DNA from: Cupriavidus sp. MP-37
GTDB lineage: Bacteria > Pseudomonadota > Gammaproteobacteria > Burkholderiales > Burkholderiaceae
Direction of reading: 5' to 3'
Length of the DNA stretch: 64,000 nt
Assembly: GCF_020618415.1 (NCBI RefSeq)
Contig: NZ_CP085345.1
Span: 2,108,001-2,172,000, forward strand
Shown: positions 1 through 64,000 of the stretch, piece by piece
Position numbering within the stretch: the first letter of the stretch is position 1
Layout: each line of letters begins with the position of its first letter
Program-made: the position numbers and the translations under genes
The notes under the pieces: model-generated
Databases searched by the model: none
What the model was told of the DNA's origin: nothing
The model's input: only the letters and a program-made list of their open reading frames with translations

Positions 1-1004
1 ATGAAGGCGGGATAGACCAGCGCCAGCATGGCCAGGCGCGACCACAGGATGGCAGGCTTGCGGCCGATGCGGTCCGACAGCCGGCCGGCTTGCGCGGACA
101 GTGCCACCTGCACCAGCGCGGCGACGCAGCCTGCGGCCATGCTGAGCCCGAGCGGAATTTTCAGCATCGTCACCGCGTAGCTGGTCATGTAGTGCAGCAC
201 GATATAGGTCGCCGAGGTGCCACCGATGGTCACCAGCACGCCGGCGACCACGACGCGGCCGTGGGCGCGGAAGATCTCGACCAGGCCGGCGCGTTCATGG
301 CCCGCCTTGCCGGCGGGCGGTGCCTCGGCGGTTTCCTCTAGGTGGCGGCGAATATAAAGGCCGAGTGGGATGACCAGGATGCCGATGGCGAACGGCACGC
401 GCCACCCCCAGCTTTGCAGGGCGTCGGGCGACAGCCCGTTGGTCAGCGACAGCCCGACCAGCGCGCCCAGCAGCACGCTGACGCCCTGGCTGAACAGCTG
501 CCAGCTGCCGTAATAGCCACGTGAATGGTCATCGGCGTACTCCATCAGCAGCGCCGTCGAGGCGCCGACTTCGCCGCCCAGTGCGAAGCCCTGCAGCAGC
601 CGCGCCAGCATGATCAGCAGCGGCGCCGCCATGCCGGCCTGTGCGTAGGTGGGCGACACCACGAACAGCAGCGAACCCAGCCCCATCAGCCACAGCGTTA
701 GCGCCATCGCCGGCTTGCGCCCGACACGGTCGGCATAGAGCCCGATCAGCAAGCCGCCGAGCGGGCGCGCGACAAAGCCCACGCCAAAGGTCGCCAGTGA
801 CAGCATCAATTGCCCAATGCCGCCGGAAACCGGAAAGAACAGCTTGCCGATCAGCACGGCAAAGAAGCTGTAGACCGTGAAATCGTAGAACTCGAGGCCA
901 TTGCCGATGGTAATGGCGGCAATCACGCGGCGACGGGGCGCTGCGCGCGTGACCGGCGCGGCGAAGGCGCCGTCCAGCGGCTGCGCGGGAAGAGGTGTCG
1001 ACAT
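1..1004 (-). CDS. MFS transporter, metabolite:H+ symporter (MHS) type, partial
   Basis: Partial gene: the window starts inside it, so about 334 N-terminal residues are visible and the C-terminus is missing. The ATG at 1004-1002 has a GGAG ribosome site just upstream. The translation shows a first membrane helix around IGNGLEFYDFTVYSFFAV, the loop motif RPLGGLLIGLYADRVGRKPA between helices 2 and 3, and a second copy of the loop (RLSDRIGRKPA) in the other half, as in sugar- and organic-acid-proton symporters of the inner membrane. It lies 60 bp downstream of the M20 amidohydrolase on the same strand, so the pair is probably one operon that imports and hydrolyses an N-acylated or amidated substrate. 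The substrate is not identifiable. Confidence 0.9.
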   Translation of the reverse strand, partial: MSTPLPAQPLDGAFAAPVTRAAPRRRVIAAITIGNGLEFYDFTVYSFFAVLIGKLFFPVSGGIGQLMLSLATFGVGFVARPLGGLLIGLYADRVGRKPAMALTLWLMGLGSLLFVVSPTYAQAGMAAPLLIMLARLLQGFALGGEVGASTALLMEYADDHSRGYYGSWQLFSQGVSVLLGALVGLSLTNGLSPDALQSWGWRVPFAIGILVIPLGLYIRRHLEETAEAPPAGKAGHERAGLVEIFRAHGRVVVAGVLVTIGGTSATYIVLHYMTSYAVTMLKIPLGLSMAAGCVAALVQVALSAQAGRLSDRIGRKPAILWSRLAMLALVYPAF

Positions 1005-1064
1005 GCTGTGTCTCCATAGGGTGTTGGCGCCGGCCTCCGGGCCGGTCTTGGTGGCTGGCGCTGG

Positions 1065-2234
1065 TCAGCCCAGGTAGCGCTCGACCAGCTTTACCCAGTA
1101 GGTGGCCGCGAGCGGCAGGCAGGCGTCGTTGAAGTCATAGCCCGGGTTGTGGACCATGCAGCCGCCCTCGCCGTCGCCGTTGCCGACGATCAGATAGCAG
1201 CCCGGGCACGCTTCCAGCATGAAAGAGAAGTCCTCGCTGCCAGTCAGCGGCACCATGTCTTCGATCAGGCCGTCCTCGCCGAGCCAGTCGCGTGCGACCT
1301 CGCGTGCCATCTCGGTGGTGGCCGGGTCGTTGACCAGCACGGGGTAGCGGCGCTCGTAGCGCACTTCGGCGGTGGCGCCGAAGCTCTCGGCCTGCGCATG
1401 GGCCAGCGCCGTGATGCGTGCCTGCAGCAGGTCGCGCACCTCGGCCGTCAGCGCGCGCACCGACAGGCGCAGCTCGGCGCTCTCCGGAATCACGTTGGGC
1501 GCCTTGCCGGCTTCGATCGAACCTACCGTGACGATCGCCATGTCGAGCGGATTCACGTTGCGCGCCACCACGGACTGCAAGGCCATCACCATCGATGCGC
1601 ACGCCACCACCGGATCGACCGCCCGGTGCGGCACCGCGCCATGGCCGCCGCGCCCGCTGACGCGGATCGTGACGGTATCGGACGACGCCATGAAGGGTCC
1701 GCCCAGGAAGCCGAACTTGCCGGTGGGATGGCCGGGCATGTTGTGCAGCGCGAAGACCGCATCGCACGGGAACAGGCGAAACAGGCCGTCACGGATCATT
1801 TCGCGGGCACCGCCCATGCCTTCCTCGGCCGGCTGGAAGATGACATGCAGCGTGCCGCGGAAGGGCCTGTGTTCGGCAAGGTAGCGGGCGGCGGCCAGCA
1901 GCGTGGCGGTATGGCCGTCATGGCCGCACGCATGCATCTTGCCGTCGAGCTTGCTGGCATACGGCAGGCCCGTGGTTTCCTGGATCGGCAAGGCATCCAT
2001 GTCGGCGCGCAAGCCGATGGCGCGGCCTTCGCCATGACGCAGCGTGCCGACTACGCCTGTGCCCCCCAGGCCGCGATGCACGGCATAGCCCCAGGCCTGC
2101 AGGCATTCCGCCACGAGGTCGCTGGTGGCGAATTCCTCGAAGCCGAGTTCGGGATGGGCGTGGATGCGGCGGCGCAGTTCCACCATCTCGGCTTCGATGT
2201 CGCGGATGCCGGGCAGGACGGGATCGGGATGCAA
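1065..2234 (-). CDS. M20 family amidohydrolase (hippurate hydrolase-like)
   Basis: 389 residues, the usual length for M20D amidohydrolases of the hippuricase/IAA-amino-acid hydrolase group, which cleave N-acyl amino acids in the cytoplasm using two metal ions. Visible motifs are RRRIHAHPELGFEE near the N-terminus, the metal site HACGHDGH near residue 105, FQPAEEGMGGA near 135 and the late SEDFSF motif near 345. The start at 2234 gives the normal MHPDP...IEAEMVELRRRIH beginning. It is transcribed away from the LysR gene at 2360, with a perfect dyad between them, and is followed by an MFS importer. Regulation by that LysR protein is inferred from the arrangement. The true acyl-amino-acid substrate is unknown. 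Confidence 0.93.
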   Translation of the reverse strand: MHPDPVLPGIRDIEAEMVELRRRIHAHPELGFEEFATSDLVAECLQAWGYAVHRGLGGTGVVGTLRHGEGRAIGLRADMDALPIQETTGLPYASKLDGKMHACGHDGHTATLLAAARYLAEHRPFRGTLHVIFQPAEEGMGGAREMIRDGLFRLFPCDAVFALHNMPGHPTGKFGFLGGPFMASSDTVTIRVSGRGGHGAVPHRAVDPVVACASMVMALQSVVARNVNPLDMAIVTVGSIEAGKAPNVIPESAELRLSVRALTAEVRDLLQARITALAHAQAESFGATAEVRYERRYPVLVNDPATTEMAREVARDWLGEDGLIEDMVPLTGSEDFSFMLEACPGCYLIVGNGDGEGGCMVHNPGYDFNDACLPLAATYWVKLVERYLG

Positions 2235-2323
2235 TGGAGTCTCCGGGGAGGCGTTGGCGGGGAATGGTGTGGACCGATCTTATGCAGCGCCCGCATGTGC
2301 CGCCAGCCGCAATACTGTTATCC

Positions 2324-2342
2324 TGACAACCGTTGGTTGTCA
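2324..2342. promoter_or_regulatory. Perfect 8-3-8 inverted repeat, candidate LysR operator
   Basis: TGACAACCGTTGGTTGTCA is a perfect dyad: arms TGACAACC and GGTTGTCA around GTT. It sits 18 bp before the LysR start and 90 bp before the divergent M20 start, and fits the T-N11-A rule for LysR-type sites. The position suggests autoregulation and control of the divergent operon. Confidence 0.6.
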
Positions 2343-2359
2343 CCCCTTTCCGCGCCGCC

Positions 2360-3319
2360 ATGCCGATGAAACTGCACCAGATCCAGGCCCTTGTCGCGGT
2401 GGCCGATGCCGGCAGCATCCGCGCCGCTGCGCGGCTGATGGGGCTGTCACAGGCGGCATTGACCAAGGCGCTGCGCGAGCTGGAAGCCGAAGCGGGCCTG
2501 CCGTTGCTGTCGCGCACCGCCAGCGGCGTGGCGCTGACCGAAGCGGGGCAGCGCATGCTGGGCCATGCCAGGCTGGTGGTCGGGCAACTCGCCCGCGCCA
2601 GTGAAGAACTGGCTACGCTGCGGGGCGAAGGCGTGGGCCGGGTAAGCCTGAGCGTCACGCCGTGGGTCATGCTGACGTTCCTGCCGCGCGTGCTGCTGCG
2701 CTTTCGCGAGCGCATGCCCGGCGTGCAGGTGGAGATCTTTGAAGGTTTGACCGCTGTGGCCTTGCCGCGCCTGCGCGAAGGCACCCTGGACTTCGCGGTG
2801 GGGCCCTTCACGGCGGCGATGTCCACGCAGGAATTCGAATGCGAGCCGTTGCTTGCCTATCGCTCGGGCGTCATCGCGCGGCGCGGACATCCCTGCGCGC
2901 AGGCGCGCTCGCTGCACGAGTTGCTGGAACAGGACTGGGTCGTGAACTACACCGCGGCCAGCTACGACCCCTTCATGCGCAACCTGTTCTGGCAGCATGA
3001 GGCGCGCATCGACCCGGCACGCCTGCATTGCGCGCACTCGACCGCATTGCTGCTCGAGTTGGTCCGCCATGCCGGCATGATCAGCTATTGCCCGCTGCCG
3101 CTGCTGTTGGCCGAGCCGATGCGGGGCTGGGTCCAGGCGCTGTCACTAGCCGAGCAGTTCGAGACCAGCCGGCTTGGCATCATTACGCGCCATAACGCCG
3201 TGCGCAGCCCCGCGGCGCAATGCTTTACCGACTGCCTGCTCGACGAAATCCGGCGCCGCGCGCGTTCGGCGGCGCAGAGGGACATCGAATTGTTCGACGC
3301 GCTGGAAGTCCTGTACTGA
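2360..3319 (+). CDS. LysR family transcriptional regulator
   Basis: About 319 residues. The N-terminal winged helix-turn-helix is clear (LHQIQALVAVADAGSIRAAA, then LSQAALTKALRELEAEAGLP), followed by the dimerisation helix and a periplasmic-binding-protein-like effector domain starting near residue 95. The start could be 2360 (MPMKLHQ) or 2366 (MKLHQ). Neither has a strong ribosome site and the longer one is given. It is divergent from the M20 amidohydrolase-MFS operon, with an inverted repeat in the shared 125-bp intergenic region, so it most likely controls that operon. The ligand is unknown. Confidence 0.92.
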   Translation: MPMKLHQIQALVAVADAGSIRAAARLMGLSQAALTKALRELEAEAGLPLLSRTASGVALTEAGQRMLGHARLVVGQLARASEELATLRGEGVGRVSLSVTPWVMLTFLPRVLLRFRERMPGVQVEIFEGLTAVALPRLREGTLDFAVGPFTAAMSTQEFECEPLLAYRSGVIARRGHPCAQARSLHELLEQDWVVNYTAASYDPFMRNLFWQHEARIDPARLHCAHSTALLLELVRHAGMISYCPLPLLLAEPMRGWVQALSLAEQFETSRLGIITRHNAVRSPAAQCFTDCLLDEIRRRARSAAQRDIELFDALEVLY

Positions 3320-3377
3320 GCTTCAGGGCCGTCCCGGAATCGGGCCTCGGACCCTGTTGCCAGTGCCAGGCGGGCGC

Positions 3378-3998
3378 TCAGGCCGCTTGCTTCAGCGCCG
3401 CCAGCGCCTGCCGGCCCGCCACCAGCTGCTGCGCCACTTCGGCCACGCGCGCGCCCAGGTGTTCGGCGGTACGCAGGTCGGCCGGCGGCGGCGCGACTTC
3501 GGCGCTGACATCCGCATCCGACTGCGCGGCCGCGCCGAGGAAGAACCCGTGGCGGTTCAGCGAATCCTCGGTCGACTTCGAGTTGTTGTGGCCCGGCGGC
3601 AGGCCCAAGTTGACCCAGTGCATGCCGTGCTGCGCCGCGAAGATGGCGATCTGCTGCAGCGTGGCCAGCTTGTCGCCCGAGCGCGAGGCCGCGTTGGTAA
3701 AGCCGGCGGCGACCTTGTTGGCCCACTTGCCGCCCTTGGCGAACACGTTGCGCGAGGTCGCGTCCATAAAGCCCTTGAACTGGGCCGAGGCGCTGCCCAT
3801 GTAGGTCGGCGCGCCGAAGATGATGGCATCGACCTGCTCCAGGGTATCCCAGTGCTGGTCGATGTCTTCGACCGGGATCAGCAGGCTTTCGGCGCCCGCC
3901 ACACTGCCGGCGCCGCGCGCCACGGCCTGCGCCTGCCTGGCGGTGTGGCCGTAGCCGCTGTGGTAGACGATGGCAACGCGGGTGGAGGCGGTGGTCAT
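3378..3998 (-). CDS. Flavodoxin-family NAD(P)H:quinone oxidoreductase-like protein
   Basis: 206 residues with a flavodoxin fold. The FMN phosphate loop appears as VAIVYHSGYGHTARQA at residues 8-23, the isoalloxazine-contacting loop as FGAPTYMGSASAQFK near 80-95, and a third FMN-contact segment GFTNAASRSGDK near 115. This is the WrbA/NQO-like group, cytosolic flavoproteins that reduce quinones with two electrons. The start at 3998 has AAGGATCC upstream. It converges with the LysR gene (59 bp gap) and is divergent from the TonB-dependent receptor. Its role in this context is not obvious. Confidence 0.88.
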   Translation of the reverse strand: MTTASTRVAIVYHSGYGHTARQAQAVARGAGSVAGAESLLIPVEDIDQHWDTLEQVDAIIFGAPTYMGSASAQFKGFMDATSRNVFAKGGKWANKVAAGFTNAASRSGDKLATLQQIAIFAAQHGMHWVNLGLPPGHNNSKSTEDSLNRHGFFLGAAAQSDADVSAEVAPPPADLRTAEHLGARVAEVAQQLVAGRQALAALKQAA

Positions 3999-4301
3999 GA
4001 TGTCGGATCCTTATTGATTGCGAAAATCTGAATATCCTTATGCTGCATCGCTTATATGGAGGATGGCGGGCTGCAGCGGCTGGTGAAGGAAGTGTAGGGC
4101 GGCGAGCCGGCGCTGACCGGCGCGATTCTGCAATCAGTTGTTGAAATTTTCTGAATATGCAGTCGTGGGGTGGTCCGCCGTTCCCCTCCACGGGTTTTCC
4201 CGGCGGCGCGTAGCCAGCATGGCGCGGCCGGGATAAAGTTGCGCCATATCCCCTCACGCCCGGCGCTGCCCGATTCCGCGCCCCAACCGCTTCCGATTCC
4301 C
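3999..4301. other. Intergenic region between flavodoxin and TonB receptor genes
   Basis: 303 bp between divergent genes. It is AT-richer than its surroundings near 4015-4055 and 4137-4160. The 9-mer TCTGAATAT occurs twice, at 4027-4035 and 4150-4158, possibly marking two promoter or regulator sites. No cobalamin riboswitch core or Fur box was recognised. Confidence 0.4.
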
Positions 4302-6491
4302 ATGAACCCCGGCGGCAGGCAGGTCCTGGCAATGCGGCAGCAGCGCCGCGCTCTCTCCCGTTTCCCGGCTGTCTCCACGCTGGCCCGCGCGGCGCTGCTG
4401 CTGGCCAGCGCTGCTGCGCGGGCGGCGGATGCGCCAGACGCGGCCGTTGCCGCGGCCACCGGCGAGACCCTGCCCGACGTGGTCGTCAGCGCCACGCGCA
4501 GCGAGCAGCGCCGCTTCGACGCGCCCGCCGCGATCGACAGCGTGCCGGTCGACCCGCTGCGCAGCGCCACGCCGCTGGTGAATATGTCGGAGGTACTGGC
4601 CGGCGTGCCCGGCGTGGCGGTGCGCGACCGGCAAAACTATGCGCAGGATCTGCAGCTGGCGGTGCGCGGCTTCGGCACGCGCTCGACCTTCGGTGTGCGT
4701 GGCGTGCGCCTCTATGTCGACGGCATTCCCGCCACCATGCCGGACGGGCAGGGACAGGCATCGACGGCCGACCTGGCCAATGCCAGCCGGGTCGAGGTGC
4801 TGCGCGGCCCGTTCGCGCAGCTGTATGGCAATGCCTCGGGCGGGGTGGTGCAGGTGTTCACGCCGGATCCGCCCACTGACGGATTCACCGGGCGCGTCTC
4901 GACCGGCTTCGGCGCCGACGGCCAGTGGCAGGCGGGCGTGGCGCTGGCCGGCGGCAATGACCGGCTCGGCGGCTCGCTCGATGCGTGGACCTACCAGACC
5001 GACGGCTATCGCGAGCACAGCGCGGCGCGCCGCTACCAGCTCAATGCCAAAGTGGTGGCGCAGCCGGCCAGCGGCACGCGCGTGACCGGGCAGTTCAACT
5101 ACTTCAACCAGCCGCTGGCCCAGGACCCGCTCGGCCTGACCCGCGCGCAGGCCGATGCCGATCCGCGCCAGGCGGTGGCCGCGGCGACGCAGTTCGATAC
5201 CGGCAAGACCGTCGAGCAGGCCCAGGCCGGGGTGGTGGTGGACCACCAGCTCAGCGACAGCGACAGCCTGTCGGCACGCCTGTACGGCGGCACGCGCAAC
5301 CTGTACCAGCGGCTGGGCTTCAGCGGCGCCGCGCCGGCGTCGTCCGGCGGCATCGTCGACCTCGACCGCACCTTCGGCGGTGCCGCGCTGTCCTGGAGCC
5401 GGCGCACCACCACCGCCGCGGGTCTGCCCTTGCTGTGGAGCGCCGGGGTCGAAGCCAACGGCATGCGCGACGGCCGCAACGGCTACGTCAACCAGAACGG
5501 CTCGCAGGGTGCGCTACGCCGCGACGAAACCAATACCGCGACCGATCTCGGCGCCTTCGCCCAGTTCGACTGGAGCTTCCATCCGGCCTGGCAACTGGTG
5601 GGCGGGGCGCGCGCCAGCCGGGTGCGGCTGGGCATCGACGATCATTTCATCAATGCGGCCAGCCCCGACGATAGTGGCCTCGCCAGCTACAGCAATGTCA
5701 GTCCGGTGCTCGGCTTGGTCTGGCATGCGCTGGATTCCCTCAACGTTTACGCCAACCTCGGCCGCGGCTTCGAGACCCCGACGCTGACCGAGGTGGCCTA
5801 CGGCCCCGGCGGCGCCGGCAGCAACCTGGGCCTGCAGGCCTCGACCAGCCGGCAGGGCGAGATCGGCATCAAGTGGCAGGCGGCGGGGCAGCGGCTGGAA
5901 GCGGCGCTGTTCGATGCCGACAGCCATGACGAGGTGGTGCCGCAATCGAACAATGCCGGACGCACCGTCTACCAGAACGTCGGCGGCGTGCGCCGGCGCG
6001 GCCTGGAACTGGGCTGGCGCGGCGGCTTTCTCGGCGAGCTCGGCACGCCGGGGCAGGGCGGCGGCAGCGGGATCGAGGCGGGGCTGGCCTATACCTGGCT
6101 GGATGCGTACTTCGGCGATGGCTTCATCAATGCGCAGGGGCAGGCGGTGGCGGCCGGCAACCGCCTGCCCGGCACCGCGCGCCACAGCCTGGCCGCCGAC
6201 GTGTCGTGGCGACCCGTCGCGCCGCTGACGCTGGGGGCCGAGCTGCGCGTCGACAGCCGCGTCTATGCCGACGACCTCAACACCCAGGCGGCGCCGGGCT
6301 ATGCCGTGATCAACCTGCGCGCCGGCTACGCGTTCCGCATCGGCCCGACCCGCCTTTACCTGTTCGGGCGCATCGACAACCTGGCCGACCGGCGCTACAT
6401 CGGCTCGGTGATCGTCAACGAGGCCAACGGGCGCTACTTCGAGCCGGCACCGGGCCGGCGCTTCTTCATCGGGCTGCGCGCCGCGCTGTAA
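4302..6491 (+). CDS. TonB-dependent outer-membrane receptor
   Basis: About 729 residues. A signal peptide is visible (ARAALLLASAAARAADA), followed by the TonB-box-like region TLPDVVVSATRSEQ, the plug domain (MSEVLAGVPGVAVRDRQNYA, AVRGFGTRSTFGVRG, VEVLRGPFAQLYGNASGG) and a 22-strand barrel ending in the typical RRFFIGLRAAL. It imports a large ligand, such as a ferric siderophore, vitamin or metallophore, across the outer membrane using TonB energy. Two starts are possible: 4302 (MNPGG), given here, and 4332 (MRQQRR), which has the GGCAGG-rich stretch upstream. The next gene is an MdtD-like exporter 101 bp away, so a link to siderophore export is possible but unproven. Confidence 0.93.
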   Translation: MNPGGRQVLAMRQQRRALSRFPAVSTLARAALLLASAAARAADAPDAAVAAATGETLPDVVVSATRSEQRRFDAPAAIDSVPVDPLRSATPLVNMSEVLAGVPGVAVRDRQNYAQDLQLAVRGFGTRSTFGVRGVRLYVDGIPATMPDGQGQASTADLANASRVEVLRGPFAQLYGNASGGVVQVFTPDPPTDGFTGRVSTGFGADGQWQAGVALAGGNDRLGGSLDAWTYQTDGYREHSAARRYQLNAKVVAQPASGTRVTGQFNYFNQPLAQDPLGLTRAQADADPRQAVAAATQFDTGKTVEQAQAGVVVDHQLSDSDSLSARLYGGTRNLYQRLGFSGAAPASSGGIVDLDRTFGGAALSWSRRTTTAAGLPLLWSAGVEANGMRDGRNGYVNQNGSQGALRRDETNTATDLGAFAQFDWSFHPAWQLVGGARASRVRLGIDDHFINAASPDDSGLASYSNVSPVLGLVWHALDSLNVYANLGRGFETPTLTEVAYGPGGAGSNLGLQASTSRQGEIGIKWQAAGQRLEAALFDADSHDEVVPQSNNAGRTVYQNVGGVRRRGLELGWRGGFLGELGTPGQGGGSGIEAGLAYTWLDAYFGDGFINAQGQAVAAGNRLPGTARHSLAADVSWRPVAPLTLGAELRVDSRVYADDLNTQAAPGYAVINLRAGYAFRIGPTRLYLFGRIDNLADRRYIGSVIVNEANGRYFEPAPGRRFFIGLRAAL

Positions 6492-6592
6492 GCCGCACGC
6501 CGATTGCCTCGGCCGTCGTTGCCCTTTAAGGTGTTGGCTTTGGCCGGCGCGCACCGGGTCACCGCGGCGCTGGCCGGACCCGGAGCCGCACC

Positions 6593-8017
6593 ATGACCTC
6601 GCCCGCACCCGACGACCGCACCCGCCGCATCATGCTGTGGGTGGTGGCAGTCGGCTTCTTCATGCAGACGCTGGACTCGACCATCGTCAACACCGCGCTG
6701 CCGTCGATGGCGCATAGCCTGGGCGAGAGCCCGCTGCGGATGCAGTCGGTGGTGATCGCCTACTCGCTGACGATGGCGGTGATCATCCCGGCCTCGGGCT
6801 GGCTGGCCGACCGCTTCGGCACCCGCACCATCTTCCAGACCGCGATCGCGCTGTTCGTGGCCGGCTCGCTGCTGTGCGCCTACGCGCCGACGCTGAACTT
6901 CCTGATCGGCGCGCGCGTGGTGCAGGGCGTGGGCGGCGCGATGCTGCTGCCGGTGGGGCGGCTCTCGGTGCTGCGCACCTTCCCGCGCGAGCAGTACCTG
7001 CAGGCGCTGAGCTTCGTCGCCATTCCCGGCATGATCGGCCCGCTGATCGGCCCCACGCTGGGCGGCTGGCTGACCCAGGCGCTGTCGTGGCACTGGATCT
7101 TCCTGATCAACGTGCCGGTCGGCGTGCTGGGCGCGCTCGCCACGGTGCGCTACATGCCGAATGCGCGGCTGGCCGGCGTCGGCCGCTTCGATCTCGCGGG
7201 CTACCTGCTGCTGGCCACCGCCATGCTGGCGCTGTCGTTTTCGCTCGACGGGCTCGCCGGGCTGGGCTTCCAGCACGCCACCGTGCTGATGCTGCTGATC
7301 GGCAGCATGGCCGCGCTGACCGCCTACGGGCTGCACGCCAACCGGCGCAAGCAGCCGCTGTTCCCATTGCGGCTGTTCCGCATCCACAGCTTCAGCGTCG
7401 GGCTGCTGGGCAACCTGTTCGCGCGCATCGGCAACGGCTCGATGCCGTTCCTGATCCCGCTGACGCTGCAGGTCAGCCTGGGCTATGCGCCGCTGGACGC
7501 CGGCCTGATGATGCTGCCGGTCACGGCGGCCGGCATGGCGTCGAAGCGGCTCGCCACGCGGCTGATCCAGCGCCATGGCTACCGGCGCGTGCTGGTGTCG
7601 AACACCTTCGTGGTCGGCGTGGTGATGGCGGCCTTTGCGCTGATCACGCCGCAGCTGCCGCTGTGGCTGCTGGTGCCGCTGCTAGCCGTGTTCGGCATGG
7701 TCAATTCGATCCAGTTCACGGCGATGAACACGGTCACGCTGAAGGACCTCAGCGGCGCCGGTGCCAGCAGCGGCAACAGCATGCTGTCGATGGTGCAGAT
7801 GCTGTCGATGAGCCTGGCCGTGACCGCGGCAGGGGCGTTGCTGGCAACCTTCCAGCACCGCTTTGGCGGGGATCCCGCCGCGGTGCTGCCCGCCTTCCAT
7901 GCCACCTTTGTCTGCATGGGGCTGATCACCTGCGCGTCGGCGTGGATCTTCATGCAGCTGGGCGTGCGCGAAGCCGCGCCGGCGATCCCGGTGCAGCATG
8001 GCGAGAAGGAGGTGTAG
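6593..8017 (+). CDS. mdtD: MFS drug exporter, DHA2 family, MdtD-like
   Basis: 474 residues, close to the length of E. coli MdtD, with a very similar start: GFFMQTLDSTIVNTALPSMA, then LGESPLRMQSVVIAYSLTMA and ASGWLADRFGTRTIF. The motif C sequence GPLIGPTLGGWL, typical of antiporter-type MFS exporters, is present, and the C-terminal half keeps LKDLSGAGASSGNSMLSM. It is an inner-membrane proton-driven exporter. It follows a TonB-dependent receptor on the same strand with a 101-bp gap, and precedes a trehalase. MdtD homologues also export citrate-type iron chelators in enterobacteria, so an iron link is possible, but only the family is certain. Confidence 0.9.
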   Translation: MTSPAPDDRTRRIMLWVVAVGFFMQTLDSTIVNTALPSMAHSLGESPLRMQSVVIAYSLTMAVIIPASGWLADRFGTRTIFQTAIALFVAGSLLCAYAPTLNFLIGARVVQGVGGAMLLPVGRLSVLRTFPREQYLQALSFVAIPGMIGPLIGPTLGGWLTQALSWHWIFLINVPVGVLGALATVRYMPNARLAGVGRFDLAGYLLLATAMLALSFSLDGLAGLGFQHATVLMLLIGSMAALTAYGLHANRRKQPLFPLRLFRIHSFSVGLLGNLFARIGNGSMPFLIPLTLQVSLGYAPLDAGLMMLPVTAAGMASKRLATRLIQRHGYRRVLVSNTFVVGVVMAAFALITPQLPLWLLVPLLAVFGMVNSIQFTAMNTVTLKDLSGAGASSGNSMLSMVQMLSMSLAVTAAGALLATFQHRFGGDPAAVLPAFHATFVCMGLITCASAWIFMQLGVREAAPAIPVQHGEKEV

Positions 8018-8146
8018 CGCGCCGACCGTATCGCCCTGGCGTGGCACATGCAGCGCTTTGCGCCGCGGCGGCGAACTTACCATGCGCTTTGCGGCTCCTA
8101 TTTCTATCCCGTTGGAGCCGGCCGATGCCGGTACAAGGAGGCGCGC

Positions 8147-9934
8147 ATGCGGCCGACCGGCAAGCCCGATTCCGAAACCGCGGTGGCACCGCAGCCCGGC
8201 ACCGCCGCCAGCGGCAGCACGGTGCCGCGCAGCGCCCCGGCCACGCCGGACGGCGCCGGCGCCGTGGCCGGCCCCGCCGCGGCGCCCGGCCAGGTCCATG
8301 CGGCCGCGCGCCCGCGACTGATCACGCACCGCGACTGCCCGCCGCCGCACGCGCTGCCGGGCTGCGCGTGCGCCGACATGCTGTCGCCGGCGGCACGCTA
8401 TTGCGAACTGTTCGTCGACGTCCAGCACAGCGGCCTGTTCGCCGACAGCAAGACCTTCCCGGACTGCATTCCCAACTGCGACCCGGACCTGATCGTGGCG
8501 CGCTATCGCGAGATGCGCGATACACCCGGTTTTTCGCTGGCCGATTTCGTGCAGGCGTATTTCACCCGCGCCACCGTGCCGGAAAGCCACTACGTATCCG
8601 ACCCGGATAACACCTTGCGCGAGCATATCGACGGCCTGTGGCCGGTGTTGACGCGCGAGCCCGTGGACCATCCACCGCTGTCGTCGCTGTTGCCGCTGCC
8701 GCACCGCTATGTGGTGCCGGGCGGACGCTTCGGCGAACTCTATTACTGGGATTCCTACTTCACCATGGAAGGGCTGGCCCGCAGCGGCCTCGGCGACCTG
8801 ATCGTGGAGATGACGCGGAATTTCGCCTACCTGATCGATACCTACGGCCTGGTGCCGAACGGCACCCGCAACTACTACCTGAGCCGCTCGCAGCCGCCGG
8901 TGTTTGCGTTGATGGTGGACCTGCTCGAACGCGAGCAACTCGCCAGCGCGCAGGACTTCCTGCCGCAGCTGCGCCGCGAATATGCGTTCTGGATGGACGG
9001 TGCCGACGGCCTGAGTCCCGGCCACGCGCACCGCCGCGTGGTCTGCCTGCCCGGCGGCGCGCTGCTCAACCGCTACTGGGACGATCGCCCGTGGCCGCGC
9101 GAGGAGGCTTTCCTGGAGGACATGGAAACCGCGCTGCGCAGCGGCCGCCCGCACCATATGGTGTTCCGCGACCTGCGCGCCGCGGCGGAGTCGGGCTGGG
9201 ACTTCAGCTCGCGCTGGCTCGATGCGCCTGACCCGGCCGCCGGCCAGCCCGCTGACCTGGCCACCATCCGCACCACGGCGATGCTGCCGGTCGATCTCAA
9301 TGCGCTGCTGTGGCACCTGGAAACACGGCTTGCCGCGCTGTGCGAGCGCGCCGGCGATGCCGCGGCAGAGGCTTACCGCGCCGCAGCGCAGCGGCGCGAG
9401 GCGGCCATCCTGCAGTACCTGTGGGACGAGGCCGGGGGCGTCTTCATCGACTACGACTGGTGCCGCGGCGCACCGCGCCGGTTTCTCACCGCCGCCACCG
9501 TGATGCCGCTCTATCTCGGCCTGGCCCGCCCGGCGCAGGCGCAAGCGGTGGCGCGGGCGGTGCAGGAGCGGCTGCTGGTCGACGGCGGCCTGGCCACCAC
9601 GGAGTGCACCTCGGGCCAGCAATGGGACCATCCCAATGGCTGGGCGCCGCTGCAATGGCTGGCGGTATGCGGCCTGGAGCGCTATGGCCACGCGGCCCTC
9701 GCGCGCGAGATTGCGCGGCGCTGGCTGGCCACCGTGGCCAGCCTGTACACCCACGAATGCAAGCTGGTGGAGAAATACCGCATCCGGCATATCGAAGGGG
9801 CCGCCCAGGGCGGGGGCGGCGGCGAGTATCCGCTGCAGGACGGCTTTGGCTGGACCAATGCGGTTGCCGGTGCGCTGATGGCGCGCTACGGCGAGGTGCC
9901 GGCTACTTGCCGCGCGGATGGCGCGGCGAGTTGA
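8147..9934 (+). CDS. treA: Alpha,alpha-trehalase (GH37)
   Basis: 595 residues from an ATG at 8147 that has a perfect AAGGAGG ribosome site; an upstream in-frame extension lacks one. Both trehalase signatures are intact: PGGRFGELYYWDSYF near residue 205 and QWDHPNGWAPLQW near 495. The catalytic acid and base positions of GH37 fall in these and adjoining motifs. The enzyme hydrolyses trehalose to two glucoses. There is no signal peptide; the first 60 residues are low-complexity Ala/Pro/Gly, so it is probably cytoplasmic (TreF-like in location). No trehalose transporter is adjacent, and it converges with the siderophore-binding protein gene. Confidence 0.95.
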   Translation: MRPTGKPDSETAVAPQPGTAASGSTVPRSAPATPDGAGAVAGPAAAPGQVHAAARPRLITHRDCPPPHALPGCACADMLSPAARYCELFVDVQHSGLFADSKTFPDCIPNCDPDLIVARYREMRDTPGFSLADFVQAYFTRATVPESHYVSDPDNTLREHIDGLWPVLTREPVDHPPLSSLLPLPHRYVVPGGRFGELYYWDSYFTMEGLARSGLGDLIVEMTRNFAYLIDTYGLVPNGTRNYYLSRSQPPVFALMVDLLEREQLASAQDFLPQLRREYAFWMDGADGLSPGHAHRRVVCLPGGALLNRYWDDRPWPREEAFLEDMETALRSGRPHHMVFRDLRAAAESGWDFSSRWLDAPDPAAGQPADLATIRTTAMLPVDLNALLWHLETRLAALCERAGDAAAEAYRAAAQRREAAILQYLWDEAGGVFIDYDWCRGAPRRFLTAATVMPLYLGLARPAQAQAVARAVQERLLVDGGLATTECTSGQQWDHPNGWAPLQWLAVCGLERYGHAALAREIARRWLATVASLYTHECKLVEKYRIRHIEGAAQGGGGGEYPLQDGFGWTNAVAGALMARYGEVPATCRADGAAS

Positions 9935-9952
9935 GCCGCGCGTGCCTTGTGG

Positions 9953-10882
9953 TCAGTGTTGCCGCGCGAGCGCGTCGGCGATCTGCTTCACGTTGTCCTG
10001 CATGGCGCCCAGCCCGGCGCCGCCGAGCAGGTACCAGTTGGCCGGGTCGAGGTACAGCACCTGGCCGCGTTGCCAGGCGCGCCCGCCCTGCAGCGGCGCC
10101 ACGTCGAGCAGTTCCTTGGCCGAGGGGCCGGCGCGCCCGATGGCGGCATCCCGGTCGATCACCAGCAGCCAGTCCGGATCGGCCTGGCGGATCTCCGCCG
10201 GCGTGATCGGCATGCCGCGCGCGCCGGCTTCCGGCGCGGTGGCCAGCGCCGGGCGCAGGCCGAACGCCGCATGGATCACGCCAAAGCGCGTGCCCGGTGG
10301 CTGTGCGCTGATCTTGCCGCCGGTGGTCAGCACCACCAGCGCGGTACCGGCGCCCGCCGCCTGCGCCTGCAGGCGCGCCACCGCGGCGCGCAGCGCCGCA
10401 ACCTGCTGCGCGGCCCGGGCCTGGCGGCCGGTCAGCTGGCCCAGCAGTTCCGCCTGCGCGGCGACGCTGCCGACCAGGTCATCGCGGGACGGGCTCAGGT
10501 CCAGCGTGGGGGCCAGCTTTGCCATCGCTTCATACTTCGATGCCGAGCGCCCGCCGACCACGATCAGCTGCGGCGCCAGCGCGCGCAGGGCGTCGACGTC
10601 GGGCTCGCTGGCAGACCCGAGCCGGGTGTAGCGTGCGTCCTGGTAAATGCCGAGCTTGCCGGGCAGCTTGCCGTCGGGCACGCCGGCCACCGGGGCGTCC
10701 AGCACGCGCAGGGCGTCGAGCGTGGCGAGGTCGAACACCGCGATCCGGGCGGGATGGTCGGGCACTTCGGTGATGCCTTGCGCATGCTTGAACGGCAGCG
10801 CCAGGGCGGGCAGGGCAGGCGCCAGCATTGCCGCCGCGCAGGCGGCCAGCAGGCGCCGCCGCTTGGGTTGGTAGGTCGTCAT
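9953..10882 (-). CDS. Siderophore ABC transporter periplasmic binding protein
   Basis: 309 residues. The N-terminus carries a twin-arginine-like or Sec signal (KRRRLLAACAAAMLAPALPALA). The body has the FecB/CeuE/YclQ class-III binding-protein layout: HPARIAVFDLATLDALRVL, then LAPQLIVVGGRSASKY near 105, a long linking helix and the C-terminal lobe with DPDWLLVIDRDAAIG. It delivers a ferric siderophore to an inner-membrane permease. It starts 51 bp after the TonB-dependent siderophore receptor on the same strand, so the two form an operon. The permease and ATPase genes are not in the window, so the partner complex must be encoded elsewhere. Confidence 0.9.
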   Translation of the reverse strand: MTTYQPKRRRLLAACAAAMLAPALPALALPFKHAQGITEVPDHPARIAVFDLATLDALRVLDAPVAGVPDGKLPGKLGIYQDARYTRLGSASEPDVDALRALAPQLIVVGGRSASKYEAMAKLAPTLDLSPSRDDLVGSVAAQAELLGQLTGRQARAAQQVAALRAAVARLQAQAAGAGTALVVLTTGGKISAQPPGTRFGVIHAAFGLRPALATAPEAGARGMPITPAEIRQADPDWLLVIDRDAAIGRAGPSAKELLDVAPLQGGRAWQRGQVLYLDPANWYLLGGAGLGAMQDNVKQIADALARQH

Positions 10883-10933
10883 CGGGATTTCCTCTTGGAG
10901 ATGGATGCGCCGGGGCGCACGGCAACACGGGGT

Positions 10934-13018
10934 TCAGAACTTCACCGCCACGCTCATCCAGTAGCGCCGGCCATCCTCGACATAGCCGTAGTCGGTGTAG
11001 TTCACCTGCTTGTCGAACAGGTTGTAGATGCCGGCGAAGAGCGACACGTTCTTGGTGAGCGCGTAGGTCGCGCCCAGGTCGACAAAGGTGTACGAGGGCG
11101 CCACCACGGTGCTGGAAGACGGCCCGGTGATCGGCTGGCTTTCCTTGCCGCGGTAGTTGACGCGGGCCCACGCGTTGAGCTTTTCGGAGGGGCGCCAGTT
11201 CAGCGTGGCCACCAGCAGGTGCATCGGCAACTGGTTCAGCGGCTGGCCCTGGTACTGCCCGGTCTTCTGTTCCGAGCGGGTGTAGGTATAGCTGCCCGTC
11301 AGCGACCACGCCTGCGCGATGGGCCAGCGCAGGCTGGCTTCCACCCCGCGCGAATAGGCGCGGTCCACGTTCATGTACGTGGTCGGGGCAGCGCCGAACT
11401 GGTTGGGACCGTCGCTGCATTGCGTGAGCGGGCAGGCCACGCGCGTGATCTTGTCCTTGAAGTCATTGTTGAACAGCGTCACGCCGGCCTGCAGGCCATT
11501 GCCCTTGTCGTAGAGCAGGCCCAGTTCCTGCGACACCATGGTCTCCGGCTTCAGGTCCGGGTTGCCGTACATATTGCCGCCGCGGCTGGTCTGGCCCCAG
11601 CCGGCCACGGTCTGGCGCAGGTCCGGCGCGCGGAAGCCGGTGGACACGCCGCCCTTGACGGTCCATCGCTCGGCCGCGTGCCAGACGCCGTACAAGCGCG
11701 GGCTGTAGTGCTGGCCGAAGTTCTGGTCATGGTCCATGCGCACGCCGCCGGTCAGCGCAAAGCTCTGCGCCAGGCGCCATTCGTCCTCGGCAAACAGCGC
11801 CCACTGGTAGCGCTCGACCCGGTTCGGGCCGCCCGCGATCTGGTTACCGGTCTGGTCGTTCAGGCGCTGGTTCAGGTATTCGGCGCCGACCGACAGCATG
11901 TGGCTGCCCAGCGGCATGGCCCAGCTGGTGCGCGCGTTCAGGTTCCTGATCTTCATCCGGCGGCTGCGGTTGTCGAACTCCTCTTGCTGGATATAGCTGT
12001 CGGAGACGCCGAAGCCCCAGCGCCCGGTATGCGACAACGCGTACTTCTCGCTGCGGTAGTCGGTCTCGGACGAGGTCGGGCAGCCGGTGCGCGGGCACGC
12101 CGTGCCGGGCGGCAGCGGCGGCACGGTCTTGCCGACGGTCTCGCTGCGCTGCTGGCGCATGCCGGTGGCCTCGAACACGATGTCGTGCTGGCGCGTGGGA
12201 GTCAGCGCCAGCTTGGCGGTCAGGCTTTCAGAGCGGCGGCCGTGGAAGCCGTAAGCGATGTCGTCCTCGACGCGGTGCGTGCTCTGGCCGTACAGCTGCA
12301 GCCCCAGCAGGTCGCTCTTGAGCGGGCCGGCCAGGTAGAAGTTGCCCTGGTACTGGTTGCCCGAGTCGCTGTGCTGCTGCAGCGTGGCATCGCCGCGCAG
12401 CTCGCCGGTCCATTGTTTCGGCACCTTGCGCGTGATGATGTTGACCACGCCGCCCATGGCATCGGAGCCATACAGCGACGACATCGGGCCGCGCACCACT
12501 TCGATCCGCTCGATCGCGGCCAGCGGCGGGGTCCAGCTGCTCTCGACACCGGACGAATCGGAGTTAGTGCGGGTCTCGCGCGAACTCTGGCGCTTGCCGT
12601 CGATCAGCACCTGGGTGTACTTGGCGCCCATGCCGCGCAGGCTGATATCGGTGCGGTCGCCGCCGCCGCTGACGATCACGCCCGGCACTTCGACCAGCGC
12701 GTCGTTGACGTCGCGGTAAGCCTTGTTTTCCAGGTCCGAACGCGTGACCACGCTGATCGACGCAGGCGCATCGCGGATGTCCTGCGCGCTGCCGGCCGCG
12801 GTCACCACCACGGTGGCAAGGGTGGCTTCCGCCTTGGGTGCCTCCGCCTGGGCCCAGGTCCCCGTCATGCCCGAGGCCGCGCAGAGCGCTGCCAGCCCCT
12901 TGATCCACTGACCCTGCGCTATGCCCCGCGGCGTGCCCGCCGATGATGCCGCCCCGACCACTACCCGTGCTGCCGCCTTCAATGCCCACCCGCGTCCGGC
13001 GGCCTGCCTGTCCTTCAT
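10934..13018 (-). CDS. TonB-dependent siderophore receptor (FepA/IrgA-like)
   Basis: 694 residues from the ATG at 13018-13016, preceded by GGGGAA; a TTG 21 bases upstream also opens the frame but is less likely. After a long signal region the mature plug begins around TLATVVVTAAGSAQDIRDAP (TonB box), followed by NDALVEVPGVIVSGGGDR, DISLRGMGAKYTQVLIDGKR and VVRGPMSSLYGSDAMGGVVN, the FepA/CirA/IrgA hallmark. The barrel ends RRYWMSVAVKF with terminal Phe. It takes up a ferric catecholate-type siderophore. A Fur-like box lies just upstream, and the periplasmic binding protein gene follows in the same operon. Divergent genes encode a CpxR/CpxA-like pair. Confidence 0.95.
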   Translation of the reverse strand: MKDRQAAGRGWALKAAARVVVGAASSAGTPRGIAQGQWIKGLAALCAASGMTGTWAQAEAPKAEATLATVVVTAAGSAQDIRDAPASISVVTRSDLENKAYRDVNDALVEVPGVIVSGGGDRTDISLRGMGAKYTQVLIDGKRQSSRETRTNSDSSGVESSWTPPLAAIERIEVVRGPMSSLYGSDAMGGVVNIITRKVPKQWTGELRGDATLQQHSDSGNQYQGNFYLAGPLKSDLLGLQLYGQSTHRVEDDIAYGFHGRRSESLTAKLALTPTRQHDIVFEATGMRQQRSETVGKTVPPLPPGTACPRTGCPTSSETDYRSEKYALSHTGRWGFGVSDSYIQQEEFDNRSRRMKIRNLNARTSWAMPLGSHMLSVGAEYLNQRLNDQTGNQIAGGPNRVERYQWALFAEDEWRLAQSFALTGGVRMDHDQNFGQHYSPRLYGVWHAAERWTVKGGVSTGFRAPDLRQTVAGWGQTSRGGNMYGNPDLKPETMVSQELGLLYDKGNGLQAGVTLFNNDFKDKITRVACPLTQCSDGPNQFGAAPTTYMNVDRAYSRGVEASLRWPIAQAWSLTGSYTYTRSEQKTGQYQGQPLNQLPMHLLVATLNWRPSEKLNAWARVNYRGKESQPITGPSSSTVVAPSYTFVDLGATYALTKNVSLFAGIYNLFDKQVNYTDYGYVEDGRRYWMSVAVKF

Positions 13019-13038
13019 TATTTTCCCCGCTGTATGCA

Positions 13039-13059
13039 AATAACAATCATTCTCATATT
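13039..13059 (-). promoter_or_regulatory. Candidate Fur box
   Basis: The + strand stretch ATAACAATCATTCTC matches 12 of 15 central positions of the E. coli Fur consensus (ATGATAATCATTATC), in a locally AT-rich segment 21-41 bp upstream of the siderophore receptor start. Iron-dependent repression of the receptor and binding-protein operon is the expected meaning. Confidence 0.6.
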
Positions 13060-13179
13060 AGAATCGGGGATCCAAATTGCTAACCAGTCACTTTGGAAAG
13101 CTTTTGTTTTCTTGACGTTTCTTGACGGAACCGGGGGTCGGCGGCCCATTCCTCGCCCGCCAGGCCCGCGGCAAGCTGC

Positions 13180-13899
13180 ATGCTGATGTGTTCTCACCCG
13201 CCGCCCGCGCGCGTGCTGCTGATCGACGACGACCTGGAACTGGCGCAGATGCTGCGCGAGTACCTGGAGCCCGACCACTGCACCGTCACGCTGGCGCACA
13301 CCCGCGAGCAGGGCGAGGCCCTGCTGGCCCGCAATGACTACGATGTCGCGCTGCTCGACCTGATGCTGCCCGACGGCAACGGCCTGGAGCTGCTGCGGCT
13401 GCATCGCGCGCGCTCGCAGCGCCCGGTGATCATGTTTACCGCGCATGGCGACGAGACCGACCGCGTGCTCGGTCTGGAACTGGGCGCCGACGACTACCTG
13501 AGCAAGCCCTTCAGCCCGCGCGAACTGCGGGCGCGCATGCACGCGGTGCTGCGCCGGTTCCAGTGCGCGCTGCCGGCCAGCGGCGCCAGCGCATGGCTGG
13601 AAGCCGGCGCGCTGCGCCTGAACCTGGCTTCCGGCGAAGCCATGCACGGACCTGCACAGGCCACGCTGACCGGCGCCGAGCAGCGCGTGCTGGAAATCCT
13701 GATGCGTTCGGCGGGCCGGGTGGTCGCGCGGGAGGAAATCGGGCGGTTCGCGCTGGGACGCGCTCCGGAGCGCTACGATCGCAGCCTCGATACCCATGTC
13801 AGCGCGCTGCGCCGCAAGCTGGCGCTCGACGGCACCTCGTCGCCGCTGCGCATCCGCAACCTGCGCGGCCGGGGTTACCTGCTGGTGCAGGTGCCGTGA
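13180..13899 (+). CDS. OmpR-family response regulator (CpxR-like)
   Basis: 239 residues. Receiver domain at about 11-120: acidic pocket LLIDDDLEL at 13-21, phosphoacceptor Asp60 in LLDLMLPDGNGLELL, and the conserved Lys in YLSKPFSPRELRAR. A winged-helix DNA-binding domain follows at about 140-237 (LTGAEQRVLEILMRSAGRVV, then SLDTHVSALRRKL and LRGRGYLL). Starts at 13180 or 13186 are both possible. Its stop overlaps the GTG of the sensor kinase gene (GTGA), indicating translational coupling and a dedicated pair. It is divergent from the siderophore receptor, so the two transcription units share a 161-bp control region. The layout resembles CpxR/CpxA, which respond to envelope stress or metals. 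Confidence 0.94.
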   Translation: MLMCSHPPPARVLLIDDDLELAQMLREYLEPDHCTVTLAHTREQGEALLARNDYDVALLDLMLPDGNGLELLRLHRARSQRPVIMFTAHGDETDRVLGLELGADDYLSKPFSPRELRARMHAVLRRFQCALPASGASAWLEAGALRLNLASGEAMHGPAQATLTGAEQRVLEILMRSAGRVVAREEIGRFALGRAPERYDRSLDTHVSALRRKLALDGTSSPLRIRNLRGRGYLLVQVP

Positions 13900-15305
13900 A
13901 CGGCTGGCGCAGCGTGCGCGCGCTGTTGCCGCTGCCGCTGTTCTGGCGCAACTTCCTGGCCTTCTGGCTCGGCATGGCCGCGATCGTCGGCATCGGCATG
14001 GCGCTGACCGCCGCGGTGGCCTGGTACCGCTTCGAGGCGCTCGACGGCCTGAGCCCTGCCGCGCTGACCGCGGACGCGGTCGAGGTGGCGCGCACCCAGG
14101 GGCGTCCGGGGCTCAGGCGCTGGCTGCGGATGATGGACTCGCATGCCTCGGCGCTGGACGTCTATATCGTCGATCCCGCGCTGCAGGACCTGCTCGGCCG
14201 GCAACTGCCGGCGCGGCTGCGCGACCATCTCGTCGACCGGATCGTGCCGGTGTGGCGCGCGGGCATGATCGGCCATGCGGTCGCGCAGGTCGCGCGCCCC
14301 GGTGCGCGCGTGTCATGGTGGGACCCGCAACCGATCGTGCTGCCGGACGGCAGCGAGGTGCTGATGCTGTTCCTGCCGTTCGACTCGTCGCGCTGGGAGG
14401 TGCTGCGCCTGTCGCCGGTGGCGCTGGCGCTGGGCATGTTCGCGCTGGCGGTCTCGGCGCCGCTGTGCTGGGCCCTGACGCGGCACGTGACCGGCCCGGT
14501 GCGGCGCCTGCGCGAAGCCACGCAGGCGCTGGCCGCGGGCGAACTGGCCACGCGCACGCCGCAGTTACTGGCGCGCCGCGCCGACGAACTGGGCCAGCTC
14601 GCGCGCGATTTCGACGCCATGGCCGACCGGCTGCAGTGCCTGGTGGACTGGCGCGAGCAACTGCTGCGCAATATTGCGCATGAGTTGCGTTCACCGCTGG
14701 GGCGGCTGCGCTTGTCGCTGGAGCTGGCGCGCCGCCGCGACGCCACGCTCGCGCTGCAGTTCGAGCGCATCGAGCGCGAGACCGAACGGCTCGATGGCCT
14801 GGTCGAGCGCACGCTGCAGCTGGCGCGCCTGCACGCGGCGGCACCGGTGCGCAAGCCCATCGACCTCGGCGAACTGGTCGACGGGATCGTCGCCGATGCG
14901 CGTTTCGAGGCCGCGGCCCGGGGCGTGGCGATCCGCTGGACCCGGCCCGGCGAACTGATCTTCGACGCCGACGGTGCGGCGCTGGGCAGCGCCATCGAGA
15001 ACATCCTGCGCAACGCGATCCGGTACACTGACCCGGCCGCGCCCGTTACCGTGACACTGCAGGCCGACGCGGCGGCAATCCGGCTCGATATCGTCGACGG
15101 CGGCCCCGGCGTGCCGCCAGAGGCGCTGGCAAGCCTGTTCGAACCGTTCTACCGCGTGCGCAGCGGCCCGGGCCATCCGGCCGGCGCGGGCCTCGGGCTG
15201 AGCATCGCGCATGCGGGCATCGCAGCGCATGGCGGTACGGTGTCGGCCCGCAACGCCCGGCCGAGCGGGCTTGCGGTATCGGTGTCACTGCCGCGCCTGG
15301 CCTGA
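13896..15305 (+). CDS. Sensor histidine kinase (CpxA-like)
   Basis: 469 residues from a GTG at 13896 that overlaps the regulator's stop codon. First membrane helix around residues 15-40, a roughly 130-residue periplasmic sensor segment, second helix near 170-190, a HAMP domain (VTGPVRRLREATQALAAGE), the HisKA box with phospho-accepting His262 in IAHELRSPLGRLRLSLELA, and a HATPase domain with NILRNAIRYT, the G1 box DGGPGVP and GAGLGLSIAHA. The order matches CpxA. It phosphorylates the regulator encoded just upstream. A much longer reading frame is open upstream, but that part lies antiphase over the regulator gene and is not coding. Confidence 0.93.
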   Translation: MNGWRSVRALLPLPLFWRNFLAFWLGMAAIVGIGMALTAAVAWYRFEALDGLSPAALTADAVEVARTQGRPGLRRWLRMMDSHASALDVYIVDPALQDLLGRQLPARLRDHLVDRIVPVWRAGMIGHAVAQVARPGARVSWWDPQPIVLPDGSEVLMLFLPFDSSRWEVLRLSPVALALGMFALAVSAPLCWALTRHVTGPVRRLREATQALAAGELATRTPQLLARRADELGQLARDFDAMADRLQCLVDWREQLLRNIAHELRSPLGRLRLSLELARRRDATLALQFERIERETERLDGLVERTLQLARLHAAAPVRKPIDLGELVDGIVADARFEAAARGVAIRWTRPGELIFDADGAALGSAIENILRNAIRYTDPAAPVTVTLQADAAAIRLDIVDGGPGVPPEALASLFEPFYRVRSGPGHPAGAGLGLSIAHAGIAAHGGTVSARNARPSGLAVSVSLPRLA

Positions 15306-15318
15306 GGCGCGCAGCGCG

Positions 15319-15333
15319 GCCCTGCAACAGGGC
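15319..15333 (+). terminator. Short hairpin after the two-component genes
   Basis: GCCCTG CAA CAGGGC: a perfect 6-bp stem beginning 14 bp after the kinase stop. There is no clear T tract, so it is a weak terminator candidate. Confidence 0.35.
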
Positions 15334-15428
15334 GGCTTAGGGGCTGGGCGACCCACGCCGGCCCCCGGTGGTGTCAACGCATCATGGCGTGACCGTGGCA
15401 TGTCAAAGGGAAAATTCCGAACAAGATC

Positions 15429-15442
15429 TAAGGCTTGCCTGA
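15429..15442 (+). promoter_or_regulatory. RcsB-box-like dyad upstream of the fimbrial promoter
   Basis: TAAGGCTTGCCTGA pairs at 5 of 6 symmetric positions and resembles the enterobacterial RcsB/RcsAB box (TAAG-N6-CTTA type). Its last base is immediately followed by the predicted -35 of the fimbrial promoter, the standard place for an RcsB-type activator. Related dyads occur at 23340-23353 and 24294-24307 in front of RcsB-like regulator genes. Function is inferred. Confidence 0.5.
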
Positions 15443-15471
15443 TTGGTGGCATTAAGCCCCATCCCTATATT
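15443..15471 (+). promoter_or_regulatory. Predicted sigma-70 promoter of the fimbrial operon
   Basis: -35 TTGGTG (15443-15448), a 17-bp spacer and -10 TATATT (15466-15471), with 123 bp of leader before the pilin start. The -35 is imperfect, consistent with need for an activator at the adjoining dyad. Confidence 0.5.
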
Positions 15472-15594
15472 CCACTTGTCCCCGGGGCGGCCGGCAACTG
15501 CACAAGCTGATCGGCAATTGCACGCGGCACGGGGCAAGGCAAGGATCCGCCGGATCCGCGAGCCATTGACCTACCTACCTCCGAATCACCCATC

Positions 15595-16143
15595 ATGACC
15601 AATAACAAGCTTCTCGCCGCTCTGATCGTCGCCGGTACCGCCATGGGCGCGCAGTTTGCCCATGCCGCCGATGGCACCATCACTTTCAAAGGCAATATCA
15701 CCGCCCAGACCTGCACCATCAACGGCAACGGCACCGGCTCGCACGACTTTACAGTGCAGCTGCCGACGGTTTCGGCCTTGACCCTGAACGGGGCCGGCAA
15801 GGTCGCTGGACAGACGCCCTTCAACATCGCGCTGACCGAGTGCACGCCAGACACCGGCAACGTGCATACGTTCTTCGAGGCTGGCCCGACCACCGACCTC
15901 AGCACCGGCAACCTGATCCTGGATGCGGGCGGCGCCCAGAACGTGCAGATCCGCCTGCTGAACGGCGGCGCCGCCAACACCCCCATCAGCGCCGGCGCCA
16001 CCAATGCTGCGCAGAATTCGAATTCGGTGCCGATCGTCAACGGTGCGGCCACGCTGTCGTACTACGCGCAGTACTACGCCACCGGCGTGGCAGGTGCCGG
16101 TCCCGCCAACTCAAGCGTGATGTACTCCATCGCCTACGAGTAA
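15595..16143 (+). CDS. Type 1-like fimbrial major subunit (pilin)
   Basis: 182 residues. Signal peptide LLAALIVAGTAMGAQFAHA, then the mature domain with the donor-strand segment DGTITFKGNITAQTCTI. Two Cys residues, in AQTCTI and ALTECTP, form the conserved pilin disulfide. The C-terminus ends in an alternating hydrophobic strand with penultimate Tyr (VMYSIAYE), the beta-zipper recognised by the chaperone. It is the structural subunit of a chaperone-usher fimbria, exported to the periplasm and polymerised at the surface. It is first in the operon pilin-chaperone-usher, and a stem-loop follows it at 16161-16187. No separate tip adhesin gene was found after the usher. Confidence 0.94.
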   Translation: MTNNKLLAALIVAGTAMGAQFAHAADGTITFKGNITAQTCTINGNGTGSHDFTVQLPTVSALTLNGAGKVAGQTPFNIALTECTPDTGNVHTFFEAGPTTDLSTGNLILDAGGAQNVQIRLLNGGAANTPISAGATNAAQNSNSVPIVNGAATLSYYAQYYATGVAGAGPANSSVMYSIAYE

Positions 16144-16160
16144 GCCTTGTGCCCGAGGGT

Positions 16161-16187
16161 GCGGAGCGTGTTACCGGCGCGCTCCGC
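16161..16187 (+). terminator. Intercistronic hairpin after pilin gene
   Basis: Arms GCGGAGCG (16161-16168) and CGCTCCGC (16180-16187) form a perfect 8-bp stem 18 bp past the pilin stop, without a T tract. It probably acts as partial terminator or 3' stabiliser, so that pilin is made in excess over chaperone and usher. Confidence 0.5.
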
Positions 16188-16275
16188 GCCTTGCACTACC
16201 CGATGTGCGCCGGTAAACCCATTTGGCGGTCCATCCGGTTGCCGGTTCATCCGAACCATGGGTCCCGCTGCCATC

Positions 16276-17046
16276 ATGAACATGACAATCAAGTCCCTGA
16301 TTTACGCCGGCGTTGTTGCGCTGGGGCTCCTGAGTGCCGTGCACGCGCAGGCCTCCGTGGTCATCGCCGGTACGCGGGTCATCTATCGTGCCCAGGAGAC
16401 CGAGGCCACCATCAAGCTGACCAACGAAGGCAAGATGCCGGCCCTGACGCAGGTGTGGATCGACAAGGGCGATCCCAAGGCAGCGCCGGCGGCCATCGAA
16501 GTTCCGTTCACCGTGACCCCGCCGGTGTCGCGTATCGATCCGGGCAAGGGCCAGACGCTGCGCATCATCTATACCGGCGAGCCGCTGGCGCAGGACCGCG
16601 AATCGGTGTTCTGGCTCAATGTGCTCGAAATCCCGCCCAAGCCGTCGGCGGAAGAGGCCGATACCAATAAGCTGCAACTGGCGTTTCGCTCGCGCATCAA
16701 GCTGTTCTTTCGGCCCGCGGGCCTGAAGGGCACGGCGGACGAGGCGCCTGGCCTGATCCGCTGGCGCGTCGTCCACGCTGGCGGCAAGACCGCGCTGGAG
16801 GGCAGCAACCCGAGTGCGTATCACGTTTCCTTCGCCAAGATTGAACTGGTCGGCGGCGGCAAGACCGCCCGCTTTGAAGACGGCGGCATGATCGCGCCGG
16901 GCGAGACCCGAAGCTTCCCGCTGACTGGCGAGGTGGCGCAGGGCCCCGACGCCAGGGTCCGCTTCAACTCCATCAATGACTACGGCGGCGCCGCGCGCGG
17001 TGAAGCCACGCTCGACGGCGCTAGCACCCAGGCCGTTTCGCACTGA
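16276..17046 (+). CDS. Periplasmic fimbrial chaperone (PapD/FimC-like)
   Basis: About 256 residues. Signal peptide SLIYAGVVALGLLSAVHAQA, then the first immunoglobulin-like domain beginning ASVVIAGTRVIYRAQETEAT with the usual Thr/Arg-rich start, the G1-F1 region (DPGKGQTLRIIYTGEPLAQD, FWLNVLEIPPKPS) and the second domain ending near RVRFNSINDYGG. PapD-type chaperones donate a beta-strand to each pilin subunit in the periplasm and pass it to the usher. In-frame starts exist at 16258, 16276 and 16282; the middle one gives a clean signal peptide. It is second gene of the fimbrial operon. Confidence 0.93.
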   Translation: MNMTIKSLIYAGVVALGLLSAVHAQASVVIAGTRVIYRAQETEATIKLTNEGKMPALTQVWIDKGDPKAAPAAIEVPFTVTPPVSRIDPGKGQTLRIIYTGEPLAQDRESVFWLNVLEIPPKPSAEEADTNKLQLAFRSRIKLFFRPAGLKGTADEAPGLIRWRVVHAGGKTALEGSNPSAYHVSFAKIELVGGGKTARFEDGGMIAPGETRSFPLTGEVAQGPDARVRFNSINDYGGAARGEATLDGASTQAVSH

Positions 17047-17051
17047 TCTTG

Positions 17052-17070
17052 CGCCGGGCGGCGCCCGGCG
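17052..17070 (+). terminator. Intercistronic hairpin between chaperone and usher genes
   Basis: CGCCGGGC, loop GGC, GCCCGGCG: a perfect 8-bp GC stem starting 6 bp after the chaperone stop. With no T tract it is more likely an RNA stabiliser or attenuator than a full terminator. Confidence 0.45.
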
Positions 17071-17160
17071 AACTTCCAGGCTGAATCCTTCGATTGACGA
17101 TGCCGCGCAGGCGGCAGGGGCGAGTCTTGCCCGCGCAGTGCCAGAAATCCGGCATAAACC

Positions 17161-19746
17161 ATGAGAACCCAGAAGACCTCGTCGTTCCCGTCGCGGCTGA
17201 GTCCGGCCAGCGCGGTAGTGTTGTCCTTGTTTGCCAGCGTCAGCGCGTGGGGAGCGCCCGGCAGTTCCCGCGGTTCGACATTGGTCGCCGAAGTCGAATT
17301 CAACGATACCTTCCTGCAACAGCCAGGCGGGGTCCGCATCGACGTCAGCCGCTTCAACAAGGGCAACGTGGCCTTGCCGGGCGACTATCGCGCCGAGCTC
17401 TACGTGAACGACGTCTGGCTGGGCCGCACCGAGGTGACGCTGCGCCAGATCGGCGACGACGCCCGCAACGTGCAGCCCTGCTTTGACCGCGCCGCGGTCG
17501 AGCGCATGGGGATCGACCTGGGCAAGCTCTCGCCGGACGCGTCGGCACGGCTGCTGGCCGGCTGCGTGGCATTGCCCGACCTGGTCCCCGATGCCACCGC
17601 CAGCTTCGACAACGGCGAGCAGCGGCTGGACGTGTCGGTGCCGCAGATTGCCCTGTCGCGCACGGCACGCGGCTATGTCGATCCCAAGTACTGGGACGAC
17701 GGCGTCACCGCGGCGCGGCTGCAGTACAACGCCAACGTCTACCACTCGGATGCGAGCGGGCTGTCGACCACGCAGACCTATGTCGGCCTGAATGCCGGCG
17801 TCAACGTCGGCGCCTGGCGCTTCCGTCATGTGGGCAACCTGACGCATGGCGATATCGGCGGCAACCGCTACCAGAGCGTGCAGACCAGCCTGCAGCGCGC
17901 GCTTGCGCCGATCCGCAGCCAGCTGGTGATCGGCGAGGCCTATACCGACGGCGCGCTGTTCGACAGCTTCGGCTTCCGTGGCGTGCAGGTCGCCAGCGAC
18001 GACCGCATGTATCCGGAGTCGCAGCGCGGCTATGCACCGGTCGTGCGCGGCATTGCCAACAGCAATGCCCGCGTGCAGGTGCGCCAGGGCGGCAACATCA
18101 TCTACGAAACCACGGTCGCGCCCGGCGCGTTCGAGATCACCGACCTGTATCCGACCGGCTATGGCGGCGACCTGGAGCTGGTGATCACGGAGGCCGACGG
18201 CAGCGTGCGCACTTCGCGCCTGCCCTATGCCGCGGCCGTCAACGCGCTGCGCCCCGGCATCACGCGCTACAGCATTACCGTGGGGCAGTACCGCAATGTC
18301 GCGCTCCACAGCCGGCCGATGATGATGCAGGCGACGGTCCAGCATGGCATCAACAATATGGTGACGGGCTATGGCGGCTTCATTGCGGCACAGGACTACA
18401 CGGCGGTGATGGGCGGCGGCGCCCTGAACACGGACCTGGGCGCTTTCGGCGCCGACATCACGCAAGCCTGGACCGACCTGCAGAATGCCGGCGGGCGCAG
18501 CGGCCAGAGCCTGCGGCTGTCATACAGCAAGCTGGTGGCGCCGACCAATACCAACCTGACGCTGGCGGCCTACCGCTACTCCAGCAGCGGCTACCTCAGC
18601 ATGGCCGATGCCATGGCGCTGCGCGACCTGGAGCAGCGCGGCATGGCCGCGGGCATGTTAATGGGCGGGATCCAGCGCGGGCGGCTGCAGGTCACCATCA
18701 ACCAGATGCTGCCGCAGGGCTACGGCTCATTCTACCTGGCCGGCTCGACGCAGAACTACTGGAACCGCGGCGGCAGCGACACCCAGTTCCAGGCGGGCTA
18801 CAACAACAGCTACAAGCGCATCAACTACGGCGTCTCGGCATCGCGCCAGTTCAACGTCAACGCCGGCAAATGGGATAACCGGGTGATGCTCACGGTGGGC
18901 ATCCCGCTCGGCACGGGGCAGCATGCGCCGTACTCGATGACCAGCCTGTCCCGCGACTCCCAGGGCGGCACCTCGCTGCAGGAATCGGTGACCGGCACGC
19001 TGGGCGACGACAATGCCTTCAGCTACGGCGTCAACGCCGGCTACACCGGCGGCGGCAATGCGGCCGATACCGCCACCGTCGGCGCCAATCTCGGCTACGT
19101 GTCTCCGTTCGCCACCGTCACGGCCAGCGCGAGCAAGGGCAACAATTACTCGCAGGCCGGTTTCGGCATCAGCGGCGGCATCGTCGCCTATGCCGGCGGC
19201 GTGGTGTTCACGCCGATGCCCGGCGACACCATGGCCATTGTCGAGGCCGCGGACGCAGCCGGCGCACGAGTGGCCAACGGCAGCGGCCTGCGCGTGGATC
19301 CGTGGGGCCACGCTCTCGTGCCGAGCCTGACCCCGTTCTCCAGCAACCAGGTCGAGATCGACCCCAAGGGGCTGCCGATCAGCGTGTCGCTGAAGACCAC
19401 GCTGCAAAACACGGCGCCAACCGCGGGCGCCATCGTGAAGATGAAGTTCGAGACCGAGAACCCCGGGCGTGCCGCGATCCTGCGTGTCATGGGCCCGGAT
19501 GGGGCGCCGCTGCCGTTCGGCGCGGAGGTCACCGATGCGCAGGGCCAGGCGGCCGGCACGGTGGGGCAGGGCGGGCGCATCATCGTGCGCGGGCTGAAGC
19601 AGGACCGTGGCGAACTGCTGGTGAAATGGGGCAGCGATGCCAAATCCTCGTGCACGCTGCCCTATGCCCTGCCGCCCGAAGCGGCGCACCCGGCCAACCC
19701 GTTTGCGGTGCTTGACGGGGCGTGCGTGGCATCGGCGGCGCGGTAA
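17161..19746 (+). CDS. Fimbrial outer-membrane usher (FimD/PapC-like)
   Basis: 861 residues, typical usher length. Signal peptide near residues 12-32, N-terminal chaperone-binding domain (VEFNDTFLQQPGGVRIDVSR, FNKGNVALPGDYRAELYVND), then the 24-strand pore with the plug region around SDDRMYPESQRGYAPVVRGI and NARVQVRQGGNIIYETTVAPG, the hallmark of the family. C-terminal domains follow (GPDGAPLPFGAEVTD, KSSCTLPYAL). It assembles the fimbria in the outer membrane from chaperone-pilin complexes. It is the last structural gene; a hybrid sensor kinase starts 203 bp downstream. Confidence 0.96.
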   Translation: MRTQKTSSFPSRLSPASAVVLSLFASVSAWGAPGSSRGSTLVAEVEFNDTFLQQPGGVRIDVSRFNKGNVALPGDYRAELYVNDVWLGRTEVTLRQIGDDARNVQPCFDRAAVERMGIDLGKLSPDASARLLAGCVALPDLVPDATASFDNGEQRLDVSVPQIALSRTARGYVDPKYWDDGVTAARLQYNANVYHSDASGLSTTQTYVGLNAGVNVGAWRFRHVGNLTHGDIGGNRYQSVQTSLQRALAPIRSQLVIGEAYTDGALFDSFGFRGVQVASDDRMYPESQRGYAPVVRGIANSNARVQVRQGGNIIYETTVAPGAFEITDLYPTGYGGDLELVITEADGSVRTSRLPYAAAVNALRPGITRYSITVGQYRNVALHSRPMMMQATVQHGINNMVTGYGGFIAAQDYTAVMGGGALNTDLGAFGADITQAWTDLQNAGGRSGQSLRLSYSKLVAPTNTNLTLAAYRYSSSGYLSMADAMALRDLEQRGMAAGMLMGGIQRGRLQVTINQMLPQGYGSFYLAGSTQNYWNRGGSDTQFQAGYNNSYKRINYGVSASRQFNVNAGKWDNRVMLTVGIPLGTGQHAPYSMTSLSRDSQGGTSLQESVTGTLGDDNAFSYGVNAGYTGGGNAADTATVGANLGYVSPFATVTASASKGNNYSQAGFGISGGIVAYAGGVVFTPMPGDTMAIVEAADAAGARVANGSGLRVDPWGHALVPSLTPFSSNQVEIDPKGLPISVSLKTTLQNTAPTAGAIVKMKFETENPGRAAILRVMGPDGAPLPFGAEVTDAQGQAAGTVGQGGRIIVRGLKQDRGELLVKWGSDAKSSCTLPYALPPEAAHPANPFAVLDGACVASAAR

Positions 19747-19811
19747 CCGGGGCCATGGCACCGCCCATGGACGGGGTCAGTCTTGGCGACGCATCGTTGG
19801 CGTGCTGGCGG

Positions 19812-19851
19812 GCCGGGATGAGCCGGGATCAGCCGGGATCACCCGGGATGT
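19812..19851. repeat. Four tandem 10-bp repeats upstream of hybrid kinase gene
   Basis: Four consecutive decamers: GCCGGGATGA, GCCGGGATCA, GCCGGGATCA, CCCGGGATGT. The 10-bp period equals about one DNA turn. They end 5 bp before CATAAT (19857-19862), a good -10 candidate, so they cover the -35 region of the probable kinase promoter. Confidence 0.8.
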
Positions 19852-19949
19852 TGATGCATAATCCGTAGGCAATTCCCCAGCCAGGGGGCGCCGGGCGATG
19901 CCCGGTCCCCGAGCGACGTCAGGCAGGTTGCTGAGAAGGAGCTTCGCCA

Positions 19950-22900
19950 ATGCCCAATTGGCTGTCTCGCGCAAACAAGCAGTTTCCCGGTCGCCTTCTC
20001 GCCGTTGTTGCCGCCCTGCTGATCGTGGTGATCAGCGGCTGCCTCGCCTTGTTCCTGCATAGCCGGTTCCAGCGCATTGTCTGGGAGCAGGCGTGGTCCG
20101 CACGCCAGCATTTTGGCGCCGTGCTGGCGGCCAAGGCTACCCACGAGTACTTTATCCGTCGCATGGCGGAGATCACCGGGCCCGAATACCGGCTGGTGCG
20201 CAGCGATCGTCCCGCGACCCGGCTCGAAGCCTTGCTGATGGCCGTGCCGGTCGGCAGCGCGCGTGCCGTCGAGGTGCCCGGACTGATCAATCCCGCGACC
20301 CTGATGCGCGGCGCGCCGGTGCCCGGCGCGGACCGGTCCGTGGCGCTGTCGCATGTCATCCGCTTCGCCATCTTCGAGCGCGCGTACTGGGGCACGGCAC
20401 CGCAAGGGGTGCGCTCGGTGTTTCTGCTGGCGGACGGCAGCGAGGCGCTGGTGACCCCCGCGCTGCCGGCGGCGTTGCGGCTGAGCGGGCCGCAGGTGGC
20501 CGATGCCGTCAGCAACTGGGCCAAGGCGCTGGCGCGCCGCTCGAGCGAGGTGCGGACCAGTACGCCAGCCGGCACGCCGCTGTGGGCCGGCCCCTATCCT
20601 GGCCTGATCGGGCAGGAAACGATGCTGAGCTGCTTCCTGCCCGTTCACAACGCCGCCGGAACGCTGCTGGGCTATGCCGCCACGGCCATTCCCGTACGCG
20701 CGCTGATGGCCGATGTCAGCATGCCGGGCGGCGCCCAGGCGGGCCAGCCGGTCTCCGGCAAGCGCGCGGTATTCTTCGATGAACGCGGCAAGCTGCTGTT
20801 CCAGGGCCGCGATGCCGGCTGGTTGCGTCCCCACGCCCTGGGCGAGCGGGTCGCCCGTGAGCTGGCCGCCAGCGAGCGGGGCGTGGCTTACTGGTTCGAG
20901 CAAGGCAGCCTGATGATCGGCAGCATGGCGCCCGACCACAGCTGGCGCGCGGCCTATGCCTATCCGCTGTCGCAAGGGCTGGCGGACCACGGCCTGGCAC
21001 TGGCGGCGGCACTGCTGCTCTACGGGCTCGGCATCGCGGCGGTGCTGCAAGGCGCGCGCATGGTGCGGCGCCGGGTGCTGGTGCCGATGCGGCGCAACGC
21101 CGAACGCATCGAGGACAGCGAGCGCTTCAACCGCACCGTGATGCAGGCGGCGCCGGTTGGCCTGCGGGTGGTGCGCACCGCCGATGCGCATGTGCGGGCC
21201 GAGAACGCGCTCGCCGCGCAATGGCTGCCGCTGGATGCCCGCACGCAGGGCCGGCCGTGGCTGGACGCCATCCTGGCGCAGCGCGGCGACGCGCCCGTGC
21301 GGCTGGAGGTGCGGGTGCCGGCGGGTGCCGGTGCCGCGCGCGACGTGCTGGTGGTCGGTCGCCGTACCCGCTTTGAAGGCGAGGACGTGTTGCTGTGCGC
21401 GATCCATGACGTCACGGACGAACGCGAGGCGCACCGCAGGCTGGCACGCGCACGCCAGCTCGCAGACGAGGCCAGCGCCGCCAAATTGCGCTTCCTGGCC
21501 ACCATGAGCCATGAAATCCGGACGCCGTTGTACGGCATGCTGGGCACGCTGGAACTGCTGTCGCTGACCGGCCTCGCGCATAGCCAGCGCGAGATGCTGT
21601 CGACCATCCGGTCTTCGTCGCAGGTGCTGCTGCAGATCCTGGACGACCTGCTGGATTACTCGCGCGCCGAAGCGGGACAGATGCACCTGGACAGCGTGCC
21701 GTTCGATCCGGTCGATCTGCTCGAGTCGACGGTGCGGGCGCACGCGCCGATCGCGCTGCAAAAGGGCCTGGCGCTGTCGTGCTATCCGGAGCCGGGCCTG
21801 CCCTGCCTGGCCGGCGACCCGGTGCGGGTGCGCCAGATCATCGGCAACCTGCTCGGCAATGCGCTGAAATTCACCGCCACAGGCCATGTCATCGTGCGCT
21901 TGGCGCGCGCGCCGCGGGCCGATGTGCCGGAGGCTGCCGACGCGGCAGGCAGGATCGCGATCCTGCTCGAGGTGGCGGATACCGGGCCGGGCATCGCGCC
22001 CGAAATACAAGAAAAACTGTTCGAGCCGTTCGTGCAGGCCGACCCGTCCACCGCCAGGCGGTATGGCGGGACCGGCCTGGGCTTGTCGATCTGCCGGCGG
22101 CTGGCCGCGCTGATGGACGGCAGCGTTTCCGTGCACAGCGAGCCCGGCAAGGGCAGCGTGTTCCGGGTCTTGCTCAGGCTGCCGCAGGCGGGGCCGCGCG
22201 CGGCGCTGGAGCCGGTGCTGCCGCCGGTGGCCGTGCTGACCGAGGACGAAGAGATCCGCAACCATGCCATCGACACGCTGCGTGCGATGGGGTGCGAGGC
22301 GATCGCCTGCAGCGGGCCGGCGCCGGCGGCGGGCATGGTGCTGTTCGTCGCCACCCGCCGTATCGCGGCCATTCCGGAGGGCTACGCCGGCGTGGTGTTC
22401 GCACGCGCCGACGGTCCGGCCGAACCGCAGCTCGTCGGCGGCAGCTGGCTGGTCAACGCCTATCACCAGGCCGGCATCCTGCGCGCGCTTTGCCTGGCCG
22501 CCGGCATGACGCCGGCGAGTGCGCCGCCCGCGGCGACGGCAGCCGATCCCGTGCCGCGCCTGGACCTGGAGATCCTGGTGGTGGACGACCACCCCTACAA
22601 CCGTCTGCTGATGCAGCAGCAGCTCGAACGCCTTGGCTGCCGCGCCACGCTGGCGGCCGGTGGCGAAGAGGCGCTGGGGCTGTGGCAGCAGCGCAAGTTC
22701 GACCTGGTGCTCACCGACATCCACATGCCCGGTATGGACGGCAACGAGCTGAGCCGCAGGCTGCGCGCGCAAGGGGCTACGGTACCGATCGTGGGGCTGA
22801 CCGCGAGCATTGCGCCGGGTGAGGCGGAGCGCTGCCTGGCCGCCGGCATGGACCGTTACCTGTCCAAGCCCGTGTTGCTGGGGCCGCTGGCCGAGTGCCT

Positions 22901-23342
22901 GCGGGCGGTGCTGCCGGCGCATGCCGCGTCCCCGGTGCCGTTGGGTGACCACCAGGCCGACCATGAGGCCAACGACAGCGCCTTGCCGCGGATGGCCGAC
23001 AGCGCCGCCAGCCTGGCATTGCTGGCGCGTACCATGCGCGACGATTTTGCGGCGCTGTCAGCCGCCGCGGCCAGCGGGGAACTGAAGGCGCTTCGCCACC
23101 ACGCCCACCGCATGCGCGGCGCCATGGCGCTCGCCGAAGACGGCGACGAAATCGTCGCATTGTGCCGGGAACTGGAACGGGACGTGGCGCAGGCGCAAGA
23201 GGCCGTGCAGGCCCATGTCGACAACCTGGCCTTGTATCTTGCAGCGTACTTTGACGGGCCCGACGGCCCGGCCAGCAGCCAGAACGGCAACCAGAACGGC
23301 AACCAGAACGGCCACCAGGGCGATTGGCGGAGTAGCATTTAA
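19950..23342 (+). CDS. Hybrid sensor histidine kinase HK-REC-HPt (BvgS/RcsC-like)
   Basis: 1130 residues. Membrane helix near 15-38, a roughly 310-residue periplasmic sensor region, second helix near 350-370, a short PAS-like stretch, HisKA with His521 in [14 protein letters not shown], HATPase ([26 protein letters not shown] near 706), a degenerate receiver-like segment (about 755-860), a true receiver with acidic pair at 879-880 and Asp923 in [11 protein letters not shown], and a C-terminal HPt domain with His1053 in AHRMRGAMA. It is thus a complete phosphorelay on one chain that can pass phosphate to RcsB-like regulators. The C-terminus ends with an Asn/Gln/Gly repeat. It follows the fimbrial operon and precedes a matching regulator gene. 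Possible stems (CCATGG at 19753-19770; CCGGGC/GCCCGG at 19891-19905) lie in the 203-bp leader region. Confidence 0.95.
23279..23314 (+). repeat. 12-bp coding tandem repeat at the kinase C-terminus
   Basis: Three copies of CCAGAACGGCAA (the third ends CCA), encoding [10 protein letters not shown] in the hydrophilic tail after the HPt domain. A slippage-prone in-frame repeat whose copy number could vary between strains. Confidence 0.7.
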
Positions 23343-23353
23343 GGAATACCTTA
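23340..23353. promoter_or_regulatory. RcsB-box-like dyad upstream of the first LuxR-type regulator
   Basis: TAAGGAATACCTTA has the TAAG-N6-CTTA form of the enterobacterial RcsB box and extends to a 6-bp-arm dyad (TTAAGG/CCTTAA). It overlaps the stop codon of the hybrid kinase and lies 120 bp before the regulator start, suggesting autoregulation. Confidence 0.5.
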
Positions 23354-23400
23354 ATTCGGGCTGTTCGGAAGACTCCTAATATTCAAATCAGCGAAAATGA

Positions 23401-23417
23401 CCGGTATTGAATACCGG
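23401..23417. promoter_or_regulatory. Perfect 8-1-8 inverted repeat before regulator gene
   Basis: CCGGTATTGAATACCGG is a perfect 17-bp dyad 56 bp upstream of the regulator start. It shares the core GAATACC with the dyad at 23340. It could be a second regulator site or a leader hairpin; no T tract follows. Confidence 0.5.
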
Positions 23418-23473
23418 CTCAGTTCCCAGGCGCACCGCTGCGTGGCCACGGAACCGAAAATCAGGGGGTAAGC

Positions 23474-24115
23474 ATGATCAAGATAATCATCGCCGATGAC
23501 CACCCCGTCGTCCTGGACGGGATGAGCCGTGTGCTGGCGCTTGAAGTGGGCATGCAGGTCGTAGGCAGCGCCGCCAATTCGACGCAGCTGGTCGCGTTGC
23601 TCGAAAGCACCGATTGCGACGTCATCGTGACCGATTATTCCATGCCCGGCGGGCAGTTTGGCGACGGCCTGCCGATGCTGCAAATGCTGCGGCGCCGCTA
23701 TCCCACCACGCGCATCGTGGTCATGACCATGCTGGATAATCCGGCGCTGATCCGCAATATCCAGAAGGTCGGCATTTCGGTAATCCTCAACAAGACCGAT
23801 CCGGTACAGGAACTGATTCCCGCGGTGCGCGCCGCGTTCAGCGGGCTGAGCTACCAGCCGGCATCGGTGCGCGCCATCCTTGCCTCCGGCGGTCTCGACG
23901 AGCTGTCGCGCCGCCCGATCCTGACGCGCCGGGAACTCGAAGTGATCCGGCAGTGCGCGGCCGGGGTGCCGGTCATCGAGATTGCACGCCAGGCCAATCG
24001 CAGCAGCAAGACCATCAGCGCGCAAAAGAGCATTGCCATGAAGAAGCTGGGCCTGGCAAATGATTATGAGCTTTACGAGTATGCCCGCACCAGCGGCTTG
24101 CTTGGCGGCGCATAA
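23474..24115 (+). CDS. LuxR/NarL-family response regulator, RcsB/BvgA-like
   Basis: 213 residues. The receiver is intact: acidic pair D8-D9 in IIADDHPVV, phosphoacceptor Asp54 in IVTDYSMPGG, Thr in VVMTML and Lys in ILNKTDPV. The C-terminal helix-turn-helix reads LTRRELEVIRQCAAG and SSKTISAQKSIAMKKLG, very like the RcsB recognition helix (KTISSQK). It is the likely phosphorelay partner of the hybrid kinase encoded just upstream, and a candidate activator of the fimbrial operon. GGGG before the ATG serves as ribosome site. Two dyads lie in the 131-bp upstream region and two hairpins follow the stop. Confidence 0.95.
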   Translation: MIKIIIADDHPVVLDGMSRVLALEVGMQVVGSAANSTQLVALLESTDCDVIVTDYSMPGGQFGDGLPMLQMLRRRYPTTRIVVMTMLDNPALIRNIQKVGISVILNKTDPVQELIPAVRAAFSGLSYQPASVRAILASGGLDELSRRPILTRRELEVIRQCAAGVPVIEIARQANRSSKTISAQKSIAMKKLGLANDYELYEYARTSGLLGGA

Positions 24116-24119
24116 GCCT

Positions 24120-24154
24120 CGCGGCCGCTGCGCGGCCGCGGGTGCATGAGCACC
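24120..24154 (+). terminator. Double hairpin terminator after the first regulator gene
   Basis: Arms CGCGGCCGC (24120-24128) and GCGGCCGCG (24132-24140) with loop TGC, followed at once by GGTGC ATGA GCACC (24141-24154) and then a pyrimidine-rich, T-containing stretch. Starts 5 bp after the stop codon. A good terminator candidate. Confidence 0.65.
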
Positions 24155-24293
24155 CGGCTTTCTTCTCTTCTTTCCCTTCCTCTTTTTTCACCGTCTCTTT
24201 CTGCGCGGGCTCTGCCCCGCGAGGTTATCGCCGCGCGTCATCCGAACGCGCATCCCCTTGCCGGGTGCCGGATCAGAAAATACCGCCGACATT

Positions 24294-24307
24294 TCAGGCT
24301 TGGCTGA
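24294..24307. promoter_or_regulatory. RcsB-box-like dyad upstream of the second regulator
   Basis: TCAGGCTTGGCTGA matches the fimbrial-promoter dyad at 15429-15442 in 12 of 14 positions, and the match runs on into the following TT. Five of six symmetric pairs hold. It lies 63 bp upstream of the second LuxR-type regulator gene. Confidence 0.45.
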
Positions 24308-24369
24308 TTCCGCAAGCCAGGCCCATGGCCCATCCTGAAACCGGGACAACGGTGGAGCGTAAGGCGGCC

Positions 24370-25026
24370 ATGGAAAGCATCCGGGTGATCGTCGCGGACC
24401 CGCAACCAGTCATGCGGCGCCTGCTGAGCCGGCAGCTCGCGGCCAGCGCCTGCATTGAGCTGGTTGAGCTGGTGGCCGATGAACGCGGCCTGTTGCAGGC
24501 ATTGCGGCAGCGCGCCTGCGATGTAGTGGCGCTGCGGTTCCCGCTCGGCAACGGCAAAGACCGCGAGCCTGACGGCTACGCGCGCCTGGGCGCGCGGCTG
24601 GCCGGGCTGGGACGGCAGCGCGTGGTGGCCATCGCCAACATCGCGGACCGTGCCGGCGTGCTCGGGTTGATCCGGGATGGCTGCCGCAACGTCGTGACCG
24701 CCCGCGATCACGTCGACGAGGTGGTCAAGGCGGTCCGGATGGCTCACCTCGAACTCGCCTCGGTCTCGGAAATCGCCTGTGACCTGATCTGGGGCCGGCG
24801 CTGCCGCAGCCTGGCCGACTGGGACGATTGGGCCGAACTGCTCACCACCCGCGAAAGCGAAGTGCTGCGGCTCTATCTGTCCGGCCTGTCCGTGACCGCC
24901 ATTGCCGAGCGCACGGGCCGGACCGTCAAGACGATCAGCACGCAGAAGCAGAGCGTCATGCGCAAGATCGGCGCCGACAACGACGTCGAGCTCGCCGCCT
25001 TCGCCATCCAGCGCGGCATGTTGTGA
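24370..25026 (+). CDS. LuxR-family regulator with degenerate receiver (pseudo-receiver)
   Basis: 218 residues from ATG 24370 (GGAG upstream; an ATG at 24325 gives a longer form). The C-terminal domain is a good NarL/RcsB-type helix-turn-helix (LTTRESEVLRLYLSG, TVKTISTQKQSVMRKIG). The N-terminus aligns with the receiver of the neighbouring regulator over its whole length but has lost the chemistry: the acidic pair is ADPQ (second Asp replaced by Pro), the phosphoacceptor position is Arg56 (VVALRFPLG), and the switch Thr and Lys are both Ala. It therefore cannot be phosphorylated in the normal way and may act constitutively, bind a ligand, or dimerise with the intact regulator (compare RcsA with RcsB). 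It is followed 88 bp later by a second hybrid kinase. Confidence 0.92.
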   Translation: MESIRVIVADPQPVMRRLLSRQLAASACIELVELVADERGLLQALRQRACDVVALRFPLGNGKDREPDGYARLGARLAGLGRQRVVAIANIADRAGVLGLIRDGCRNVVTARDHVDEVVKAVRMAHLELASVSEIACDLIWGRRCRSLADWDDWAELLTTRESEVLRLYLSGLSVTAIAERTGRTVKTISTQKQSVMRKIGADNDVELAAFAIQRGML

Positions 25027-25114
25027 GCAGCCCGGCGCCGCATGCGCGCGGGCTTGCCGCCACTCTTGAACTGGCCGGATGCGCCGCCCGGCCGACGTAA
25101 ATGCGAGGTAAGTG

Positions 25115-28100
25115 ATGAAAAGGCTGATGCCGGCCGACCGCGGCGCCGCATTGCCGCTTAGCATTCGCCAGATCCGCTATCTGGTTTATCTGTTCTCGGC
25201 CTGCGTGGTGGGCCTGACGGTATTGTCGTGGGGCGTGCTGCTCCATTACCGCCTGCGCGAGGCGATCGACCGGCAGGGCATGGTGCTGCGCGCACAGTCC
25301 GAGCAGCTGCAGTCGACGCTGCACCGGGCCGAGGCGCTGACCGTGCGCGCGCAGGGATCGCTGGCACGGCTGTCCGATATTGGCGTGGCCGACGATGTCA
25401 CGGCGGTCCGCGACACGCAATGGACTGACCGCCTGAAGCGTCGCGGCGACCGCCAGTACATCGCCTTGCTGGTCGCGCCTGCGCACGCCGGCCAACCGGC
25501 CAAGCGGCTGAAGGACCTGGCTGACGTGATGACGTTCACCTTCCGCGTCAACAACCTGCAATACCGGGACGTGCAGAACGCTTACCTGATCGACCTGCAG
25601 GCCGACCAGCTGTATGTCGTCCCGCGCCGCCTGAATCCGGCGCGCACGCTGTTGCAGCGTGACGACGCGCGCCACAACTTCCTCCACGACACCCTGCAGC
25701 GGCTGCGCAACGATGCGCTGCTGGCGCGGCTGCGCGCACACCCGGGCCAGGCGGTGATGCTGGCGCCGGCACAGGACTGGGTCAGCGGCATCCGCACCGT
25801 CACCTTTGCCACCCTGGTGCAGGACGGCGGCGAGCCCGCCGCGGTGCTGGCGATGGAGTTTCCGCTGTCGCCGATGCTGCCCGACGGGCAGGCCGTGGAC
25901 AGCGATTTCATGCTGCTGACCGATGCCGGCATGGTGCTGACCGCCGACGGCATGCCCGGCGGGCCGCTCGAAGCGCCGGTTGCCGCGGCGCTCGCCGCCG
26001 AAGGCGCGCGGCCGGGCACGGTGCGGTCGGCGCTGGTGCGGCACGGGCTGCTGGAGCACGAGGTGGTGCTGGAGTACCCGCTCGACGCCTGGGGCTGGCG
26101 CACCGTGGCCGTGGTCGAGGTGGGCCGCGTGTGGCGGCAGTTCCGCGAGAATACCTTCTGGATGCTGGGCCTGACCGGTTCGCTGTCGCTGATGGTGTTT
26201 GCGTGGATCTGGCTGATCGACCGGCGCATCATGCGGCCGGCGCAGCGCCAGTCCCTGCGCCTGCAGGAAAGCGACGCGCTGGGGCGCTTCGTGATCGAGG
26301 TGGCGGGTGTGGGCCTGATGATCGTCGAGCGCAGCACGCGCCAGGTGCTGCTGGCCAATGCCGCGGCCCAGTCGCTTATCGGCCAGGCCACGCCTGCCGG
26401 GCTGGCGCAGTTGCAGGACGCATGCGAAGCCCGCCTGGCCAGCTGCGACGCCAGCGCGGAAGGCCCGCCGCAGGTGCTGCCTTGCTTCGATGTCGACATG
26501 GCCTGCAGCAACGGCGAGACACGCTACCTGGAAGTCCGCCTGGTGCAGATCACCTACGAGGTCCGCGCCGCGCTGCTGTGCGCCCTCAACGACGTCACCG
26601 AGGCGCGGCGCGGCGAGGCCCGCCTGCGCGAGGCCATCCGCGCCGCGGATGCCGCCAACCGGGCCAAGTCTTCGTTCCTGGCCACCATGAGCCATGAAAT
26701 CCGTACCCCGCTCAACGGCATGCTGGGCAGCATCGAACTGCTCAGCATGACGCGGCTGGACCCGCGCCAGCGCGACCAGCTGGCCGTGATGCAGCACGCC
26801 TCGCAATCGCTGATCGACATCATCAACGACGTGCTCGACTTCAGCAAGATCGAGGCTGGCCAGATGTCGCTGCAGCCGCGGCCGTGCCGCCTCGACGAGG
26901 TGGTCGAGGAAGTGACCCGGGGCTTTGCCGCCGAAGCCGCGCGCAAGCACTTGCGCCTGTTGTGCATCAACGATCCGTCGCTGTGCGAACCGGTGATGGC
27001 CGACGTGGTCAAGGTCGAGCAGATCCTGAACAACCTGGTCAGCAATGCGGTCAAGTTCACCGAGCAAGGCAAGGTCATCGTCACGGCCAGGCGCATGCGG
27101 GCGGGCCATGGCAGCGGCGCCGACGGTGTCGAGATCCGCGTCGTCGATACCGGCATCGGCATCGCTGCGCACGACCAGCGCCGCCTGTTCGAGCCGTTCG
27201 TGCAGGCCGAGCAGCCCGATACGCGCCACTACGGCGGCACGGGGCTGGGTTTGTCGATCTGCCGGCGGCTGGTCGAGCTGATGCGCGGCGAGATCCGCGT
27301 GGTCAGCGAGCCCGGCCTGGGCAGCTGCTTTATCGTCAGCCTGCCGCTGGCCAGCGCGGGCATCGCGGAGCCCGCGGAAGCATGGCCGCGGGCCGCCTTG
27401 CGCGGGCTGTCCGTGGGCCTGAACGTCACCTTGCAGGAACTCTATCTGGGCGTGGAACAGCTGCTGCGGTTCTACGGCGCCCGCGCGGTCCGGTACGACC
27501 CCGGCGCGCCGCCGGTGACGCCGGTCGACGTCCTGGTCTGCGACGAAGAGACCCTGTCGGCCTGCCCCGATGCCGATGTGGTGATTTCCGCGCTGGCGCC
27601 GGTCTCGCCGGACCTGACCCAGACCCCCGTGGTGGCCTCGCCTTATGCCTGGCGCGGCCTGGTCGCCGCGATCGCGGCCGCGGCGGGCGCGGAGGTGGCG
27701 GAAATGCCCGGCGCGGCGCCGGCTCACGCCGAAGTGCCCGCCGCGCAGCTGGCCTTGCTGCTGGTGGAAGACCACCCCATCAACCAGGTAGTCATGCGCG
27801 AGCAGCTGGAAAGCCTGGGGCAATCGGTCGACCTGGCCAGCGATGGCCCCGAGGCCCTGTCGCTGGCGTCGGGGCGTCACTATGACCTGATCCTCACCGA
27901 CCTGCAGATGCCGGGCATGGACGGCTTCACGCTGGCGCGGCGCATGCGCGAGGCAGGACATGCCATGCCCATCGTCGCCATTACCGCGAGCGTGGGGCCC
28001 GATGTGGCCGAGCGCTGCCGGCACGCCGGCATCGACCGCTGCCTGACCAAGCCGGTCGGCCTGGCCACGCTGCGCGAGCTGCTCGAGGACTACTCCGGCA

Positions 28101-28426
28101 CCCGCCTGGCCGCACGCAGGGTGCCCGACCGGCATGCCGTCGGCGGCGCCGTGCTGCATGCCGATGCACTGCGCAGCGACCAGCGCGCGCTGGCCGAGGC
28201 GCTGCTCGCCGGCGATGCCGACACCTTCGCCCAGCGCCTGCACGGGCTGGCCGGCGCGCTGGCGGTGATGGGCCATCCGGTGCAGAGCCAGGCCTGCCGC
28301 TGGCTCGAACAGACCGTGCGGCGCGCCGGGCTGGGCGCCATCGGTGCCGACTGGCAAGCGATCCACGCCGAACTGGAGCAACTGGCGGAGCGGCTGGAAG
28401 CGCAGTGCGGCAGCCACGCCGCCTGA
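25115..28426 (+). CDS. Hybrid sensor histidine kinase HK-REC-HPt, second copy
   Basis: 1103 residues from ATG 25115 (GAGGT upstream; a GTG one codon earlier is also open). Membrane helix near 24-45, a roughly 300-residue periplasmic sensor, second helix near 345-368, a PAS-like segment (about 385-490), HisKA with His527 in [14 protein letters not shown], HATPase ([26 protein letters not shown]), a degenerate receiver-like part (about 760-850), a receiver with Asp929 in LTDLQMPGMDG, and an HPt domain with His1043 in RLHGLAGALA. The catalytic core is closely similar to the kinase at 19950, but the sensor region is different, so the two may feed separate signals into the same RcsB-like regulators. 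It lies directly after the pseudo-receiver gene. Confidence 0.95.
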   Translation: MKRLMPADRGAALPLSIRQIRYLVYLFSACVVGLTVLSWGVLLHYRLREAIDRQGMVLRAQSEQLQSTLHRAEALTVRAQGSLARLSDIGVADDVTAVRDTQWTDRLKRRGDRQYIALLVAPAHAGQPAKRLKDLADVMTFTFRVNNLQYRDVQNAYLIDLQADQLYVVPRRLNPARTLLQRDDARHNFLHDTLQRLRNDALLARLRAHPGQAVMLAPAQDWVSGIRTVTFATLVQDGGEPAAVLAMEFPLSPMLPDGQAVDSDFMLLTDAGMVLTADGMPGGPLEAPVAAALAAEGARPGTVRSALVRHGLLEHEVVLEYPLDAWGWRTVAVVEVGRVWRQFRENTFWMLGLTGSLSLMVFAWIWLIDRRIMRPAQRQSLRLQESDALGRFVIEVAGVGLMIVERSTRQVLLANAAAQSLIGQATPAGLAQLQDACEARLASCDASAEGPPQVLPCFDVDMACSNGETRYLEVRLVQITYEVRAALLCALNDVTEARRGEARLREAIRAADAANRAKSSFLATMSHEIRTPLNGMLGSIELLSMTRLDPRQRDQLAVMQHASQSLIDIINDVLDFSKIEAGQMSLQPRPCRLDEVVEEVTRGFAAEAARKHLRLLCINDPSLCEPVMADVVKVEQILNNLVSNAVKFTEQGKVIVTARRMRAGHGSGADGVEIRVVDTGIGIAAHDQRRLFEPFVQAEQPDTRHYGGTGLGLSICRRLVELMRGEIRVVSEPGLGSCFIVSLPLASAGIAEPAEAWPRAALRGLSVGLNVTLQELYLGVEQLLRFYGARAVRYDPGAPPVTPVDVLVCDEETLSACPDADVVISALAPVSPDLTQTPVVASPYAWRGLVAAIAAAAGAEVAEMPGAAPAHAEVPAAQLALLLVEDHPINQVVMREQLESLGQSVDLASDGPEALSLASGRHYDLILTDLQMPGMDGFTLARRMREAGHAMPIVAITASVGPDVAERCRHAGIDRCLTKPVGLATLRELLEDYSGTRLAARRVPDRHAVGGAVLHADALRSDQRALAEALLAGDADTFAQRLHGLAGALAVMGHPVQSQACRWLEQTVRRAGLGAIGADWQAIHAELEQLAERLEAQCGSHAA

Positions 28427-28585
28427 CGCCGGCGCCGCAGCCGCGCGGGCATCACTGCAGATCGGCCAGGCGCTGACGGAACTGTGCGCCGGAGCGGGCT
28501 TTGCCGCGGCGCAGGCCCTGCGCGCCGAAGGCCGCATCGACCGGACGGTAGCCGCATGCGGCAGACAAGGCGGTCGAGACGGGAT

Positions 28586-28876
28586 TTACGCCCAGTCGGT
28601 CCGGCTCAGGCGATAGACGCGCACGCTGTGGATCGCCAGCGCAAGCGGGAACAGAAACAGCGCCCCGGGGGCAACGAACCAGACGAAATCGGCGACGATG
28701 GTTGGCCGGATCTGTTCCAGGTACGCCGCCGAAGCGCCGCCCGCCAACGCGGCGGCTATAAAGAGTCCGGCCACCAGCAGCCACGGCGCACCGGCCAGCA
28801 AGGCGCAGGCGCACAGCAAAACCAGGATCCAGCACAACTTGTACCACCACAGGCTCTTGCGCATCGGTGCAGGCAT
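28586..28876 (-). CDS. Small inner-membrane protein of unknown function
   Basis: 96 residues from ATG 28876-28874 with GGAGGT upstream. Two to three hydrophobic helices are visible: residues about 10-30 (YKLCWILVLLCACALLAG), 33-50 (WLLVAGLFIAAALAGGAS) and 65-85 (FVWFVAPGALFLFPLALAI), with a basic N-terminus (MPAPMRKSLWW) and basic tail (RVYRLSRTDW). Not recognised. It stands alone between the convergent hybrid kinase and the divergent DUF1326 gene. The 159 bp between it and the kinase holds nothing clear. Confidence 0.7.
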   Translation of the reverse strand: MPAPMRKSLWWYKLCWILVLLCACALLAGAPWLLVAGLFIAAALAGGASAAYLEQIRPTIVADFVWFVAPGALFLFPLALAIHSVRVYRLSRTDWA

Positions 28877-29049
28877 GGCGACCTCCGTTTCCCGCGATGG
28901 TACCTCACAAGACTTGGGTCGCCGAACGCACATGCTGGCGCAGATCCCGTCTTGACTTCCCCTTGCAGCGCACTAGATTCAAGCCAGACTGCCCATCGTG
29001 CGGGGACGATAAGCAGGCGCTTCAGACGTCAAGCGCAAGGAGAACTGCC

Positions 29050-29694
29050 ATGACCCCCTGGGAAATCCAAGGCACCGAGCTGATCAACTGCAATTGCTCG
29101 TACGGTTGCCCATGCCAATTCAACGCGCTGCCAACCAAGGGCTTCTGCGAAGCCATGGGCGCGATCTCGATCAACGACGGCTACTACGGCAATGTGCGAC
29201 TCGACGGCCTCAACATCGCCGTGGTGTTCCAGTGGCCCGGGCCCATCCACGAAGGCAAAGGCAAGTGTCAGCCGATCGTCGACGAACGGGCCACGCCGGC
29301 GCAGCGCGAAGCCGTCCTGAAGATCATGACAGGGCAGGACACCGAGCCGTTCGCGACCATGTTCGCGGTGTTCGCGTCGACACTCGAGCAAGCCTTCGAG
29401 CCGATTTTCACGAAGATCGACTTTGACGTCGACGTCGATGCCCGCCGCGGCCGCATCCATGTCGAAGGTGTGTTCGACACGGTCGGCGAACCGATCCGCA
29501 ACCCGGTCACCGGCGCCGAACATCGCGCCCGCATCGATCTGCCGCACGGCTTCGAGTACGAGCTGGCCGAGATCGGCTCCGGCACCAGCCGCTCGCAAGG
29601 CAATATCGCACTGGAACTCAACGGCACCTACGCGCAATTCGCACGATTGCACATGAACAACCAGGGACTGATCCGGCATCGCACCGCCGCATGA
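29050..29694 (+). CDS. DUF1326 domain protein
   Basis: 214 residues from ATG 29050 (AAGGAG upstream). The N-terminus carries the family's Cys-rich motif INCNCSYGCPCQFN (residues about 11-24), followed by KGFCEAMGAISINDGYYGNV and a beta-rich body ending EIGSGTSRSQGNIALEL. The CxCxxxCxC pattern suggests a metal or redox site, but the function is not established. Its stop overlaps the ATG of the DUF2182 membrane protein (ATGA), so the two are translationally coupled and likely work together. Confidence 0.88.
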   Translation: MTPWEIQGTELINCNCSYGCPCQFNALPTKGFCEAMGAISINDGYYGNVRLDGLNIAVVFQWPGPIHEGKGKCQPIVDERATPAQREAVLKIMTGQDTEPFATMFAVFASTLEQAFEPIFTKIDFDVDVDARRGRIHVEGVFDTVGEPIRNPVTGAEHRARIDLPHGFEYELAEIGSGTSRSQGNIALELNGTYAQFARLHMNNQGLIRHRTAA

Positions 29695-30485
29695 GCAGTC
29701 TCGACAGCGTCCTCGGACGCGAGCGCGCCATCACGTTACTCGGCATCGTCGCCATTGTCGGGTTGTCGTGGGGCTATCTGTGGACGGGGGCGGGTACCGG
29801 CATGTCTGCGCTCGACATGACGGCAGTCACGCTTTTTCCGCATCGGCTGCCCGGTGGTATCGGGGGCATGGACACGCCGTTGTTCACCGTCATCCTCATG
29901 TGGTGGGTGATGATGATTGCGATGATGACGCCCAGCGCGGCGCCGGTCATCTTGCTGCATCGGCGCGTATTGCGGTATCACGGCACGTCCGAGGGCAGGC
30001 CTGCTGCCACGTCGATGTTCCTGCTGGCCGGCTACCTCACTGCATGGCTGGGGTTCTCGATTGGCGCGGCATTGCTGCAGTTGGCGCTGCAACCCGCCGG
30101 CCTCATCTCGGCAATGATGCTGTGGTCCAAGAGCGCGCTCCTTTCCGCGGTCGTGCTGCTCGTGGCGGGCGTCTATCAGTTTTTGCCGCTCAAGCGCGCG
30201 TGCCTGGCGCAGTGCCGCTCGCCCGCGGCTCTCCTGGTCACGCACTGGCGTCCCGGCGTCGCCGGCAGTTTCCTGCTCGGCCTGCGCCACGGCGCCTACT
30301 GCGTGGGCTGCTGCTGGATGCTGATGGCCTTACTGTTTGTCGGCGGCATCATGAACATCGTTTGGATCGCCGCGCTGTCCCTGGTGGTGTTCGTCGAAAA
30401 AATCCTGCCCGGCGGCGAGCGTGCCGGCCGCGTGCTGGGTGTCCTGCTGATCGTCTGGGCCGGCGCAACCTTGCTGGTCGAGTGA
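29691..30485 (+). CDS. DUF2182 integral membrane protein
   Basis: 264 residues with about six or seven membrane helices. Family motifs: MWWVMMIAMMTPSAAPVILL near residue 65, a middle region with ALKRAC-type Cys (LKRACLAQCRSP near 165), and the late motif LRHGAYCVGCCWMLMALLF near 195, which holds CxxCC and His, probable metal ligands. A coupled partner of the DUF1326 protein encoded immediately upstream (4-bp overlap). The two families have been seen side by side, and a metal-handling membrane/soluble pair is a reasonable inference. Confidence 0.87.
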   Translation: MSSLDSVLGRERAITLLGIVAIVGLSWGYLWTGAGTGMSALDMTAVTLFPHRLPGGIGGMDTPLFTVILMWWVMMIAMMTPSAAPVILLHRRVLRYHGTSEGRPAATSMFLLAGYLTAWLGFSIGAALLQLALQPAGLISAMMLWSKSALLSAVVLLVAGVYQFLPLKRACLAQCRSPAALLVTHWRPGVAGSFLLGLRHGAYCVGCCWMLMALLFVGGIMNIVWIAALSLVVFVEKILPGGERAGRVLGVLLIVWAGATLLVE

Positions 30486-30564
30486 GGCTTCCGCGCGCTC
30501 ATGTCGCGGGCGCCGGCATGGCAACCGTGCCTGAGACGGCCAGGCAAGGCCGCGGAAGTTGCCC

Positions 30565-30600
30565 TATAATTCTTGATAATGCAACGATTGATCGAGCAAT
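30565..30600 (+). promoter_or_regulatory. -10 element and imperfect dyad before the EmrB-like exporter
   Basis: A perfect -10 TATAAT at 30565-30570 lies in an AT-rich gap; no good -35 is seen. ATTGATCGAGCAAT (30587-30600) is a dyad with 6 of 7 pairs, ending 3 bp before the exporter start. It is a plausible operator for the MarR protein encoded in the same operon. Confidence 0.4.
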
Positions 30601-30603
30601 AAA

Positions 30604-32199
30604 ATGACCCCGGAACCACATAGTCCCCAGCCGGCCGGCCAGGTCCTGCCCTTTCGCGAGTCGCTGCTGGCCATGCTGGGCGTGGCCTTCGTGGTGATGC
30701 TGGTGGCGCTGGACCAGACCGTGGTCGGTACGGCGCTGCCCACGGTGGTGGCGGAGCTGCAGGGGTTCGAGTACTACGCATGGGTGGCCACGGCCTACCT
30801 GCTGACCTCGGTCATCACGGTGCCGGTGTTCGGCCGCCTGGGGGATTACTACGGACGCAAGCCGTTCGTGCTGGCTTCGATCGTCGTGTTCTCGGTCGCC
30901 TCCGCGCTGTGCGGCATGGCGCCAAGCATGCCGTTCCTGGTGCTGGCGCGTGCGCTGCAGGGCATCGGCGGCGGCATGCTGGTCGGTACGGCCTTTGCCT
31001 GCATCGCCGACCTGTTTCCGGACTCGCATGTGCGGCTGCGCTGGCAGGTGATGCTGAGCGCGGCGTTTGGCGTTGCCAATGCGGTAGGGCCGTCGCTGGG
31101 CGGCCTGCTGACGGAGTGGTACGGCTGGCGCGCCGTGTTCTATGTCAACCTGCCGGTCGGCGTGCTGGGCCTGTGGTTTGCGTGGCGTTACCTGCCGCAT
31201 CTGCGCCAGCAGGCGCATCGCGGACAGATCCGCGTCGACTGGCTGGGGGCGCTGCTGATCGCGGCCGGGCTCGGCAGCTTGCAGATGAGCGTGGAATTGT
31301 TGCCGGCGCGCGGCCTCGACGCCTATACCGCGGGGCTGCTCGTGCTGGCGGCGGTGGCGCTGGTGGCGCTGTGGCAGTGGGAGCGGCGCTGCGCCAATCC
31401 GATCCTGCCGGTCGAGATGTTCCGCGATCCGGGGCTGGCACCGCTGTTCAAGCTCTCGGTGTTCGCCGGTTTCACCATGTTTGCGCTACTGCTGTATGCG
31501 CCGCTGCTGTTCCAGGGCGGCTTCGGCTACTCGCCAAAGGAGGCGGGGGTATTGATCACGCCGCTGGTGGTCTGCATCACCGTCGGCAGCATCCTGAACG
31601 GCCGCATCGTGACGCGCATCCGCCGGCCCAACACCATGCTTTACGCCGGCTTCGGCATGCTGGCGCTGTCGTGCCTGGGGCTGTCGCAGGCCACGCGCGG
31701 CATGCCGCATGGCGTGCTGATGGCCATCATGCTGGTCGGCGGCCTGGGCCTTGGCTTTATCATGCCGAACCTGACAGTGTTCGCGCAGCAGACCGCGGGG
31801 CGCGAGCACCTCGGCATCGCCACGGCCATGCTGCAGTCGCTGCGCATGGTCGGCGGCATGGTTGGCACGGCGATCGTGGGCACGCTGGTGACGCGCAGCT
31901 ACACCGGCGGCGTCGAACAGGCGTTGTCCGGCGCCAATGCGGCCCAGTGGGTGTCGCGCATGGCGGACCCGCAGGTGCTGATCGACAAGGCGTCGCAACT
32001 GGCGCTGCTCGGCCAGCTGGAACAGGCCGGGCACAATGGCGCATTGCTGCTGGAGCAGGCGCGGGTGTCGCTGGTGGGATCCATCCACCTTGGCCTGGTG
32101 GTGGCAGGGGCGGCGGCCGCGCTGGGCGTGTGGTGCGCGCGGCAGGTGCCATCGATCAAGCTCACCCGGGCCCCCGCACCGGCGATGGCGGCGGACTGA
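30604..32199 (+). CDS. MFS multidrug exporter, DHA2 family (EmrB/QacA-like, 14 helices)
   Basis: 531 residues. Hallmarks: VALDQTVVGTALPTVVAELQ in helix 1, TAYLLTSVITVPVFGRLGDY, the loop motif GRLGDYYGRKPFV, ARALQGIGGGMLVGTAFACI, the antiporter motif AVGPSLGGLLTEWYGWRAVF, and NLPVGVLGLWFAWRYLP. An inner-membrane proton-driven exporter of toxic compounds. A MarR gene begins 32 bp after it, and the pair is probably one operon controlled by its own repressor at the dyad upstream. Confidence 0.94.
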   Translation: MTPEPHSPQPAGQVLPFRESLLAMLGVAFVVMLVALDQTVVGTALPTVVAELQGFEYYAWVATAYLLTSVITVPVFGRLGDYYGRKPFVLASIVVFSVASALCGMAPSMPFLVLARALQGIGGGMLVGTAFACIADLFPDSHVRLRWQVMLSAAFGVANAVGPSLGGLLTEWYGWRAVFYVNLPVGVLGLWFAWRYLPHLRQQAHRGQIRVDWLGALLIAAGLGSLQMSVELLPARGLDAYTAGLLVLAAVALVALWQWERRCANPILPVEMFRDPGLAPLFKLSVFAGFTMFALLLYAPLLFQGGFGYSPKEAGVLITPLVVCITVGSILNGRIVTRIRRPNTMLYAGFGMLALSCLGLSQATRGMPHGVLMAIMLVGGLGLGFIMPNLTVFAQQTAGREHLGIATAMLQSLRMVGGMVGTAIVGTLVTRSYTGGVEQALSGANAAQWVSRMADPQVLIDKASQLALLGQLEQAGHNGALLLEQARVSLVGSIHLGLVVAGAAAALGVWCARQVPSIKLTRAPAPAMAAD

Positions 32200-32231
32200 A
32201 GCGCGGCGGCAACTTACCCGGAGGAGAATGG

Positions 32232-32693
32232 ATGGAACTGGAGCGACAGAGCGTGGCCGTATTGCAGCAGTTCGGCCGAACCTACCGCGCCTATGCGGGG
32301 GCGTTCGAGCAGCGCATGGGACTGCCCTTGCCGCGCTGGCGCATCCTGCATGCGTTGTATCACCAGCAGGGCGCGATCGGCCAGAAGGCGCTGGCCGACC
32401 TCGTCGTGATGGACCCCGGCGCGCTGACGCGCCAGCTCAAGGCCATGCAGGAACTGGGCTGGGTCGAGCGCACCACGTCCGAACGGGACAACCGCGTGAC
32501 CCATGTCACGCTGTCGCCGGCCGGCCGCGAGGTGGTGGCCCGCGCCATGCCGCTGCGTTCTGCCTTTCTTGAGGACGTGCTGTCCGAGGTGTCGCCTACG
32601 ACCATGCGCGAACTGTCGCGCGGGCTGGCTCGCCTCGAGGCGGGCATTGCCCACGCGCAGGCCCGCGCGGCGGAGCAGGCCGACGCGGCCTGA
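32232..32693 (+). CDS. MarR family transcriptional regulator
   Basis: 153 residues from ATG 32232, with GGAGGAG a few bases upstream. Winged helix-turn-helix of the MarR type: LPRWRILHALYHQQGAIGQK, ALADLVVMDPGALTRQLKAM, then the wing ERTTSERDNRVTHVTLSPAG with the conserved D-R pair. MarR repressors release DNA when they bind phenolic or other small ligands. Co-transcribed with the exporter, so it is the expected local repressor. A far longer open frame upstream runs antiphase through the exporter gene and is not coding. Confidence 0.92.
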   Translation: MELERQSVAVLQQFGRTYRAYAGAFEQRMGLPLPRWRILHALYHQQGAIGQKALADLVVMDPGALTRQLKAMQELGWVERTTSERDNRVTHVTLSPAGREVVARAMPLRSAFLEDVLSEVSPTTMRELSRGLARLEAGIAHAQARAAEQADAA

Positions 32694-32700
32694 CGCCGAG

Positions 32701-32730
32701 AGCGCCAACAGCGCCGCGCGGCGTTGCGCT
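32701..32730. terminator. Hairpin between convergent MarR and response-regulator genes
   Basis: Outer arms AGCGCCAAC and GTTGCGCT (one bulge) enclose the palindrome GCCGCGCGGC, filling the 36-bp gap between two convergent genes. No T tract; a possible bidirectional terminator. Confidence 0.4.
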
Positions 32731-33395
32731 CAGCCGCTGAGCAGCAGGCCGTTGAGCGCGGCAAACTCGAACAGCTCGCGGTCGTTGGTCACGCCGAGCT
32801 TCTGCATGGCGCAGTTCTTCTGCCGGCTGATGGTCTTGACGCTGCGGCACAGCTGGATGGCGATTTCGCTGACCGAGCGCCCGGTCAGGTATAGCCGCAA
32901 GACTTCCATTTCGCGCCGCGACAGGCGTTCCGCGCCGGGCCGGCCCACGCCCAACGGGCTGCCCGGGTCGGCCTGCGACAGGACTTCCATGGCCGACTTG
33001 CCGATGTAGTGAAAGCCGCGCTGGATGCGGTATACCACCGTGACCAGTTCGGTCAGCGGTGCGTCCTTCAGCACCAGTCCATGCACCTGTGTGTCGAGAA
33101 TGGAGCGCAGCACCAGCGGGTTGGTGATCATGGTCAGCACGATCACGGCCATCGACGGGTGCCGCCGCCGCAGGCTTGCCAGCAGCCGCAGTCCGTCGCT
33201 GTTGCGCTCGCCCTGCGTGGGCATGTGGTAGTCCGTGATGACGACATCGGGGCGCAGGCTGTCGATGCTGTTGAGCAGCGCGGTCGCGGTGGTGACGCTG
33301 CCGCAGACTTCCCAGCCGGTCTGCGTGTGCAAGCGGTCTGCGACGGCCGCCGAGACCAGCGGGTGGTCGTCGGCAAGCAGGATCCTCAATGCCAT
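32730..33395 (-). CDS. LuxR/NarL-family response regulator, RcsB-like (third)
   Basis: 221 residues. Intact receiver: acidic pair in LLADDHPLV, phosphoacceptor Asp in VVITDYHMP near residue 56, switch Thr in IVLTMI and Lys in LVLKDA. The DNA-binding domain LSRREMEVLRLYLTG and SVKTISRQKNCAMQKLGV is very similar to the two regulators at 23474 and 24370, including the K-T-I-S-x-Q-K recognition helix. No kinase is adjacent, so it may be served by one of the hybrid kinases about 5-10 kb away. A minus-strand terminator hairpin stands about 50 bp upstream, separating it from the LysR gene. Confidence 0.93.
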   Translation of the reverse strand: MALRILLADDHPLVSAAVADRLHTQTGWEVCGSVTTATALLNSIDSLRPDVVITDYHMPTQGERNSDGLRLLASLRRRHPSMAVIVLTMITNPLVLRSILDTQVHGLVLKDAPLTELVTVVYRIQRGFHYIGKSAMEVLSQADPGSPLGVGRPGAERLSRREMEVLRLYLTGRSVSEIAIQLCRSVKTISRQKNCAMQKLGVTNDRELFEFAALNGLLLSG

Positions 33396-33801
33396 CGGGT
33401 TGCTCCTCGATTCTTGTTCAGGCGGCGCAGCCCTCGGCGAACGTCAAGAAAACGCCGCACGCCAAGGGGGCGTGCGGCGCAAAAATGACGCCAGAGATGG
33501 AGGCGCCGGACAACTGCTCGCATTGCCGCCGGCCCGGGCCAAACGGGAGACGGCCGGACTGCGGCAATGCCATGGCAGCATAGCGGCGAGCCGGTCCGGC
33601 GGAACTAGGAGGATTCGTAAATCGGGCCCGAGACGATGCCTGCGCCAGCATGCGCGCGCGGGGTGGCGCGGGCGGGCGAATCGAAAATCGGTCTCAGGAA
33701 ACTGATCGGCGGCGCGGGCGTTGCCGATGCGTGACAAGAGGGGACGCTGGCGCCTTTTGTCGGGCAGCGCCGATGCGCACGTTGGTATCCCGCGCCCGGG
33801 C
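33396..33801. other. Gene-free region between response regulator and LysR genes
   Basis: 406 bp. It holds the strong hairpin at 33453-33479 (listed separately) and a second stem-loop at 33733-33761 (arms GACAAGAGG and CCTTTTGTC, one G-T pair), 41 bp downstream of the LysR stop. A 32-codon Cys-containing frame at 33485-33583 is not supported. Nothing else was recognised. Confidence 0.5.
33446..33479 (-). terminator. Rho-independent terminator on the minus strand
   Basis: On the minus strand the arms CGCCGCACGCC and GGCGTGCGGCG (11 bp, perfect, 5-base loop CCCTT) are followed at once by TTTTCTT. This is the best-formed terminator of the window. It lies upstream of the response-regulator gene at 33395, so it blocks read-through from LysR or attenuates a leader. 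Confidence 0.75.
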
Positions 33802-34758
33802 TCAGGTCGTCACGGCCTCGGCCGGCACTGCGGGACGCCCGTTGCGGCGCCCGCCAATGGCCTTGAGCGGGTCGCGCAGCACGGCGCTGCCGATCTCCAT
33901 GACGTCGCGCAGCACGCCCTGGTCGCGGCCGCGCTCCGGCCCCCAGAAATGCACCGCGGCCCATTCCGGGAAGCTGCTTGGCGGCGCCAGCAGGCGGGTC
34001 TTGTGCTCGCGCGTCACCAGCGGCACGTTGAAATCCAGCACCGGGCAGATGCCGCCGGCGGAATGCAGCAGCGTGATCTGCGTATGCCAGGAGGGCACCA
34101 CCGTTTCGCGATGGCCGGGTGTGCTGGCTTGCCGGCTGAGGAAGGCACGCAGCGGGCTGCCGGCCTCGCTGTCTTCCTGCAGCAGGATCCAGGCACTCTC
34201 GTTTTCCTGGCTGCCGCCGCGCGTGGCGCTGACCAGTCGGCGCGGCGTCGCCATGATGTTGTGCTGGCGCACGCGTTCGGGATCATGCCCGCTGTCGACG
34301 ACGAAGGCGCAGTCCAGCTCGCCTTCGCCCAGCAGGCCGGCAAGCGCAGCATCGGCAATCACCGGGCGCGTGACAAAGCTGTCTTGCGGAAACTGCTCGC
34401 ACAGCGCGGTCAGGATCTCGGTGATGACCGGATCGCCGATCGATGAGGAGAAGCCGATGGAGACACGCCGGCCGCCGTCGCGGCGCTTGCCCAGGCCGGG
34501 TTCGCCGGGCCGCACCAGGTGGTTCCATTTGGCCAGGATCTGGCGCGCGGTCTGCTCCAGGCGCAGTGCGTGCGCGGTGGGCTCGAGCATGCCGTTGCGC
34601 TTGACGAACAATGGGTCGCCGGTGATTTCGCGCAAGCGCGCCAGGCTGTAGGCCACCGTGGGCACGCGGCCCTGCGTGCAGGCGGCAACCGCGCTCAGGT
34701 CACGGTACTCCATCACGAGAACAAAGACATGCAACAGCTTCGTGCTGACATGACGCAT
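33802..34758 (-). CDS. LysR family transcriptional regulator
   Basis: 318 residues from ATG 34758-34756, preceded by GGAGAAG; the open frame extends 27 codons further upstream without a ribosome site. Helix-turn-helix region LLHVFVLVMEYRDLSAVAA with VPTVAYSLARLREITGDPLF, then FVKRNGMLEPTAHALRLEQ, the layout of LysR proteins of the NodD/LeuO-like branch (D-P-L-F-V-K-R). The effector domain follows from about residue 95. No obvious target gene is adjacent: an 803-bp gene-free stretch lies upstream and a 406-bp one downstream. Confidence 0.9.
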   Translation of the reverse strand: MRHVSTKLLHVFVLVMEYRDLSAVAACTQGRVPTVAYSLARLREITGDPLFVKRNGMLEPTAHALRLEQTARQILAKWNHLVRPGEPGLGKRRDGGRRVSIGFSSSIGDPVITEILTALCEQFPQDSFVTRPVIADAALAGLLGEGELDCAFVVDSGHDPERVRQHNIMATPRRLVSATRGGSQENESAWILLQEDSEAGSPLRAFLSRQASTPGHRETVVPSWHTQITLLHSAGGICPVLDFNVPLVTREHKTRLLAPPSSFPEWAAVHFWGPERGRDQGVLRDVMEIGSAVLRDPLKAIGGRRNGRPAVPAEAVTT

Positions 34759-35561
34759 TCCGACTTCTCCTGATACACGACTTCGCTTTCTTGTTGTTTG
34801 TCTGTCGATCCAAACAGCGATGCGCCAGTCATGGCGCACGGAACCAGGGCGCTCCGCGGCGCGTTTGCCACGGATGCTCGCTATCGGCGCGATGCCGCGC
34901 GAGCTGGTATGGCTGGTACGAAGTCCCGCACTTGAATGTTCCAGCAGGATGCTTCGCTACACGTGTGACAAGCAGGTGTCCGTCTTGCTTCGACCACCAG
35001 CGTAGCGACGCTTTTGATCCACCAATTCGGCGCATGTTTGCGGCGGGGATGGCGCCGGCGTATCCGGCCGCTGCGCGATGGTGCGCGCTGCCGGCCCGCG
35101 CTTCTGCCGGCGCTGCAAGCGCGTCGTGCGAAGGCGTGTGAAATTTAGTTATGCCGAGGAATCTTAATACATGCTTAGCAAAAGTCATAGAAACTTGAAT
35201 TGATGACTGACCTGTCAATTCTTTTTGATGCCTTTGTAGCGCTCCGAAGACATGGCTTGCCATCAGCGTTTAAGGGCCAATCTGGCGTCAAATACCGGTT
35301 CTGGCGATGGTATTTCATCCCCCGCTTGGGTGACATTTGCATGCAATCAGTCCATGCAATTTCCAAATTGGAATAACGAAATTTGGTGACGCATGCCAAT
35401 GGCTGCTGCCGGTGCACCACGATAATTTTCTTAACTCGCACTGCGAAGACACTGAATTGCCTTTTGCGGCAGCCCTGGGCTAACTTAGGGCGAGAGTCGG
35501 CACGGTTGGCGGCGCGGCTGTGCGACGCCTGGGCCCCCGCCGTTGCGAAGCGGAGAGATTC
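34759..35561. other. AT-richer gene-free region with repeats
   Basis: 803 bp without a supportable gene. From about 35139 to 35470 the sequence is clearly AT-richer than the rest of the window. It holds a direct repeat CATGCAAT at 35340-35347 and 35353-35360 and an inverted repeat CCAAATT/AATTTGG (35363-35369, 35380-35386). The composition and the neighbouring orphan OrfA suggest acquired DNA or the relic of a mobile element, or an extended, possibly silenced, promoter region. No terminal repeats of an insertion sequence were found. Confidence 0.5.
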
Positions 35562-35852
35562 GTGAACAGACGGTATTCGGAAGAACAGATCCGCGCTTAT
35601 CTGGCGGAGGCCGCCAGCGGCGTGCCGGTGCGCGAGTTGTGTGCGCGCTATGGCTTCAGCGATGCATCGTTCTACGGATGGCGCACCCGCTATGGTCAGC
35701 CCGGCAACGGCGAGGCGCGCGACGGGCGCAAGCTGCGCGAGCTGCAGGAAGAGAATGCCCGCCTGAAGAGTATGCTTGCGGATGCGCTGCTCAAGCTTGA
35801 ATTGATGCGCAACCGTACCGGCCGCCGCGGCGGCAGCGGCAAGGACCGCTAG
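35562..35852 (+). CDS. Orphan IS3-type OrfA (helix-turn-helix transposase subunit)
   Basis: 96 residues from GTG 35562 with GGAGAG upstream. It matches the OrfA of IS3-family elements: RRYSEEQIRAYLAEAASGVP, RELCARYGFSDASFYGWRTR, then a leucine-zipper-like helix ELQEENARLKSMLADALLKL. In an active element OrfB, the DDE catalytic part, follows in the -1 frame; here there is none, and the next gene encodes a secreted protein. It is therefore a remnant or a domesticated DNA-binding protein. It stands at the edge of the AT-richer stretch. The tail NRTGRRGGSGKDR is basic. Confidence 0.75.
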   Translation: MNRRYSEEQIRAYLAEAASGVPVRELCARYGFSDASFYGWRTRYGQPGNGEARDGRKLRELQEENARLKSMLADALLKLELMRNRTGRRGGSGKDR

Positions 35853-35913
35853 CGGCGGACGGTTCCCGCAATATGTCCACGGCCAGGGACGCGCCGTGGA
35901 CGGCTCTGGAGTC

Positions 35914-36303
35914 ATGGGTTTGACGAAGTTTCTGATCAAGGCGGGCATGCTGGCATGCAGCGCCATGGTGGCAGCCCCGTTGTGGGCAGCCGGCAATGCC
36001 GGCGCGGCTGCGGCCGCTTCGGCGGCCGCTACGCCGATGGTGGCGCCGCCACCGCCGCGGATGCTGGATGAGGCCACGGCGGTGGTGGAAGGGCCTGGCG
36101 GCACGCTCTCGGCGTCGCAGCGGCAGCACTGCCAGGGCTTGCTTGACCAGCTCAACGCACTGCCCGGCGGGCCGCAGTGGTCCACCGGCAAAGATTCGGT
36201 CACCACGGCGGACGGGCGCACTTACCCGACGCTGGAACGCCAGGCGGATCGCAAGCGCCTGGAAGAGGCGTATCGCCAGCAGTGCGCGCAAGAGCGTCGC
36301 TAA
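35914..36303 (+). CDS. Small secreted protein of unknown function
   Basis: 129 residues from ATG 35914 with GGAG upstream; an in-frame GTG 18 bases earlier is less likely. A signal peptide is visible (FLIKAGMLACSAMVAAPLWA), followed by an Ala/Pro-rich linker (about 25-50) and a helical C-terminal part with two Cys residues (RQHCQGLLDQLNALPGGPQW, AYRQQCAQERR) that could form a disulfide. Not recognised. It is first of a probable operon with the DUF3300 and DUF2950 genes, which are also exported. Confidence 0.7.
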   Translation: MGLTKFLIKAGMLACSAMVAAPLWAAGNAGAAAAASAAATPMVAPPPPRMLDEATAVVEGPGGTLSASQRQHCQGLLDQLNALPGGPQWSTGKDSVTTADGRTYPTLERQADRKRLEEAYRQQCAQERR

Positions 36304-36355
36304 GCGGCGCACGGCGGGCGGCCGGCTGTCACTTGCGGATTTGTGGAGCGTCAAC

Positions 36356-37699
36356 ATGCATCGTCTTCAACAGCTTTTCGCATGGTGCCTGGCATTGATG
36401 CTGATGGCGCCGCTGCAGCCCGCGGTGGCGCAAACCACGCTGAGCCAGGCGCAGCTGGACCAGCTGACCGCACCGGTGGCGCTGTATCCGGATGCGCTGC
36501 TGTCCCAGGTGCTGATGGCCGCCACGTATCCCGCCGACGTCGCCGCGGCAGCGCAATGGTCCAAGGCCAATCCCGGTCTCTCGGGCGACGCCGCCACCAA
36601 GGCGGTGGCGAGCCAGAGCTGGGACCCCAGCGTGCAATCGCTGGCTGCCTTCCCGTCGGTGCTCGACATGATGGGACGCCAGCCGCAGTGGGTGCAGTCG
36701 ATCGGCGACGCGTTCCTGGCGCAGCCCAACGACGTGATGGACTCGGTGCAGCGGCTGCGCTTGCAAGCGCAGAAGGCGGGCACGCTCAAGACCACCGAAC
36801 AGCAGAAGGTGGTGACCCAGAGTTCCGGCGGTACCACCATCGTGCAGATCGAGCCGGCCAATCCGCAAGTGGTCTACGTGCCTACCTATAACCCGACCAC
36901 GGTCTACGGCACCTGGCCGTATCCCGCCTATCCGCCTGCGTATTACCCGCCGCCGCCAGGCTCGGTGTTCGCCACGGCGCTGGTGTCGGGCATCGGCTTC
37001 GGGCTCGGCGTGGCCGCGGTCGACGCGATGTGGGGCGGGTTCGACTGGCACGACCACGATGTCAATATCAATGTCAACCGCTACAACAACATCAATGTCA
37101 ACCAGCGCCTGGACGTGAATCGCGCCAACGTGAGCTGGCAGCACAACCCGGCCCGGCGCGGCAATGTGCCCTACAACAATGCGGCGGTGCGCGGCCGCTA
37201 TGACCAGCAGCGCCAGGCCGGCCTGGCCAGTCGCCAGGCGGGGGCGCAGCCGGGCCAGCGCGTCGGCGGCGCCGGGGCCGTGCAGCGCGAGCCGTCGGCG
37301 CGCGACCAGGCACGCGAGCGCGCCGCGCGCTCGTTCGAAGGGCGTACCGGGCAGGCCATTCCCGGCCATGCCGGCCATGCCGGCGGCGTGGCCGGTCGCA
37401 CCGAAGGCACGCGGCCCGGCGCGGGCGGCGCCGGCGCGCGCAATCCGCGCCCCGCGGGTGCCGAGCACCAGCGCGCGGACCAGGCCGCGGCGCGCGACCG
37501 CGCGCGCAATGCCAATCGTGACAGCGCACTGCGCGACGCCGGCAACGGCGAGCGCATGCGCCAGCAGACGCAGCGCGCCGCGTTGTCTCAGCACCAGGTG
37601 GCGCCGGTGCGCCCGGCAGGATTCGAGCGGGGTGGCTTGCGTCAGGGCGGCGGGGGCCGGCTGGGCGGCGGCGAACATTTTGGCCATGGCCGGAGGTAA
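36356..37699 (+). CDS. DUF3300 domain exported protein
   Basis: 447 residues. Signal peptide FAWCLALMLMAPLQPAVAQ, then the DUF3300 domain (about 30-245) with family motifs TAPVALYPDALLSQVLMAAT, ATYPADVAAAAQWSKANPG and VQIEPANPQVVYVPTYNP. A Pro/Tyr-rich stretch and one possible membrane segment (FATALVSGIGFGLGVAAVDA) follow, then a long low-complexity tail rich in Asn, Arg, Gly and Ala ending GGGRLGGGEHFGHGRR. Cell-envelope location is likely; function unknown. The next gene, DUF2950, starts 3 bp after its stop; this pairing is common, so the two probably act together. Confidence 0.88.
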   Translation: MHRLQQLFAWCLALMLMAPLQPAVAQTTLSQAQLDQLTAPVALYPDALLSQVLMAATYPADVAAAAQWSKANPGLSGDAATKAVASQSWDPSVQSLAAFPSVLDMMGRQPQWVQSIGDAFLAQPNDVMDSVQRLRLQAQKAGTLKTTEQQKVVTQSSGGTTIVQIEPANPQVVYVPTYNPTTVYGTWPYPAYPPAYYPPPPGSVFATALVSGIGFGLGVAAVDAMWGGFDWHDHDVNINVNRYNNINVNQRLDVNRANVSWQHNPARRGNVPYNNAAVRGRYDQQRQAGLASRQAGAQPGQRVGGAGAVQREPSARDQARERAARSFEGRTGQAIPGHAGHAGGVAGRTEGTRPGAGGAGARNPRPAGAEHQRADQAAARDRARNANRDSALRDAGNGERMRQQTQRAALSQHQVAPVRPAGFERGGLRQGGGGRLGGGEHFGHGRR

Positions 37700-37702
37700 A
37701 GC

Positions 37703-38581
37703 ATGATGCGCAAGACCGGTAACCTGATCTCTGCCGTCGCCTTCGTCCGCGGTGCGCGCGTGCTGCCTCTGGTGGCTGCGGTCCTGGCCCTGTCACTGGC
37801 CGTCCCTGCCGCGGCTCAGCAGGTCTACCCGAGCGCGGAAGCGGCGGCCGATGCGCTCGGCGATGCCATCGCGCGCAGCGATGGCGATGCGCTGCAGCGC
37901 GTGCTGGGCCCGCAATACCAGTCGCTGGTGCCGCAAGGCTCGATCGACCAGGACGACGTCTATGACTTCCTGGGCGCATGGGCGCGCCACCACGCCGTGC
38001 AGCCCGAAGGCGATAACCGCGCGCGCATCGCGGTGGGAGAGAGCGGCTGGACCTTCCCCGTGCCGCTGGCCCGGCGGCAGGGCGGCTGGCAGTTCGACCT
38101 GCCCGCCGGCAAGCAGGAAGTGCGCCGCCGCCGCCTCGGGCGCAATGAGCTGGTCACCATGGAGACCCTGCTGCAGCTGGCAGATGCCCAGCAGCGCTAT
38201 GCCGAACAGGTGGGCCAGGGCCGCTACGCCAGGCGCCTGATCAGCACGCCGGGCAAGACCGACGGACTCTACTGGCCTGCCGCCAGCGAGCAGGACGCCA
38301 GCCCGCTCGGTCCCGACGCACTGGCGATGGTTCCCGAAACGCCCGCCGCCGACGCATTCTATGGCTATCACTACCGCATCCTGCCCGCGGGCAAGGGCAG
38401 CGATGCTCCGTATGGCCTGCTCGCGTGGCCGGCCCGCTACGGCGATACCGGTGTCAATACCTTCCTGCTCGGCAGCGACCGTGTGTTCTACGAACGGGAC
38501 CTCGGACCCGGCACCGCCTCGCGCGCCCGGTCCATTCGCAGCTTCTCGCCCGAAGGCTGGAAGCGGGTGGCCGATCGCTGA
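37703..38581 (+). CDS. DUF2950 domain exported protein
   Basis: 292 residues. Signal peptide near residues 18-38 (VLPLVAAVLALSLAVPAAA), then the family body: YPSAEAAADALGDAIARSDG, VGESGWTFPVPLARRQGGWQ, FDLPAGKQEVRRRRLGRNEL, DAFYGYHYRILPAGKGSDAP and TFLLGSDRVFYERDLGPGTA. DUF2950 proteins are exported and of unknown function. The 3-bp spacing from the DUF3300 gene implies a translationally linked pair. A strong two-part hairpin follows at 38601-38643. Confidence 0.88.
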   Translation: MMRKTGNLISAVAFVRGARVLPLVAAVLALSLAVPAAAQQVYPSAEAAADALGDAIARSDGDALQRVLGPQYQSLVPQGSIDQDDVYDFLGAWARHHAVQPEGDNRARIAVGESGWTFPVPLARRQGGWQFDLPAGKQEVRRRRLGRNELVTMETLLQLADAQQRYAEQVGQGRYARRLISTPGKTDGLYWPAASEQDASPLGPDALAMVPETPAADAFYGYHYRILPAGKGSDAPYGLLAWPARYGDTGVNTFLLGSDRVFYERDLGPGTASRARSIRSFSPEGWKRVADR

Positions 38582-38600
38582 CTTTTCAGGCCTTTCGGCA

Positions 38601-38643
38601 AGCCGACGCCCCGGCGCGCTTTGCCGCCGGGCCGCCGTCGGCT
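38601..38643 (+). terminator. Two-tier hairpin terminator after DUF2950 gene
   Basis: Outer arms AGCCGACG (38601-38608) and CGTCGGCT (38636-38643) enclose inner arms CCCGGCG (38610-38616) and CGCCGGG (38625-38631). No T run, but a stable structure 19 bp past the stop. Confidence 0.55.
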
Positions 38644-38713
38644 GATGCCGGGACGGGCACCAGGTTCTATCCCAGCGGACAAAGCGTGACCGCCGATGGC
38701 GGGTGGACTTCTC

Positions 38714-38742
38714 TTGGCTGTGGTATGCTGCAACGCAACAAT
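38714..38742 (+). promoter_or_regulatory. Candidate promoter with PhaR-like site
   Basis: -35 TTGGCT and -10 AACAAT with a 17-bp spacer. Inside the spacer and -10 lies CTGCAACGCAA (38728-38738), one base from the CTGC-N3-GCAG site reported for the PHA regulator PhaR of Paracoccus. It lies 41 bp upstream of the PHB-depolymerase-family gene. Both calls are tentative. Confidence 0.4.
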
Positions 38743-38779
38743 AAGGCATAGGAGGAGATTCCGTCATACAGGAGTCCTC

Positions 38780-39868
38780 ATGACCAAGAGCCTTGCTGCT
38801 GACTGGCATGCGCGCATGCGGCGTCTGAGCCGCGTGCAGGCCCGCACGGAAGCCCAGGTGAAGTCCTGGCTCCGGAGCATGGATTCGCTGAATCCGCTGA
38901 CGCCGACGCGCCTGCCCGACCCGCCCCGGCCCGCCCGGCCCGCGCGCCCGTCGGTCGAGCCCGGCGCCCTGCGCGGCACCTGGCAGGCGCACCGGTTGCG
39001 CCTGGCGCCCATGCCGGGCGAGCTGGTGCCGCAACTGTCCTATCACCTCTACATCCCGTCGAAGGCCCATCGCGGCCCGCTACCGGTAGTGGTAGTGCTG
39101 CACGGCTGTCGCCAGACGCCGGATGACCTGGCCGCGGGTACGCGCCTGAATGCCCTGGCCGAACGCGAGGGCTTTATCGTCGCCTACCCGCAACAGCCAT
39201 TGCGCCGCCAGGTGCAGCGCTGCTGGCAGTGGTTCGACCTCGGCGCGGCCGACGGCGGACGCGAGGCGCAGGCGGTGGCCGCGCTGGTCGACGCACTGGC
39301 GGCGCGCCATGACGTGCGCGAACGCGAGATCTACCTGGCTGGCATGTCCGCCGGCGCGGCCATGGCCGCGGTGGTGGCGCTGCGCTACCCGGACAAGGTG
39401 GCGGCTGTGGCGCTCCATTCCGGCGTGGTCATCGGCGCGGCCAGCAACCCGCGCGCCGGCTTGCGCGCGATGCAGGCCGGCTCCGAGGCCGAGCCGGCGT
39501 GGCTGCTCGATGCCGCCGGCGTAACGCCGGGCGGCCCCGAGATGCCCGCGCTGGTGATTCACGGGCTGGCCGATGAAGCGGTGCATCCGGTCAACGGCCG
39601 CCTGCTGGCGCGGCAGTTCCTGGCCTACAACGGCCTGGAAGACCGCCTCGCCGGCCGCCCCGCGCGCTTCGAGCCCGAAAGCAATGTCCCGGGCCGGTCG
39701 CATGAATACCGCTTCGGCCGCTGGCACCGCGACCTGGTGACGCTGGTCGAGGTGGAGGGCCTGGGCCACGCCTGGAGCGGCGGCGACGACCGCTACAACT
39801 ACCACAGCGAGATCGGGCCGGATGCGAGCAGGATGATGTGGCAGTTTTTCCGGCAGCACCGGCGCTAG
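38780..39868 (+). CDS. PHB depolymerase family esterase
   Basis: 362 residues from ATG 38780 (AGGAG upstream). Alpha/beta hydrolase of the PHB-depolymerase esterase family: oxyanion region VVVLHGCRQTPDDLAAGTRL, lipase box AGMSAGAAMA near residue 194 (nucleophile Ser), late acid/base region VIHGLADEAVHPVNG, and GLGHAWSGGDDRYNYHSEIG with the probable catalytic His. The first 60 residues are basic and Pro-rich, without an obvious signal peptide. It may hydrolyse PHB or related esters; feruloyl-esterase-type activity is the alternative, since the family is broad. The promoter shows a PhaR-like motif. It converges with a TetR gene. Confidence 0.9.
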   Translation: MTKSLAADWHARMRRLSRVQARTEAQVKSWLRSMDSLNPLTPTRLPDPPRPARPARPSVEPGALRGTWQAHRLRLAPMPGELVPQLSYHLYIPSKAHRGPLPVVVVLHGCRQTPDDLAAGTRLNALAEREGFIVAYPQQPLRRQVQRCWQWFDLGAADGGREAQAVAALVDALAARHDVREREIYLAGMSAGAAMAAVVALRYPDKVAAVALHSGVVIGAASNPRAGLRAMQAGSEAEPAWLLDAAGVTPGGPEMPALVIHGLADEAVHPVNGRLLARQFLAYNGLEDRLAGRPARFEPESNVPGRSHEYRFGRWHRDLVTLVEVEGLGHAWSGGDDRYNYHSEIGPDASRMMWQFFRQHRR

Positions 39869-39931
39869 GGCGAGGCTGCTGGCCCCCCTTCGGATACGGA
39901 CGACCACATGCCGCGCCGCTTCTGACTTCCG

Positions 39932-40600
39932 TCAGGACGGCGTGCCGGCATCCACGGCCGGCACGATCACCGCGATGGCGTCGCGGACCAGCGCATCGAG
40001 CTCCGCGTTGTCCGGACGTATACCGGTGGCCAGCGTACGGTGCATCACGCTGGCCAGCACCATGCCATGGAATAGCCGGGCAGCGACCTCGGGGTTGGCG
40101 GACAGGCGGGTGCCCTTGGCCTGGTGTGCGGCAAGAAAGGCCGCGATATAGGCACAGGTCGCCCCCGGCCCGCGCGTGTACCATGCATTGCCCAGCGTGG
40201 GGAAACGCCGCGATTCCGCCAGGATCAGCCGCAGGAAGGCAAGGTGGCGCTCATCCAGCAATGACTGCAGGAAGCTGTGCGCGATCCTGCCGAGCCCCTG
40301 CGCCGCGTCGCAGCGCGACAAGTCCAGGCTTTTCTCGGTCTTTTCCAGGAAGCGGTCGCACAGCCGCTCCACCACCGCCACAAACAACCCGTCCTTGCCG
40401 CCGAAGTAACTGTAGACATTGGTCTTGGAGCCGCCGCACGCCTTGATGATGTCGTCCAGGCTGACGCCGTCGTAGCCGTGCTCGAGAAACATGTCGGCCG
40501 CGGTGCTCAGAATCAGGGCGCGTTTTTCTTCACCGCGGCGGGTCATGCGCTGGGGCGGCCGGGGAGGGAGGGCGTCGGGAATGCTCGAGGGTAATGCCAT
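39932..40600 (-). CDS. TetR family transcriptional regulator
   Basis: 222 residues from ATG 40600; a start 18 bases upstream is also open. The N-terminal helix-turn-helix is TRRGEEKRALILSTAADMFL, EHGYDGVSLDDIIKACGGSK, TNVYSYFGGKDGLF, followed by an all-helical ligand domain of the AcrR/TetR_C type. The divergent neighbour is a tiny secreted protein, with a perfect 15-bp palindrome (40734-40748) in the shared 223-bp region. The regulator probably represses itself and that gene. The inducer is unknown. Confidence 0.92.
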   Translation of the reverse strand: MALPSSIPDALPPRPPQRMTRRGEEKRALILSTAADMFLEHGYDGVSLDDIIKACGGSKTNVYSYFGGKDGLFVAVVERLCDRFLEKTEKSLDLSRCDAAQGLGRIAHSFLQSLLDERHLAFLRLILAESRRFPTLGNAWYTRGPGATCAYIAAFLAAHQAKGTRLSANPEVAARLFHGMVLASVMHRTLATGIRPDNAELDALVRDAIAVIVPAVDAGTPS

Positions 40601-40733
40601 CGGGTGGACAGGTAGCAATGGACGGGCGTCGGTGCCCTGCGCAGTCTACCAAAAGGCCGCACAGGCCCAGCGCTGGCGGTCAAGCACCCTTCGCCTTCAA
40701 AAAAACTGAAGGAGTTCATCTGATAAATTGAAT

Positions 40734-40748
40734 ACCGTACAGTACGGT
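40734..40748. promoter_or_regulatory. Perfect 7-1-7 palindrome, candidate TetR operator
   Basis: ACCGTACAGTACGGT, with flanking A/T extending symmetry by one pair two bases out. It is placed between divergent TetR (starts 40600) and the small secreted protein gene (starts 40824), in an AT-rich context that could hold both promoters. Confidence 0.65.
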
Positions 40749-40823
40749 TTAACTATAGTTTCCCCACGAGCGGCGCGCTATGTCCGTCCGCATTTCACTT
40801 CCAGTTTGGCACAGGAGCAAGTG

Positions 40824-41102
40824 ATGAAAAAGGCAATGATCGGCGCCATGGTGATGTTGGTGATTGGAATCGAGGCACAGGCGGCGACGCGTAACCGGGA
40901 CGCTTACACGGACGGCGCACATACCGTTGAGGCGCTGCAGCGCTCGCAAGCCGGCAGGCTGGTCGACGAGCAGTTCCGCAAGGTTGCCATTCGCAAGCCG
41001 GATCCCTTTGTGGATGGCGCCGTGCGGCAGGGGGATGACCCCTTTGCCGACGGAGTACTCGCCAGCATGGGCAGTGCCGACGCCTTCTCGCAGGGCGCGT
41101 GA
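40824..41102 (+). CDS. Tiny secreted protein with D-x-[YF]-x-[DQ]-G repeats
   Basis: 92 residues from ATG 40824 (AGGAG upstream). Signal peptide KKAMIGAMVMLVIGIEAQAA, then a hydrophilic mature part of about 70 residues with four copies of a short motif: DAYTDG, DPFVDG, DPFADG and DAFSQG. Such Asp-rich repeated turns could bind a cation such as calcium, but this is inference; the protein is not recognised. It is divergent from a TetR gene with a perfect palindrome between them, and is followed two bases after the stop by a 14-bp-stem hairpin, so it is a monocistronic, regulated unit. Confidence 0.75.
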   Translation: MKKAMIGAMVMLVIGIEAQAATRNRDAYTDGAHTVEALQRSQAGRLVDEQFRKVAIRKPDPFVDGAVRQGDDPFADGVLASMGSADAFSQGA

Positions 41103-41104
41103 GC

Positions 41105-41134
41105 GCCCTTGCCGCGCACATGCGCGGCAAGGGC
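41105..41134. terminator. Perfect 14-bp stem terminator-like hairpin
   Basis: Arms GCCCTTGCCGCGCA (41105-41118) and TGCGCGGCAAGGGC (41121-41134) with only CA between. It follows the small secreted protein gene at once and insulates the catabolic operon downstream. There is no T tract. Confidence 0.6.
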
Positions 41135-41246
41135 TGTGCGCTGGCGCCAGGATCCGGGTTTACCGAACTTGTACCGCCCAGCGCGCCCACCTAAAATTAT
41201 TCGTATATCGCATTTGATTGCGCCTAGCGCAAAATATGGAGACAAC

Positions 41247-42044
41247 GTGACGGACGCACAACCCTCCCGGGCCGCGGGGCAGACCGCCATCGCGCAAGTG
41301 GATATCCACGGCGTGACGGTACATGGCAAGGACCTGAGCGAGGCCCTGATCGGCAAGACCGGCTTCACCGCTTATTTCCTGTTCCTGCTGACCGGCCGTG
41401 AGCCGGACGCAAAACTGGTGGCGGCCACCGATGCCTGCCTGGTGGCCATCGCGGAACATGGCCTGGTGCCCTCGGTGCAGGCGGCGCGCATGACGCTGGC
41501 AGCCGCGCCCGATGCCTTGCAGGGCGCCGTCGCTGCTGGTGTGCTGGGCTGCGGTTCGGTGATCCTGGGCGCATCCGAGACCGCGGGACAGATGCTGGTT
41601 GACGTGCTGGCGGGGCGCGAAGGTCGGTCGCTCGCCGAGAGCGCGAACGCGGTGGTGGCGACGGTGCGCCAGGCGCGCAAGCCGCTGCCCGGCTTCGGCC
41701 ATCCCACGCACAAGCAGGGCGATCCACGCGCGCACCGGCTGCTGGCGGTCGCACGCGAGCTGGGCATTGCCGGCGAGCACGTCGCCGCGCTGGAAGCGGT
41801 CGCCGCCGCGGTGCCGGAGCATTTCAGCAAGCCCCTGCCGCTCAATGTTTCGGGCGCGATCCCGGCGGTGCTGCTGGACGCCGGCTATCCTGCCACCGCG
41901 CTCAAGGGTGTGCCCCTGCTGGCGCGCGTCGCCAGCCTGATCGCCCACCTGCAGGAGGAACGCCGGCAGCCCATCGGCTTTATCCTGGCCAATGCCGCCG
42001 AACAGGCCATCACCCACAGCGCCACGCCGGCGCAGGCGTCATGA
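41247..42044 (+). CDS. Citryl-CoA lyase-like protein (citrate synthase superfamily)
   Basis: 265 residues from GTG 41247 (GGAG upstream), much shorter than citrate synthase (about 430) and typical of the single-domain citryl-CoA lyase group. Motifs: GCGSVILGASETAGQML, the His-containing active-site stretch PGFGHPTHKQGDPRAHRLL, and PLNVSGAIPAVLLDAG. Such lyases split citryl-CoA, or a related 3-hydroxy-3-carboxyacyl-CoA, to acetyl-CoA and a 2-oxo acid. It is the first gene of an operon with a CaiC-like ligase (4-bp overlap) and an intradiol dioxygenase, so it likely performs a final carbon-carbon cleavage in a catabolic route. The exact substrate is unknown. Confidence 0.87.
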   Translation: MTDAQPSRAAGQTAIAQVDIHGVTVHGKDLSEALIGKTGFTAYFLFLLTGREPDAKLVAATDACLVAIAEHGLVPSVQAARMTLAAAPDALQGAVAAGVLGCGSVILGASETAGQMLVDVLAGREGRSLAESANAVVATVRQARKPLPGFGHPTHKQGDPRAHRLLAVARELGIAGEHVAALEAVAAAVPEHFSKPLPLNVSGAIPAVLLDAGYPATALKGVPLLARVASLIAHLQEERRQPIGFILANAAEQAITHSATPAQAS

Positions 42045-43684
42045 GCGCGCCGGCCACCCACACCGGCGCTGACCCGATGGCGCCGCTCGACGTGCTTCGG
42101 CAATACCCGGCGCATGACTTCACGCTGACCGGCTTTCTGGCGGCCCGCGCGGCCGCGCATCCGGACAAGCCCGCCTTGCTGTTCGAAGGCGAGACCTGGA
42201 GCTATCGGCAGCTTGAGGCGCGCATCGTGCGCACCGCCGGCTGGCTGGCGCAAGCCATGCACGTGCGCCCCGGCGACCGCGTCGGCGTGCTGTCCACCAA
42301 TCATCCGTCCACGGTCGTGCTGATGTTCGCGCTGGCGCGCATCGGCGCCACCATGGTTCCGGCCAATCCGGAATACCGGCTGGATGAAGCACTCTATGTC
42401 TTCCGGCACGCGCAGATATGCGGGCTGGTGTGCGCGCCGGCCACGCTGGAAACCGGTGCGGCCATCGCCAAAACGCTGGGCGGCAACGTATGGCTGCGTG
42501 CCAACGAGCCCGGCGACCACGGCGTACCGACGCTCGAGCAATCGATGCTGGCCGATGGCGCGCAACTTGCCGGCGAGTCCGCGGACAGCCGGGACACCGC
42601 GCTGATCATCTACACCTCCGGCACCACCGGCTTTCCCAAAGGCGCGATGCATAGTCATCGCGGCTATGTGCTGACGGCCGAGGCCTTCGTGGGCCGGCTG
42701 CACTTGCAGCCCGACGAGCGTGTGATGTGCGTGATGCCGCTGTTTCACATCAACGCGCTGATGTACTCGGTCGGCGGCGCCCTGGCCTGCGGCGGCTGCC
42801 TGGTGCTGCTGCGCAGGTTCTCGGCGTCGTCGTTCTGGCGTTTCGCGGCCGAGACCGCTGCGACGGAAGTCAATCTGGTGGCTGCGGCCGGCAGCATCCT
42901 GGCCAGGCGTCCGCGCGAGGAGTTCGTGCCGGGCCATCGCATCACCAAGATGTTCATTGCGCCGCAGACGCAGGAGATGGTGCGCGTGATGAAGCAGGAG
43001 TTTCACGTGCCGCGCCTGATCGAATGCTATGGCATGACGGAGATTCCGGGCGTGATCGCCAACCCGTTCAACGGTCCGCACAAGCTCGGCACGATGGGGC
43101 TGATCTCGCCGCACCCGGACCCCGAAGTGCCGGTGCCGCAGGCCCGCATCGTCGATGACGAAGGCAATGACGTGGCGCCGGGCGGCGAGGGAGAACTGCT
43201 GATCCGCACGCCTACGCTGATGCAAGGCTATTACCGCGATGCCGAGCAGACGGCGGCCGCGTTCCGCGACGGCTGGTTCGCCACCGGCGATCTGGTGCGG
43301 CAGGACGATGACGGCTACTACGTCTTTGTTGCGCGCAAGAAGGATGTGATCCGGCGCAAGGGCGAAAACGTCTCCGGCGCCGAGCTCGATCGCATCTTCG
43401 GCGAGCACCCGGCCGTCGAGGAGGCCGCAGCCATCGGCGTGCCGGCAGAGCTGGGCGAGGAAGAAATCCTGCTGGCGGTGCAGTTCCGCTCCGGCCAGTC
43501 GGCCGGTGCTGCCGAACTGCTTGCCTGGGCACGCGGCCGCGTGGCCGCGCACAAGCTGCCGCGCTATATCGTCACCGTGGATGCCATCCCGCACACACCC
43601 ACCCACAAGCCCGCCAAGCACAAGCTGAAGGCGGACCAGACACTGCTGGCGCGCGCGGTCGACCTGTCCGCCGCCGGCCAATGA
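42041..43684 (+). CDS. AMP-forming acyl-CoA ligase (CaiC-like)
   Basis: 547 residues, with ATGA overlap to the lyase gene. Adenylation-domain motifs in order: LIIYTSGTTGFPKGAMHSHR (P-loop, about residue 188), MLW-type ECYGMTEIPGVI, DGWFATGDLVRQDDDGYY, KKDVIRRKGENVSGAELDRI, and a C-terminal Lys in PAKHKLKADQT. The enzyme activates a carboxylic acid to its CoA thioester in the cytoplasm. The sequence is nearest to crotonobetaine/carnitine-CoA ligases, and a CaiB-type CoA-transferase is encoded 4.5 kb downstream, but no carnitine dehydrogenase or racemase is present. An aromatic-derived or polycarboxylic acid is the likelier substrate. Confidence 0.92.
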   Translation: MSAPATHTGADPMAPLDVLRQYPAHDFTLTGFLAARAAAHPDKPALLFEGETWSYRQLEARIVRTAGWLAQAMHVRPGDRVGVLSTNHPSTVVLMFALARIGATMVPANPEYRLDEALYVFRHAQICGLVCAPATLETGAAIAKTLGGNVWLRANEPGDHGVPTLEQSMLADGAQLAGESADSRDTALIIYTSGTTGFPKGAMHSHRGYVLTAEAFVGRLHLQPDERVMCVMPLFHINALMYSVGGALACGGCLVLLRRFSASSFWRFAAETAATEVNLVAAAGSILARRPREEFVPGHRITKMFIAPQTQEMVRVMKQEFHVPRLIECYGMTEIPGVIANPFNGPHKLGTMGLISPHPDPEVPVPQARIVDDEGNDVAPGGEGELLIRTPTLMQGYYRDAEQTAAAFRDGWFATGDLVRQDDDGYYVFVARKKDVIRRKGENVSGAELDRIFGEHPAVEEAAAIGVPAELGEEEILLAVQFRSGQSAGAAELLAWARGRVAAHKLPRYIVTVDAIPHTPTHKPAKHKLKADQTLLARAVDLSAAGQ

Positions 43685-43705
43685 ACCAGAACAACGGAGA
43701 CAACC

Positions 43706-44545
43706 ATGAGCACTCAGGACAACTACACCCTTCAGCGCGCGCTGGCCGCCATGTGCGCCGGGGCGCCCGGTTCGGATGAAAAGCTGCAGGCGCAGTTCGG
43801 CGTGGCACTGCGGCATTTCCACGCCATGCTGGACGAGCTCCGGCTGACCGATGACCAGCTCTATGGCATTGCCGCCTGGCTGGGCAGGGTCGCCGCGCAG
43901 GATGAGCTGATCATGCTGTGCGACATGATGGGGCTGACCATGCGCGCGCTGGACCTGGCGCGTACCGACGAGCAGGCCACGCCGCAGAACGTGACCGGCC
44001 CGTTCCCCAAGGACCAGGTGCCCGAAGGCAGCAACCCCTGCCACCTGGCGACGGACGAGGAACCCGGGCAGCGGCTGGAAGTGCGCGGGCGCGTGCGGGA
44101 CGCGCGCACCGGCCAGCCGGTGCCGGGCGCGACGCTGATCGTGTGGCAGCCCAACCAGTTCGGCCGTTACGAGAACGAAGACGACTCCCAGTCCGAAGAC
44201 AACCTGCGCGGCAAGCTGCGCTGCGATGCCGAAGGTGGTTTCCAGATCTTCACCGTGCGTCCGGGCGGCTACATCATCGGGCGCGAGGATACCGAGGTCG
44301 GCGTGCTGATGAAGCGCCTGGGCCGCAACCGCCAGCGCGCGCCGCATATCCACTACCGCGTGATGCAGCCGGGATACCGCACGCTGACCTGCCAGCTCTA
44401 CTTCAAGGGCGATCCCGCCAATCCGGTCGACTGCATTTTCTCGACCATCGATGACCATATCGTCGAGGCCATGCCCCATCCGGAGCGCGACGGGCACCAG
44501 TTGGTGACGCTGGACGTGGTGATTGAGCCTGAAGCGGCAGCCTGA
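43706..44545 (+). CDS. Intradiol ring-cleavage dioxygenase (catechol/hydroxyquinol 1,2-dioxygenase family)
   Basis: 279 residues. An N-terminal helical dimerisation domain (about 20-90, LAAMCAGAPGSDEKLQAQFG) precedes the beta-sandwich catalytic domain. The four non-haem Fe(III) ligands can be placed: Tyr155 (FGRYENED), Tyr189 (RPGGYIIGRED), and His214 and His216 (RAPHIHYRV). The conserved start VTGPFPKDQVPEGSNP and GQPVPGATLIVWQPNQFG are also present. It should open an ortho-dihydroxylated ring between the hydroxyls, giving a muconate or maleylacetate type product. The insert NEDDSQSEDNLRG differs from classical catechol enzymes, so the substrate may be unusual. Third gene of the lyase-ligase-dioxygenase operon; an IclR gene converges 14 bp on. 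Confidence 0.9.
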   Translation: MSTQDNYTLQRALAAMCAGAPGSDEKLQAQFGVALRHFHAMLDELRLTDDQLYGIAAWLGRVAAQDELIMLCDMMGLTMRALDLARTDEQATPQNVTGPFPKDQVPEGSNPCHLATDEEPGQRLEVRGRVRDARTGQPVPGATLIVWQPNQFGRYENEDDSQSEDNLRGKLRCDAEGGFQIFTVRPGGYIIGREDTEVGVLMKRLGRNRQRAPHIHYRVMQPGYRTLTCQLYFKGDPANPVDCIFSTIDDHIVEAMPHPERDGHQLVTLDVVIEPEAAA

Positions 44546-44559
44546 ACGATGTGCGCGGC

Positions 44560-45426
44560 TCAGTAGGCCGCCGTGATGGAGTGTGCCAGCGCGGGCGCGC
44601 GCCGGATCGCGTCCTCGATGGCCGCCGCCGCTTCGCGCAGCGCCGGCAGACGCGTGGCAACCAGCTCCTCGGGGCTGGCGCGCTCGGTCTCGGTGGAGCA
44701 GTTGATGGCGGCGATCACGCGCCGCTGGGGATCGCGCACGGGCACGGCGATCGACAGCACGCCGAGTTCGAGCTGGCCGTTCTGGATTGCATAGCCCTGT
44801 TCGAGCGTGCGTGCCAGCGCGGCGCGCAGCGAATCCGCGTCGCTGAGCGTCATCGGCGTGAATTTCTGGAACGGCGCGCGGTCCAGGACCTTTTTCTGCT
44901 GCGGCTTGGTCGCATGCGCCAGCAAGGCCAGGCCGAGCGAGGTGCAATGGACCGGCAGCCGGTAGCCGACCGAGGCGCGGAACGCGATGCGGCGCTGGCT
45001 GGGCACATGCGCCAGGTAGACCACGCTGTCGCCGTCGAGGACGGCGAACGAGACTGAATCGCGGAAGCGCTCGGCCACTTCCTGCAGGAAGGGCTGGACG
45101 ATGTCGCGCAGGTTCATCGAACTGAGGAAGGCGGCGCCCAGCGACAGCACCTTGGGCAGCAGCACGAAGCGCCGCCCGTTGGCGCCGATGTAGCCCAGCG
45201 CCTGCAGCGTCAGCAGCGCGCGGCGCGCGCTGGCGGGCGTCATGCCGGTGGCCTGGGCCACCTCGCTCAGCGTCATTTCAGGCATGGCGTCGGTAAATGC
45301 CTGGATCACCGCCAGCCCGCGCGCCAGCGCCGCGACGTAATCGCGGTGGCCTTCTTCGAGCTTGGGCGGGGCGTCCTGGCCGGCGGGGGCGGTGGCAGGG
45401 TCGGGCGAATCAGCGGCAGAGGTCAT
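44560..45426 (-). CDS. IclR family transcriptional regulator (PcaR/PobR-like)
   Basis: 288 residues. N-terminal winged helix-turn-helix YVAALARGLAVIQAFTDAMP, LSEVAQATGMTPASARRALL, TLQALGYIGANGRRFVLLP, followed by the GAF-like IclR effector domain (DGDSVVYLAHVPSQRRIAF, YRLPVHCTSLGLALLA, ELGVLSIAVPVRDPQRRVIA). It closely follows the pattern of PcaR, PobR and PcaU regulators of aromatic catabolism, which bind aromatic acids or pathway intermediates. It converges with the dioxygenase operon and is divergent from a LysR gene (77 bp apart). It likely controls one or both halves of the catabolic island. Confidence 0.93.
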   Translation of the reverse strand: MTSAADSPDPATAPAGQDAPPKLEEGHRDYVAALARGLAVIQAFTDAMPEMTLSEVAQATGMTPASARRALLTLQALGYIGANGRRFVLLPKVLSLGAAFLSSMNLRDIVQPFLQEVAERFRDSVSFAVLDGDSVVYLAHVPSQRRIAFRASVGYRLPVHCTSLGLALLAHATKPQQKKVLDRAPFQKFTPMTLSDADSLRAALARTLEQGYAIQNGQLELGVLSIAVPVRDPQRRVIAAINCSTETERASPEELVATRLPALREAAAAIEDAIRRAPALAHSITAAY

Positions 45427-45503
45427 GCGTGCATTTTAGCCGCAACGGCCGGGCCGGAACAAAGGGGACGGCGGCAAGGCCGGCGTCCGGGAGACAGATC
45501 CAC

Positions 45504-46391
45504 ATGAGACTCGATCCTACCTCGTTGCGCCTCTTTGTCTGCGTGACCGAAGAGGGCTCCATCGCCGCCACGGCGGAGCGTACGCACCTGGCCGCGGCCG
45601 CGGTCAGCAAGCGCATCAGCGAGCTGGAGCAAGGGCTGGGCACGCCCCTGCTCCGGCGCAGCAACAAGGGCGTGGAGCCGACCACGGCGGGACTCGAGCT
45701 GGTCCATCTTGCGCGCGGCGTGCTGAACGACCTCGACGACATCGTCGTTCGCATGCGCGATTACGGCGGCGGCCTGCGCGGGCAGGTCAGGGTGTTCGCC
45801 AACATCTCCGCCATCACGCAGTTCCTGCCGGCGCAGCTCAAGTCGTTCCTGGCGGACTACCCGCGTGTCGACGTGCATCTCGATGAGCGGATTTCCACCG
45901 CCATCGTGCGTGCCGTGGCCGAGAACGCCGCCGACATAGGCATCTTCACGGCGGGCGCCTTCGGCGCCGAACTGGAGACCTTTCCTTACCGGTGCGACGA
46001 GCTGGTGGTGGTCGTGCCCCGCGGGCATCCGCTGGCGGCGCAGCAGGGCGTGACGATCCGCGAAATGCTGGACCATGACCTGATCAGCCTGCATGCCGGC
46101 AGCCAGATCCATCTGCAGCTGGTGAGGGCGGCCAGCGAGGCGGGCCGCGCGTTCAAGCCGCGCATCCATGTGCCGGGCTACGACGCGCTGTGCCTGATGG
46201 TGCAGGCGGGGCTGGGGCTGGGGATCCTGCCGCGGTCCAGCGCGGCGCCTTACCAGGACACGCTCGGCATCCGTGCCGTCCGCCTGGACGAGCCCTGGGC
46301 CGCGCGCCAGCTGGTGATCGGCGTGCGCGCCTACGACAGCCTGTCGGCCGTGGCACGGCTGCTGGTCGACCGCTTGCGCGAGGCGGCATAG
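45504..46391 (+). CDS. LysR family transcriptional regulator
   Basis: 295 residues from ATG 45504; the upstream open frame overlaps the divergent IclR gene and is not used. N-terminus MRLDPTSLRLFVCVTEEGSI, AATAERTHLAAAAVSKRISE, LEQGLGTPLLRRSNKGVEPT, a normal LysR helix-turn-helix, then the effector-binding domain from about residue 90 (VRVFANISAITQFLPAQLKS). It is followed by a perfect 11-bp hairpin and then the CoA-transferase operon on the same strand, so it is the best local candidate to activate that operon. Confidence 0.93.
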   Translation: MRLDPTSLRLFVCVTEEGSIAATAERTHLAAAAVSKRISELEQGLGTPLLRRSNKGVEPTTAGLELVHLARGVLNDLDDIVVRMRDYGGGLRGQVRVFANISAITQFLPAQLKSFLADYPRVDVHLDERISTAIVRAVAENAADIGIFTAGAFGAELETFPYRCDELVVVVPRGHPLAAQQGVTIREMLDHDLISLHAGSQIHLQLVRAASEAGRAFKPRIHVPGYDALCLMVQAGLGLGILPRSSAAPYQDTLGIRAVRLDEPWAARQLVIGVRAYDSLSAVARLLVDRLREAA

Positions 46392-46402
46392 CGCAGGCAT
46401 TG

Positions 46403-46427
46403 CCGCCATCGCGTCACGCGATGGCGG
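46403..46427 (+). terminator. Perfect 11-bp stem hairpin after LysR gene
   Basis: Arms CCGCCATCGCG and CGCGATGGCGG around TCA, 11 bp after the LysR stop. No T tract. It separates the regulator from the CoA-transferase operon. Confidence 0.5.
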
Positions 46428-46514
46428 GCTCGCCAATGACTGCTTTACCGGCCGCGCCAGTTCTTCCAATCTTGCATGGCAGTCACCGTATCTGGACAGG
46501 AGCAGCAAACCGTC

Positions 46515-47726
46515 ATGGTCAACGAAGCGAACAAGGAAAAGATGCCGCTGCAGGGCGTGCGCGTGGTGGAGCTGGGATCGCTGATCGCCGGCCCGTATGC
46601 CGGCGGCCTGCTGGCGCAGTTCGGCGCCGAGGTGGTGAAGATCGAGTCGCCCGGCGAAGGCGATCCGTTGCGCAAATGGCGCAAGCTGTATGAGGGCACC
46701 TCGCTGTGGTGGTACAGCCAGAGCCGCAACAAGAAGTCCATGACGCTGGACCTGCGCAGCTCGCAAGGGCAGGAGATCGTGCGCAAGCTGGTGGCCGACG
46801 CCGACATCGTGATCGAGAACTTCCGCCCCGGCACGCTCGAGAAATGGGGCCTCGGCTGGGAGGACCTGCGCCAGGTGAATCCGGCGCTGATCATGGTGCG
46901 CATCTCCGGGTACGGCCAGACCGGTCCGTACAAGGACCGTCCCGGCTTTGCCGCAATCGCCGAATCGATGGGCGGGCTGCGCTACGTCAGCGGCTATCCC
47001 GACCGGCCGCCGGTGCGCTCCGGCGTCAGCATCGGCGACACGCTGGCCTCGCTGTACGGCGTGATCGGCGCGCTGCTGGCGATGCATCACCTGCGCAACA
47101 ACAACGGCGAAGGGCAATATGTGGACGTGGCGCTGTACGAATCGGTGTTTGCGGTGATGGAAAGCCTGGTGCCCGAGTTCACCAAGTTCGGCCATGTGCG
47201 GGAGCGCTCCGGCGCCAGCTTGCCGGGCATCTCGCCGTCCAACACCTATCCCTGCAAGGACGGGCAGTATGTGATCATCGCCGGCAACGGCGATGCGATC
47301 TTCCGGCGCTTCATGACAGCGATCGGGCGCGATGACCTGGGCCAGGATCCGCGGCTGGCGCACAACGACGGGCGAGTGCAGCACAACGCCATGCTTGATG
47401 ACGCCATCGCTGCGTGGACCACCGCGCACGAACTCGACACCGTGCTGGCGACGCTGGAAGCCGCAGCGGTGCCGTGTGGGCGCATCTACACCGCCGAGGA
47501 TATCTGCGGCGATCGCCACTATCGCGCACGCGACATGATCGAGTCGCACCAGCTGCCGGACGGCTCGCCGCTGGCGCTGTCCGGCATCGTGCCCAGGCTC
47601 AGCGCAACGCCTGGACGCACCAACTGGATCGGCCCGGCACTGGGCGAGCACACCGAAGAAATCCTGGCGGGCATCGGCATTGCCGGCGCCGAATTCCGCG
47701 CGCTGCGCGAGGCCGGCGTGGTTTGA
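46515..47726 (+). CDS. CaiB/BaiF family CoA-transferase (class III)
   Basis: 403 residues from ATG 46515, which has CAGGAGCAG upstream; an ATG at 46476 opens the same frame without a ribosome site. Family III motifs: GVRVVELGSLIAGPYAGGLL, GAEVVKIESPGEGDPLRKW, SRNKKSMTLDLRSSQGQEIV, RPGTLEKWGLGW, and VSIGDTLASLYGVIGALLAM holding the catalytic Asp. It moves CoA between carboxylic acids. It is the first gene of the long operon with HMG-CoA-lyase-like, LeuC/LeuD-like and transport genes, so it probably activates the hydrated intermediate before cleavage. Confidence 0.93.
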   Translation: MVNEANKEKMPLQGVRVVELGSLIAGPYAGGLLAQFGAEVVKIESPGEGDPLRKWRKLYEGTSLWWYSQSRNKKSMTLDLRSSQGQEIVRKLVADADIVIENFRPGTLEKWGLGWEDLRQVNPALIMVRISGYGQTGPYKDRPGFAAIAESMGGLRYVSGYPDRPPVRSGVSIGDTLASLYGVIGALLAMHHLRNNNGEGQYVDVALYESVFAVMESLVPEFTKFGHVRERSGASLPGISPSNTYPCKDGQYVIIAGNGDAIFRRFMTAIGRDDLGQDPRLAHNDGRVQHNAMLDDAIAAWTTAHELDTVLATLEAAAVPCGRIYTAEDICGDRHYRARDMIESHQLPDGSPLALSGIVPRLSATPGRTNWIGPALGEHTEEILAGIGIAGAEFRALREAGVV

Positions 47727-47767
47727 GCCCGCAGCGCCATACCCAAGGCAAGCAAGAGGAAACAATC

Positions 47768-48712
47768 ATGTGGCTTCCCCAGGCCCCGCGGCGCGTCCGC
47801 ATCAATGAAGTGTCCGTGCGCGATGGCTTCCAGATCGAGCCGGAATTCGTCCCCACCGAACAGAAGATCGCGCTGATCGACCGGCTGTCGGAAACCGGGC
47901 TCGCGCGGATCGAGATCACCTCGTTCGTCTCGCCCAGGGCCATTCCAAACCTGCGCGATGCCGAGGCGGTGGCCAAGCGCATCCGGCGCCATCCGGAGGT
48001 GGTCTATACCGCGCTGGTACCGAACGCGCGCGGCTGCGAACGCGCGCTCGAGTGCGGCCTGGACGAGATCAACCTCGTCATGTCGGCCAGCGAGACGCAC
48101 AACCTGGCCAATATGCGCATGACCTGCGAACAGTCGCTGGCGCAATTCCGCGACGTGATGCAGCTGGCGCGCAGCGGCGGCCTCGCCGTCAGCGGCTGCG
48201 TGGCCACCGCATTCGGCTGCCCGTTCGAGGGCGCGGTGGCGCCCGAGCGCGTGCAGTGGGCGGCGGGCCGTTACCTGGAGCTGGGCATGGACAGCATCAC
48301 GCTGGCCGATACCACCGGCATGGCAGATCCGCGGCAGGTGAGCGAGCTGGTCGAGGCGTTCCGCGGCTGGTTCCCGGGCGTACCGCTGACCCTGCATTTC
48401 CACAATACGCGCGGCATGGGGCTGGCCAACGTGCTGGCCGGGCTGGCCGCGGGCGTGGACAGTTTCGATGCCTCGCTGGGCGGGCTGGGCGGCTGCCCGT
48501 TCGCACCGGGCGCCACCGGCAACATCTGCACCGAAGACCTGGTGCACATGCTCGAGTCGGCCGGCATCGACACCGGCGTCGACCTGGACCGGCTGCTGGG
48601 CGCGGCGCGCGACCTGCCGGCGCTGGTCGGACACGATATTTCCGGGCAGGTGGTGAAGGCCGGCAAGCGCACCGAGCTGCATCCGGTGCCGGAGTGGGTG
48701 GGCGCGCGCTAG
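47768..48712 (+). CDS. Hydroxymethylglutaryl-CoA lyase-like protein
   Basis: 314 residues. HMGL-like TIM barrel: [20 protein letters not shown] (metal-binding Arg-Asp), [20 protein letters not shown], the metal His pair in [18 protein letters not shown], and the catalytic Cys in [15 protein letters not shown]. The family splits 3-hydroxy-3-methylglutaryl-CoA to acetyl-CoA and acetoacetate, or related 3-hydroxyacyl-CoAs such as citramalyl-type substrates. It follows the CoA-transferase by 41 bp. As an isovalerate/leucine operon is absent, the substrate here is more likely a CoA ester produced by the local pathway. Confidence 0.92.
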
Positions 48713-48734
48713 CACAGACACAGGGAGACCCGAT

Positions 48735-50150
48735 ATGACCGAATCCAACCGTCCCGCCAGCCTGCTCGACAAGCTCTGGGCCAGCCACGTGATCCACCAG
48801 GAGGCCGACGGCCCGGCGCTGATCTATATCGACCGGCACCTGGTCAACGAGGTCACCAGCCCGCAAGCCTTCGAAGGCCTGCGCCTGAACGGGCGCAAGG
48901 TGTGGCGCGCGGCCTCGGTGCTGGCCACTGCCGACCATAACGTGCCCACCACCGCGCGCAGCCAGGGCATTGCCGATCCGGTGAGCCGCGAGCAGGTCGA
49001 AGCGCTGGACCGCAATTGCGAGGCCAATGGCATCGTCAATTTCGGCATGGACGATCCCCGCCAGGGCATCCTGCATGTGGTCGGACCGGAGCGCGGCGCG
49101 ACCTTGCCGGGCATGGCCATTGCCTGCGGCGATTCGCATACCTCCACGCATGGTGCGTTCGCAGCCTTCGCGTTCGGCATCGGCACATCGGAAGTCGAGC
49201 AGGTGCTGGCGGCGCAATGCCTGTGGATGAAGAAACCGAAGTCGATGCTGGTCCGCGTCGAGGGCGAACTCGGGAAGGGGGTGGCCGCCAAGGACATTGC
49301 GCTGGCGCTGATCGGTCGCATCGGCACTGCCGGCGCGACCGGCCATGTGATCGAGTTTGCCGGCAGCACCATTCGCGCGCTCAGCATGGAAGCGCGCATG
49401 ACCGTATGCAACATGGCCATCGAGGCCGGCGCCCGCACCGGCATGGTGGCGGTGGACGAGACCACGCTGGCGTACCTGAACGGCCGTCCGCAGGCGCCGC
49501 AAGGCCGTGTGTGGGACGCCGCGACCGAACTCTGGCGCACGCTGCGCAGCGATGCGGGCGCAACCTTCGACACGGTGGTGGAGCTGGACGCCGCCACCAT
49601 CCGCCCGCACGTCACCTGGGGCACCTCGCCGGAAATGGTGGTGCCCATCGGCGCGCGCATTCCCGATCCGCGTGACGAGCGCGACCCGGTGCGGCGCAAG
49701 AGCATTGAGCAGGCGCTGCGCTACATGGACCTGCTGCCCAACACGCCAATCGAGGCGGTGGCGCTGGACAAGGTCTTTATCGGTTCGTGCACCAACGCGC
49801 GCATCGAAGACCTGCGGGCCGCGGCAGAGGTGGTGCGCGGGCGGCATATCTCGCCGCGCATCAGGCAGGCGCTGGTGGTGCCCGGCTCGGGACTGGTGAA
49901 GTCGCAGGCCGAGGCCGAGGGGCTGGACCAGGTCTTCATTGCGGCCGGCTTTGAATGGCGCGAGCCGGGTTGCTCGATGTGCCTGGGCATGAACGACGAC
50001 CGGCTCGCCCCGGGCGAGCGCTGCGCCTCCACCTCCAACCGGAACTTCGAAGGCAGGCAGGGGCCCGGCGGACGCACCCACCTGGTGAGCCCGCAGATGG
50101 CGGCCGCCGCGGCCGTGGCCGGGCATTTTATCGATGTCCGCTCGCTGTAA
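48735..50150 (+). CDS. leuC: LeuC-like hydro-lyase large subunit (aconitase superfamily)
   Basis: 471 residues, the length of bacterial LeuC. The [4Fe-4S] cluster Cys residues are present in [20 protein letters not shown] and [16 protein letters not shown]. Other motifs: [61 protein letters not shown]. Isopropylmalate dehydratase interconverts 2- and 3-isopropylmalate, but relatives act on citraconate, dimethylmaleate or homocitrate. Here the gene sits inside a catabolic operon without leuA or leuB, so a pathway-specific (de)hydratase for a branched or unsaturated di- or tricarboxylate is more likely. The leuD-like partner starts 21 bp downstream. Confidence 0.9.
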
Positions 50151-50171
50151 CGCACCGGAGCAAACCGAATC

Positions 50172-50810
50172 ATGAAAGCCTTTACCACGCTGGACGGGCT
50201 GGTGGCGCCGCTGGACCGCGCCAATGTCGACACCGACGCGATCCTGCCCAAGCAGTTCCTGAAATCGATCCGGCGCAGCGGCTTCGGGCCCTACCTGTTC
50301 GATGAATGGCGCTACCTCGATCACGGCGAGCCCGGCCAGGACTGCAGCGCGCGGCCGCTGAACCCGGACTTCGTGCTGAACCAGCCGCGTTACCGCGGCG
50401 CCTCGATCCTGCTGGCGCGCGAGAACTTCGGCTGCGGCTCCTCGCGCGAGCATGCGCCATGGGCGCTGGAAGACTTCGGCCTGCGCGCGCTGATTGCGCC
50501 CAGCTTTGCCGACATCTTCTACAACAACTGCCTGAAGAACGGCCTGCTGCCGATCGTGGCGGCGCCGGAGGTGGTGGACCGCCTGTTCGACGAGGTCGCG
50601 GCAACGCCGGCCTACCGGCTGCACGTGGACCTGGCGGCGCAGCAGGTCGTGACGCCAGCAGGGGAGGTCATCCATTTCACGCTGGACCCGTTCAAGCAGC
50701 ACTGCCTGCTCAACGGGCTGGACGATATTGCCCTGGCGCTGCGCCATGCCGCACAGATACAGGAATACGAACAGGCGCGGCGGCAACGCGAACCCTGGTT
50801 GTTCAACTGA
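50172..50810 (+). CDS. leuD: LeuD-like hydro-lyase small subunit
   Basis: 212 residues. Swivel-domain hallmark motifs: [19 protein letters not shown], the substrate-binding loop [19 protein letters not shown], and FNNC-type [16 protein letters not shown]. It forms the heterodimer with the LeuC-like protein encoded just upstream, completing the active site. As for its partner, the genomic context argues for a catabolic hydratase/isomerase rather than leucine synthesis. It is followed by the Bug-type receptor gene after 55 bp. Confidence 0.9.
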
Positions 50811-50865
50811 ACGGGAAACCGGCCAAACGAGCCGGAATGCCCTGAAAACGATGAATGGAGACACG

Positions 50866-51858
50866 ATGTACCGGACTACTCAGACCCTTCGCGCGCTGCG
50901 TGCCGCGGCGTTCGGCCTTGCCTGCGTGGCTGGCACGGGCGCCGCAATGGCCCAGGCCTATCCCGCGCAGCCGATCCGCATGGTGGTGCCGTATGCGCCC
51001 GGCGGCACCACCGACATCATCGCCAGGCAACTGGCGCAGCGCATGTCGGAAAAGCTCGGCCAGCCGGTGGTGGTGGAAAACAAGAGCGGCGCCAACACCG
51101 TGATCGGTGCCGACGCGGTGGCCAAGGCGCAGCCGGACGGCTACACGCTGTTGCTGACCAATGACGCCACCTTCGTGCTCAACCCGGTGGTGCTGCCCTC
51201 GGTGTCGTACAACGTCACGCGCGACTTTGCGCCGGTGGCGACGATCGGCTACGTGCCGCTGGTATTGGCCGTATCCGGCAGCCTGCCCGTGGAAAGCGTC
51301 AAGGACCTGGCCGCCTACGCCAAGGCCCGCCCGCAGGCGCATAGCTACGGCTCGTTCGGCAGCGGCAGCCAGCCGCACCTGATGGGCGCGCTGTTCAACA
51401 AGCTGGCGGGCACCGACCTGGTTCACGTGCCTTACAAGGGATCGGCGCCTGCCGTGGCCGATGTCGTCGGCGGGCAGATCCTGATGACGTTCCCGGCGCT
51501 GCCGACCATCCAGAGCTTTGTTGCCGCGAAGAAGCTCAAGGTGCTGGCCGTCAGCGGCGACAAGCGCACGCGCGCGCTGCCGCAGGTGCCCACCTTCGAC
51601 GAGGCCGGCTACAAGGAGATGAATATCTCCGCCGTCTACGGCCTGCTGGCGCCGGCCAAGGTGCCGCGCGCGGTGGTGGAAAAGCTCAACGCCACCGTCC
51701 GCGACATCCTCGACGACAAGGACTTCGTGGAGAAGAACTTTGCCGCGCAGGGCATGGTGCCGATGAAGTTCAGTCCCGAGCAGTTCGCGCGCTATATCGA
51801 AACGCAGACCCAGCAGACGCGCAAGATCGTCGCGCTGGCGGGCGTCAAGGTCGAGTAG
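50866..51858 (+). CDS. Bug/TctC-type tripartite tricarboxylate transporter receptor
   Basis: 330 residues from ATG 50866 (TGGAG upstream). Signal peptide around ALRAAAFGLACVAGTGAAMA, mature start QAYPAQPIRMVVPYAPGGTT and further family motifs VVENKSGANTVIGADAVAKA, QPDGYTLLLTNDATF, VHVPYKGSAPAVADVVGGQI. Bug proteins are periplasmic receptors for carboxylates, very abundant in Burkholderiales, and may signal as well as deliver substrates to TctAB. No TctA/TctB genes are nearby. Its place in the operon suggests that it binds the pathway's carboxylic substrate. Confidence 0.93.
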   Translation: MYRTTQTLRALRAAAFGLACVAGTGAAMAQAYPAQPIRMVVPYAPGGTTDIIARQLAQRMSEKLGQPVVVENKSGANTVIGADAVAKAQPDGYTLLLTNDATFVLNPVVLPSVSYNVTRDFAPVATIGYVPLVLAVSGSLPVESVKDLAAYAKARPQAHSYGSFGSGSQPHLMGALFNKLAGTDLVHVPYKGSAPAVADVVGGQILMTFPALPTIQSFVAAKKLKVLAVSGDKRTRALPQVPTFDEAGYKEMNISAVYGLLAPAKVPRAVVEKLNATVRDILDDKDFVEKNFAAQGMVPMKFSPEQFARYIETQTQQTRKIVALAGVKVE

Positions 51859-51980
51859 CAGCCGCATCCGCCCGGTTGCGACAAAGCGCCGCCGCAGCCG
51901 GGCGTAACGAATTCACCTGGTTTCACCACGAACGATGCCGACACCGGGCAGGGTGCCGGCCGCATGGAGAAGGAAAGGAC

Positions 51981-52919
51981 ATGGAAGACGTGAAGGATGG
52001 CGGCACCGGGCAATCGCCGCGGATCGGCTGGATCGGGATCGGTGCCATGGGCCGCCCGATGTGTCTGAACCTGATCAAGGCGGGACATGTCCTGACGGTG
52101 TTCGACAGGGTGCCCACGCAGTGCGAGGCGGTGGTCGCGGCGGGCGCCCGTACCGCGCGGTCCGTGCAGGAGCTGGTAGCGCAGTCCGATGTGGTGTTCT
52201 CGACCATCTTCGACGACGCCGGCCTGCGCGCGCTGTTCCTGTCCGACGGCGGTGCCGGTGACGCGGCCAGTGCGGGCCAGATCTTTGTCGACATGAGCAC
52301 GGTGTCCCCGCAAGCCTCGGCCGAGGTGGCCGCGGCGTTGGCCCAGCGCGGCGCCAGCTGGCTGCGGGCGCCGGTGTCGGGCACGGTGTCGCTGGCCGCC
52401 AGCGCGCAGCTGAGTTGCTTCGTGTCAGGGCCGCGTCAGGCCTTCGACGCGGTGCAGCCGCTGCTGGCCCGCCTGTCCGCGCGCCAGTCTTATGTCGGCG
52501 CTGCAGATGAGGCGCGGGTGATCAAGCTGATGATCAACATGATGGTGTTCATGAGCACCGCGGTGATCGGCGAGGGGCTGGCTTTCGGCGCGCGCGCGGG
52601 GCTGGACCGCGCGCTGATGATCGACGCGATCAACGACAGCATCGTCGGCAGTCCGCACTACCGCACCAAGGCTGACAAGCTCAAGCAGCGGGAGTACGGC
52701 GCGGTCGGGCCGATCTCGCTGGTGGTGAAGGACCTGGACATGGCTTTGGACGTGGCACGCGACAACGTGGTCCCGCTGCCGATCTCGTCGCTGGTACGCC
52801 AGTACCTGGCGATGATGCAGCACCGCGACCTCGGTCATCTCGATATTGCTGCGCTGGCCGATGTGCCGGCGTGGACCGGTGCGCCGGGCGGCACCGATGC
52901 ACCAATCAATGCCAACTGA
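51981..52919 (+). CDS. NAD(P)-dependent oxidoreductase, 3-hydroxyisobutyrate dehydrogenase family
   Basis: 312 residues from ATG 51981 (GGAGAAGGAAAGG upstream). Rossmann start IGWIGIGAMGRPMCLNLIKA, linker FVDMSTVSPQASAEVAAAL, substrate loop RAPVSGTVSLAASAQLSCFV, and helical C-terminal domain with the catalytic Lys in VIKLMINMMVFMS. The family oxidises or reduces beta-hydroxy acids such as 3-hydroxyisobutyrate, tartronate semialdehyde or 2-(hydroxymethyl)glutarate. In this operon it would oxidise or reduce a hydroxy acid made from the ring-cleavage product. The N-terminal 12 residues are extra. Confidence 0.9.
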   Translation: MEDVKDGGTGQSPRIGWIGIGAMGRPMCLNLIKAGHVLTVFDRVPTQCEAVVAAGARTARSVQELVAQSDVVFSTIFDDAGLRALFLSDGGAGDAASAGQIFVDMSTVSPQASAEVAAALAQRGASWLRAPVSGTVSLAASAQLSCFVSGPRQAFDAVQPLLARLSARQSYVGAADEARVIKLMINMMVFMSTAVIGEGLAFGARAGLDRALMIDAINDSIVGSPHYRTKADKLKQREYGAVGPISLVVKDLDMALDVARDNVVPLPISSLVRQYLAMMQHRDLGHLDIAALADVPAWTGAPGGTDAPINAN

Positions 52920-52973
52920 AGGGGCCTGCGCGAGCACGCGTCGTAGCCCGATTCATATAAAGAGGATGGAGAC

Positions 52974-54134
52974 ATGAAACGCAAGCAAACTACCCGGGCG
53001 CGGCACGGCGCCCTGTGCGCCGCGATGGCGGCGCTGCCCCTGGTGCTGGCGTCGCCGCCGGCGCTGGCCCAGGCCAGGTCCGCTGCGGAACCGGTGCGCA
53101 TCGGCGGCCTGTTCTCAACCACCGGCGGCCTGGCGGCCGTGGGGCAGGCCGAGCGTGAAGGCGCGCTGCTGGCGCAGAAGGTCATCAATGCCCGCGGCGG
53201 CATCAACGGACGGCCGCTGGAGATGATGGTCGAGGACGACGGCTCCAGCCCGGATTCGGCGGTGGCCAAGGCCAACGCGCTGCTGCATACCCACAAGGTG
53301 CGCGCCATCATCGGCCCGTCCGGCATTGCGCAGACGGTGGCCATCGGCGGCATCACCCAGGCGCAGAAGGTGCCGCTGTTCGCCTTTTCGGGGCTGGGGC
53401 CGGCAGTGGAGCGGGAGCGCACTTGCGTGTTCCACCTGACGCCATCGCAGGAACTGAATGCGCGCGCGGTGCTGGCCTATGCACGCGACAACGGCCTCAA
53501 GCGCGTCGGCGTGCTGCATGACTCGGGCTACGGGCAGGTGGTGTGGAGCAGCATGAAGACGCTGGACCGCCAGTACGGTGTCAGCTTTGTGCAGGTGGAG
53601 AAGTTCGAGATCGCGGCGACGGACGTGACCACCCAGGCGGCGAAGCTCAAGGCCGCGGCACCGGATGCCATCGTTGTCATCTCCACCTCGCCGGCACCCT
53701 TCCGCAACGTGCGCCAGCTGAAGATCGGCGCGCCGATCATCGCGGTGCACGGCACCGCCACCTACGAGACCGTCAAGGGCATGGGCGAGGCCGCCGACAA
53801 CATCATCCATCCGGAGTTCATCGTCTCCGAAGATCCGCTGCCCGCGCAGAAGGAGTTTGTCGAGGCTTACCGCAAGGAATACGGCAAGTTGCCCAAGCAT
53901 TTCGCCGCCGTGGGCTGGGATGCGGTGATGGCGCTGGCCAATGGCCTGAAGACCGCGGGCGCGGACGCCGCCGGCGACAAGCTCTGCGGCGCCCTGCGCC
54001 GGCCTTACCAGGGCGTCACCACCGGCTACGACTTCGCCGCGCCCGACATGGGCGGCATGACGCTGGCCGGCTTTACCTACTCGAAGCTGCAGAAGGGCCA
54101 GTTCGTGCGGCTGGACTACAAGCCCCGGCCGTAG
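52974..54134 (+). CDS. ABC transporter substrate-binding protein, branched-chain (Liv) type
   Basis: 386 residues. Signal peptide near residues 10-33 (LCAAMAALPLVLASPPALA), then the type-I periplasmic-binding fold: VRIGGLFSTTGGLAAVGQAE, GALLAQKVINARGGINGRPL, MVEDDGSSPDSAVAKANALL and the hinge IIGPSGIAQTVAIGG. GGATGGAG serves as ribosome site. It starts the five-gene set binding protein, two permeases and two ATPases. Relatives import aromatic acids as often as amino acids, fitting the catabolic context. Confidence 0.93.
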   Translation: MKRKQTTRARHGALCAAMAALPLVLASPPALAQARSAAEPVRIGGLFSTTGGLAAVGQAEREGALLAQKVINARGGINGRPLEMMVEDDGSSPDSAVAKANALLHTHKVRAIIGPSGIAQTVAIGGITQAQKVPLFAFSGLGPAVERERTCVFHLTPSQELNARAVLAYARDNGLKRVGVLHDSGYGQVVWSSMKTLDRQYGVSFVQVEKFEIAATDVTTQAAKLKAAAPDAIVVISTSPAPFRNVRQLKIGAPIIAVHGTATYETVKGMGEAADNIIHPEFIVSEDPLPAQKEFVEAYRKEYGKLPKHFAAVGWDAVMALANGLKTAGADAAGDKLCGALRRPYQGVTTGYDFAAPDMGGMTLAGFTYSKLQKGQFVRLDYKPRP

Positions 54135-54164
54135 CCGGCGGCGGTCGCGGAAAAGGATCCGGCT

Positions 54165-55052
54165 ATGTCTGACACCCTCATTTTCCAGGCGGTCCTGTCG
54201 GGGATCACCAATGGCTTCGTCTACGCGCTGATCGGCGTGGGCATGGCCATCATCTTCAAGGGCACCCGCATCGTCAATGCCATGCAGGGCGAGTTCGCGG
54301 TCATCGGCGCGCTGGTTGCCGTGTTTGCGCTCAACGCGCTGGGCTTGCCATATCCCGCGGCGATTGCCGGCGGCATCGTCGCCGGCGCTGCCAGCGGGCT
54401 GCTCATCGACGTGCTGTTCGTCCGGCCGATGATGCGCCGCGGCGCCGGCGAAGAGAGCTTCCTGCTGCTGACCATCGGCCTGGCGTTCGCGCTGTCGGCC
54501 GCGGCGCTGTACTTCGGCGGCCGCGATTCGCACCTGCTGCCGGCCATCGGCGGCGAAGGCGTGGTCGAGTTGCTGGGCGCGACCGCGCCGATGCATGCGC
54601 TGGCGCTGGTGGGGATCTCGGTGCTGCTGGTGCTGGCGTTGCGCCTGTTCTATACGAAGACCCTCGTAGGCCTGGCCATGACCGCGGCGTCGCTCGACCC
54701 GGACGGGGCTACCACCACCGGCATCAGCGTGCGGCGCATGCGCACGCTGACCTTTCTGCTCGGCGGCGGCTTCGGCGCGGTGGCGGGGGTGCTGGTGACA
54801 CCGCTGCTGTCGATGAACTACCAGATGGGCATCGGCCTCACGCTGAAGGGCTTTGCCGCGGCCATCCTCGGCGGACTGGGCAATCCGCTGGGCGCGGTGG
54901 CGGGGGGACTGCTGCTGGGGCTGACCGAGTCGCTCGCGGTGGTGGGCTTCCCGTCGGGCTATCGCGACGTGGTCGCGCTGTCGATCCTGGTCGTCATCAT
55001 GATTCTGCTTCCCAACGGCGTGCTGGGCCGGGCGGGACGCAAGGGAGGATAA
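54165..55052 (+). CDS. ABC transporter permease, LivH type
   Basis: 295 residues with about eight membrane helices. Family features: FQAVLSGITNGFVYALIGVG, FKGTRIVNAMQGEFAVIGAL, RPMMRRGAGEESFLLLTIGL, the cytoplasmic coupling stretch TTTGISVRRMRTLTFLLGGG, and LKGFAAAILGGLGNPLGAVA. It forms the inner-membrane channel with the LivM-type protein whose gene starts 2 bp after its stop. Confidence 0.93.
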   Translation: MSDTLIFQAVLSGITNGFVYALIGVGMAIIFKGTRIVNAMQGEFAVIGALVAVFALNALGLPYPAAIAGGIVAGAASGLLIDVLFVRPMMRRGAGEESFLLLTIGLAFALSAAALYFGGRDSHLLPAIGGEGVVELLGATAPMHALALVGISVLLVLALRLFYTKTLVGLAMTAASLDPDGATTTGISVRRMRTLTFLLGGGFGAVAGVLVTPLLSMNYQMGIGLTLKGFAAAILGGLGNPLGAVAGGLLLGLTESLAVVGFPSGYRDVVALSILVVIMILLPNGVLGRAGRKGG

Positions 55053-55054
55053 GC

Positions 55055-56029
55055 ATGAATATGTCATCGAATGCCGCGCGCGTGCTGCTGTTGGCCGTGG
55101 TGGTGTGGGCGCTGGCCGGGCAACTGCTGTCGCGGCACTACATCGACCTGCTCAACTTCGCCGCCATCCTTGCCGTGGGCGGCCTGGGCGTGGGCCTGCT
55201 GCTCGGCCAGTGCGGCATCGTCAACCTGGCACAGGCCGCGTTCTACGGCATCGGCGCCTATGCCTCGGCATACTGCACCACGGCGCTTGGCTGGCCGGCG
55301 CTGGCCGGTGCCGCAGCCGGCCTGCTGGTCAGCGCGGCGCTGGCCGCCGCGATCGGCGTGCCGGTGCTGCGCCTGGGCGGCTTTTTCCTGGCGCTGGCGA
55401 CGCTGGCGGTGGGGAGCATCGCCAATGTGCTGTTCTTCGAGTGGGACTGGCTCACGGGCGGCACGCTGGGCATCGGCGGCATCCCCAAGCTGTCGCTGTT
55501 CGGCTTTGCGCTGGACACGCCGGAGCGCTATTACTACTTCGCCTGGCCGCTGGTGGCGCTGCTGCTGTGGCTGGTGGACAACCTCGTCAAGGGCCGGCCG
55601 GGCCTTGCGATGCGGGCCATGCGCGATGCCGCGCCGGCCGCGCAGGTGCTCGGCATCGACATGCACCGGCTGAAGACCACGATGTTCGTGGCCTCGGCCA
55701 TGCTCGGCTCGCTGGCCGGGACTTTGTTCGCCCACTATGTCTCGTTCGTCAGCGTGCAGAGCTTCACGGTCGAGCGCTCGATCGTGTTCCTGCTGGTGCC
55801 GGTGGCCGCCGGGGCGCGATCCACCTATGGCGTGGTGCTGGGCGCGTTGTTCGTGTCGCTGGTGCCGGAACTGTTGAGCGGCCTGGGAGATTTCCACCAG
55901 GTGCTGTTCGGCGCGGTGCTGGTGCTGGTGGTCACGCTGATGCCAGGAGGGATCACGGGTGGCATCGCCGGCATGCTCAGGCGCATGGAGACCCGCGCGC
56001 ATGCCCGCGTGCTGAAGGAGGCGCGATGA
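55055..56029 (+). CDS. ABC transporter permease, LivM type
   Basis: 324 residues. LivM features: LNFAAILAVGGLGVGLLLGQ, GIVNLAQAAFYGIGAYASAY, GVPVLRLGGFFLALATLAVG, the coupling region MRAMRDAAPAAQVLGIDMHR and GARSTYGVVLGALFVSLVPE. Pairs with the LivH-type permease. Its stop overlaps the ATG of the LivG-type ATPase (ATGA). Confidence 0.93.
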   Translation: MNMSSNAARVLLLAVVVWALAGQLLSRHYIDLLNFAAILAVGGLGVGLLLGQCGIVNLAQAAFYGIGAYASAYCTTALGWPALAGAAAGLLVSAALAAAIGVPVLRLGGFFLALATLAVGSIANVLFFEWDWLTGGTLGIGGIPKLSLFGFALDTPERYYYFAWPLVALLLWLVDNLVKGRPGLAMRAMRDAAPAAQVLGIDMHRLKTTMFVASAMLGSLAGTLFAHYVSFVSVQSFTVERSIVFLLVPVAAGARSTYGVVLGALFVSLVPELLSGLGDFHQVLFGAVLVLVVTLMPGGITGGIAGMLRRMETRAHARVLKEAR

Positions 56030-56832
56030 ATACCGCCGTCGCTGATTTCAGCACCCGCGCCGAGGGCGCGGCCAGCGCGCAGGCGCTGCTGCGGGTCGAA
56101 GCGATCGCGCACAGCTTTGGCGGGCTGGACGTGCTGCGCAACGTCGCGTTCGAAGTGCCAGCTGGCCGTATCGTCGGCCTGATCGGGCCAAACGGCAGTG
56201 GCAAGACTACCTGCTTCAACATCATCTCGGGATTCTTGCGTCCCAGGGGCGGCAAGGTTCTGCTGGCGGGCCGGGACATCACCGCAGACACCGTGCAGCA
56301 GCGCAGCCGCGCCGGGCTGGTGCGCACCTTCCAGACGCCGCAGGTGTTCGAGCACATGACGGTGCTGGAGAACCTGATGGCCGGCTGCCACAAGGCCACG
56401 CGCAGCGGCGTGTGGCACGCGATGCTGCGCTCGCCGCTGTCGCGCCGCGAGCTGCAGGGGATGCATGAGGCGGCGCTGGCGTGCGCGCGGAAGTTCGGCC
56501 TGGAAAGCCTTCTGCAGCACCAGGCCGGCACGCTGCCGGCGGGCCAGCGGCGCATTGTCGAGCTGGCGCGCGCGTGCATCGGCGAACCGGGCCTGCTGTT
56601 GCTGGACGAACCGTCGTCGGGGCTGAACAGCGAAGAGATCGAACTGCTGCGCGCATGGATCCTGCGGCTGAACCGCGAAGGCATGACCATCCTGCTGGTG
56701 TCGCATGACATGGGTCTGATGACGATCTGCGACACCGCCCACGTCCTGTATTACGGCGAGATCATTGCCAGCGGCACGCTGGAACAGGTGCAGGCGGACC
56801 CGCGCGTGCGCGAAGCTTATCTGGGAGTGTGA
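56026..56832 (+). CDS. ABC transporter ATP-binding protein, LivG type
   Basis: 268 residues. Walker A LIGPNGSGKTT, Q-loop LVRTFQTPQVFEHMTVLENL, a variant signature LPAGQRRIVELARA (most ABC proteins have LSGGQ; LivG proteins vary here), Walker B GLLLLDEPSSGLN and the H-loop LLVSHDMGLM. One of two ATPases driving the transporter. The first 25 residues precede the ABC core. The ATG overlaps the permease stop by 4 bp. Confidence 0.93.
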   Translation: MNTAVADFSTRAEGAASAQALLRVEAIAHSFGGLDVLRNVAFEVPAGRIVGLIGPNGSGKTTCFNIISGFLRPRGGKVLLAGRDITADTVQQRSRAGLVRTFQTPQVFEHMTVLENLMAGCHKATRSGVWHAMLRSPLSRRELQGMHEAALACARKFGLESLLQHQAGTLPAGQRRIVELARACIGEPGLLLLDEPSSGLNSEEIELLRAWILRLNREGMTILLVSHDMGLMTICDTAHVLYYGEIIASGTLEQVQADPRVREAYLGV

Positions 56833-56834
56833 CC

Positions 56835-57554
56835 ATGCTGAAAGTAAAAGGCCTGCGCGCCGAATACGGCGCCGTGCCCGTACTGCACGACATCGATATC
56901 GAAGTCGGGCCCGGCGAAGCAGTGGCCATCGTCGGGGCCAACGGCGCGGGCAAGACCGCGCTGGTGCGCACGCTGTCGGGGTTGTTGCGGCCGATGGCGG
57001 GCAGCATCGTCAAGGAAGGCGTTGAGATTGGCCACGTGCCGGGGCATCGGCGCTTCGAGCATGGCATTGCCGTCGTGCTGGAGAACCGCAACCTGTTCGG
57101 CGAACTGTCGGTGCGCGACAACCTGCGGCTTGCCGAGCATGCGGGCAGGCGCGCCCGCGGCGGCGCGCTGCGCTTCACCCATGACGAAGTCTGCAAGTTG
57201 TTCCCGCTGCTGCGGGAGCGTGGCGACACCCAGGTTGGCCTGCTCTCGGGCGGCCAGCAGCAGATGGTGGCGATCGCGCGGGCGCTGCTGCTGCAGCCCG
57301 ACCTGCTGATCATGGACGAGCTGACCACCGGCCTCGCCCCGCGCATCGTCAAGGAAATCCTTGCCGTGCTGAACCAGCTGCGCGAACGCGGCCTGAGCAT
57401 CGTTCTGGTGGAGCAGAGCGTGGCCATTGCCGCGGAGATGACGGATCGCGCCTATGTGCTGTCGGTGGGGCGCGTGATCCACGAAGTCCGGCGCGGGGAG
57501 TGGCAGGCCCTGCTGAACGACAAGACGCTGGTGAAGGCGTACTTGCATGGTTGA
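56835..57554 (+). CDS. ABC transporter ATP-binding protein, LivF type
   Basis: 239 residues from ATG 56835; a GTG 6 bases earlier overlaps the previous stop. Walker A IVGANGAGKTALVRT, Q-loop IAVVLENRNLFGELSVRDNL (Gln replaced by Glu in this class), signature LLSGGQQQMVAIARALLLQ, Walker B LLIMDELTTGL with Glu, and H-loop-position VLVEQSVAIA, where LivF-type proteins normally have Gln instead of His. It is the second ATPase of the transporter. The start of the NTF2-like gene lies at or just past its end. Confidence 0.92.
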   Translation: MLKVKGLRAEYGAVPVLHDIDIEVGPGEAVAIVGANGAGKTALVRTLSGLLRPMAGSIVKEGVEIGHVPGHRRFEHGIAVVLENRNLFGELSVRDNLRLAEHAGRRARGGALRFTHDEVCKLFPLLRERGDTQVGLLSGGQQQMVAIARALLLQPDLLIMDELTTGLAPRIVKEILAVLNQLRERGLSIVLVEQSVAIAAEMTDRAYVLSVGRVIHEVRRGEWQALLNDKTLVKAYLHG

Positions 57555-57564
57555 GGAAACGGAC

Positions 57565-57975
57565 ATGAGCCATCCGGCAACGATTGCCAGGGGATACACG
57601 CAAGATCTCGCTGCGCTCAGGCAGGCGGACGCCTCGCGATACCGCGCGATGCTCGCAGGTGATATCGCCGCGCTGGAAAAGCTGCTTGCCGATGAGCTGT
57701 CCTATACCCACTCGTCGGCATTGCAAGAGGGCAAGCAGGCATACCTGGCATCGCTGCGCAGCGGGCGGGTGCGCTACCTGCAGGCGTCGGTGCAGGACGT
57801 GGGCCAGGAGATCTACGACGACATCGCCGTGATGCAGGGAAAGGCCCTGCTGATCGCGATCGTCGATGGGGTGGAGCGGACGCTGGACAACCGCTTTCTC
57901 AGCGTATGGAAGCGGCAGGACGGCGCGTGGCAGATGGTGGCGTGGGCCTCGACGCCAATCCCGCCTGCGCCTTAG
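57565..57975 (+). CDS. NTF2-like (SnoaL/DUF4440) family protein
   Basis: 136 residues from ATG 57565, which has GAGGAA upstream; an ATG at 57547 overlaps the end of the LivF-type gene. Cone-fold features: RYRAMLAGDIAALEKLLADE, LSYTHSSALQEGKQAYLASL, and the last strands RFLSVWKRQDGAWQMVAWAS. Members include isomerases, hydratases and small ring-modifying enzymes, and many are uncharacterised. Its position inside the catabolic operon makes a small-molecule enzyme likely, but no catalytic assignment is possible. Confidence 0.82.
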   Translation: MSHPATIARGYTQDLAALRQADASRYRAMLAGDIAALEKLLADELSYTHSSALQEGKQAYLASLRSGRVRYLQASVQDVGQEIYDDIAVMQGKALLIAIVDGVERTLDNRFLSVWKRQDGAWQMVAWASTPIPPAP

Positions 57976-58019
57976 CCGGGAATTTCAACTGCCATAACAA
58001 TAAAGGTGGGGAGACACAC

Positions 58020-59111
58020 GTGAATTTGAGCAAGTTCCTGGCCGGGACGGCACTGTCAGTACCGCTGGCAGCCGCAGCGCAGTCGGTCACGCTGTATGGC
58101 GTGTTTGACACCGGCGTAGAGTATGTCAACAACGTCGGCCCATCCAAGGATGGCGTGGCGCGCGTGCCGGTGCTGACGGGCACGGTGCCGTCGCGCTGGG
58201 GCCTGCGCGGCAGTGAAGACCTGGGCGGCGGCCTGAAGAGCGTGTTCGTGCTGGAATCAGGCTTTGCGCCGGATTCCGGGCAGGCCAACCAGGGCGGTCG
58301 GCTGTTCGGGCGCCAGGCGTTCGTGGGCCTGTCAGGCAACTGGGGGCAGGTGGCGCTGGGGCGGCAGTACACCATGCTGTTCTGGGCCAATCTGGATACG
58401 GACATTCTCGGGCCAAACATCTATGGCTCGGCTTCGCTTGACAGTTATATCCCGAACTCACGCGCCGACAATGCGGTCTCGTACAAGGGCACCTTCGGCG
58501 GCCTGACGGTGGGCGCAACCTACAGTTTCGGGCGCGACGCCGTCAATGCCGGACCGAGTCCGGCGGGGACCAATTGCGCCGGCGAGAATCCTGCGGACCG
58601 TAATGCCTGTCGGGAGTGGTCCGCACTGGTGATGTATGAAACCAAGTGGTGGGGCGTGTCGGCCAGCTACGATTCATTGCGCGGCGGGCCCGGCGCCTTT
58701 GCCGGCCTGACCAGCAGCGGCCTCTCAGACGACCGCCTGTCGCTCGGCGGCTATATGCTGCTGTCGCGCACCAAGCTTGGCCTGGGCGTGATCCGCCGCG
58801 ACAACGAGGCCAGCCCGACGCCGCGCTCCGACCTTTGGTACGGCGGTATAGCCTACGACATCACGCCGGCTCTGACGCTGGCCGGACAGGTCTACTACCT
58901 GCGCTACCACCACAGCGACAACAAGGCGATGCTGTATGCGCTGCGCGGATCGTACGCCTTCAGCAAGCGCACCTCGGTGTATGCCACCGCCGGGTTTATC
59001 GACAACGGCGGCCAGTTGGCGATGTCTGTCAGCGCCGGCCAGGCTGGTTCGAACCCGCCGCCGGGGGCGAACCAGTTCGGCACCATGATTGGCATCAAGC
59101 ACGTGTTCTGA
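58020..59111 (+). CDS. Gram-negative porin (OmpC-like, Burkholderiales type)
   Basis: 363 residues from GTG 58020 with GGGGAG upstream. Short signal peptide FLAGTALSVPLAAAAQ, first strand SVTLYGVFDTGVEYVNNVG, the family motif PSRWGLRGSEDLGGGLKSVF, LFGRQAFVGLSGNWGQVALG and terminal strand MIGIKHVF ending in Phe. A trimeric 16-strand outer-membrane pore. Placement after the ABC genes suggests that it admits the pathway substrate. Unusually short signal peptide; a longer upstream start was not evident. Confidence 0.92.
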   Translation: MNLSKFLAGTALSVPLAAAAQSVTLYGVFDTGVEYVNNVGPSKDGVARVPVLTGTVPSRWGLRGSEDLGGGLKSVFVLESGFAPDSGQANQGGRLFGRQAFVGLSGNWGQVALGRQYTMLFWANLDTDILGPNIYGSASLDSYIPNSRADNAVSYKGTFGGLTVGATYSFGRDAVNAGPSPAGTNCAGENPADRNACREWSALVMYETKWWGVSASYDSLRGGPGAFAGLTSSGLSDDRLSLGGYMLLSRTKLGLGVIRRDNEASPTPRSDLWYGGIAYDITPALTLAGQVYYLRYHHSDNKAMLYALRGSYAFSKRTSVYATAGFIDNGGQLAMSVSAGQAGSNPPPGANQFGTMIGIKHVF

Positions 59112-59149
59112 CGCCCACCGGCGCCGGACTCTCAGATGGAGGATGGGAG

Positions 59150-59443
59150 ATGTACTTCATCATTCATTGCCTGGACCATGCCGATGCCTTGCCGCGCCGG
59201 CTGGAGAGCTACGATGCGCACCGCGCCTATCTGGACGCGGCCGCGGTGCAGTGCGTAGTATGCGGGCCGTTGATGTCTGAGGATGGCGAACAGATGATCG
59301 GCAGCCTGTTCCTGGTGCGTGCGCAGGACAAGCAGCAAGTCGTTGACTTCAACCGGGGCGATCCGTTTCACCAGGCAGGAGTGTGGCAGCACGTGCATAT
59401 CCATCCTTTCGTGATGCGGGTCGATAACCGCGACCCGGCGTGA
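59150..59443 (+). CDS. YciI family protein
   Basis: 97 residues from ATG 59150 with GGAGGATGGGAG upstream. Ferredoxin-like alpha/beta fold: MYFIIHCLDHADALPRRLES, YDAHRAYLDAAAVQCVVCGP, LFLVRAQDKQQVVDFNRGDP, FHQAGVWQHVHIHPFVMR. The conserved His in the Asp-His pair near residue 24 and the late His cluster are present. YciI-like proteins are related in fold to muconolactone isomerase, and some act on aromatic ring-cleavage products or dehalogenate, so a step in the local pathway is possible. Last gene of the catabolic operon. Confidence 0.88.
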   Translation: MYFIIHCLDHADALPRRLESYDAHRAYLDAAAVQCVVCGPLMSEDGEQMIGSLFLVRAQDKQQVVDFNRGDPFHQAGVWQHVHIHPFVMRVDNRDPA

Positions 59444-59451
59444 ACGCGCAT

Positions 59452-59474
59452 GGTGTTTCTGCTGGAGAAACGCC
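59452..59474 (+). terminator. Hairpin after the catabolic operon
   Basis: Arms GGTGTTTC and GAAACGCC (7 of 8 pairs) with a 7-base loop, 8 bp after the YciI stop. Likely end of the long operon, upstream of aceE. Confidence 0.4.
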
Positions 59475-59599
59475 GTGTTCGCGATTTGCCGTCTTACCGT
59501 GGCGTGTGCCGGATGCTAGCCTTGGCAGCCATGTCCTGCAGTCCGTGTGCAAGCGGCGCGGGACACTTTGCCTGATCTACGCATCCGAGGAGTCCGACC

Positions 59600-62287
59600 A
59601 TGGCAGCAGCCGACCCAGCCACTTTCCGCAACGATGACAGCGATGCGCAGGAAACCGCCGAATGGCTGGATGCGCTCGACTCGGTGATCGCGTACGAGGG
59701 GCCGGAGCGCGCGCACTACCTGATCGAGCGGCTGATCGAGCGGGCGCATGGTGCCGGCATCTACTTGCCATTCAGCGCCAACACCGCTTACCTGAATACC
59801 ATTCCCGTGGAAGTACAGGCGCGCAGCCCTGGCAACCAGGAACTTGAGCATCGGATCCGCTCCTACATCCGCTGGAACGCGATCGCACTGGTGTTGCGTG
59901 CGGCACGCGATACCAATGTCGGCGGGCACATCGCCAGCTTTGCCTCCGCCGCCACCCTGTACGAGATCGGCTTCAACCATTTCTGGCATGCGCCGTCCGA
60001 CGGCCATGGCGGCGATCTGGTGTTCTTCCAGGGGCATTCCGCGCCGGGCTTCTACGCGCGTGCTTTTCTGGAAGGGCGGTTGACCGTGGAGCAAATGGAC
60101 AACTTCCGCCAGGAAGTCGATGGCAAGGGCATCTCGTCCTATCCGCACCCGTGGCTGATGCCCGATTTCTGGCAGTTCCCCACCGTGTCGATGGGCCTGG
60201 CGCCGATCATGGGCATCTACCAGGCGCGCTTCATGAAGTATCTGCAAGACCGAGGCTTCGGCCAGCATGACGGGCGCAAGGTGTGGGTCTTCTGCGGCGA
60301 CGGCGAGATGGACGAGCCGGAATCGCGCGGCGCGCTGGGCATGGCCGGGCGCGAGCAGCTGGACAACCTGGTCTTCGTCATCAACTGCAACTTGCAGCGC
60401 CTGGACGGACCGGTGCGCGGCAACGGCAAGATCATCCAGGAGCTGGAGTCGGAATTCCGCGGCGCGGGCTGGAACGTGATCAAGGTGGTGTGGGGCAGCA
60501 AGTGGGATGCGCTGCTGGCGCGCGACCGCGCCGGCATCCTGGCGCGCCGCATGATGGAATGTGTCGATGGGGACTACCAGACCTTCAAGTCGAAGGACGG
60601 CGCTTACGTGCGCGAGCACTTCTTCAATACGCCCGAACTCAAGGCGCTGGTGGCCGACTGGTCCGACGACGACATCTGGGCATTGAACCGCGGCGGCCAT
60701 GACCCGCACAAGGTGTACGCGGCCTACCGGGCTGCCAGCGAGCACCGCGGCCAGCCCACCGTGATCCTGGCCAAGACCATCAAGGGCTATGGCATGGGCG
60801 AGGCCGGCGAAGCACAGAACATTACCCACCAGCAGAAGAGCATGCGGGTGGAGGCACTGATGCACTTCCGCGACCGTTTCGGGCTGCCGCTCACGGACCA
60901 GCAGCTCGACCAGCTGCCCTATCTGAGCTTCGAGGAGGGCTCGCGCGAGCATGCCTACCTCCATGAGCGCCGCCAGGCGCTGGGGGGCTACCTGCCGGCG
61001 CGGCGCCGGCGCGGGCCGTCACTGCCGGTGCCGCCACTGTCGGCGTTCGAGGCCCAGCTCAAGGCCAGCGGCGAGGGCCGCGAGTTCTCCACGGCGATGA
61101 GCTTCGTGCGCATCCTCAATACGCTGCTGCGCGACAAGGCGCTGGGCCGGCGCATCGTTCCCATCGTGTCCGATGAATCGCGCACCTTTGGCATGGAAGG
61201 GCTGTTCCGCCAGATCGGCATCTGGTCGCAGCAAGGGCAGACCTACACGCCGCAAGATGCCTCGCAGCTGAGCTTCTACAAGGAATCCAAAGACGGCCAG
61301 ATCCTGCAGGAAGGGATCAACGAGGCCGGCGCCATGGCCGACTGGATCGCCGCCGCTACGTCCTACTCGACGCATGGCGAGCCGATGATCCCGTTCTTCA
61401 TCTTCTATTCGATCTTCGGCTTCCAGCGCTTTGGCGACCTCGCCTGGGCCGCCGGGGACCAGCGTGCGCGCGGCTTCCTGCTGGGCGGCACGGCGGGGCG
61501 CACGACGCTGAATGGCGAGGGGCTGCAGCACGAGGACGGGCACAGCCTGGTGTGGGGCGGCACCATTCCCAACTGCATCAGCTACGACCCGACTTTCGCC
61601 TACGAGCTGGCGGTGATCATCCAGGACGGCCTGCGCCGCATGGTGCAGGACCAGGAGGATGTGTATTACTACATCACCGTGATGAACGAGAACTACGAGC
61701 ACCCGGCGATGCCCGAGGGCGCGGAAAGCGACATCCTCAAGGGCATGTACCTGTTCCGCCGAGGCGGCAATGACGGCGAGGCCTCGGGCGAACCGCGCGT
61801 GCAACTGCTTGGTGCCGGCACCATTTTCCGCGAAGTGATTGCCGCAGCGGAACTGCTGCAGCGGGACTGGGGTGTGCAGTCGGACCTGTGGGGCTGCCCC
61901 AGCTTCACGGAGCTGGCACGCGAGGGCAATGCGGTGGCGCGCTGGAACCTGTTGCATCCGGACGAGCCCGCGCGGCGCTCGCATGTCGAGCAGTGCCTGG
62001 CACCGATGCCGGGACCGGTCATTGCGGCGACCGACTACGTACGCGCGCTGGCCGACCAGATCCGGCCATTCGTGCCGCGCCGGTACGCGGTGCTGGGTAC
62101 CGATGGCTATGGGCGATCGGATACCCGCGAGCAGTTGCGGCATTTCTTCGAGGTGGACCGCCACTGGATCGCGGTGACGGCGCTGAAGGCGCTGGCGGAT
62201 GAAGGCACGCTGGACGCGGGCGTCGTCGCGCAGGCGCTGAAGAAGTACGGGTTGGATCCGGACAAGCCGTACCCGCTGCATGCCTGA
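59600..62287 (+). CDS. aceE: Pyruvate dehydrogenase E1 component, homodimeric type
   Basis: 895 residues, normal for AceE. N-terminal start DAQETAEWLDALDSVIAYEG and then the transketolase-like body: GGHIASFASAATLYEIGFNH, FFQGHSAPGFYARAFLEGRL, the thiamine-diphosphate motif VFCGDGEMDEPESRGALG with NLVFVINCNLQRLDGPVRGN, TIKGYGMGEAGEAQNITHQQ, the pyrimidine-domain RIVPIVSDESRTFGMEGLFR, and GYGRSDTREQLRHFFEVDRH near the end. It decarboxylates pyruvate and acetylates the E2 lipoyl groups. No aceF or lpd gene follows, so it is an orphan E1 copy. GAGG-rich bases near 59585 serve as ribosome site. A bidirectional hairpin follows the stop. Confidence 0.97.
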   Translation: MAAADPATFRNDDSDAQETAEWLDALDSVIAYEGPERAHYLIERLIERAHGAGIYLPFSANTAYLNTIPVEVQARSPGNQELEHRIRSYIRWNAIALVLRAARDTNVGGHIASFASAATLYEIGFNHFWHAPSDGHGGDLVFFQGHSAPGFYARAFLEGRLTVEQMDNFRQEVDGKGISSYPHPWLMPDFWQFPTVSMGLAPIMGIYQARFMKYLQDRGFGQHDGRKVWVFCGDGEMDEPESRGALGMAGREQLDNLVFVINCNLQRLDGPVRGNGKIIQELESEFRGAGWNVIKVVWGSKWDALLARDRAGILARRMMECVDGDYQTFKSKDGAYVREHFFNTPELKALVADWSDDDIWALNRGGHDPHKVYAAYRAASEHRGQPTVILAKTIKGYGMGEAGEAQNITHQQKSMRVEALMHFRDRFGLPLTDQQLDQLPYLSFEEGSREHAYLHERRQALGGYLPARRRRGPSLPVPPLSAFEAQLKASGEGREFSTAMSFVRILNTLLRDKALGRRIVPIVSDESRTFGMEGLFRQIGIWSQQGQTYTPQDASQLSFYKESKDGQILQEGINEAGAMADWIAAATSYSTHGEPMIPFFIFYSIFGFQRFGDLAWAAGDQRARGFLLGGTAGRTTLNGEGLQHEDGHSLVWGGTIPNCISYDPTFAYELAVIIQDGLRRMVQDQEDVYYYITVMNENYEHPAMPEGAESDILKGMYLFRRGGNDGEASGEPRVQLLGAGTIFREVIAAAELLQRDWGVQSDLWGCPSFTELAREGNAVARWNLLHPDEPARRSHVEQCLAPMPGPVIAATDYVRALADQIRPFVPRRYAVLGTDGYGRSDTREQLRHFFEVDRHWIAVTALKALADEGTLDAGVVAQALKKYGLDPDKPYPLHA

Positions 62288-62300
62288 CACGCGCAAAGGC

Positions 62301-62330
62301 GCCGCGCTGCCGGTTCAGGCCGGCAGCGGC
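62301..62330. terminator. Hairpin between convergent aceE and lipoprotein genes
   Basis: Arms GCCGCGCTGCCGG and CCGGCAGCGGC pair over 11 bp with a 2-base bulge and a 6-base loop. It fills the 44-bp gap and can serve both strands. Confidence 0.55.
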
Positions 62331-62331
62331 C

Positions 62332-63195
62332 CTACTCAATTTCCACCACATCGACAACCTGCTGCTGATTCCCGTAGCGAACTTCCTGACGCATGACGAA
62401 TCGCCGGGCGGGGCAATACCAGTCGGTCATGTCGAGCACCGTCGGCTCTAGCTGGATATCCGTATCGACCAGCCGAAAGCTGCCAGGATCAACGAACTTC
62501 GTATATCGGATCGGCCAGCAGAGAAGTGTGCCGGTGGCAAGCTGCAACCGCTGCAACCGACCTACTGTCCGCTCAGACAGGGTCAGGCGCACATTCGAAC
62601 CAACGAAATCCGACACCTTGGTGCCGGTGCGCCGATCGACGATTCGAAAATCATAGCGGGATACAAAGGTCTCGGCGGGAAGAATCTGCCCCTCGACCAG
62701 CGCTGGGGGATACAGCAGCAGTCCGTTCGAGTTCGTATTCATTTCGCCAATCAATTCCGTGTACTGGCCGTAGGCCTGAACACGGGCATTCAGACTGCGC
62801 ACGATGGGCTGACCGGAGCGTTCGTCAATCACCAGCCGGTGACGCTGCACGGTCTCGACGGGTGGCCCCATCAAGCGCCGCAGGGCAGACTTGGAATAGA
62901 TGTCCAGATCGAGCGAACATAGGTCGCGCTCGACATCGTTGACGTTCCGGAAGAAGGCCAGCGTCGTCATCGGCATCAAGCCATCCGCCTCGAAACGGAT
63001 CCTGCCGCCGTCGTGAATATAGGGCGCATCGCATATCTGACCGGCGTATGCCTGGTGCGGCGCGCATCCGAACAGGCCACCTGCGGCAACCCAGGCAGCC
63101 GCAAGCGGTCGCCAAGGTGGCTTGACGCGGCGTGCCCACCTTCCCGGCAATTGAGCGGTCCCTCCGAAAAGCCGTGGGCCAAGTGTGAGATGCAT
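62332..63195 (-). CDS. Putative lipoprotein of unknown function
   Basis: 287 residues from ATG 63195-63193; a TTG 12 codons upstream also opens the frame. A lipobox-like end of the signal sequence, GGLFGC with Cys44, follows a basic, Trp-containing lead and the hydrophobic stretch PLAAAWVAAGGLF, so the mature protein is probably lipid-anchored. The body (DAPYIHDGGRIRFEADGLMP, FVSRYDFRIVDRRTGTKVSD, DMTDWYCPARRFVMRQEVRY) was not assigned to a family. It lies downstream of the MetA-type outer-membrane protein gene on the same strand, so the two may be co-expressed. Confidence 0.72.
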   Translation of the reverse strand: MHLTLGPRLFGGTAQLPGRWARRVKPPWRPLAAAWVAAGGLFGCAPHQAYAGQICDAPYIHDGGRIRFEADGLMPMTTLAFFRNVNDVERDLCSLDLDIYSKSALRRLMGPPVETVQRHRLVIDERSGQPIVRSLNARVQAYGQYTELIGEMNTNSNGLLLYPPALVEGQILPAETFVSRYDFRIVDRRTGTKVSDFVGSNVRLTLSERTVGRLQRLQLATGTLLCWPIRYTKFVDPGSFRLVDTDIQLEPTVLDMTDWYCPARRFVMRQEVRYGNQQQVVDVVEIE

Positions 63196-63337
63196 ATTGA
63201 GAGCCGTAGAACCGATGGCCGGTTGCTCCAACCGGGGCGCTGCGTCTGGCGACGACGGATCCAGTTTAGATCGTGATCATGGCGAGATAGCTGTATCGCC
63301 AGCGATCTCTATGGAAGGTTGCCCCTGAGCCCCGGGT

Positions 63338-64000
63338 TCATAGTGGCGCCAACACCCGCAAGACGACCTTGCTGCCTTCGGGGCGATTTCTCGCGCCCCA
63401 TTCCTTGTACGCGTTCAGCAACACCTGCCAGCCATCGCCCTGCACCAGGATTCCCGGCCCTGCGCCGAATACGCGCTCGCGCGAATCGGCCTGGCGGATG
63501 CCATCGATGCGGTCCTCGCCGAGCTGCTCCAGCATATATCCCGCAACGCCCACTCTCCAGCGCTTCGAGATCGCATAGGAAGCGGAAAGGTTCAGCGACA
63601 GAGCGTCGCCGGGCTGGACCGATCCGGCCACCAGTGAGGCGGGAGGTCGCGTGTTCTTGCCGCTCCATTGGTAGTTGAACCTGCCGCTGACCTCCAGCTT
63701 GTCAGTCGGCATGACGGTGAAGGCATAGTGCGGCGTCACCGTCCAGAGATTGCTGCCAGCGTTTGCCAGACGATTGGGATCGTACTGTCCGGTCGGCGCC
63801 GAGAGCAGCAGATTGAACCGCTGGAAGAACGGCATCCCAAACAGCGTCTGGCCGGACCACTGGACAATGAACGGGCTGAACTGGATATCGCCGGCCGCGA
63901 AGTTGTGATCGGCTGTACCCGGCCCTGGTCGGACATTGGCATACACGAGCGGCAGCAGCACCTCGGCGCCCACGTTGCCGCCGAGCAGCTTGATGTCGGG
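63338..64000 (-). CDS. MetA-pathway (phenol degradation) outer-membrane family protein, partial
   Basis: Partial gene: the N-terminus lies beyond the end of the window, and about 220 C-terminal residues are visible. The frame continues without a stop to base 64000 (DIKLLGGNVGAEVLLPLVYA before the internal GTG at 63973). Recognisable features are repeated amphipathic beta strands: IVQWSGQTLFGMPFFQRFNL, APTGQYDPNRLANAGSN, SLNLSASYAISKRWRVGVAG, GDGWQVLLNAYKEWGARNRP, as in the MetA-type transporter/porin family found next to aromatic catabolic genes. The usual final strand is present, LRVLAPL. The role is inferred from the family only. Confidence 0.78.
   Translation of the reverse strand, partial: PDIKLLGGNVGAEVLLPLVYANVRPGPGTADHNFAAGDIQFSPFIVQWSGQTLFGMPFFQRFNLLLSAPTGQYDPNRLANAGSNLWTVTPHYAFTVMPTDKLEVSGRFNYQWSGKNTRPPASLVAGSVQPGDALSLNLSASYAISKRWRVGVAGYMLEQLGEDRIDGIRQADSRERVFGAGPGILVQGDGWQVLLNAYKEWGARNRPEGSKVVLRVLAPL

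Follow-up and report, generated by a model that had tools for sequence, protein, structure and literature searches.

We identify in Cupriavidus sp. MP-37 a gene island that very probably, at a likelihood we put near 85%, constitutes one inherited catabolic unit, in which an intradiol ring-cleavage dioxygenase stands with an acyl-CoA ligase, a citryl-CoA-lyase-like (CCL-like) protein and a LeuC/LeuD-like hydro-lyase (LeuCD). We propose that CoA chemistry in this island replaces the reductase or lactone steps that usually follow intradiol cleavage. The gene set is more than a chance assembly, since it is co-inherited within the genus.

The island occupies positions 41247-59443 of the window, the 64-kb stretch of DNA that was analysed, and its edges coincide exactly with the start of the CCL-like gene and the end of a YciI-family gene (Table 1). 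Pfam searches recovered every gene that the first-pass annotation had named there, and the ligase start (42041) overlaps the CCL-like stop (42044). What had been described as two carboxylate uptake systems is in fact one orphan TctC receptor and one ABC system of the branched-chain-amino-acid (Liv) type; unlike a tripartite tricarboxylate transporter, the TctC receptor has neither TctA nor TctB beside it among the scanned window proteins. The reported absence of muconate cycloisomerase, muconolactone isomerase, enol-lactonase and maleylacetate reductase holds, because none of the 22 scanned window proteins matched the Pfam families of muconate cycloisomerases, muconolactone isomerases, iron alcohol dehydrogenases (iron-ADH) or alpha/beta-hydrolases, and the genome's own iron-ADH, used as a tblastn query (E up to 1e-3), found no homolog across the 64-kb window. 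The island contains no hydroxylase gene. The Cupriavidus host is a soil bacterium.

Table 1. Genes of the island and its right-hand neighbour (window positions; loci read are those of the CCL-like-bearing genomes of the genus).
Feature	Position	Strand	Remarks
CCL-like protein	41247..42044	+	Citrate_synt; NF004868 subfamily with a citrate-synthase fold; presumed catalytic His and Asp absent
AMP-forming acyl-CoA ligase (CaiC-like)	42041..43684	+	AMP-binding; in 15/15 loci read
Intradiol ring-cleavage dioxygenase, own subfamily	43706..44545	+	Dioxygenase_C; iron ligands kept
IclR regulator	44560..45426	-	Pfam IclR; in 14/15 loci read
LysR regulator, variable	45504..46391	+	Pfam; in 8/15 loci read
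Family III (CaiB-like) CoA-transferase, optional	46515..47726	+	CoA_transf_3; in 9/15 loci read
HMG-CoA-lyase-like enzyme (HMGL), optional	47768..48712	+	HMGL-like
LeuC-like hydro-lyase large subunit	48735..50150	+	Aconitase; 69-70% identity to the genome's leuCDB LeuC
LeuD-like hydro-lyase small subunit	50172..50810	+	Aconitase_C; in 14/15 loci read
TctC-type carboxylate receptor, orphan	50866..51858	+	Pfam TctC; in 13/15 loci read
Beta-hydroxyacid dehydrogenase family protein (HIBADH-like), accessory	51981..52919	+	NAD_binding_2/11
Liv-type ABC transporter (receptor, two permeases, two ATPases), accessory	52974..57554	+	Pfam
DUF4440/SnoaL-like small protein	57565..57975	+	
Porin	58020..59111	+	Porin_4
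YciI-family small protein	59150..59443	+	YCII
Homodimeric pyruvate dehydrogenase E1 (aceE) paralog	59600..62287	+	

Orthologs of the CCL-like protein occur in 15 of 60 genomes of the genus, and orthologs of the dioxygenase in the identical 15, which are also the only carriers, all of one genus, among 398 genomes of the family. A LeuC ortholog accompanies the CCL-like gene in 14/15 of these genomes and is found in 0/45 of the others (Fisher 9e-13). Genes for the ligase, dioxygenase, IclR, LeuC and LeuD are clustered at every locus read but one (14/15); there the contig, G390, stops inside the dioxygenase, which accounts for the IclR count. The core thus consists of the CCL-like protein, ligase, dioxygenase, IclR, LeuC, LeuD and usually TctC, and the accessory set comprises CaiB with HMGL, HIBADH, the Liv transporter and the porin. 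Orthologs of HMGL are present in 8/60 genomes, all within the 15 (0/45 elsewhere), and the CaiB count includes C. metallidurans CH34, where the gene is a remnant (207 of 403 residues) and no HMGL match was found. Such patchiness (8/15, with the CH34 remnant) is what one would anticipate if certain substrates alone require the step. No HIBADH gene was seen at G138, G249, SHC (G202) and CH34, where 20-31 kb were read; the Liv receptor is present in 8/15 loci, with receptor and ATPase pieces alone representing the system in C. necator N-1; and of the 15 loci, that of the window was the only one where the porin was found. An intact aceE paralog lies beside the cluster in five loci (window, N-1, CH34, SHC and laharis), and in G301 it is a 40-residue fragment. 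The earlier view of one joint island therefore stands for the two co-inherited gene blocks, but CaiB, HMGL, HIBADH, Liv and the porin are accessory to it.

These distributions also bear on whether two pathways for different substrates simply lie side by side, block 1 running from the CCL-like gene to the dioxygenase and block 2 from LeuCD onwards, with or without CaiB and HMGL. The island has two regulators, a LysR-CaiB-HMGL-TctC unit stands alone elsewhere in the same genome, the genus has widespread HMGL homologs (about 53-62% identity), and CCL-like genes are found with an activating enzyme and TctC where neither a recognised dioxygenase nor LeuC is present. We nevertheless consider this arrangement quite unlikely, given the joint inheritance of LeuC with the CCL-like gene and the position of IclR, which lies between the blocks and is directly divergent from leuC in G166 and G249. 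LeuC also recurs with the CCL-like gene in Burkholderia glumae, Caballeronia, G1010 and G002, although at 4/45 loci against 1/40 controls this is not clearly above background. A short TGCGnnTA-like element upstream of each block was considered as a shared operator and judged too weak to use.

The window dioxygenase is a true intradiol family member that has retained its iron ligands. Residues Y155, Y189, H214, H216 and R211 are invariant in 16/16 sequences, and we take the two tyrosines and two histidines to bind iron and the arginine to be catalytic. At the sequence level the protein is as distant from catechol-type as from hydroxyquinol-type enzymes: its identity to the other dioxygenases compared is 26-31%, it scores 115.9 bits against the catechol 1,2-dioxygenase model TIGR02439 (cut-off 392), and a profile of orthologs only shows no preference (PnpC 97.6, catechol 92.7, hydroxyquinol 92.1 bits). 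An apparent preference for hydroxyquinol in a first profile, which held divergent paralogs, was lost with orthologs only and was dropped. The structural model was poor (pLDDT 71.4), so the protein was left out of the fold search. The island shares intradiol cleavage and a PcaR/PobR-like regulator with the catechol ortho (beta-ketoadipate) pathway, the IclR protein scoring 282.5 bits, just below the PcaR/PcaU/PobR subfamily cut-off of 284.75, but it differs from that pathway in having no cycloisomerase, muconolactone isomerase or enol-lactonase and a dioxygenase far below the catechol cut-off.

The CCL-like protein has kept its fold and exchanged residues of its active site. Its model (pLDDT 91.4) superimposes on the citryl-CoA lyase of Hydrogenobacter thermophilus (6hxp) with TM scores of 0.83/0.86 at 32% identity, whereas a His and an Asp of 6hxp, presumably the catalytic residues that form the CoA enolate, are Ile and Ser in the window protein. 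Among 32 CCL-like relatives, 31 have I/F/V and S/N/T at these positions (H274eq and D375eq); the exception, G767 (L179), has both H and D. H320eq, R329eq and R401eq are kept in 32/32 and H238eq in 31/32, positions that, by our numbering, we assume to bind a 2-oxo or hydroxy acid. The loss of two residues taken as catalytic makes the name 'citryl-CoA lyase' doubtful for this protein and makes it less likely that an acetyl-CoA enolate forms in the known way, so that this protein cannot be taken to perform the retro-Claisen or aldol cleavage that the first-pass annotation envisaged in the pathway. The NF004868 family to which it belongs is present in 17 of 398 sampled genomes of the phylum.

The window LeuC falls in a separate clade of 19 rows (support 0.887), apart from the leuCDB-type clade (support 1.0), although it passes the LeuC model cut-off nonetheless (737 vs 560); on tree position and co-inheritance we reject leucine biosynthesis as the role of LeuCD. 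Enzymes of the LeuCD type use 1,2-dicarboxylates related to maleate, and the gene neighbourhood suggests that maleate or citraconate may be the substrate here. In the PDB, HMGL is closest to 6nds (365 bits), which we take to hold 3-methylmalate, and CaiB reaches 254.9 bits against the succinyl-CoA:mesaconate transferase model, short of the 700 that the model requires. No MaoC- or CitE-type Pfam family, to which we assume the Ich and Ccl enzymes of itaconate clusters to belong, was found among the scanned window proteins.

The resemblance of CaiB and HMGL to C5-acid enzymes raises the idea of a cluster for growth on a C5 dicarboxylate, citraconate or citramalate, akin to those for itaconate and mesaconate, in which the dioxygenase would be incidental. 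In Cupriavidus, Pseudomonas and Burkholderia, degradation of itaconate and mesaconate proceeds by CoA transfer and then by conversion of citramalyl-CoA into acetyl-CoA and pyruvate, the same two steps that are proposed for the window CaiB and HMGL; the accessible portions of these reports mention neither LeuCD nor an intradiol dioxygenase for such clusters, and describe itaconyl-CoA hydratase and Ccl in them (PMC12290011, PMC4682846; the hydratase and Ccl in PMC12290011). Since CaiB and HMGL are dispensable while the dioxygenase, by family and iron ligands a true intradiol enzyme, is retained in all 15 genomes, we regard such a cluster as highly improbable.

We tentatively favor, at less than even odds, a route from the dioxygenase through the ligase and CCL-like protein to LeuCD, with CaiB and HMGL optional. 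The dioxygenase would open a hydroxyquinol-like, possibly alkylated, ring to (alkyl)maleylacetate; the ligase would form its CoA thioester, a beta-oxo-acyl-CoA; the CCL-like protein would split this into acetyl-CoA and (alkyl)maleate; and LeuCD would hydrate the latter to malate or, from an alkylated ring, to citramalate as the (alkyl)malate. With alkylated substrates, CaiB and HMGL could then break citramalate down to acetyl-CoA and pyruvate, and in loci that carry the aceE paralog this enzyme might oxidise the pyruvate. Several points count against this route. We know of no precedent for beta-oxo-acyl-CoA cleavage by a citrate-synthase fold; the window dioxygenase is far from the others compared, with no discernible substrate preference, and the island has no hydroxylase. 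Moreover, the genome would hardly need a second hydroxyquinol route, because elsewhere in the genome (C2, about 2,288-2,290 kb) another intradiol dioxygenase gene adjoins an iron-ADH, which we read as maleylacetate reductase.

Related gene sets elsewhere speak to the order of these steps. A co-occurrence search, as had been suggested, showed that such sets recur, once with LeuCD and with no maleylacetate-reductase-type gene nearby: a Burkholderia glumae plasmid operon encodes a hydroxyquinol-type dioxygenase (228-298 bits against three entries named hydroxyquinol dioxygenases; catechol 111), a CCL-like protein, a flavin hydroxylase (560 bits, cut-off 390), CaiB, LeuC and LeuD. Three further records (G762, G953 and Variovorax) combine a CCL-like gene with an intradiol dioxygenase and CaiB, the Variovorax and G953 dioxygenases being 58% and 55% identical to that of B. 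glumae; LeuCD was not seen in these three stretches, and no iron-ADH homolog was found in those of B. glumae, Variovorax and G953 or in the window. The island and the B. glumae cluster thus share with the hydroxyquinol pathway a dioxygenase of the same superfamily, clearly hydroxyquinol-type in B. glumae, but have ligase or CaiB, CCL-like protein and LeuCD in place of an iron-ADH. We found no description of the gene set in the open-access literature, in keeping with the original impression of novelty, which is tempered by the occurrence elsewhere of sets with dioxygenase, CoA activation and CCL-like genes; these suggest a variant, as yet unstudied, of a known kind of ring-breakdown pathway.

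Hydration by LeuCD before CoA activation, as first supposed, is one of two orders that the data allow. Here LeuCD would hydrate a substituted maleate unit left by ring cleavage (as in 3-carboxymuconate, formed from a carboxylated catechol such as protocatechuate; a gallate route was considered on chemical grounds and set aside), the ligase or CaiB would join the resulting 2-substituted malate to CoA, and the CCL-like protein would serve, in the same way as HMGL, as a 2-substituted-malyl-CoA lyase releasing acetyl-CoA and a 2-oxo acid, with CaiB and HMGL a redundant or stereo-complementary pair. The general action of LeuCD-type enzymes, the retained acid-binding-type positions of the CCL-like proteins, the PcaR/PobR-like IclR, the aceE paralogs beside several clusters, which fit a 2-oxo-acid product, and the G002 locus, where LeuC accompanies CCL-like, CaiB and TctC genes and no dioxygenase is recognised, are all consistent with this order. 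We hold it to be only slightly less likely than the favored route, itself below even odds. Against it, nearly all relatives have replaced the residues that acetyl-CoA enolate chemistry presumably requires, and the usual product of hydroxyquinol-type dioxygenases, such as that of B. glumae and, by similarity, those of Variovorax and G953, has no substituted-maleate unit. In addition, G762, G953 and Variovorax would miss the hydratase, and their stretches lean towards a CCL-like step independent of LeuCD.

We also surveyed 45 CCL-like loci (two own paralogs, 6/8 other class-search genomes, 12 genus places selected out of a larger number, each of the 14 genomes that a phylum search newly added and 11/43 plasmid records), which are phylogenetically non-independent, against 40 control stretches, each 20 kb long and placed arbitrarily in 20 of these genomes, plasmids left out. 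A ring-cleaving homolog lay within 8 kb, or up to the stretch end, in 22/45 loci and 0/40 controls (16/39 without the six loci that supplied library queries), where matches to VOC proteins may not be dioxygenases; at the other 23, none was recognised over that distance. CaiB or a ligase was found within 3 kb in 36/45 loci against 4/40 controls, and TctC in 18/45 against 5/40. Intradiol genes alone (4/45 vs 0/40, p 0.12) were, like LeuC, not clearly above control, and the link of CCL-like genes to both outside the genus is thin. Annotation of ring-cleaving enzymes also calls for care, as PA0880 of the P. aeruginosa itaconate cluster, annotated as a ring-cleaving dioxygenase, is a proposed lactonase in the accessible part of the report (PMC12290011). 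It is conceivable, though on balance unlikely, that in several groups of Proteobacteria a citrate-synthase-fold protein without the enolising residues, together with a ligase or CaiB, cleaves ring-fission CoA thioesters after intradiol, LigB-type or perhaps VOC-type cleavage, taking off acetyl-CoA and leaving a maleate-type acid. If so, a CoA-dependent lower route would be added to aromatic catabolism, 'citryl-CoA lyase' genes adjoining ring-cleaving and CoA-activating genes would gain a role, and an annotation unsupported by the active site would be corrected.

A further parallel comes from the alkylgentisate pathway, which leads to citraconate and citramalate. In G196, a gentisate 1,2-dioxygenase (501 bits, cut-off 442), an FAH-family hydrolase and Liv genes are followed by CaiB, HMGL, LeuC and LeuD, with 71%, 61%, 70% and 67% identity, respectively, to their window counterparts. 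Whereas G196 has a gentisate dioxygenase and a hydrolase, the window has an intradiol dioxygenase, a ligase and a CCL-like protein; in G196 the hydrolase occupies the slot that belongs to the ligase and CCL-like protein in the window. Among the smaller companions of CCL-like genes, WrbA-type quinone reductases occur in four loci (G1010, G881, G1087 and Niveispirillum), and YciI proteins adjoin the CCL-like gene also in Martelella and Rhizobium SSA_523.

The genes that the first-pass annotation had named in the island were all found at their positions in the window, part of a 6.1 Mb Cupriavidus genome of two contigs (G000:C2:2108001-2172000). The genes for the citryl-CoA-lyase-like (CCL-like) protein and the CaiC-like acyl-CoA ligase overlap by four bases, and those from the family III CoA-transferase CaiB through YciI are consecutive on a single strand, with short gaps. 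The reported lack of lactone-pathway enzymes and maleylacetate reductase was borne out, as a Pfam scan of 22 window proteins recovered none of these families and the genome's own maleylacetate-reductase-type enzyme (iron-ADH) has no homolog within the 64-kb window.

Within the genus, 15/60 genomes carry a CCL-like ortholog (identity 77% or more). A search of 398 family genomes, which took in 59 of these 60 (G766, 54% complete, was left out), returned 15 orthologs of the intradiol dioxygenase, all within the genus and in the identical 15 genomes. LeuC orthologs (83% or more) occur in 14 of the 15 and in 0/45 of the remaining genomes; the exception, G385, is a draft with LeuC in pieces (L012). 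Orthologs of the HMG-CoA-lyase-like protein HMGL (81% or more) are present in 8/15 and 0/45, respectively, and homologs of about 53-62% identity are found throughout the genus. The IclR-LeuC interval differs among loci: it can be empty or contain LysR-CaiB-HMGL, CaiB-HMGL, only LysR or a remnant of CaiB. In G390, the contig stops inside the dioxygenase gene and LeuC sits on a different contig. The promoter-like stretch preceding the CCL-like gene, conserved in 13 relatives, resembles an element before IclR (Table); judging by their sequences, a shared operator is possible.

Table. Positions of features and gene occurrence in the 15 genus loci read (10-64 kb each; downstream genes may be missed where a stretch ends). 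C1 and C2 are contigs of the window genome.
Feature	Position	Loci
CCL-like	window 41247..42044	15/15
Ligase		15/15
Dioxygenase		15/15
IclR		14/15 (not G390)
LeuC		14/15 (not G390)
LeuD		14/15 (not G390)
TctC		13/15
CaiB		9/15, including CH34 remnant (207 of 403 residues)
HMGL		8/15
LysR		8/15
HIBADH (beta-hydroxyacid dehydrogenase)		8/15
Liv receptor		8/15
aceE	window 59600-62287	6/15, including G301 fragment
YciI		4/15
Porin		1/15
aceE beside other CCL-like or LeuCD clusters	C2 about 1,787 kb (L057+L058); L183 (genome G026); L162 (genome G202)
Promoter-like stretch, TTGCG..TAGCGC in most	upstream of window 41247
TGCGnnTA element	window, between 45426 and 45504
LysR-CaiB-HMGL-TctC unit (L198)	C1 about 1,638-1,642 kb
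CCL-like and ligase locus (L059)	C1 about 3,366 kb
Fimbrial protein and usher-like genes, adjoining two large sensor kinases and response regulators (from translations only)	window about 15595-34000

The CCL-like protein belongs to NF004868 (337 bits against a cut-off of 193), and its model (pLDDT 91.4) best matches citryl-CoA lyase 6hxp (TM 0.83/0.86). In the alignment with 6hxp, the AHGG His is replaced by Ile and the NVDG Asp by Ser, and both residues are missing in 31/32 aligned relatives, the distant L179 (genome G767) retaining both. The name 'citryl-CoA lyase' therefore describes the fold, not the function. Positions that we take, with presumed numbering and residue roles, to be citrate synthase H320, R329 and R401 are retained in 32/32, and H238 in 31/32, with L179 the exception. 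The PDB title of 6znw, ATP-citrate lyase D541A (Asp-to-Ala) with citryl-CoA bound, fits the lost Asp mattering if D541 is the equivalent residue.

We compared 45 CCL-like loci, window orthologs excluded, with 40 control stretches of 20 kb. CaiB or a ligase lies within 3 kb in 36/45 loci versus 4/40 controls, and a ring-cleaving homolog within 8 kb in 22/45 versus 0/40 (16/39 loci when the six that supplied queries are left out), whereas intradiol enzymes alone (4/45 versus 0/40, p 0.12) and LeuC alone (4/45 versus 1/40) are not clearly enriched. The tie of CCL-like proteins to CoA activation is thus firm and that to ring cleavage likely but partly seeded by our own queries; beyond the genus, only four cases tie them to the hydro-lyase LeuCD. 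Many LysR/CCL/CaiB/TctC operons are among the 23/45 loci with no ring-cleaving homolog within 8 kb, as are 5/6 of the loci read from the class search.

Comparable gene sets bear on the order of steps. A B. glumae plasmid carries LysR / intradiol dioxygenase, CCL-like, MhpA-type flavin hydroxylase, CaiB, LeuC, LeuD and a TIM barrel; Variovorax SPNA7 and G953 have CaiB, dioxygenase (58% and 55% identity to the B. glumae enzyme), CCL-like and TctC; and in G762 a TRAP transporter accompanies CCL-like, CaiB and dioxygenase. All four stretches were searched for iron-ADH homologs without a hit, and LeuC/LeuD turned up in B. glumae alone. We narrowly favor a route in which the dioxygenase would form (alkyl)maleylacetate, the ligase and CCL-like protein would release acetyl-CoA and (alkyl)maleate, and LeuCD hydration would follow, with CaiB and HMGL optional. 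The first rival differs in placing CoA activation and cleavage after LeuCD, with the CCL-like protein as a 2-substituted-malyl-CoA lyase; its hydroxy-acid-binding positions are retained, and the HMGL alternative and aceE neighbors also favor this order, but the stretches lacking LeuCD point, by gene content, to activation and cleavage first. Neither order accounts well for catalysis by a citrate-synthase fold that has lost the two residues.

In a LeuC tree of 36 rows (G196 entered twice), the window LeuC groups with those of G196, G202 (second copy, adjoining aceE), G002 and G291 in a 19-row clade (support 0.887), within which its closest relative is only weakly indicated (0.192); 16 leuCDB-type rows form a separate group (support 1.0). 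Alkylgentisates are degraded through citraconate and citramalate to C2 and C3 units. In G196, P450, ferredoxin, FAH-family hydrolase, gentisate 1,2-dioxygenase (above its curated cut-off) and Liv genes precede a cassette matching the window's CaiB (71%), HMGL (61%), LeuC (70%) and LeuD (67%). Where G196 has the gentisate dioxygenase and hydrolase, the window has the intradiol dioxygenase, ligase and CCL-like protein, and the common cassette suggests, by analogy, that the latter two may occupy the hydrolase's place.

The bit scores of the B. glumae dioxygenase are 298, 260 and 228 with three entries annotated as hydroxyquinol dioxygenases, 258 and 255 with an unnamed intradiol enzyme and PnpC, respectively, and 111 with a catechol 1,2-dioxygenase. 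The window enzyme has 26-31% identity to the other dioxygenases compared and its ortholog-only profile shows no preference between catechol and hydroxyquinol enzymes, so carrying the hydroxyquinol reading over to it would be uncertain. We found no description of the gene set in full-text searches of open-access PMC papers. According to the CH34 genome paper, this Cupriavidus strain does not code for the combination of citryl-CoA synthetase and citryl-CoA lyase; in the aromatic reconstruction for CH34, catA1 and catA2 are given as catechol 1,2-dioxygenases.

Other arrangements were also seen. G1010 carries LeuD, LeuC, WrbA quinone reductase (327 bits against a cut-off of 141) and CCL-like, divergent from CaiB and IclR, with a likely TonB receptor, VOC protein and hydrolase beyond; Caballeronia SBC1 has LeuC, LeuD, CCL-like and CaiB. 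LigB-type extradiol dioxygenases accompany CCL-like and CaiB on plasmids of Martelella, Sinorhizobium, Aminobacter and Rhizobium, a form seen at L190, L199, L200, L204 and L208, some with TRAP or Liv transporters. A form with VOC and UROD-family proteins (L185, L186, L187, L191, L192; IclR and WrbA in some) comes from five genomes, all in a single family that belongs to another class than the window's. Additional homodimeric pyruvate dehydrogenase E1 (aceE) genes adjoin several CCL-like or LeuCD clusters. At L059 and L193 (genome G817), CCL-like and ligase adjoin an alpha/beta hydrolase and a VOC-like protein without Pfam match (77% identity between the two genomes), and on an Agrobacterium deltaense plasmid (L202) an IS66 element lies immediately upstream of the CCL-like gene.
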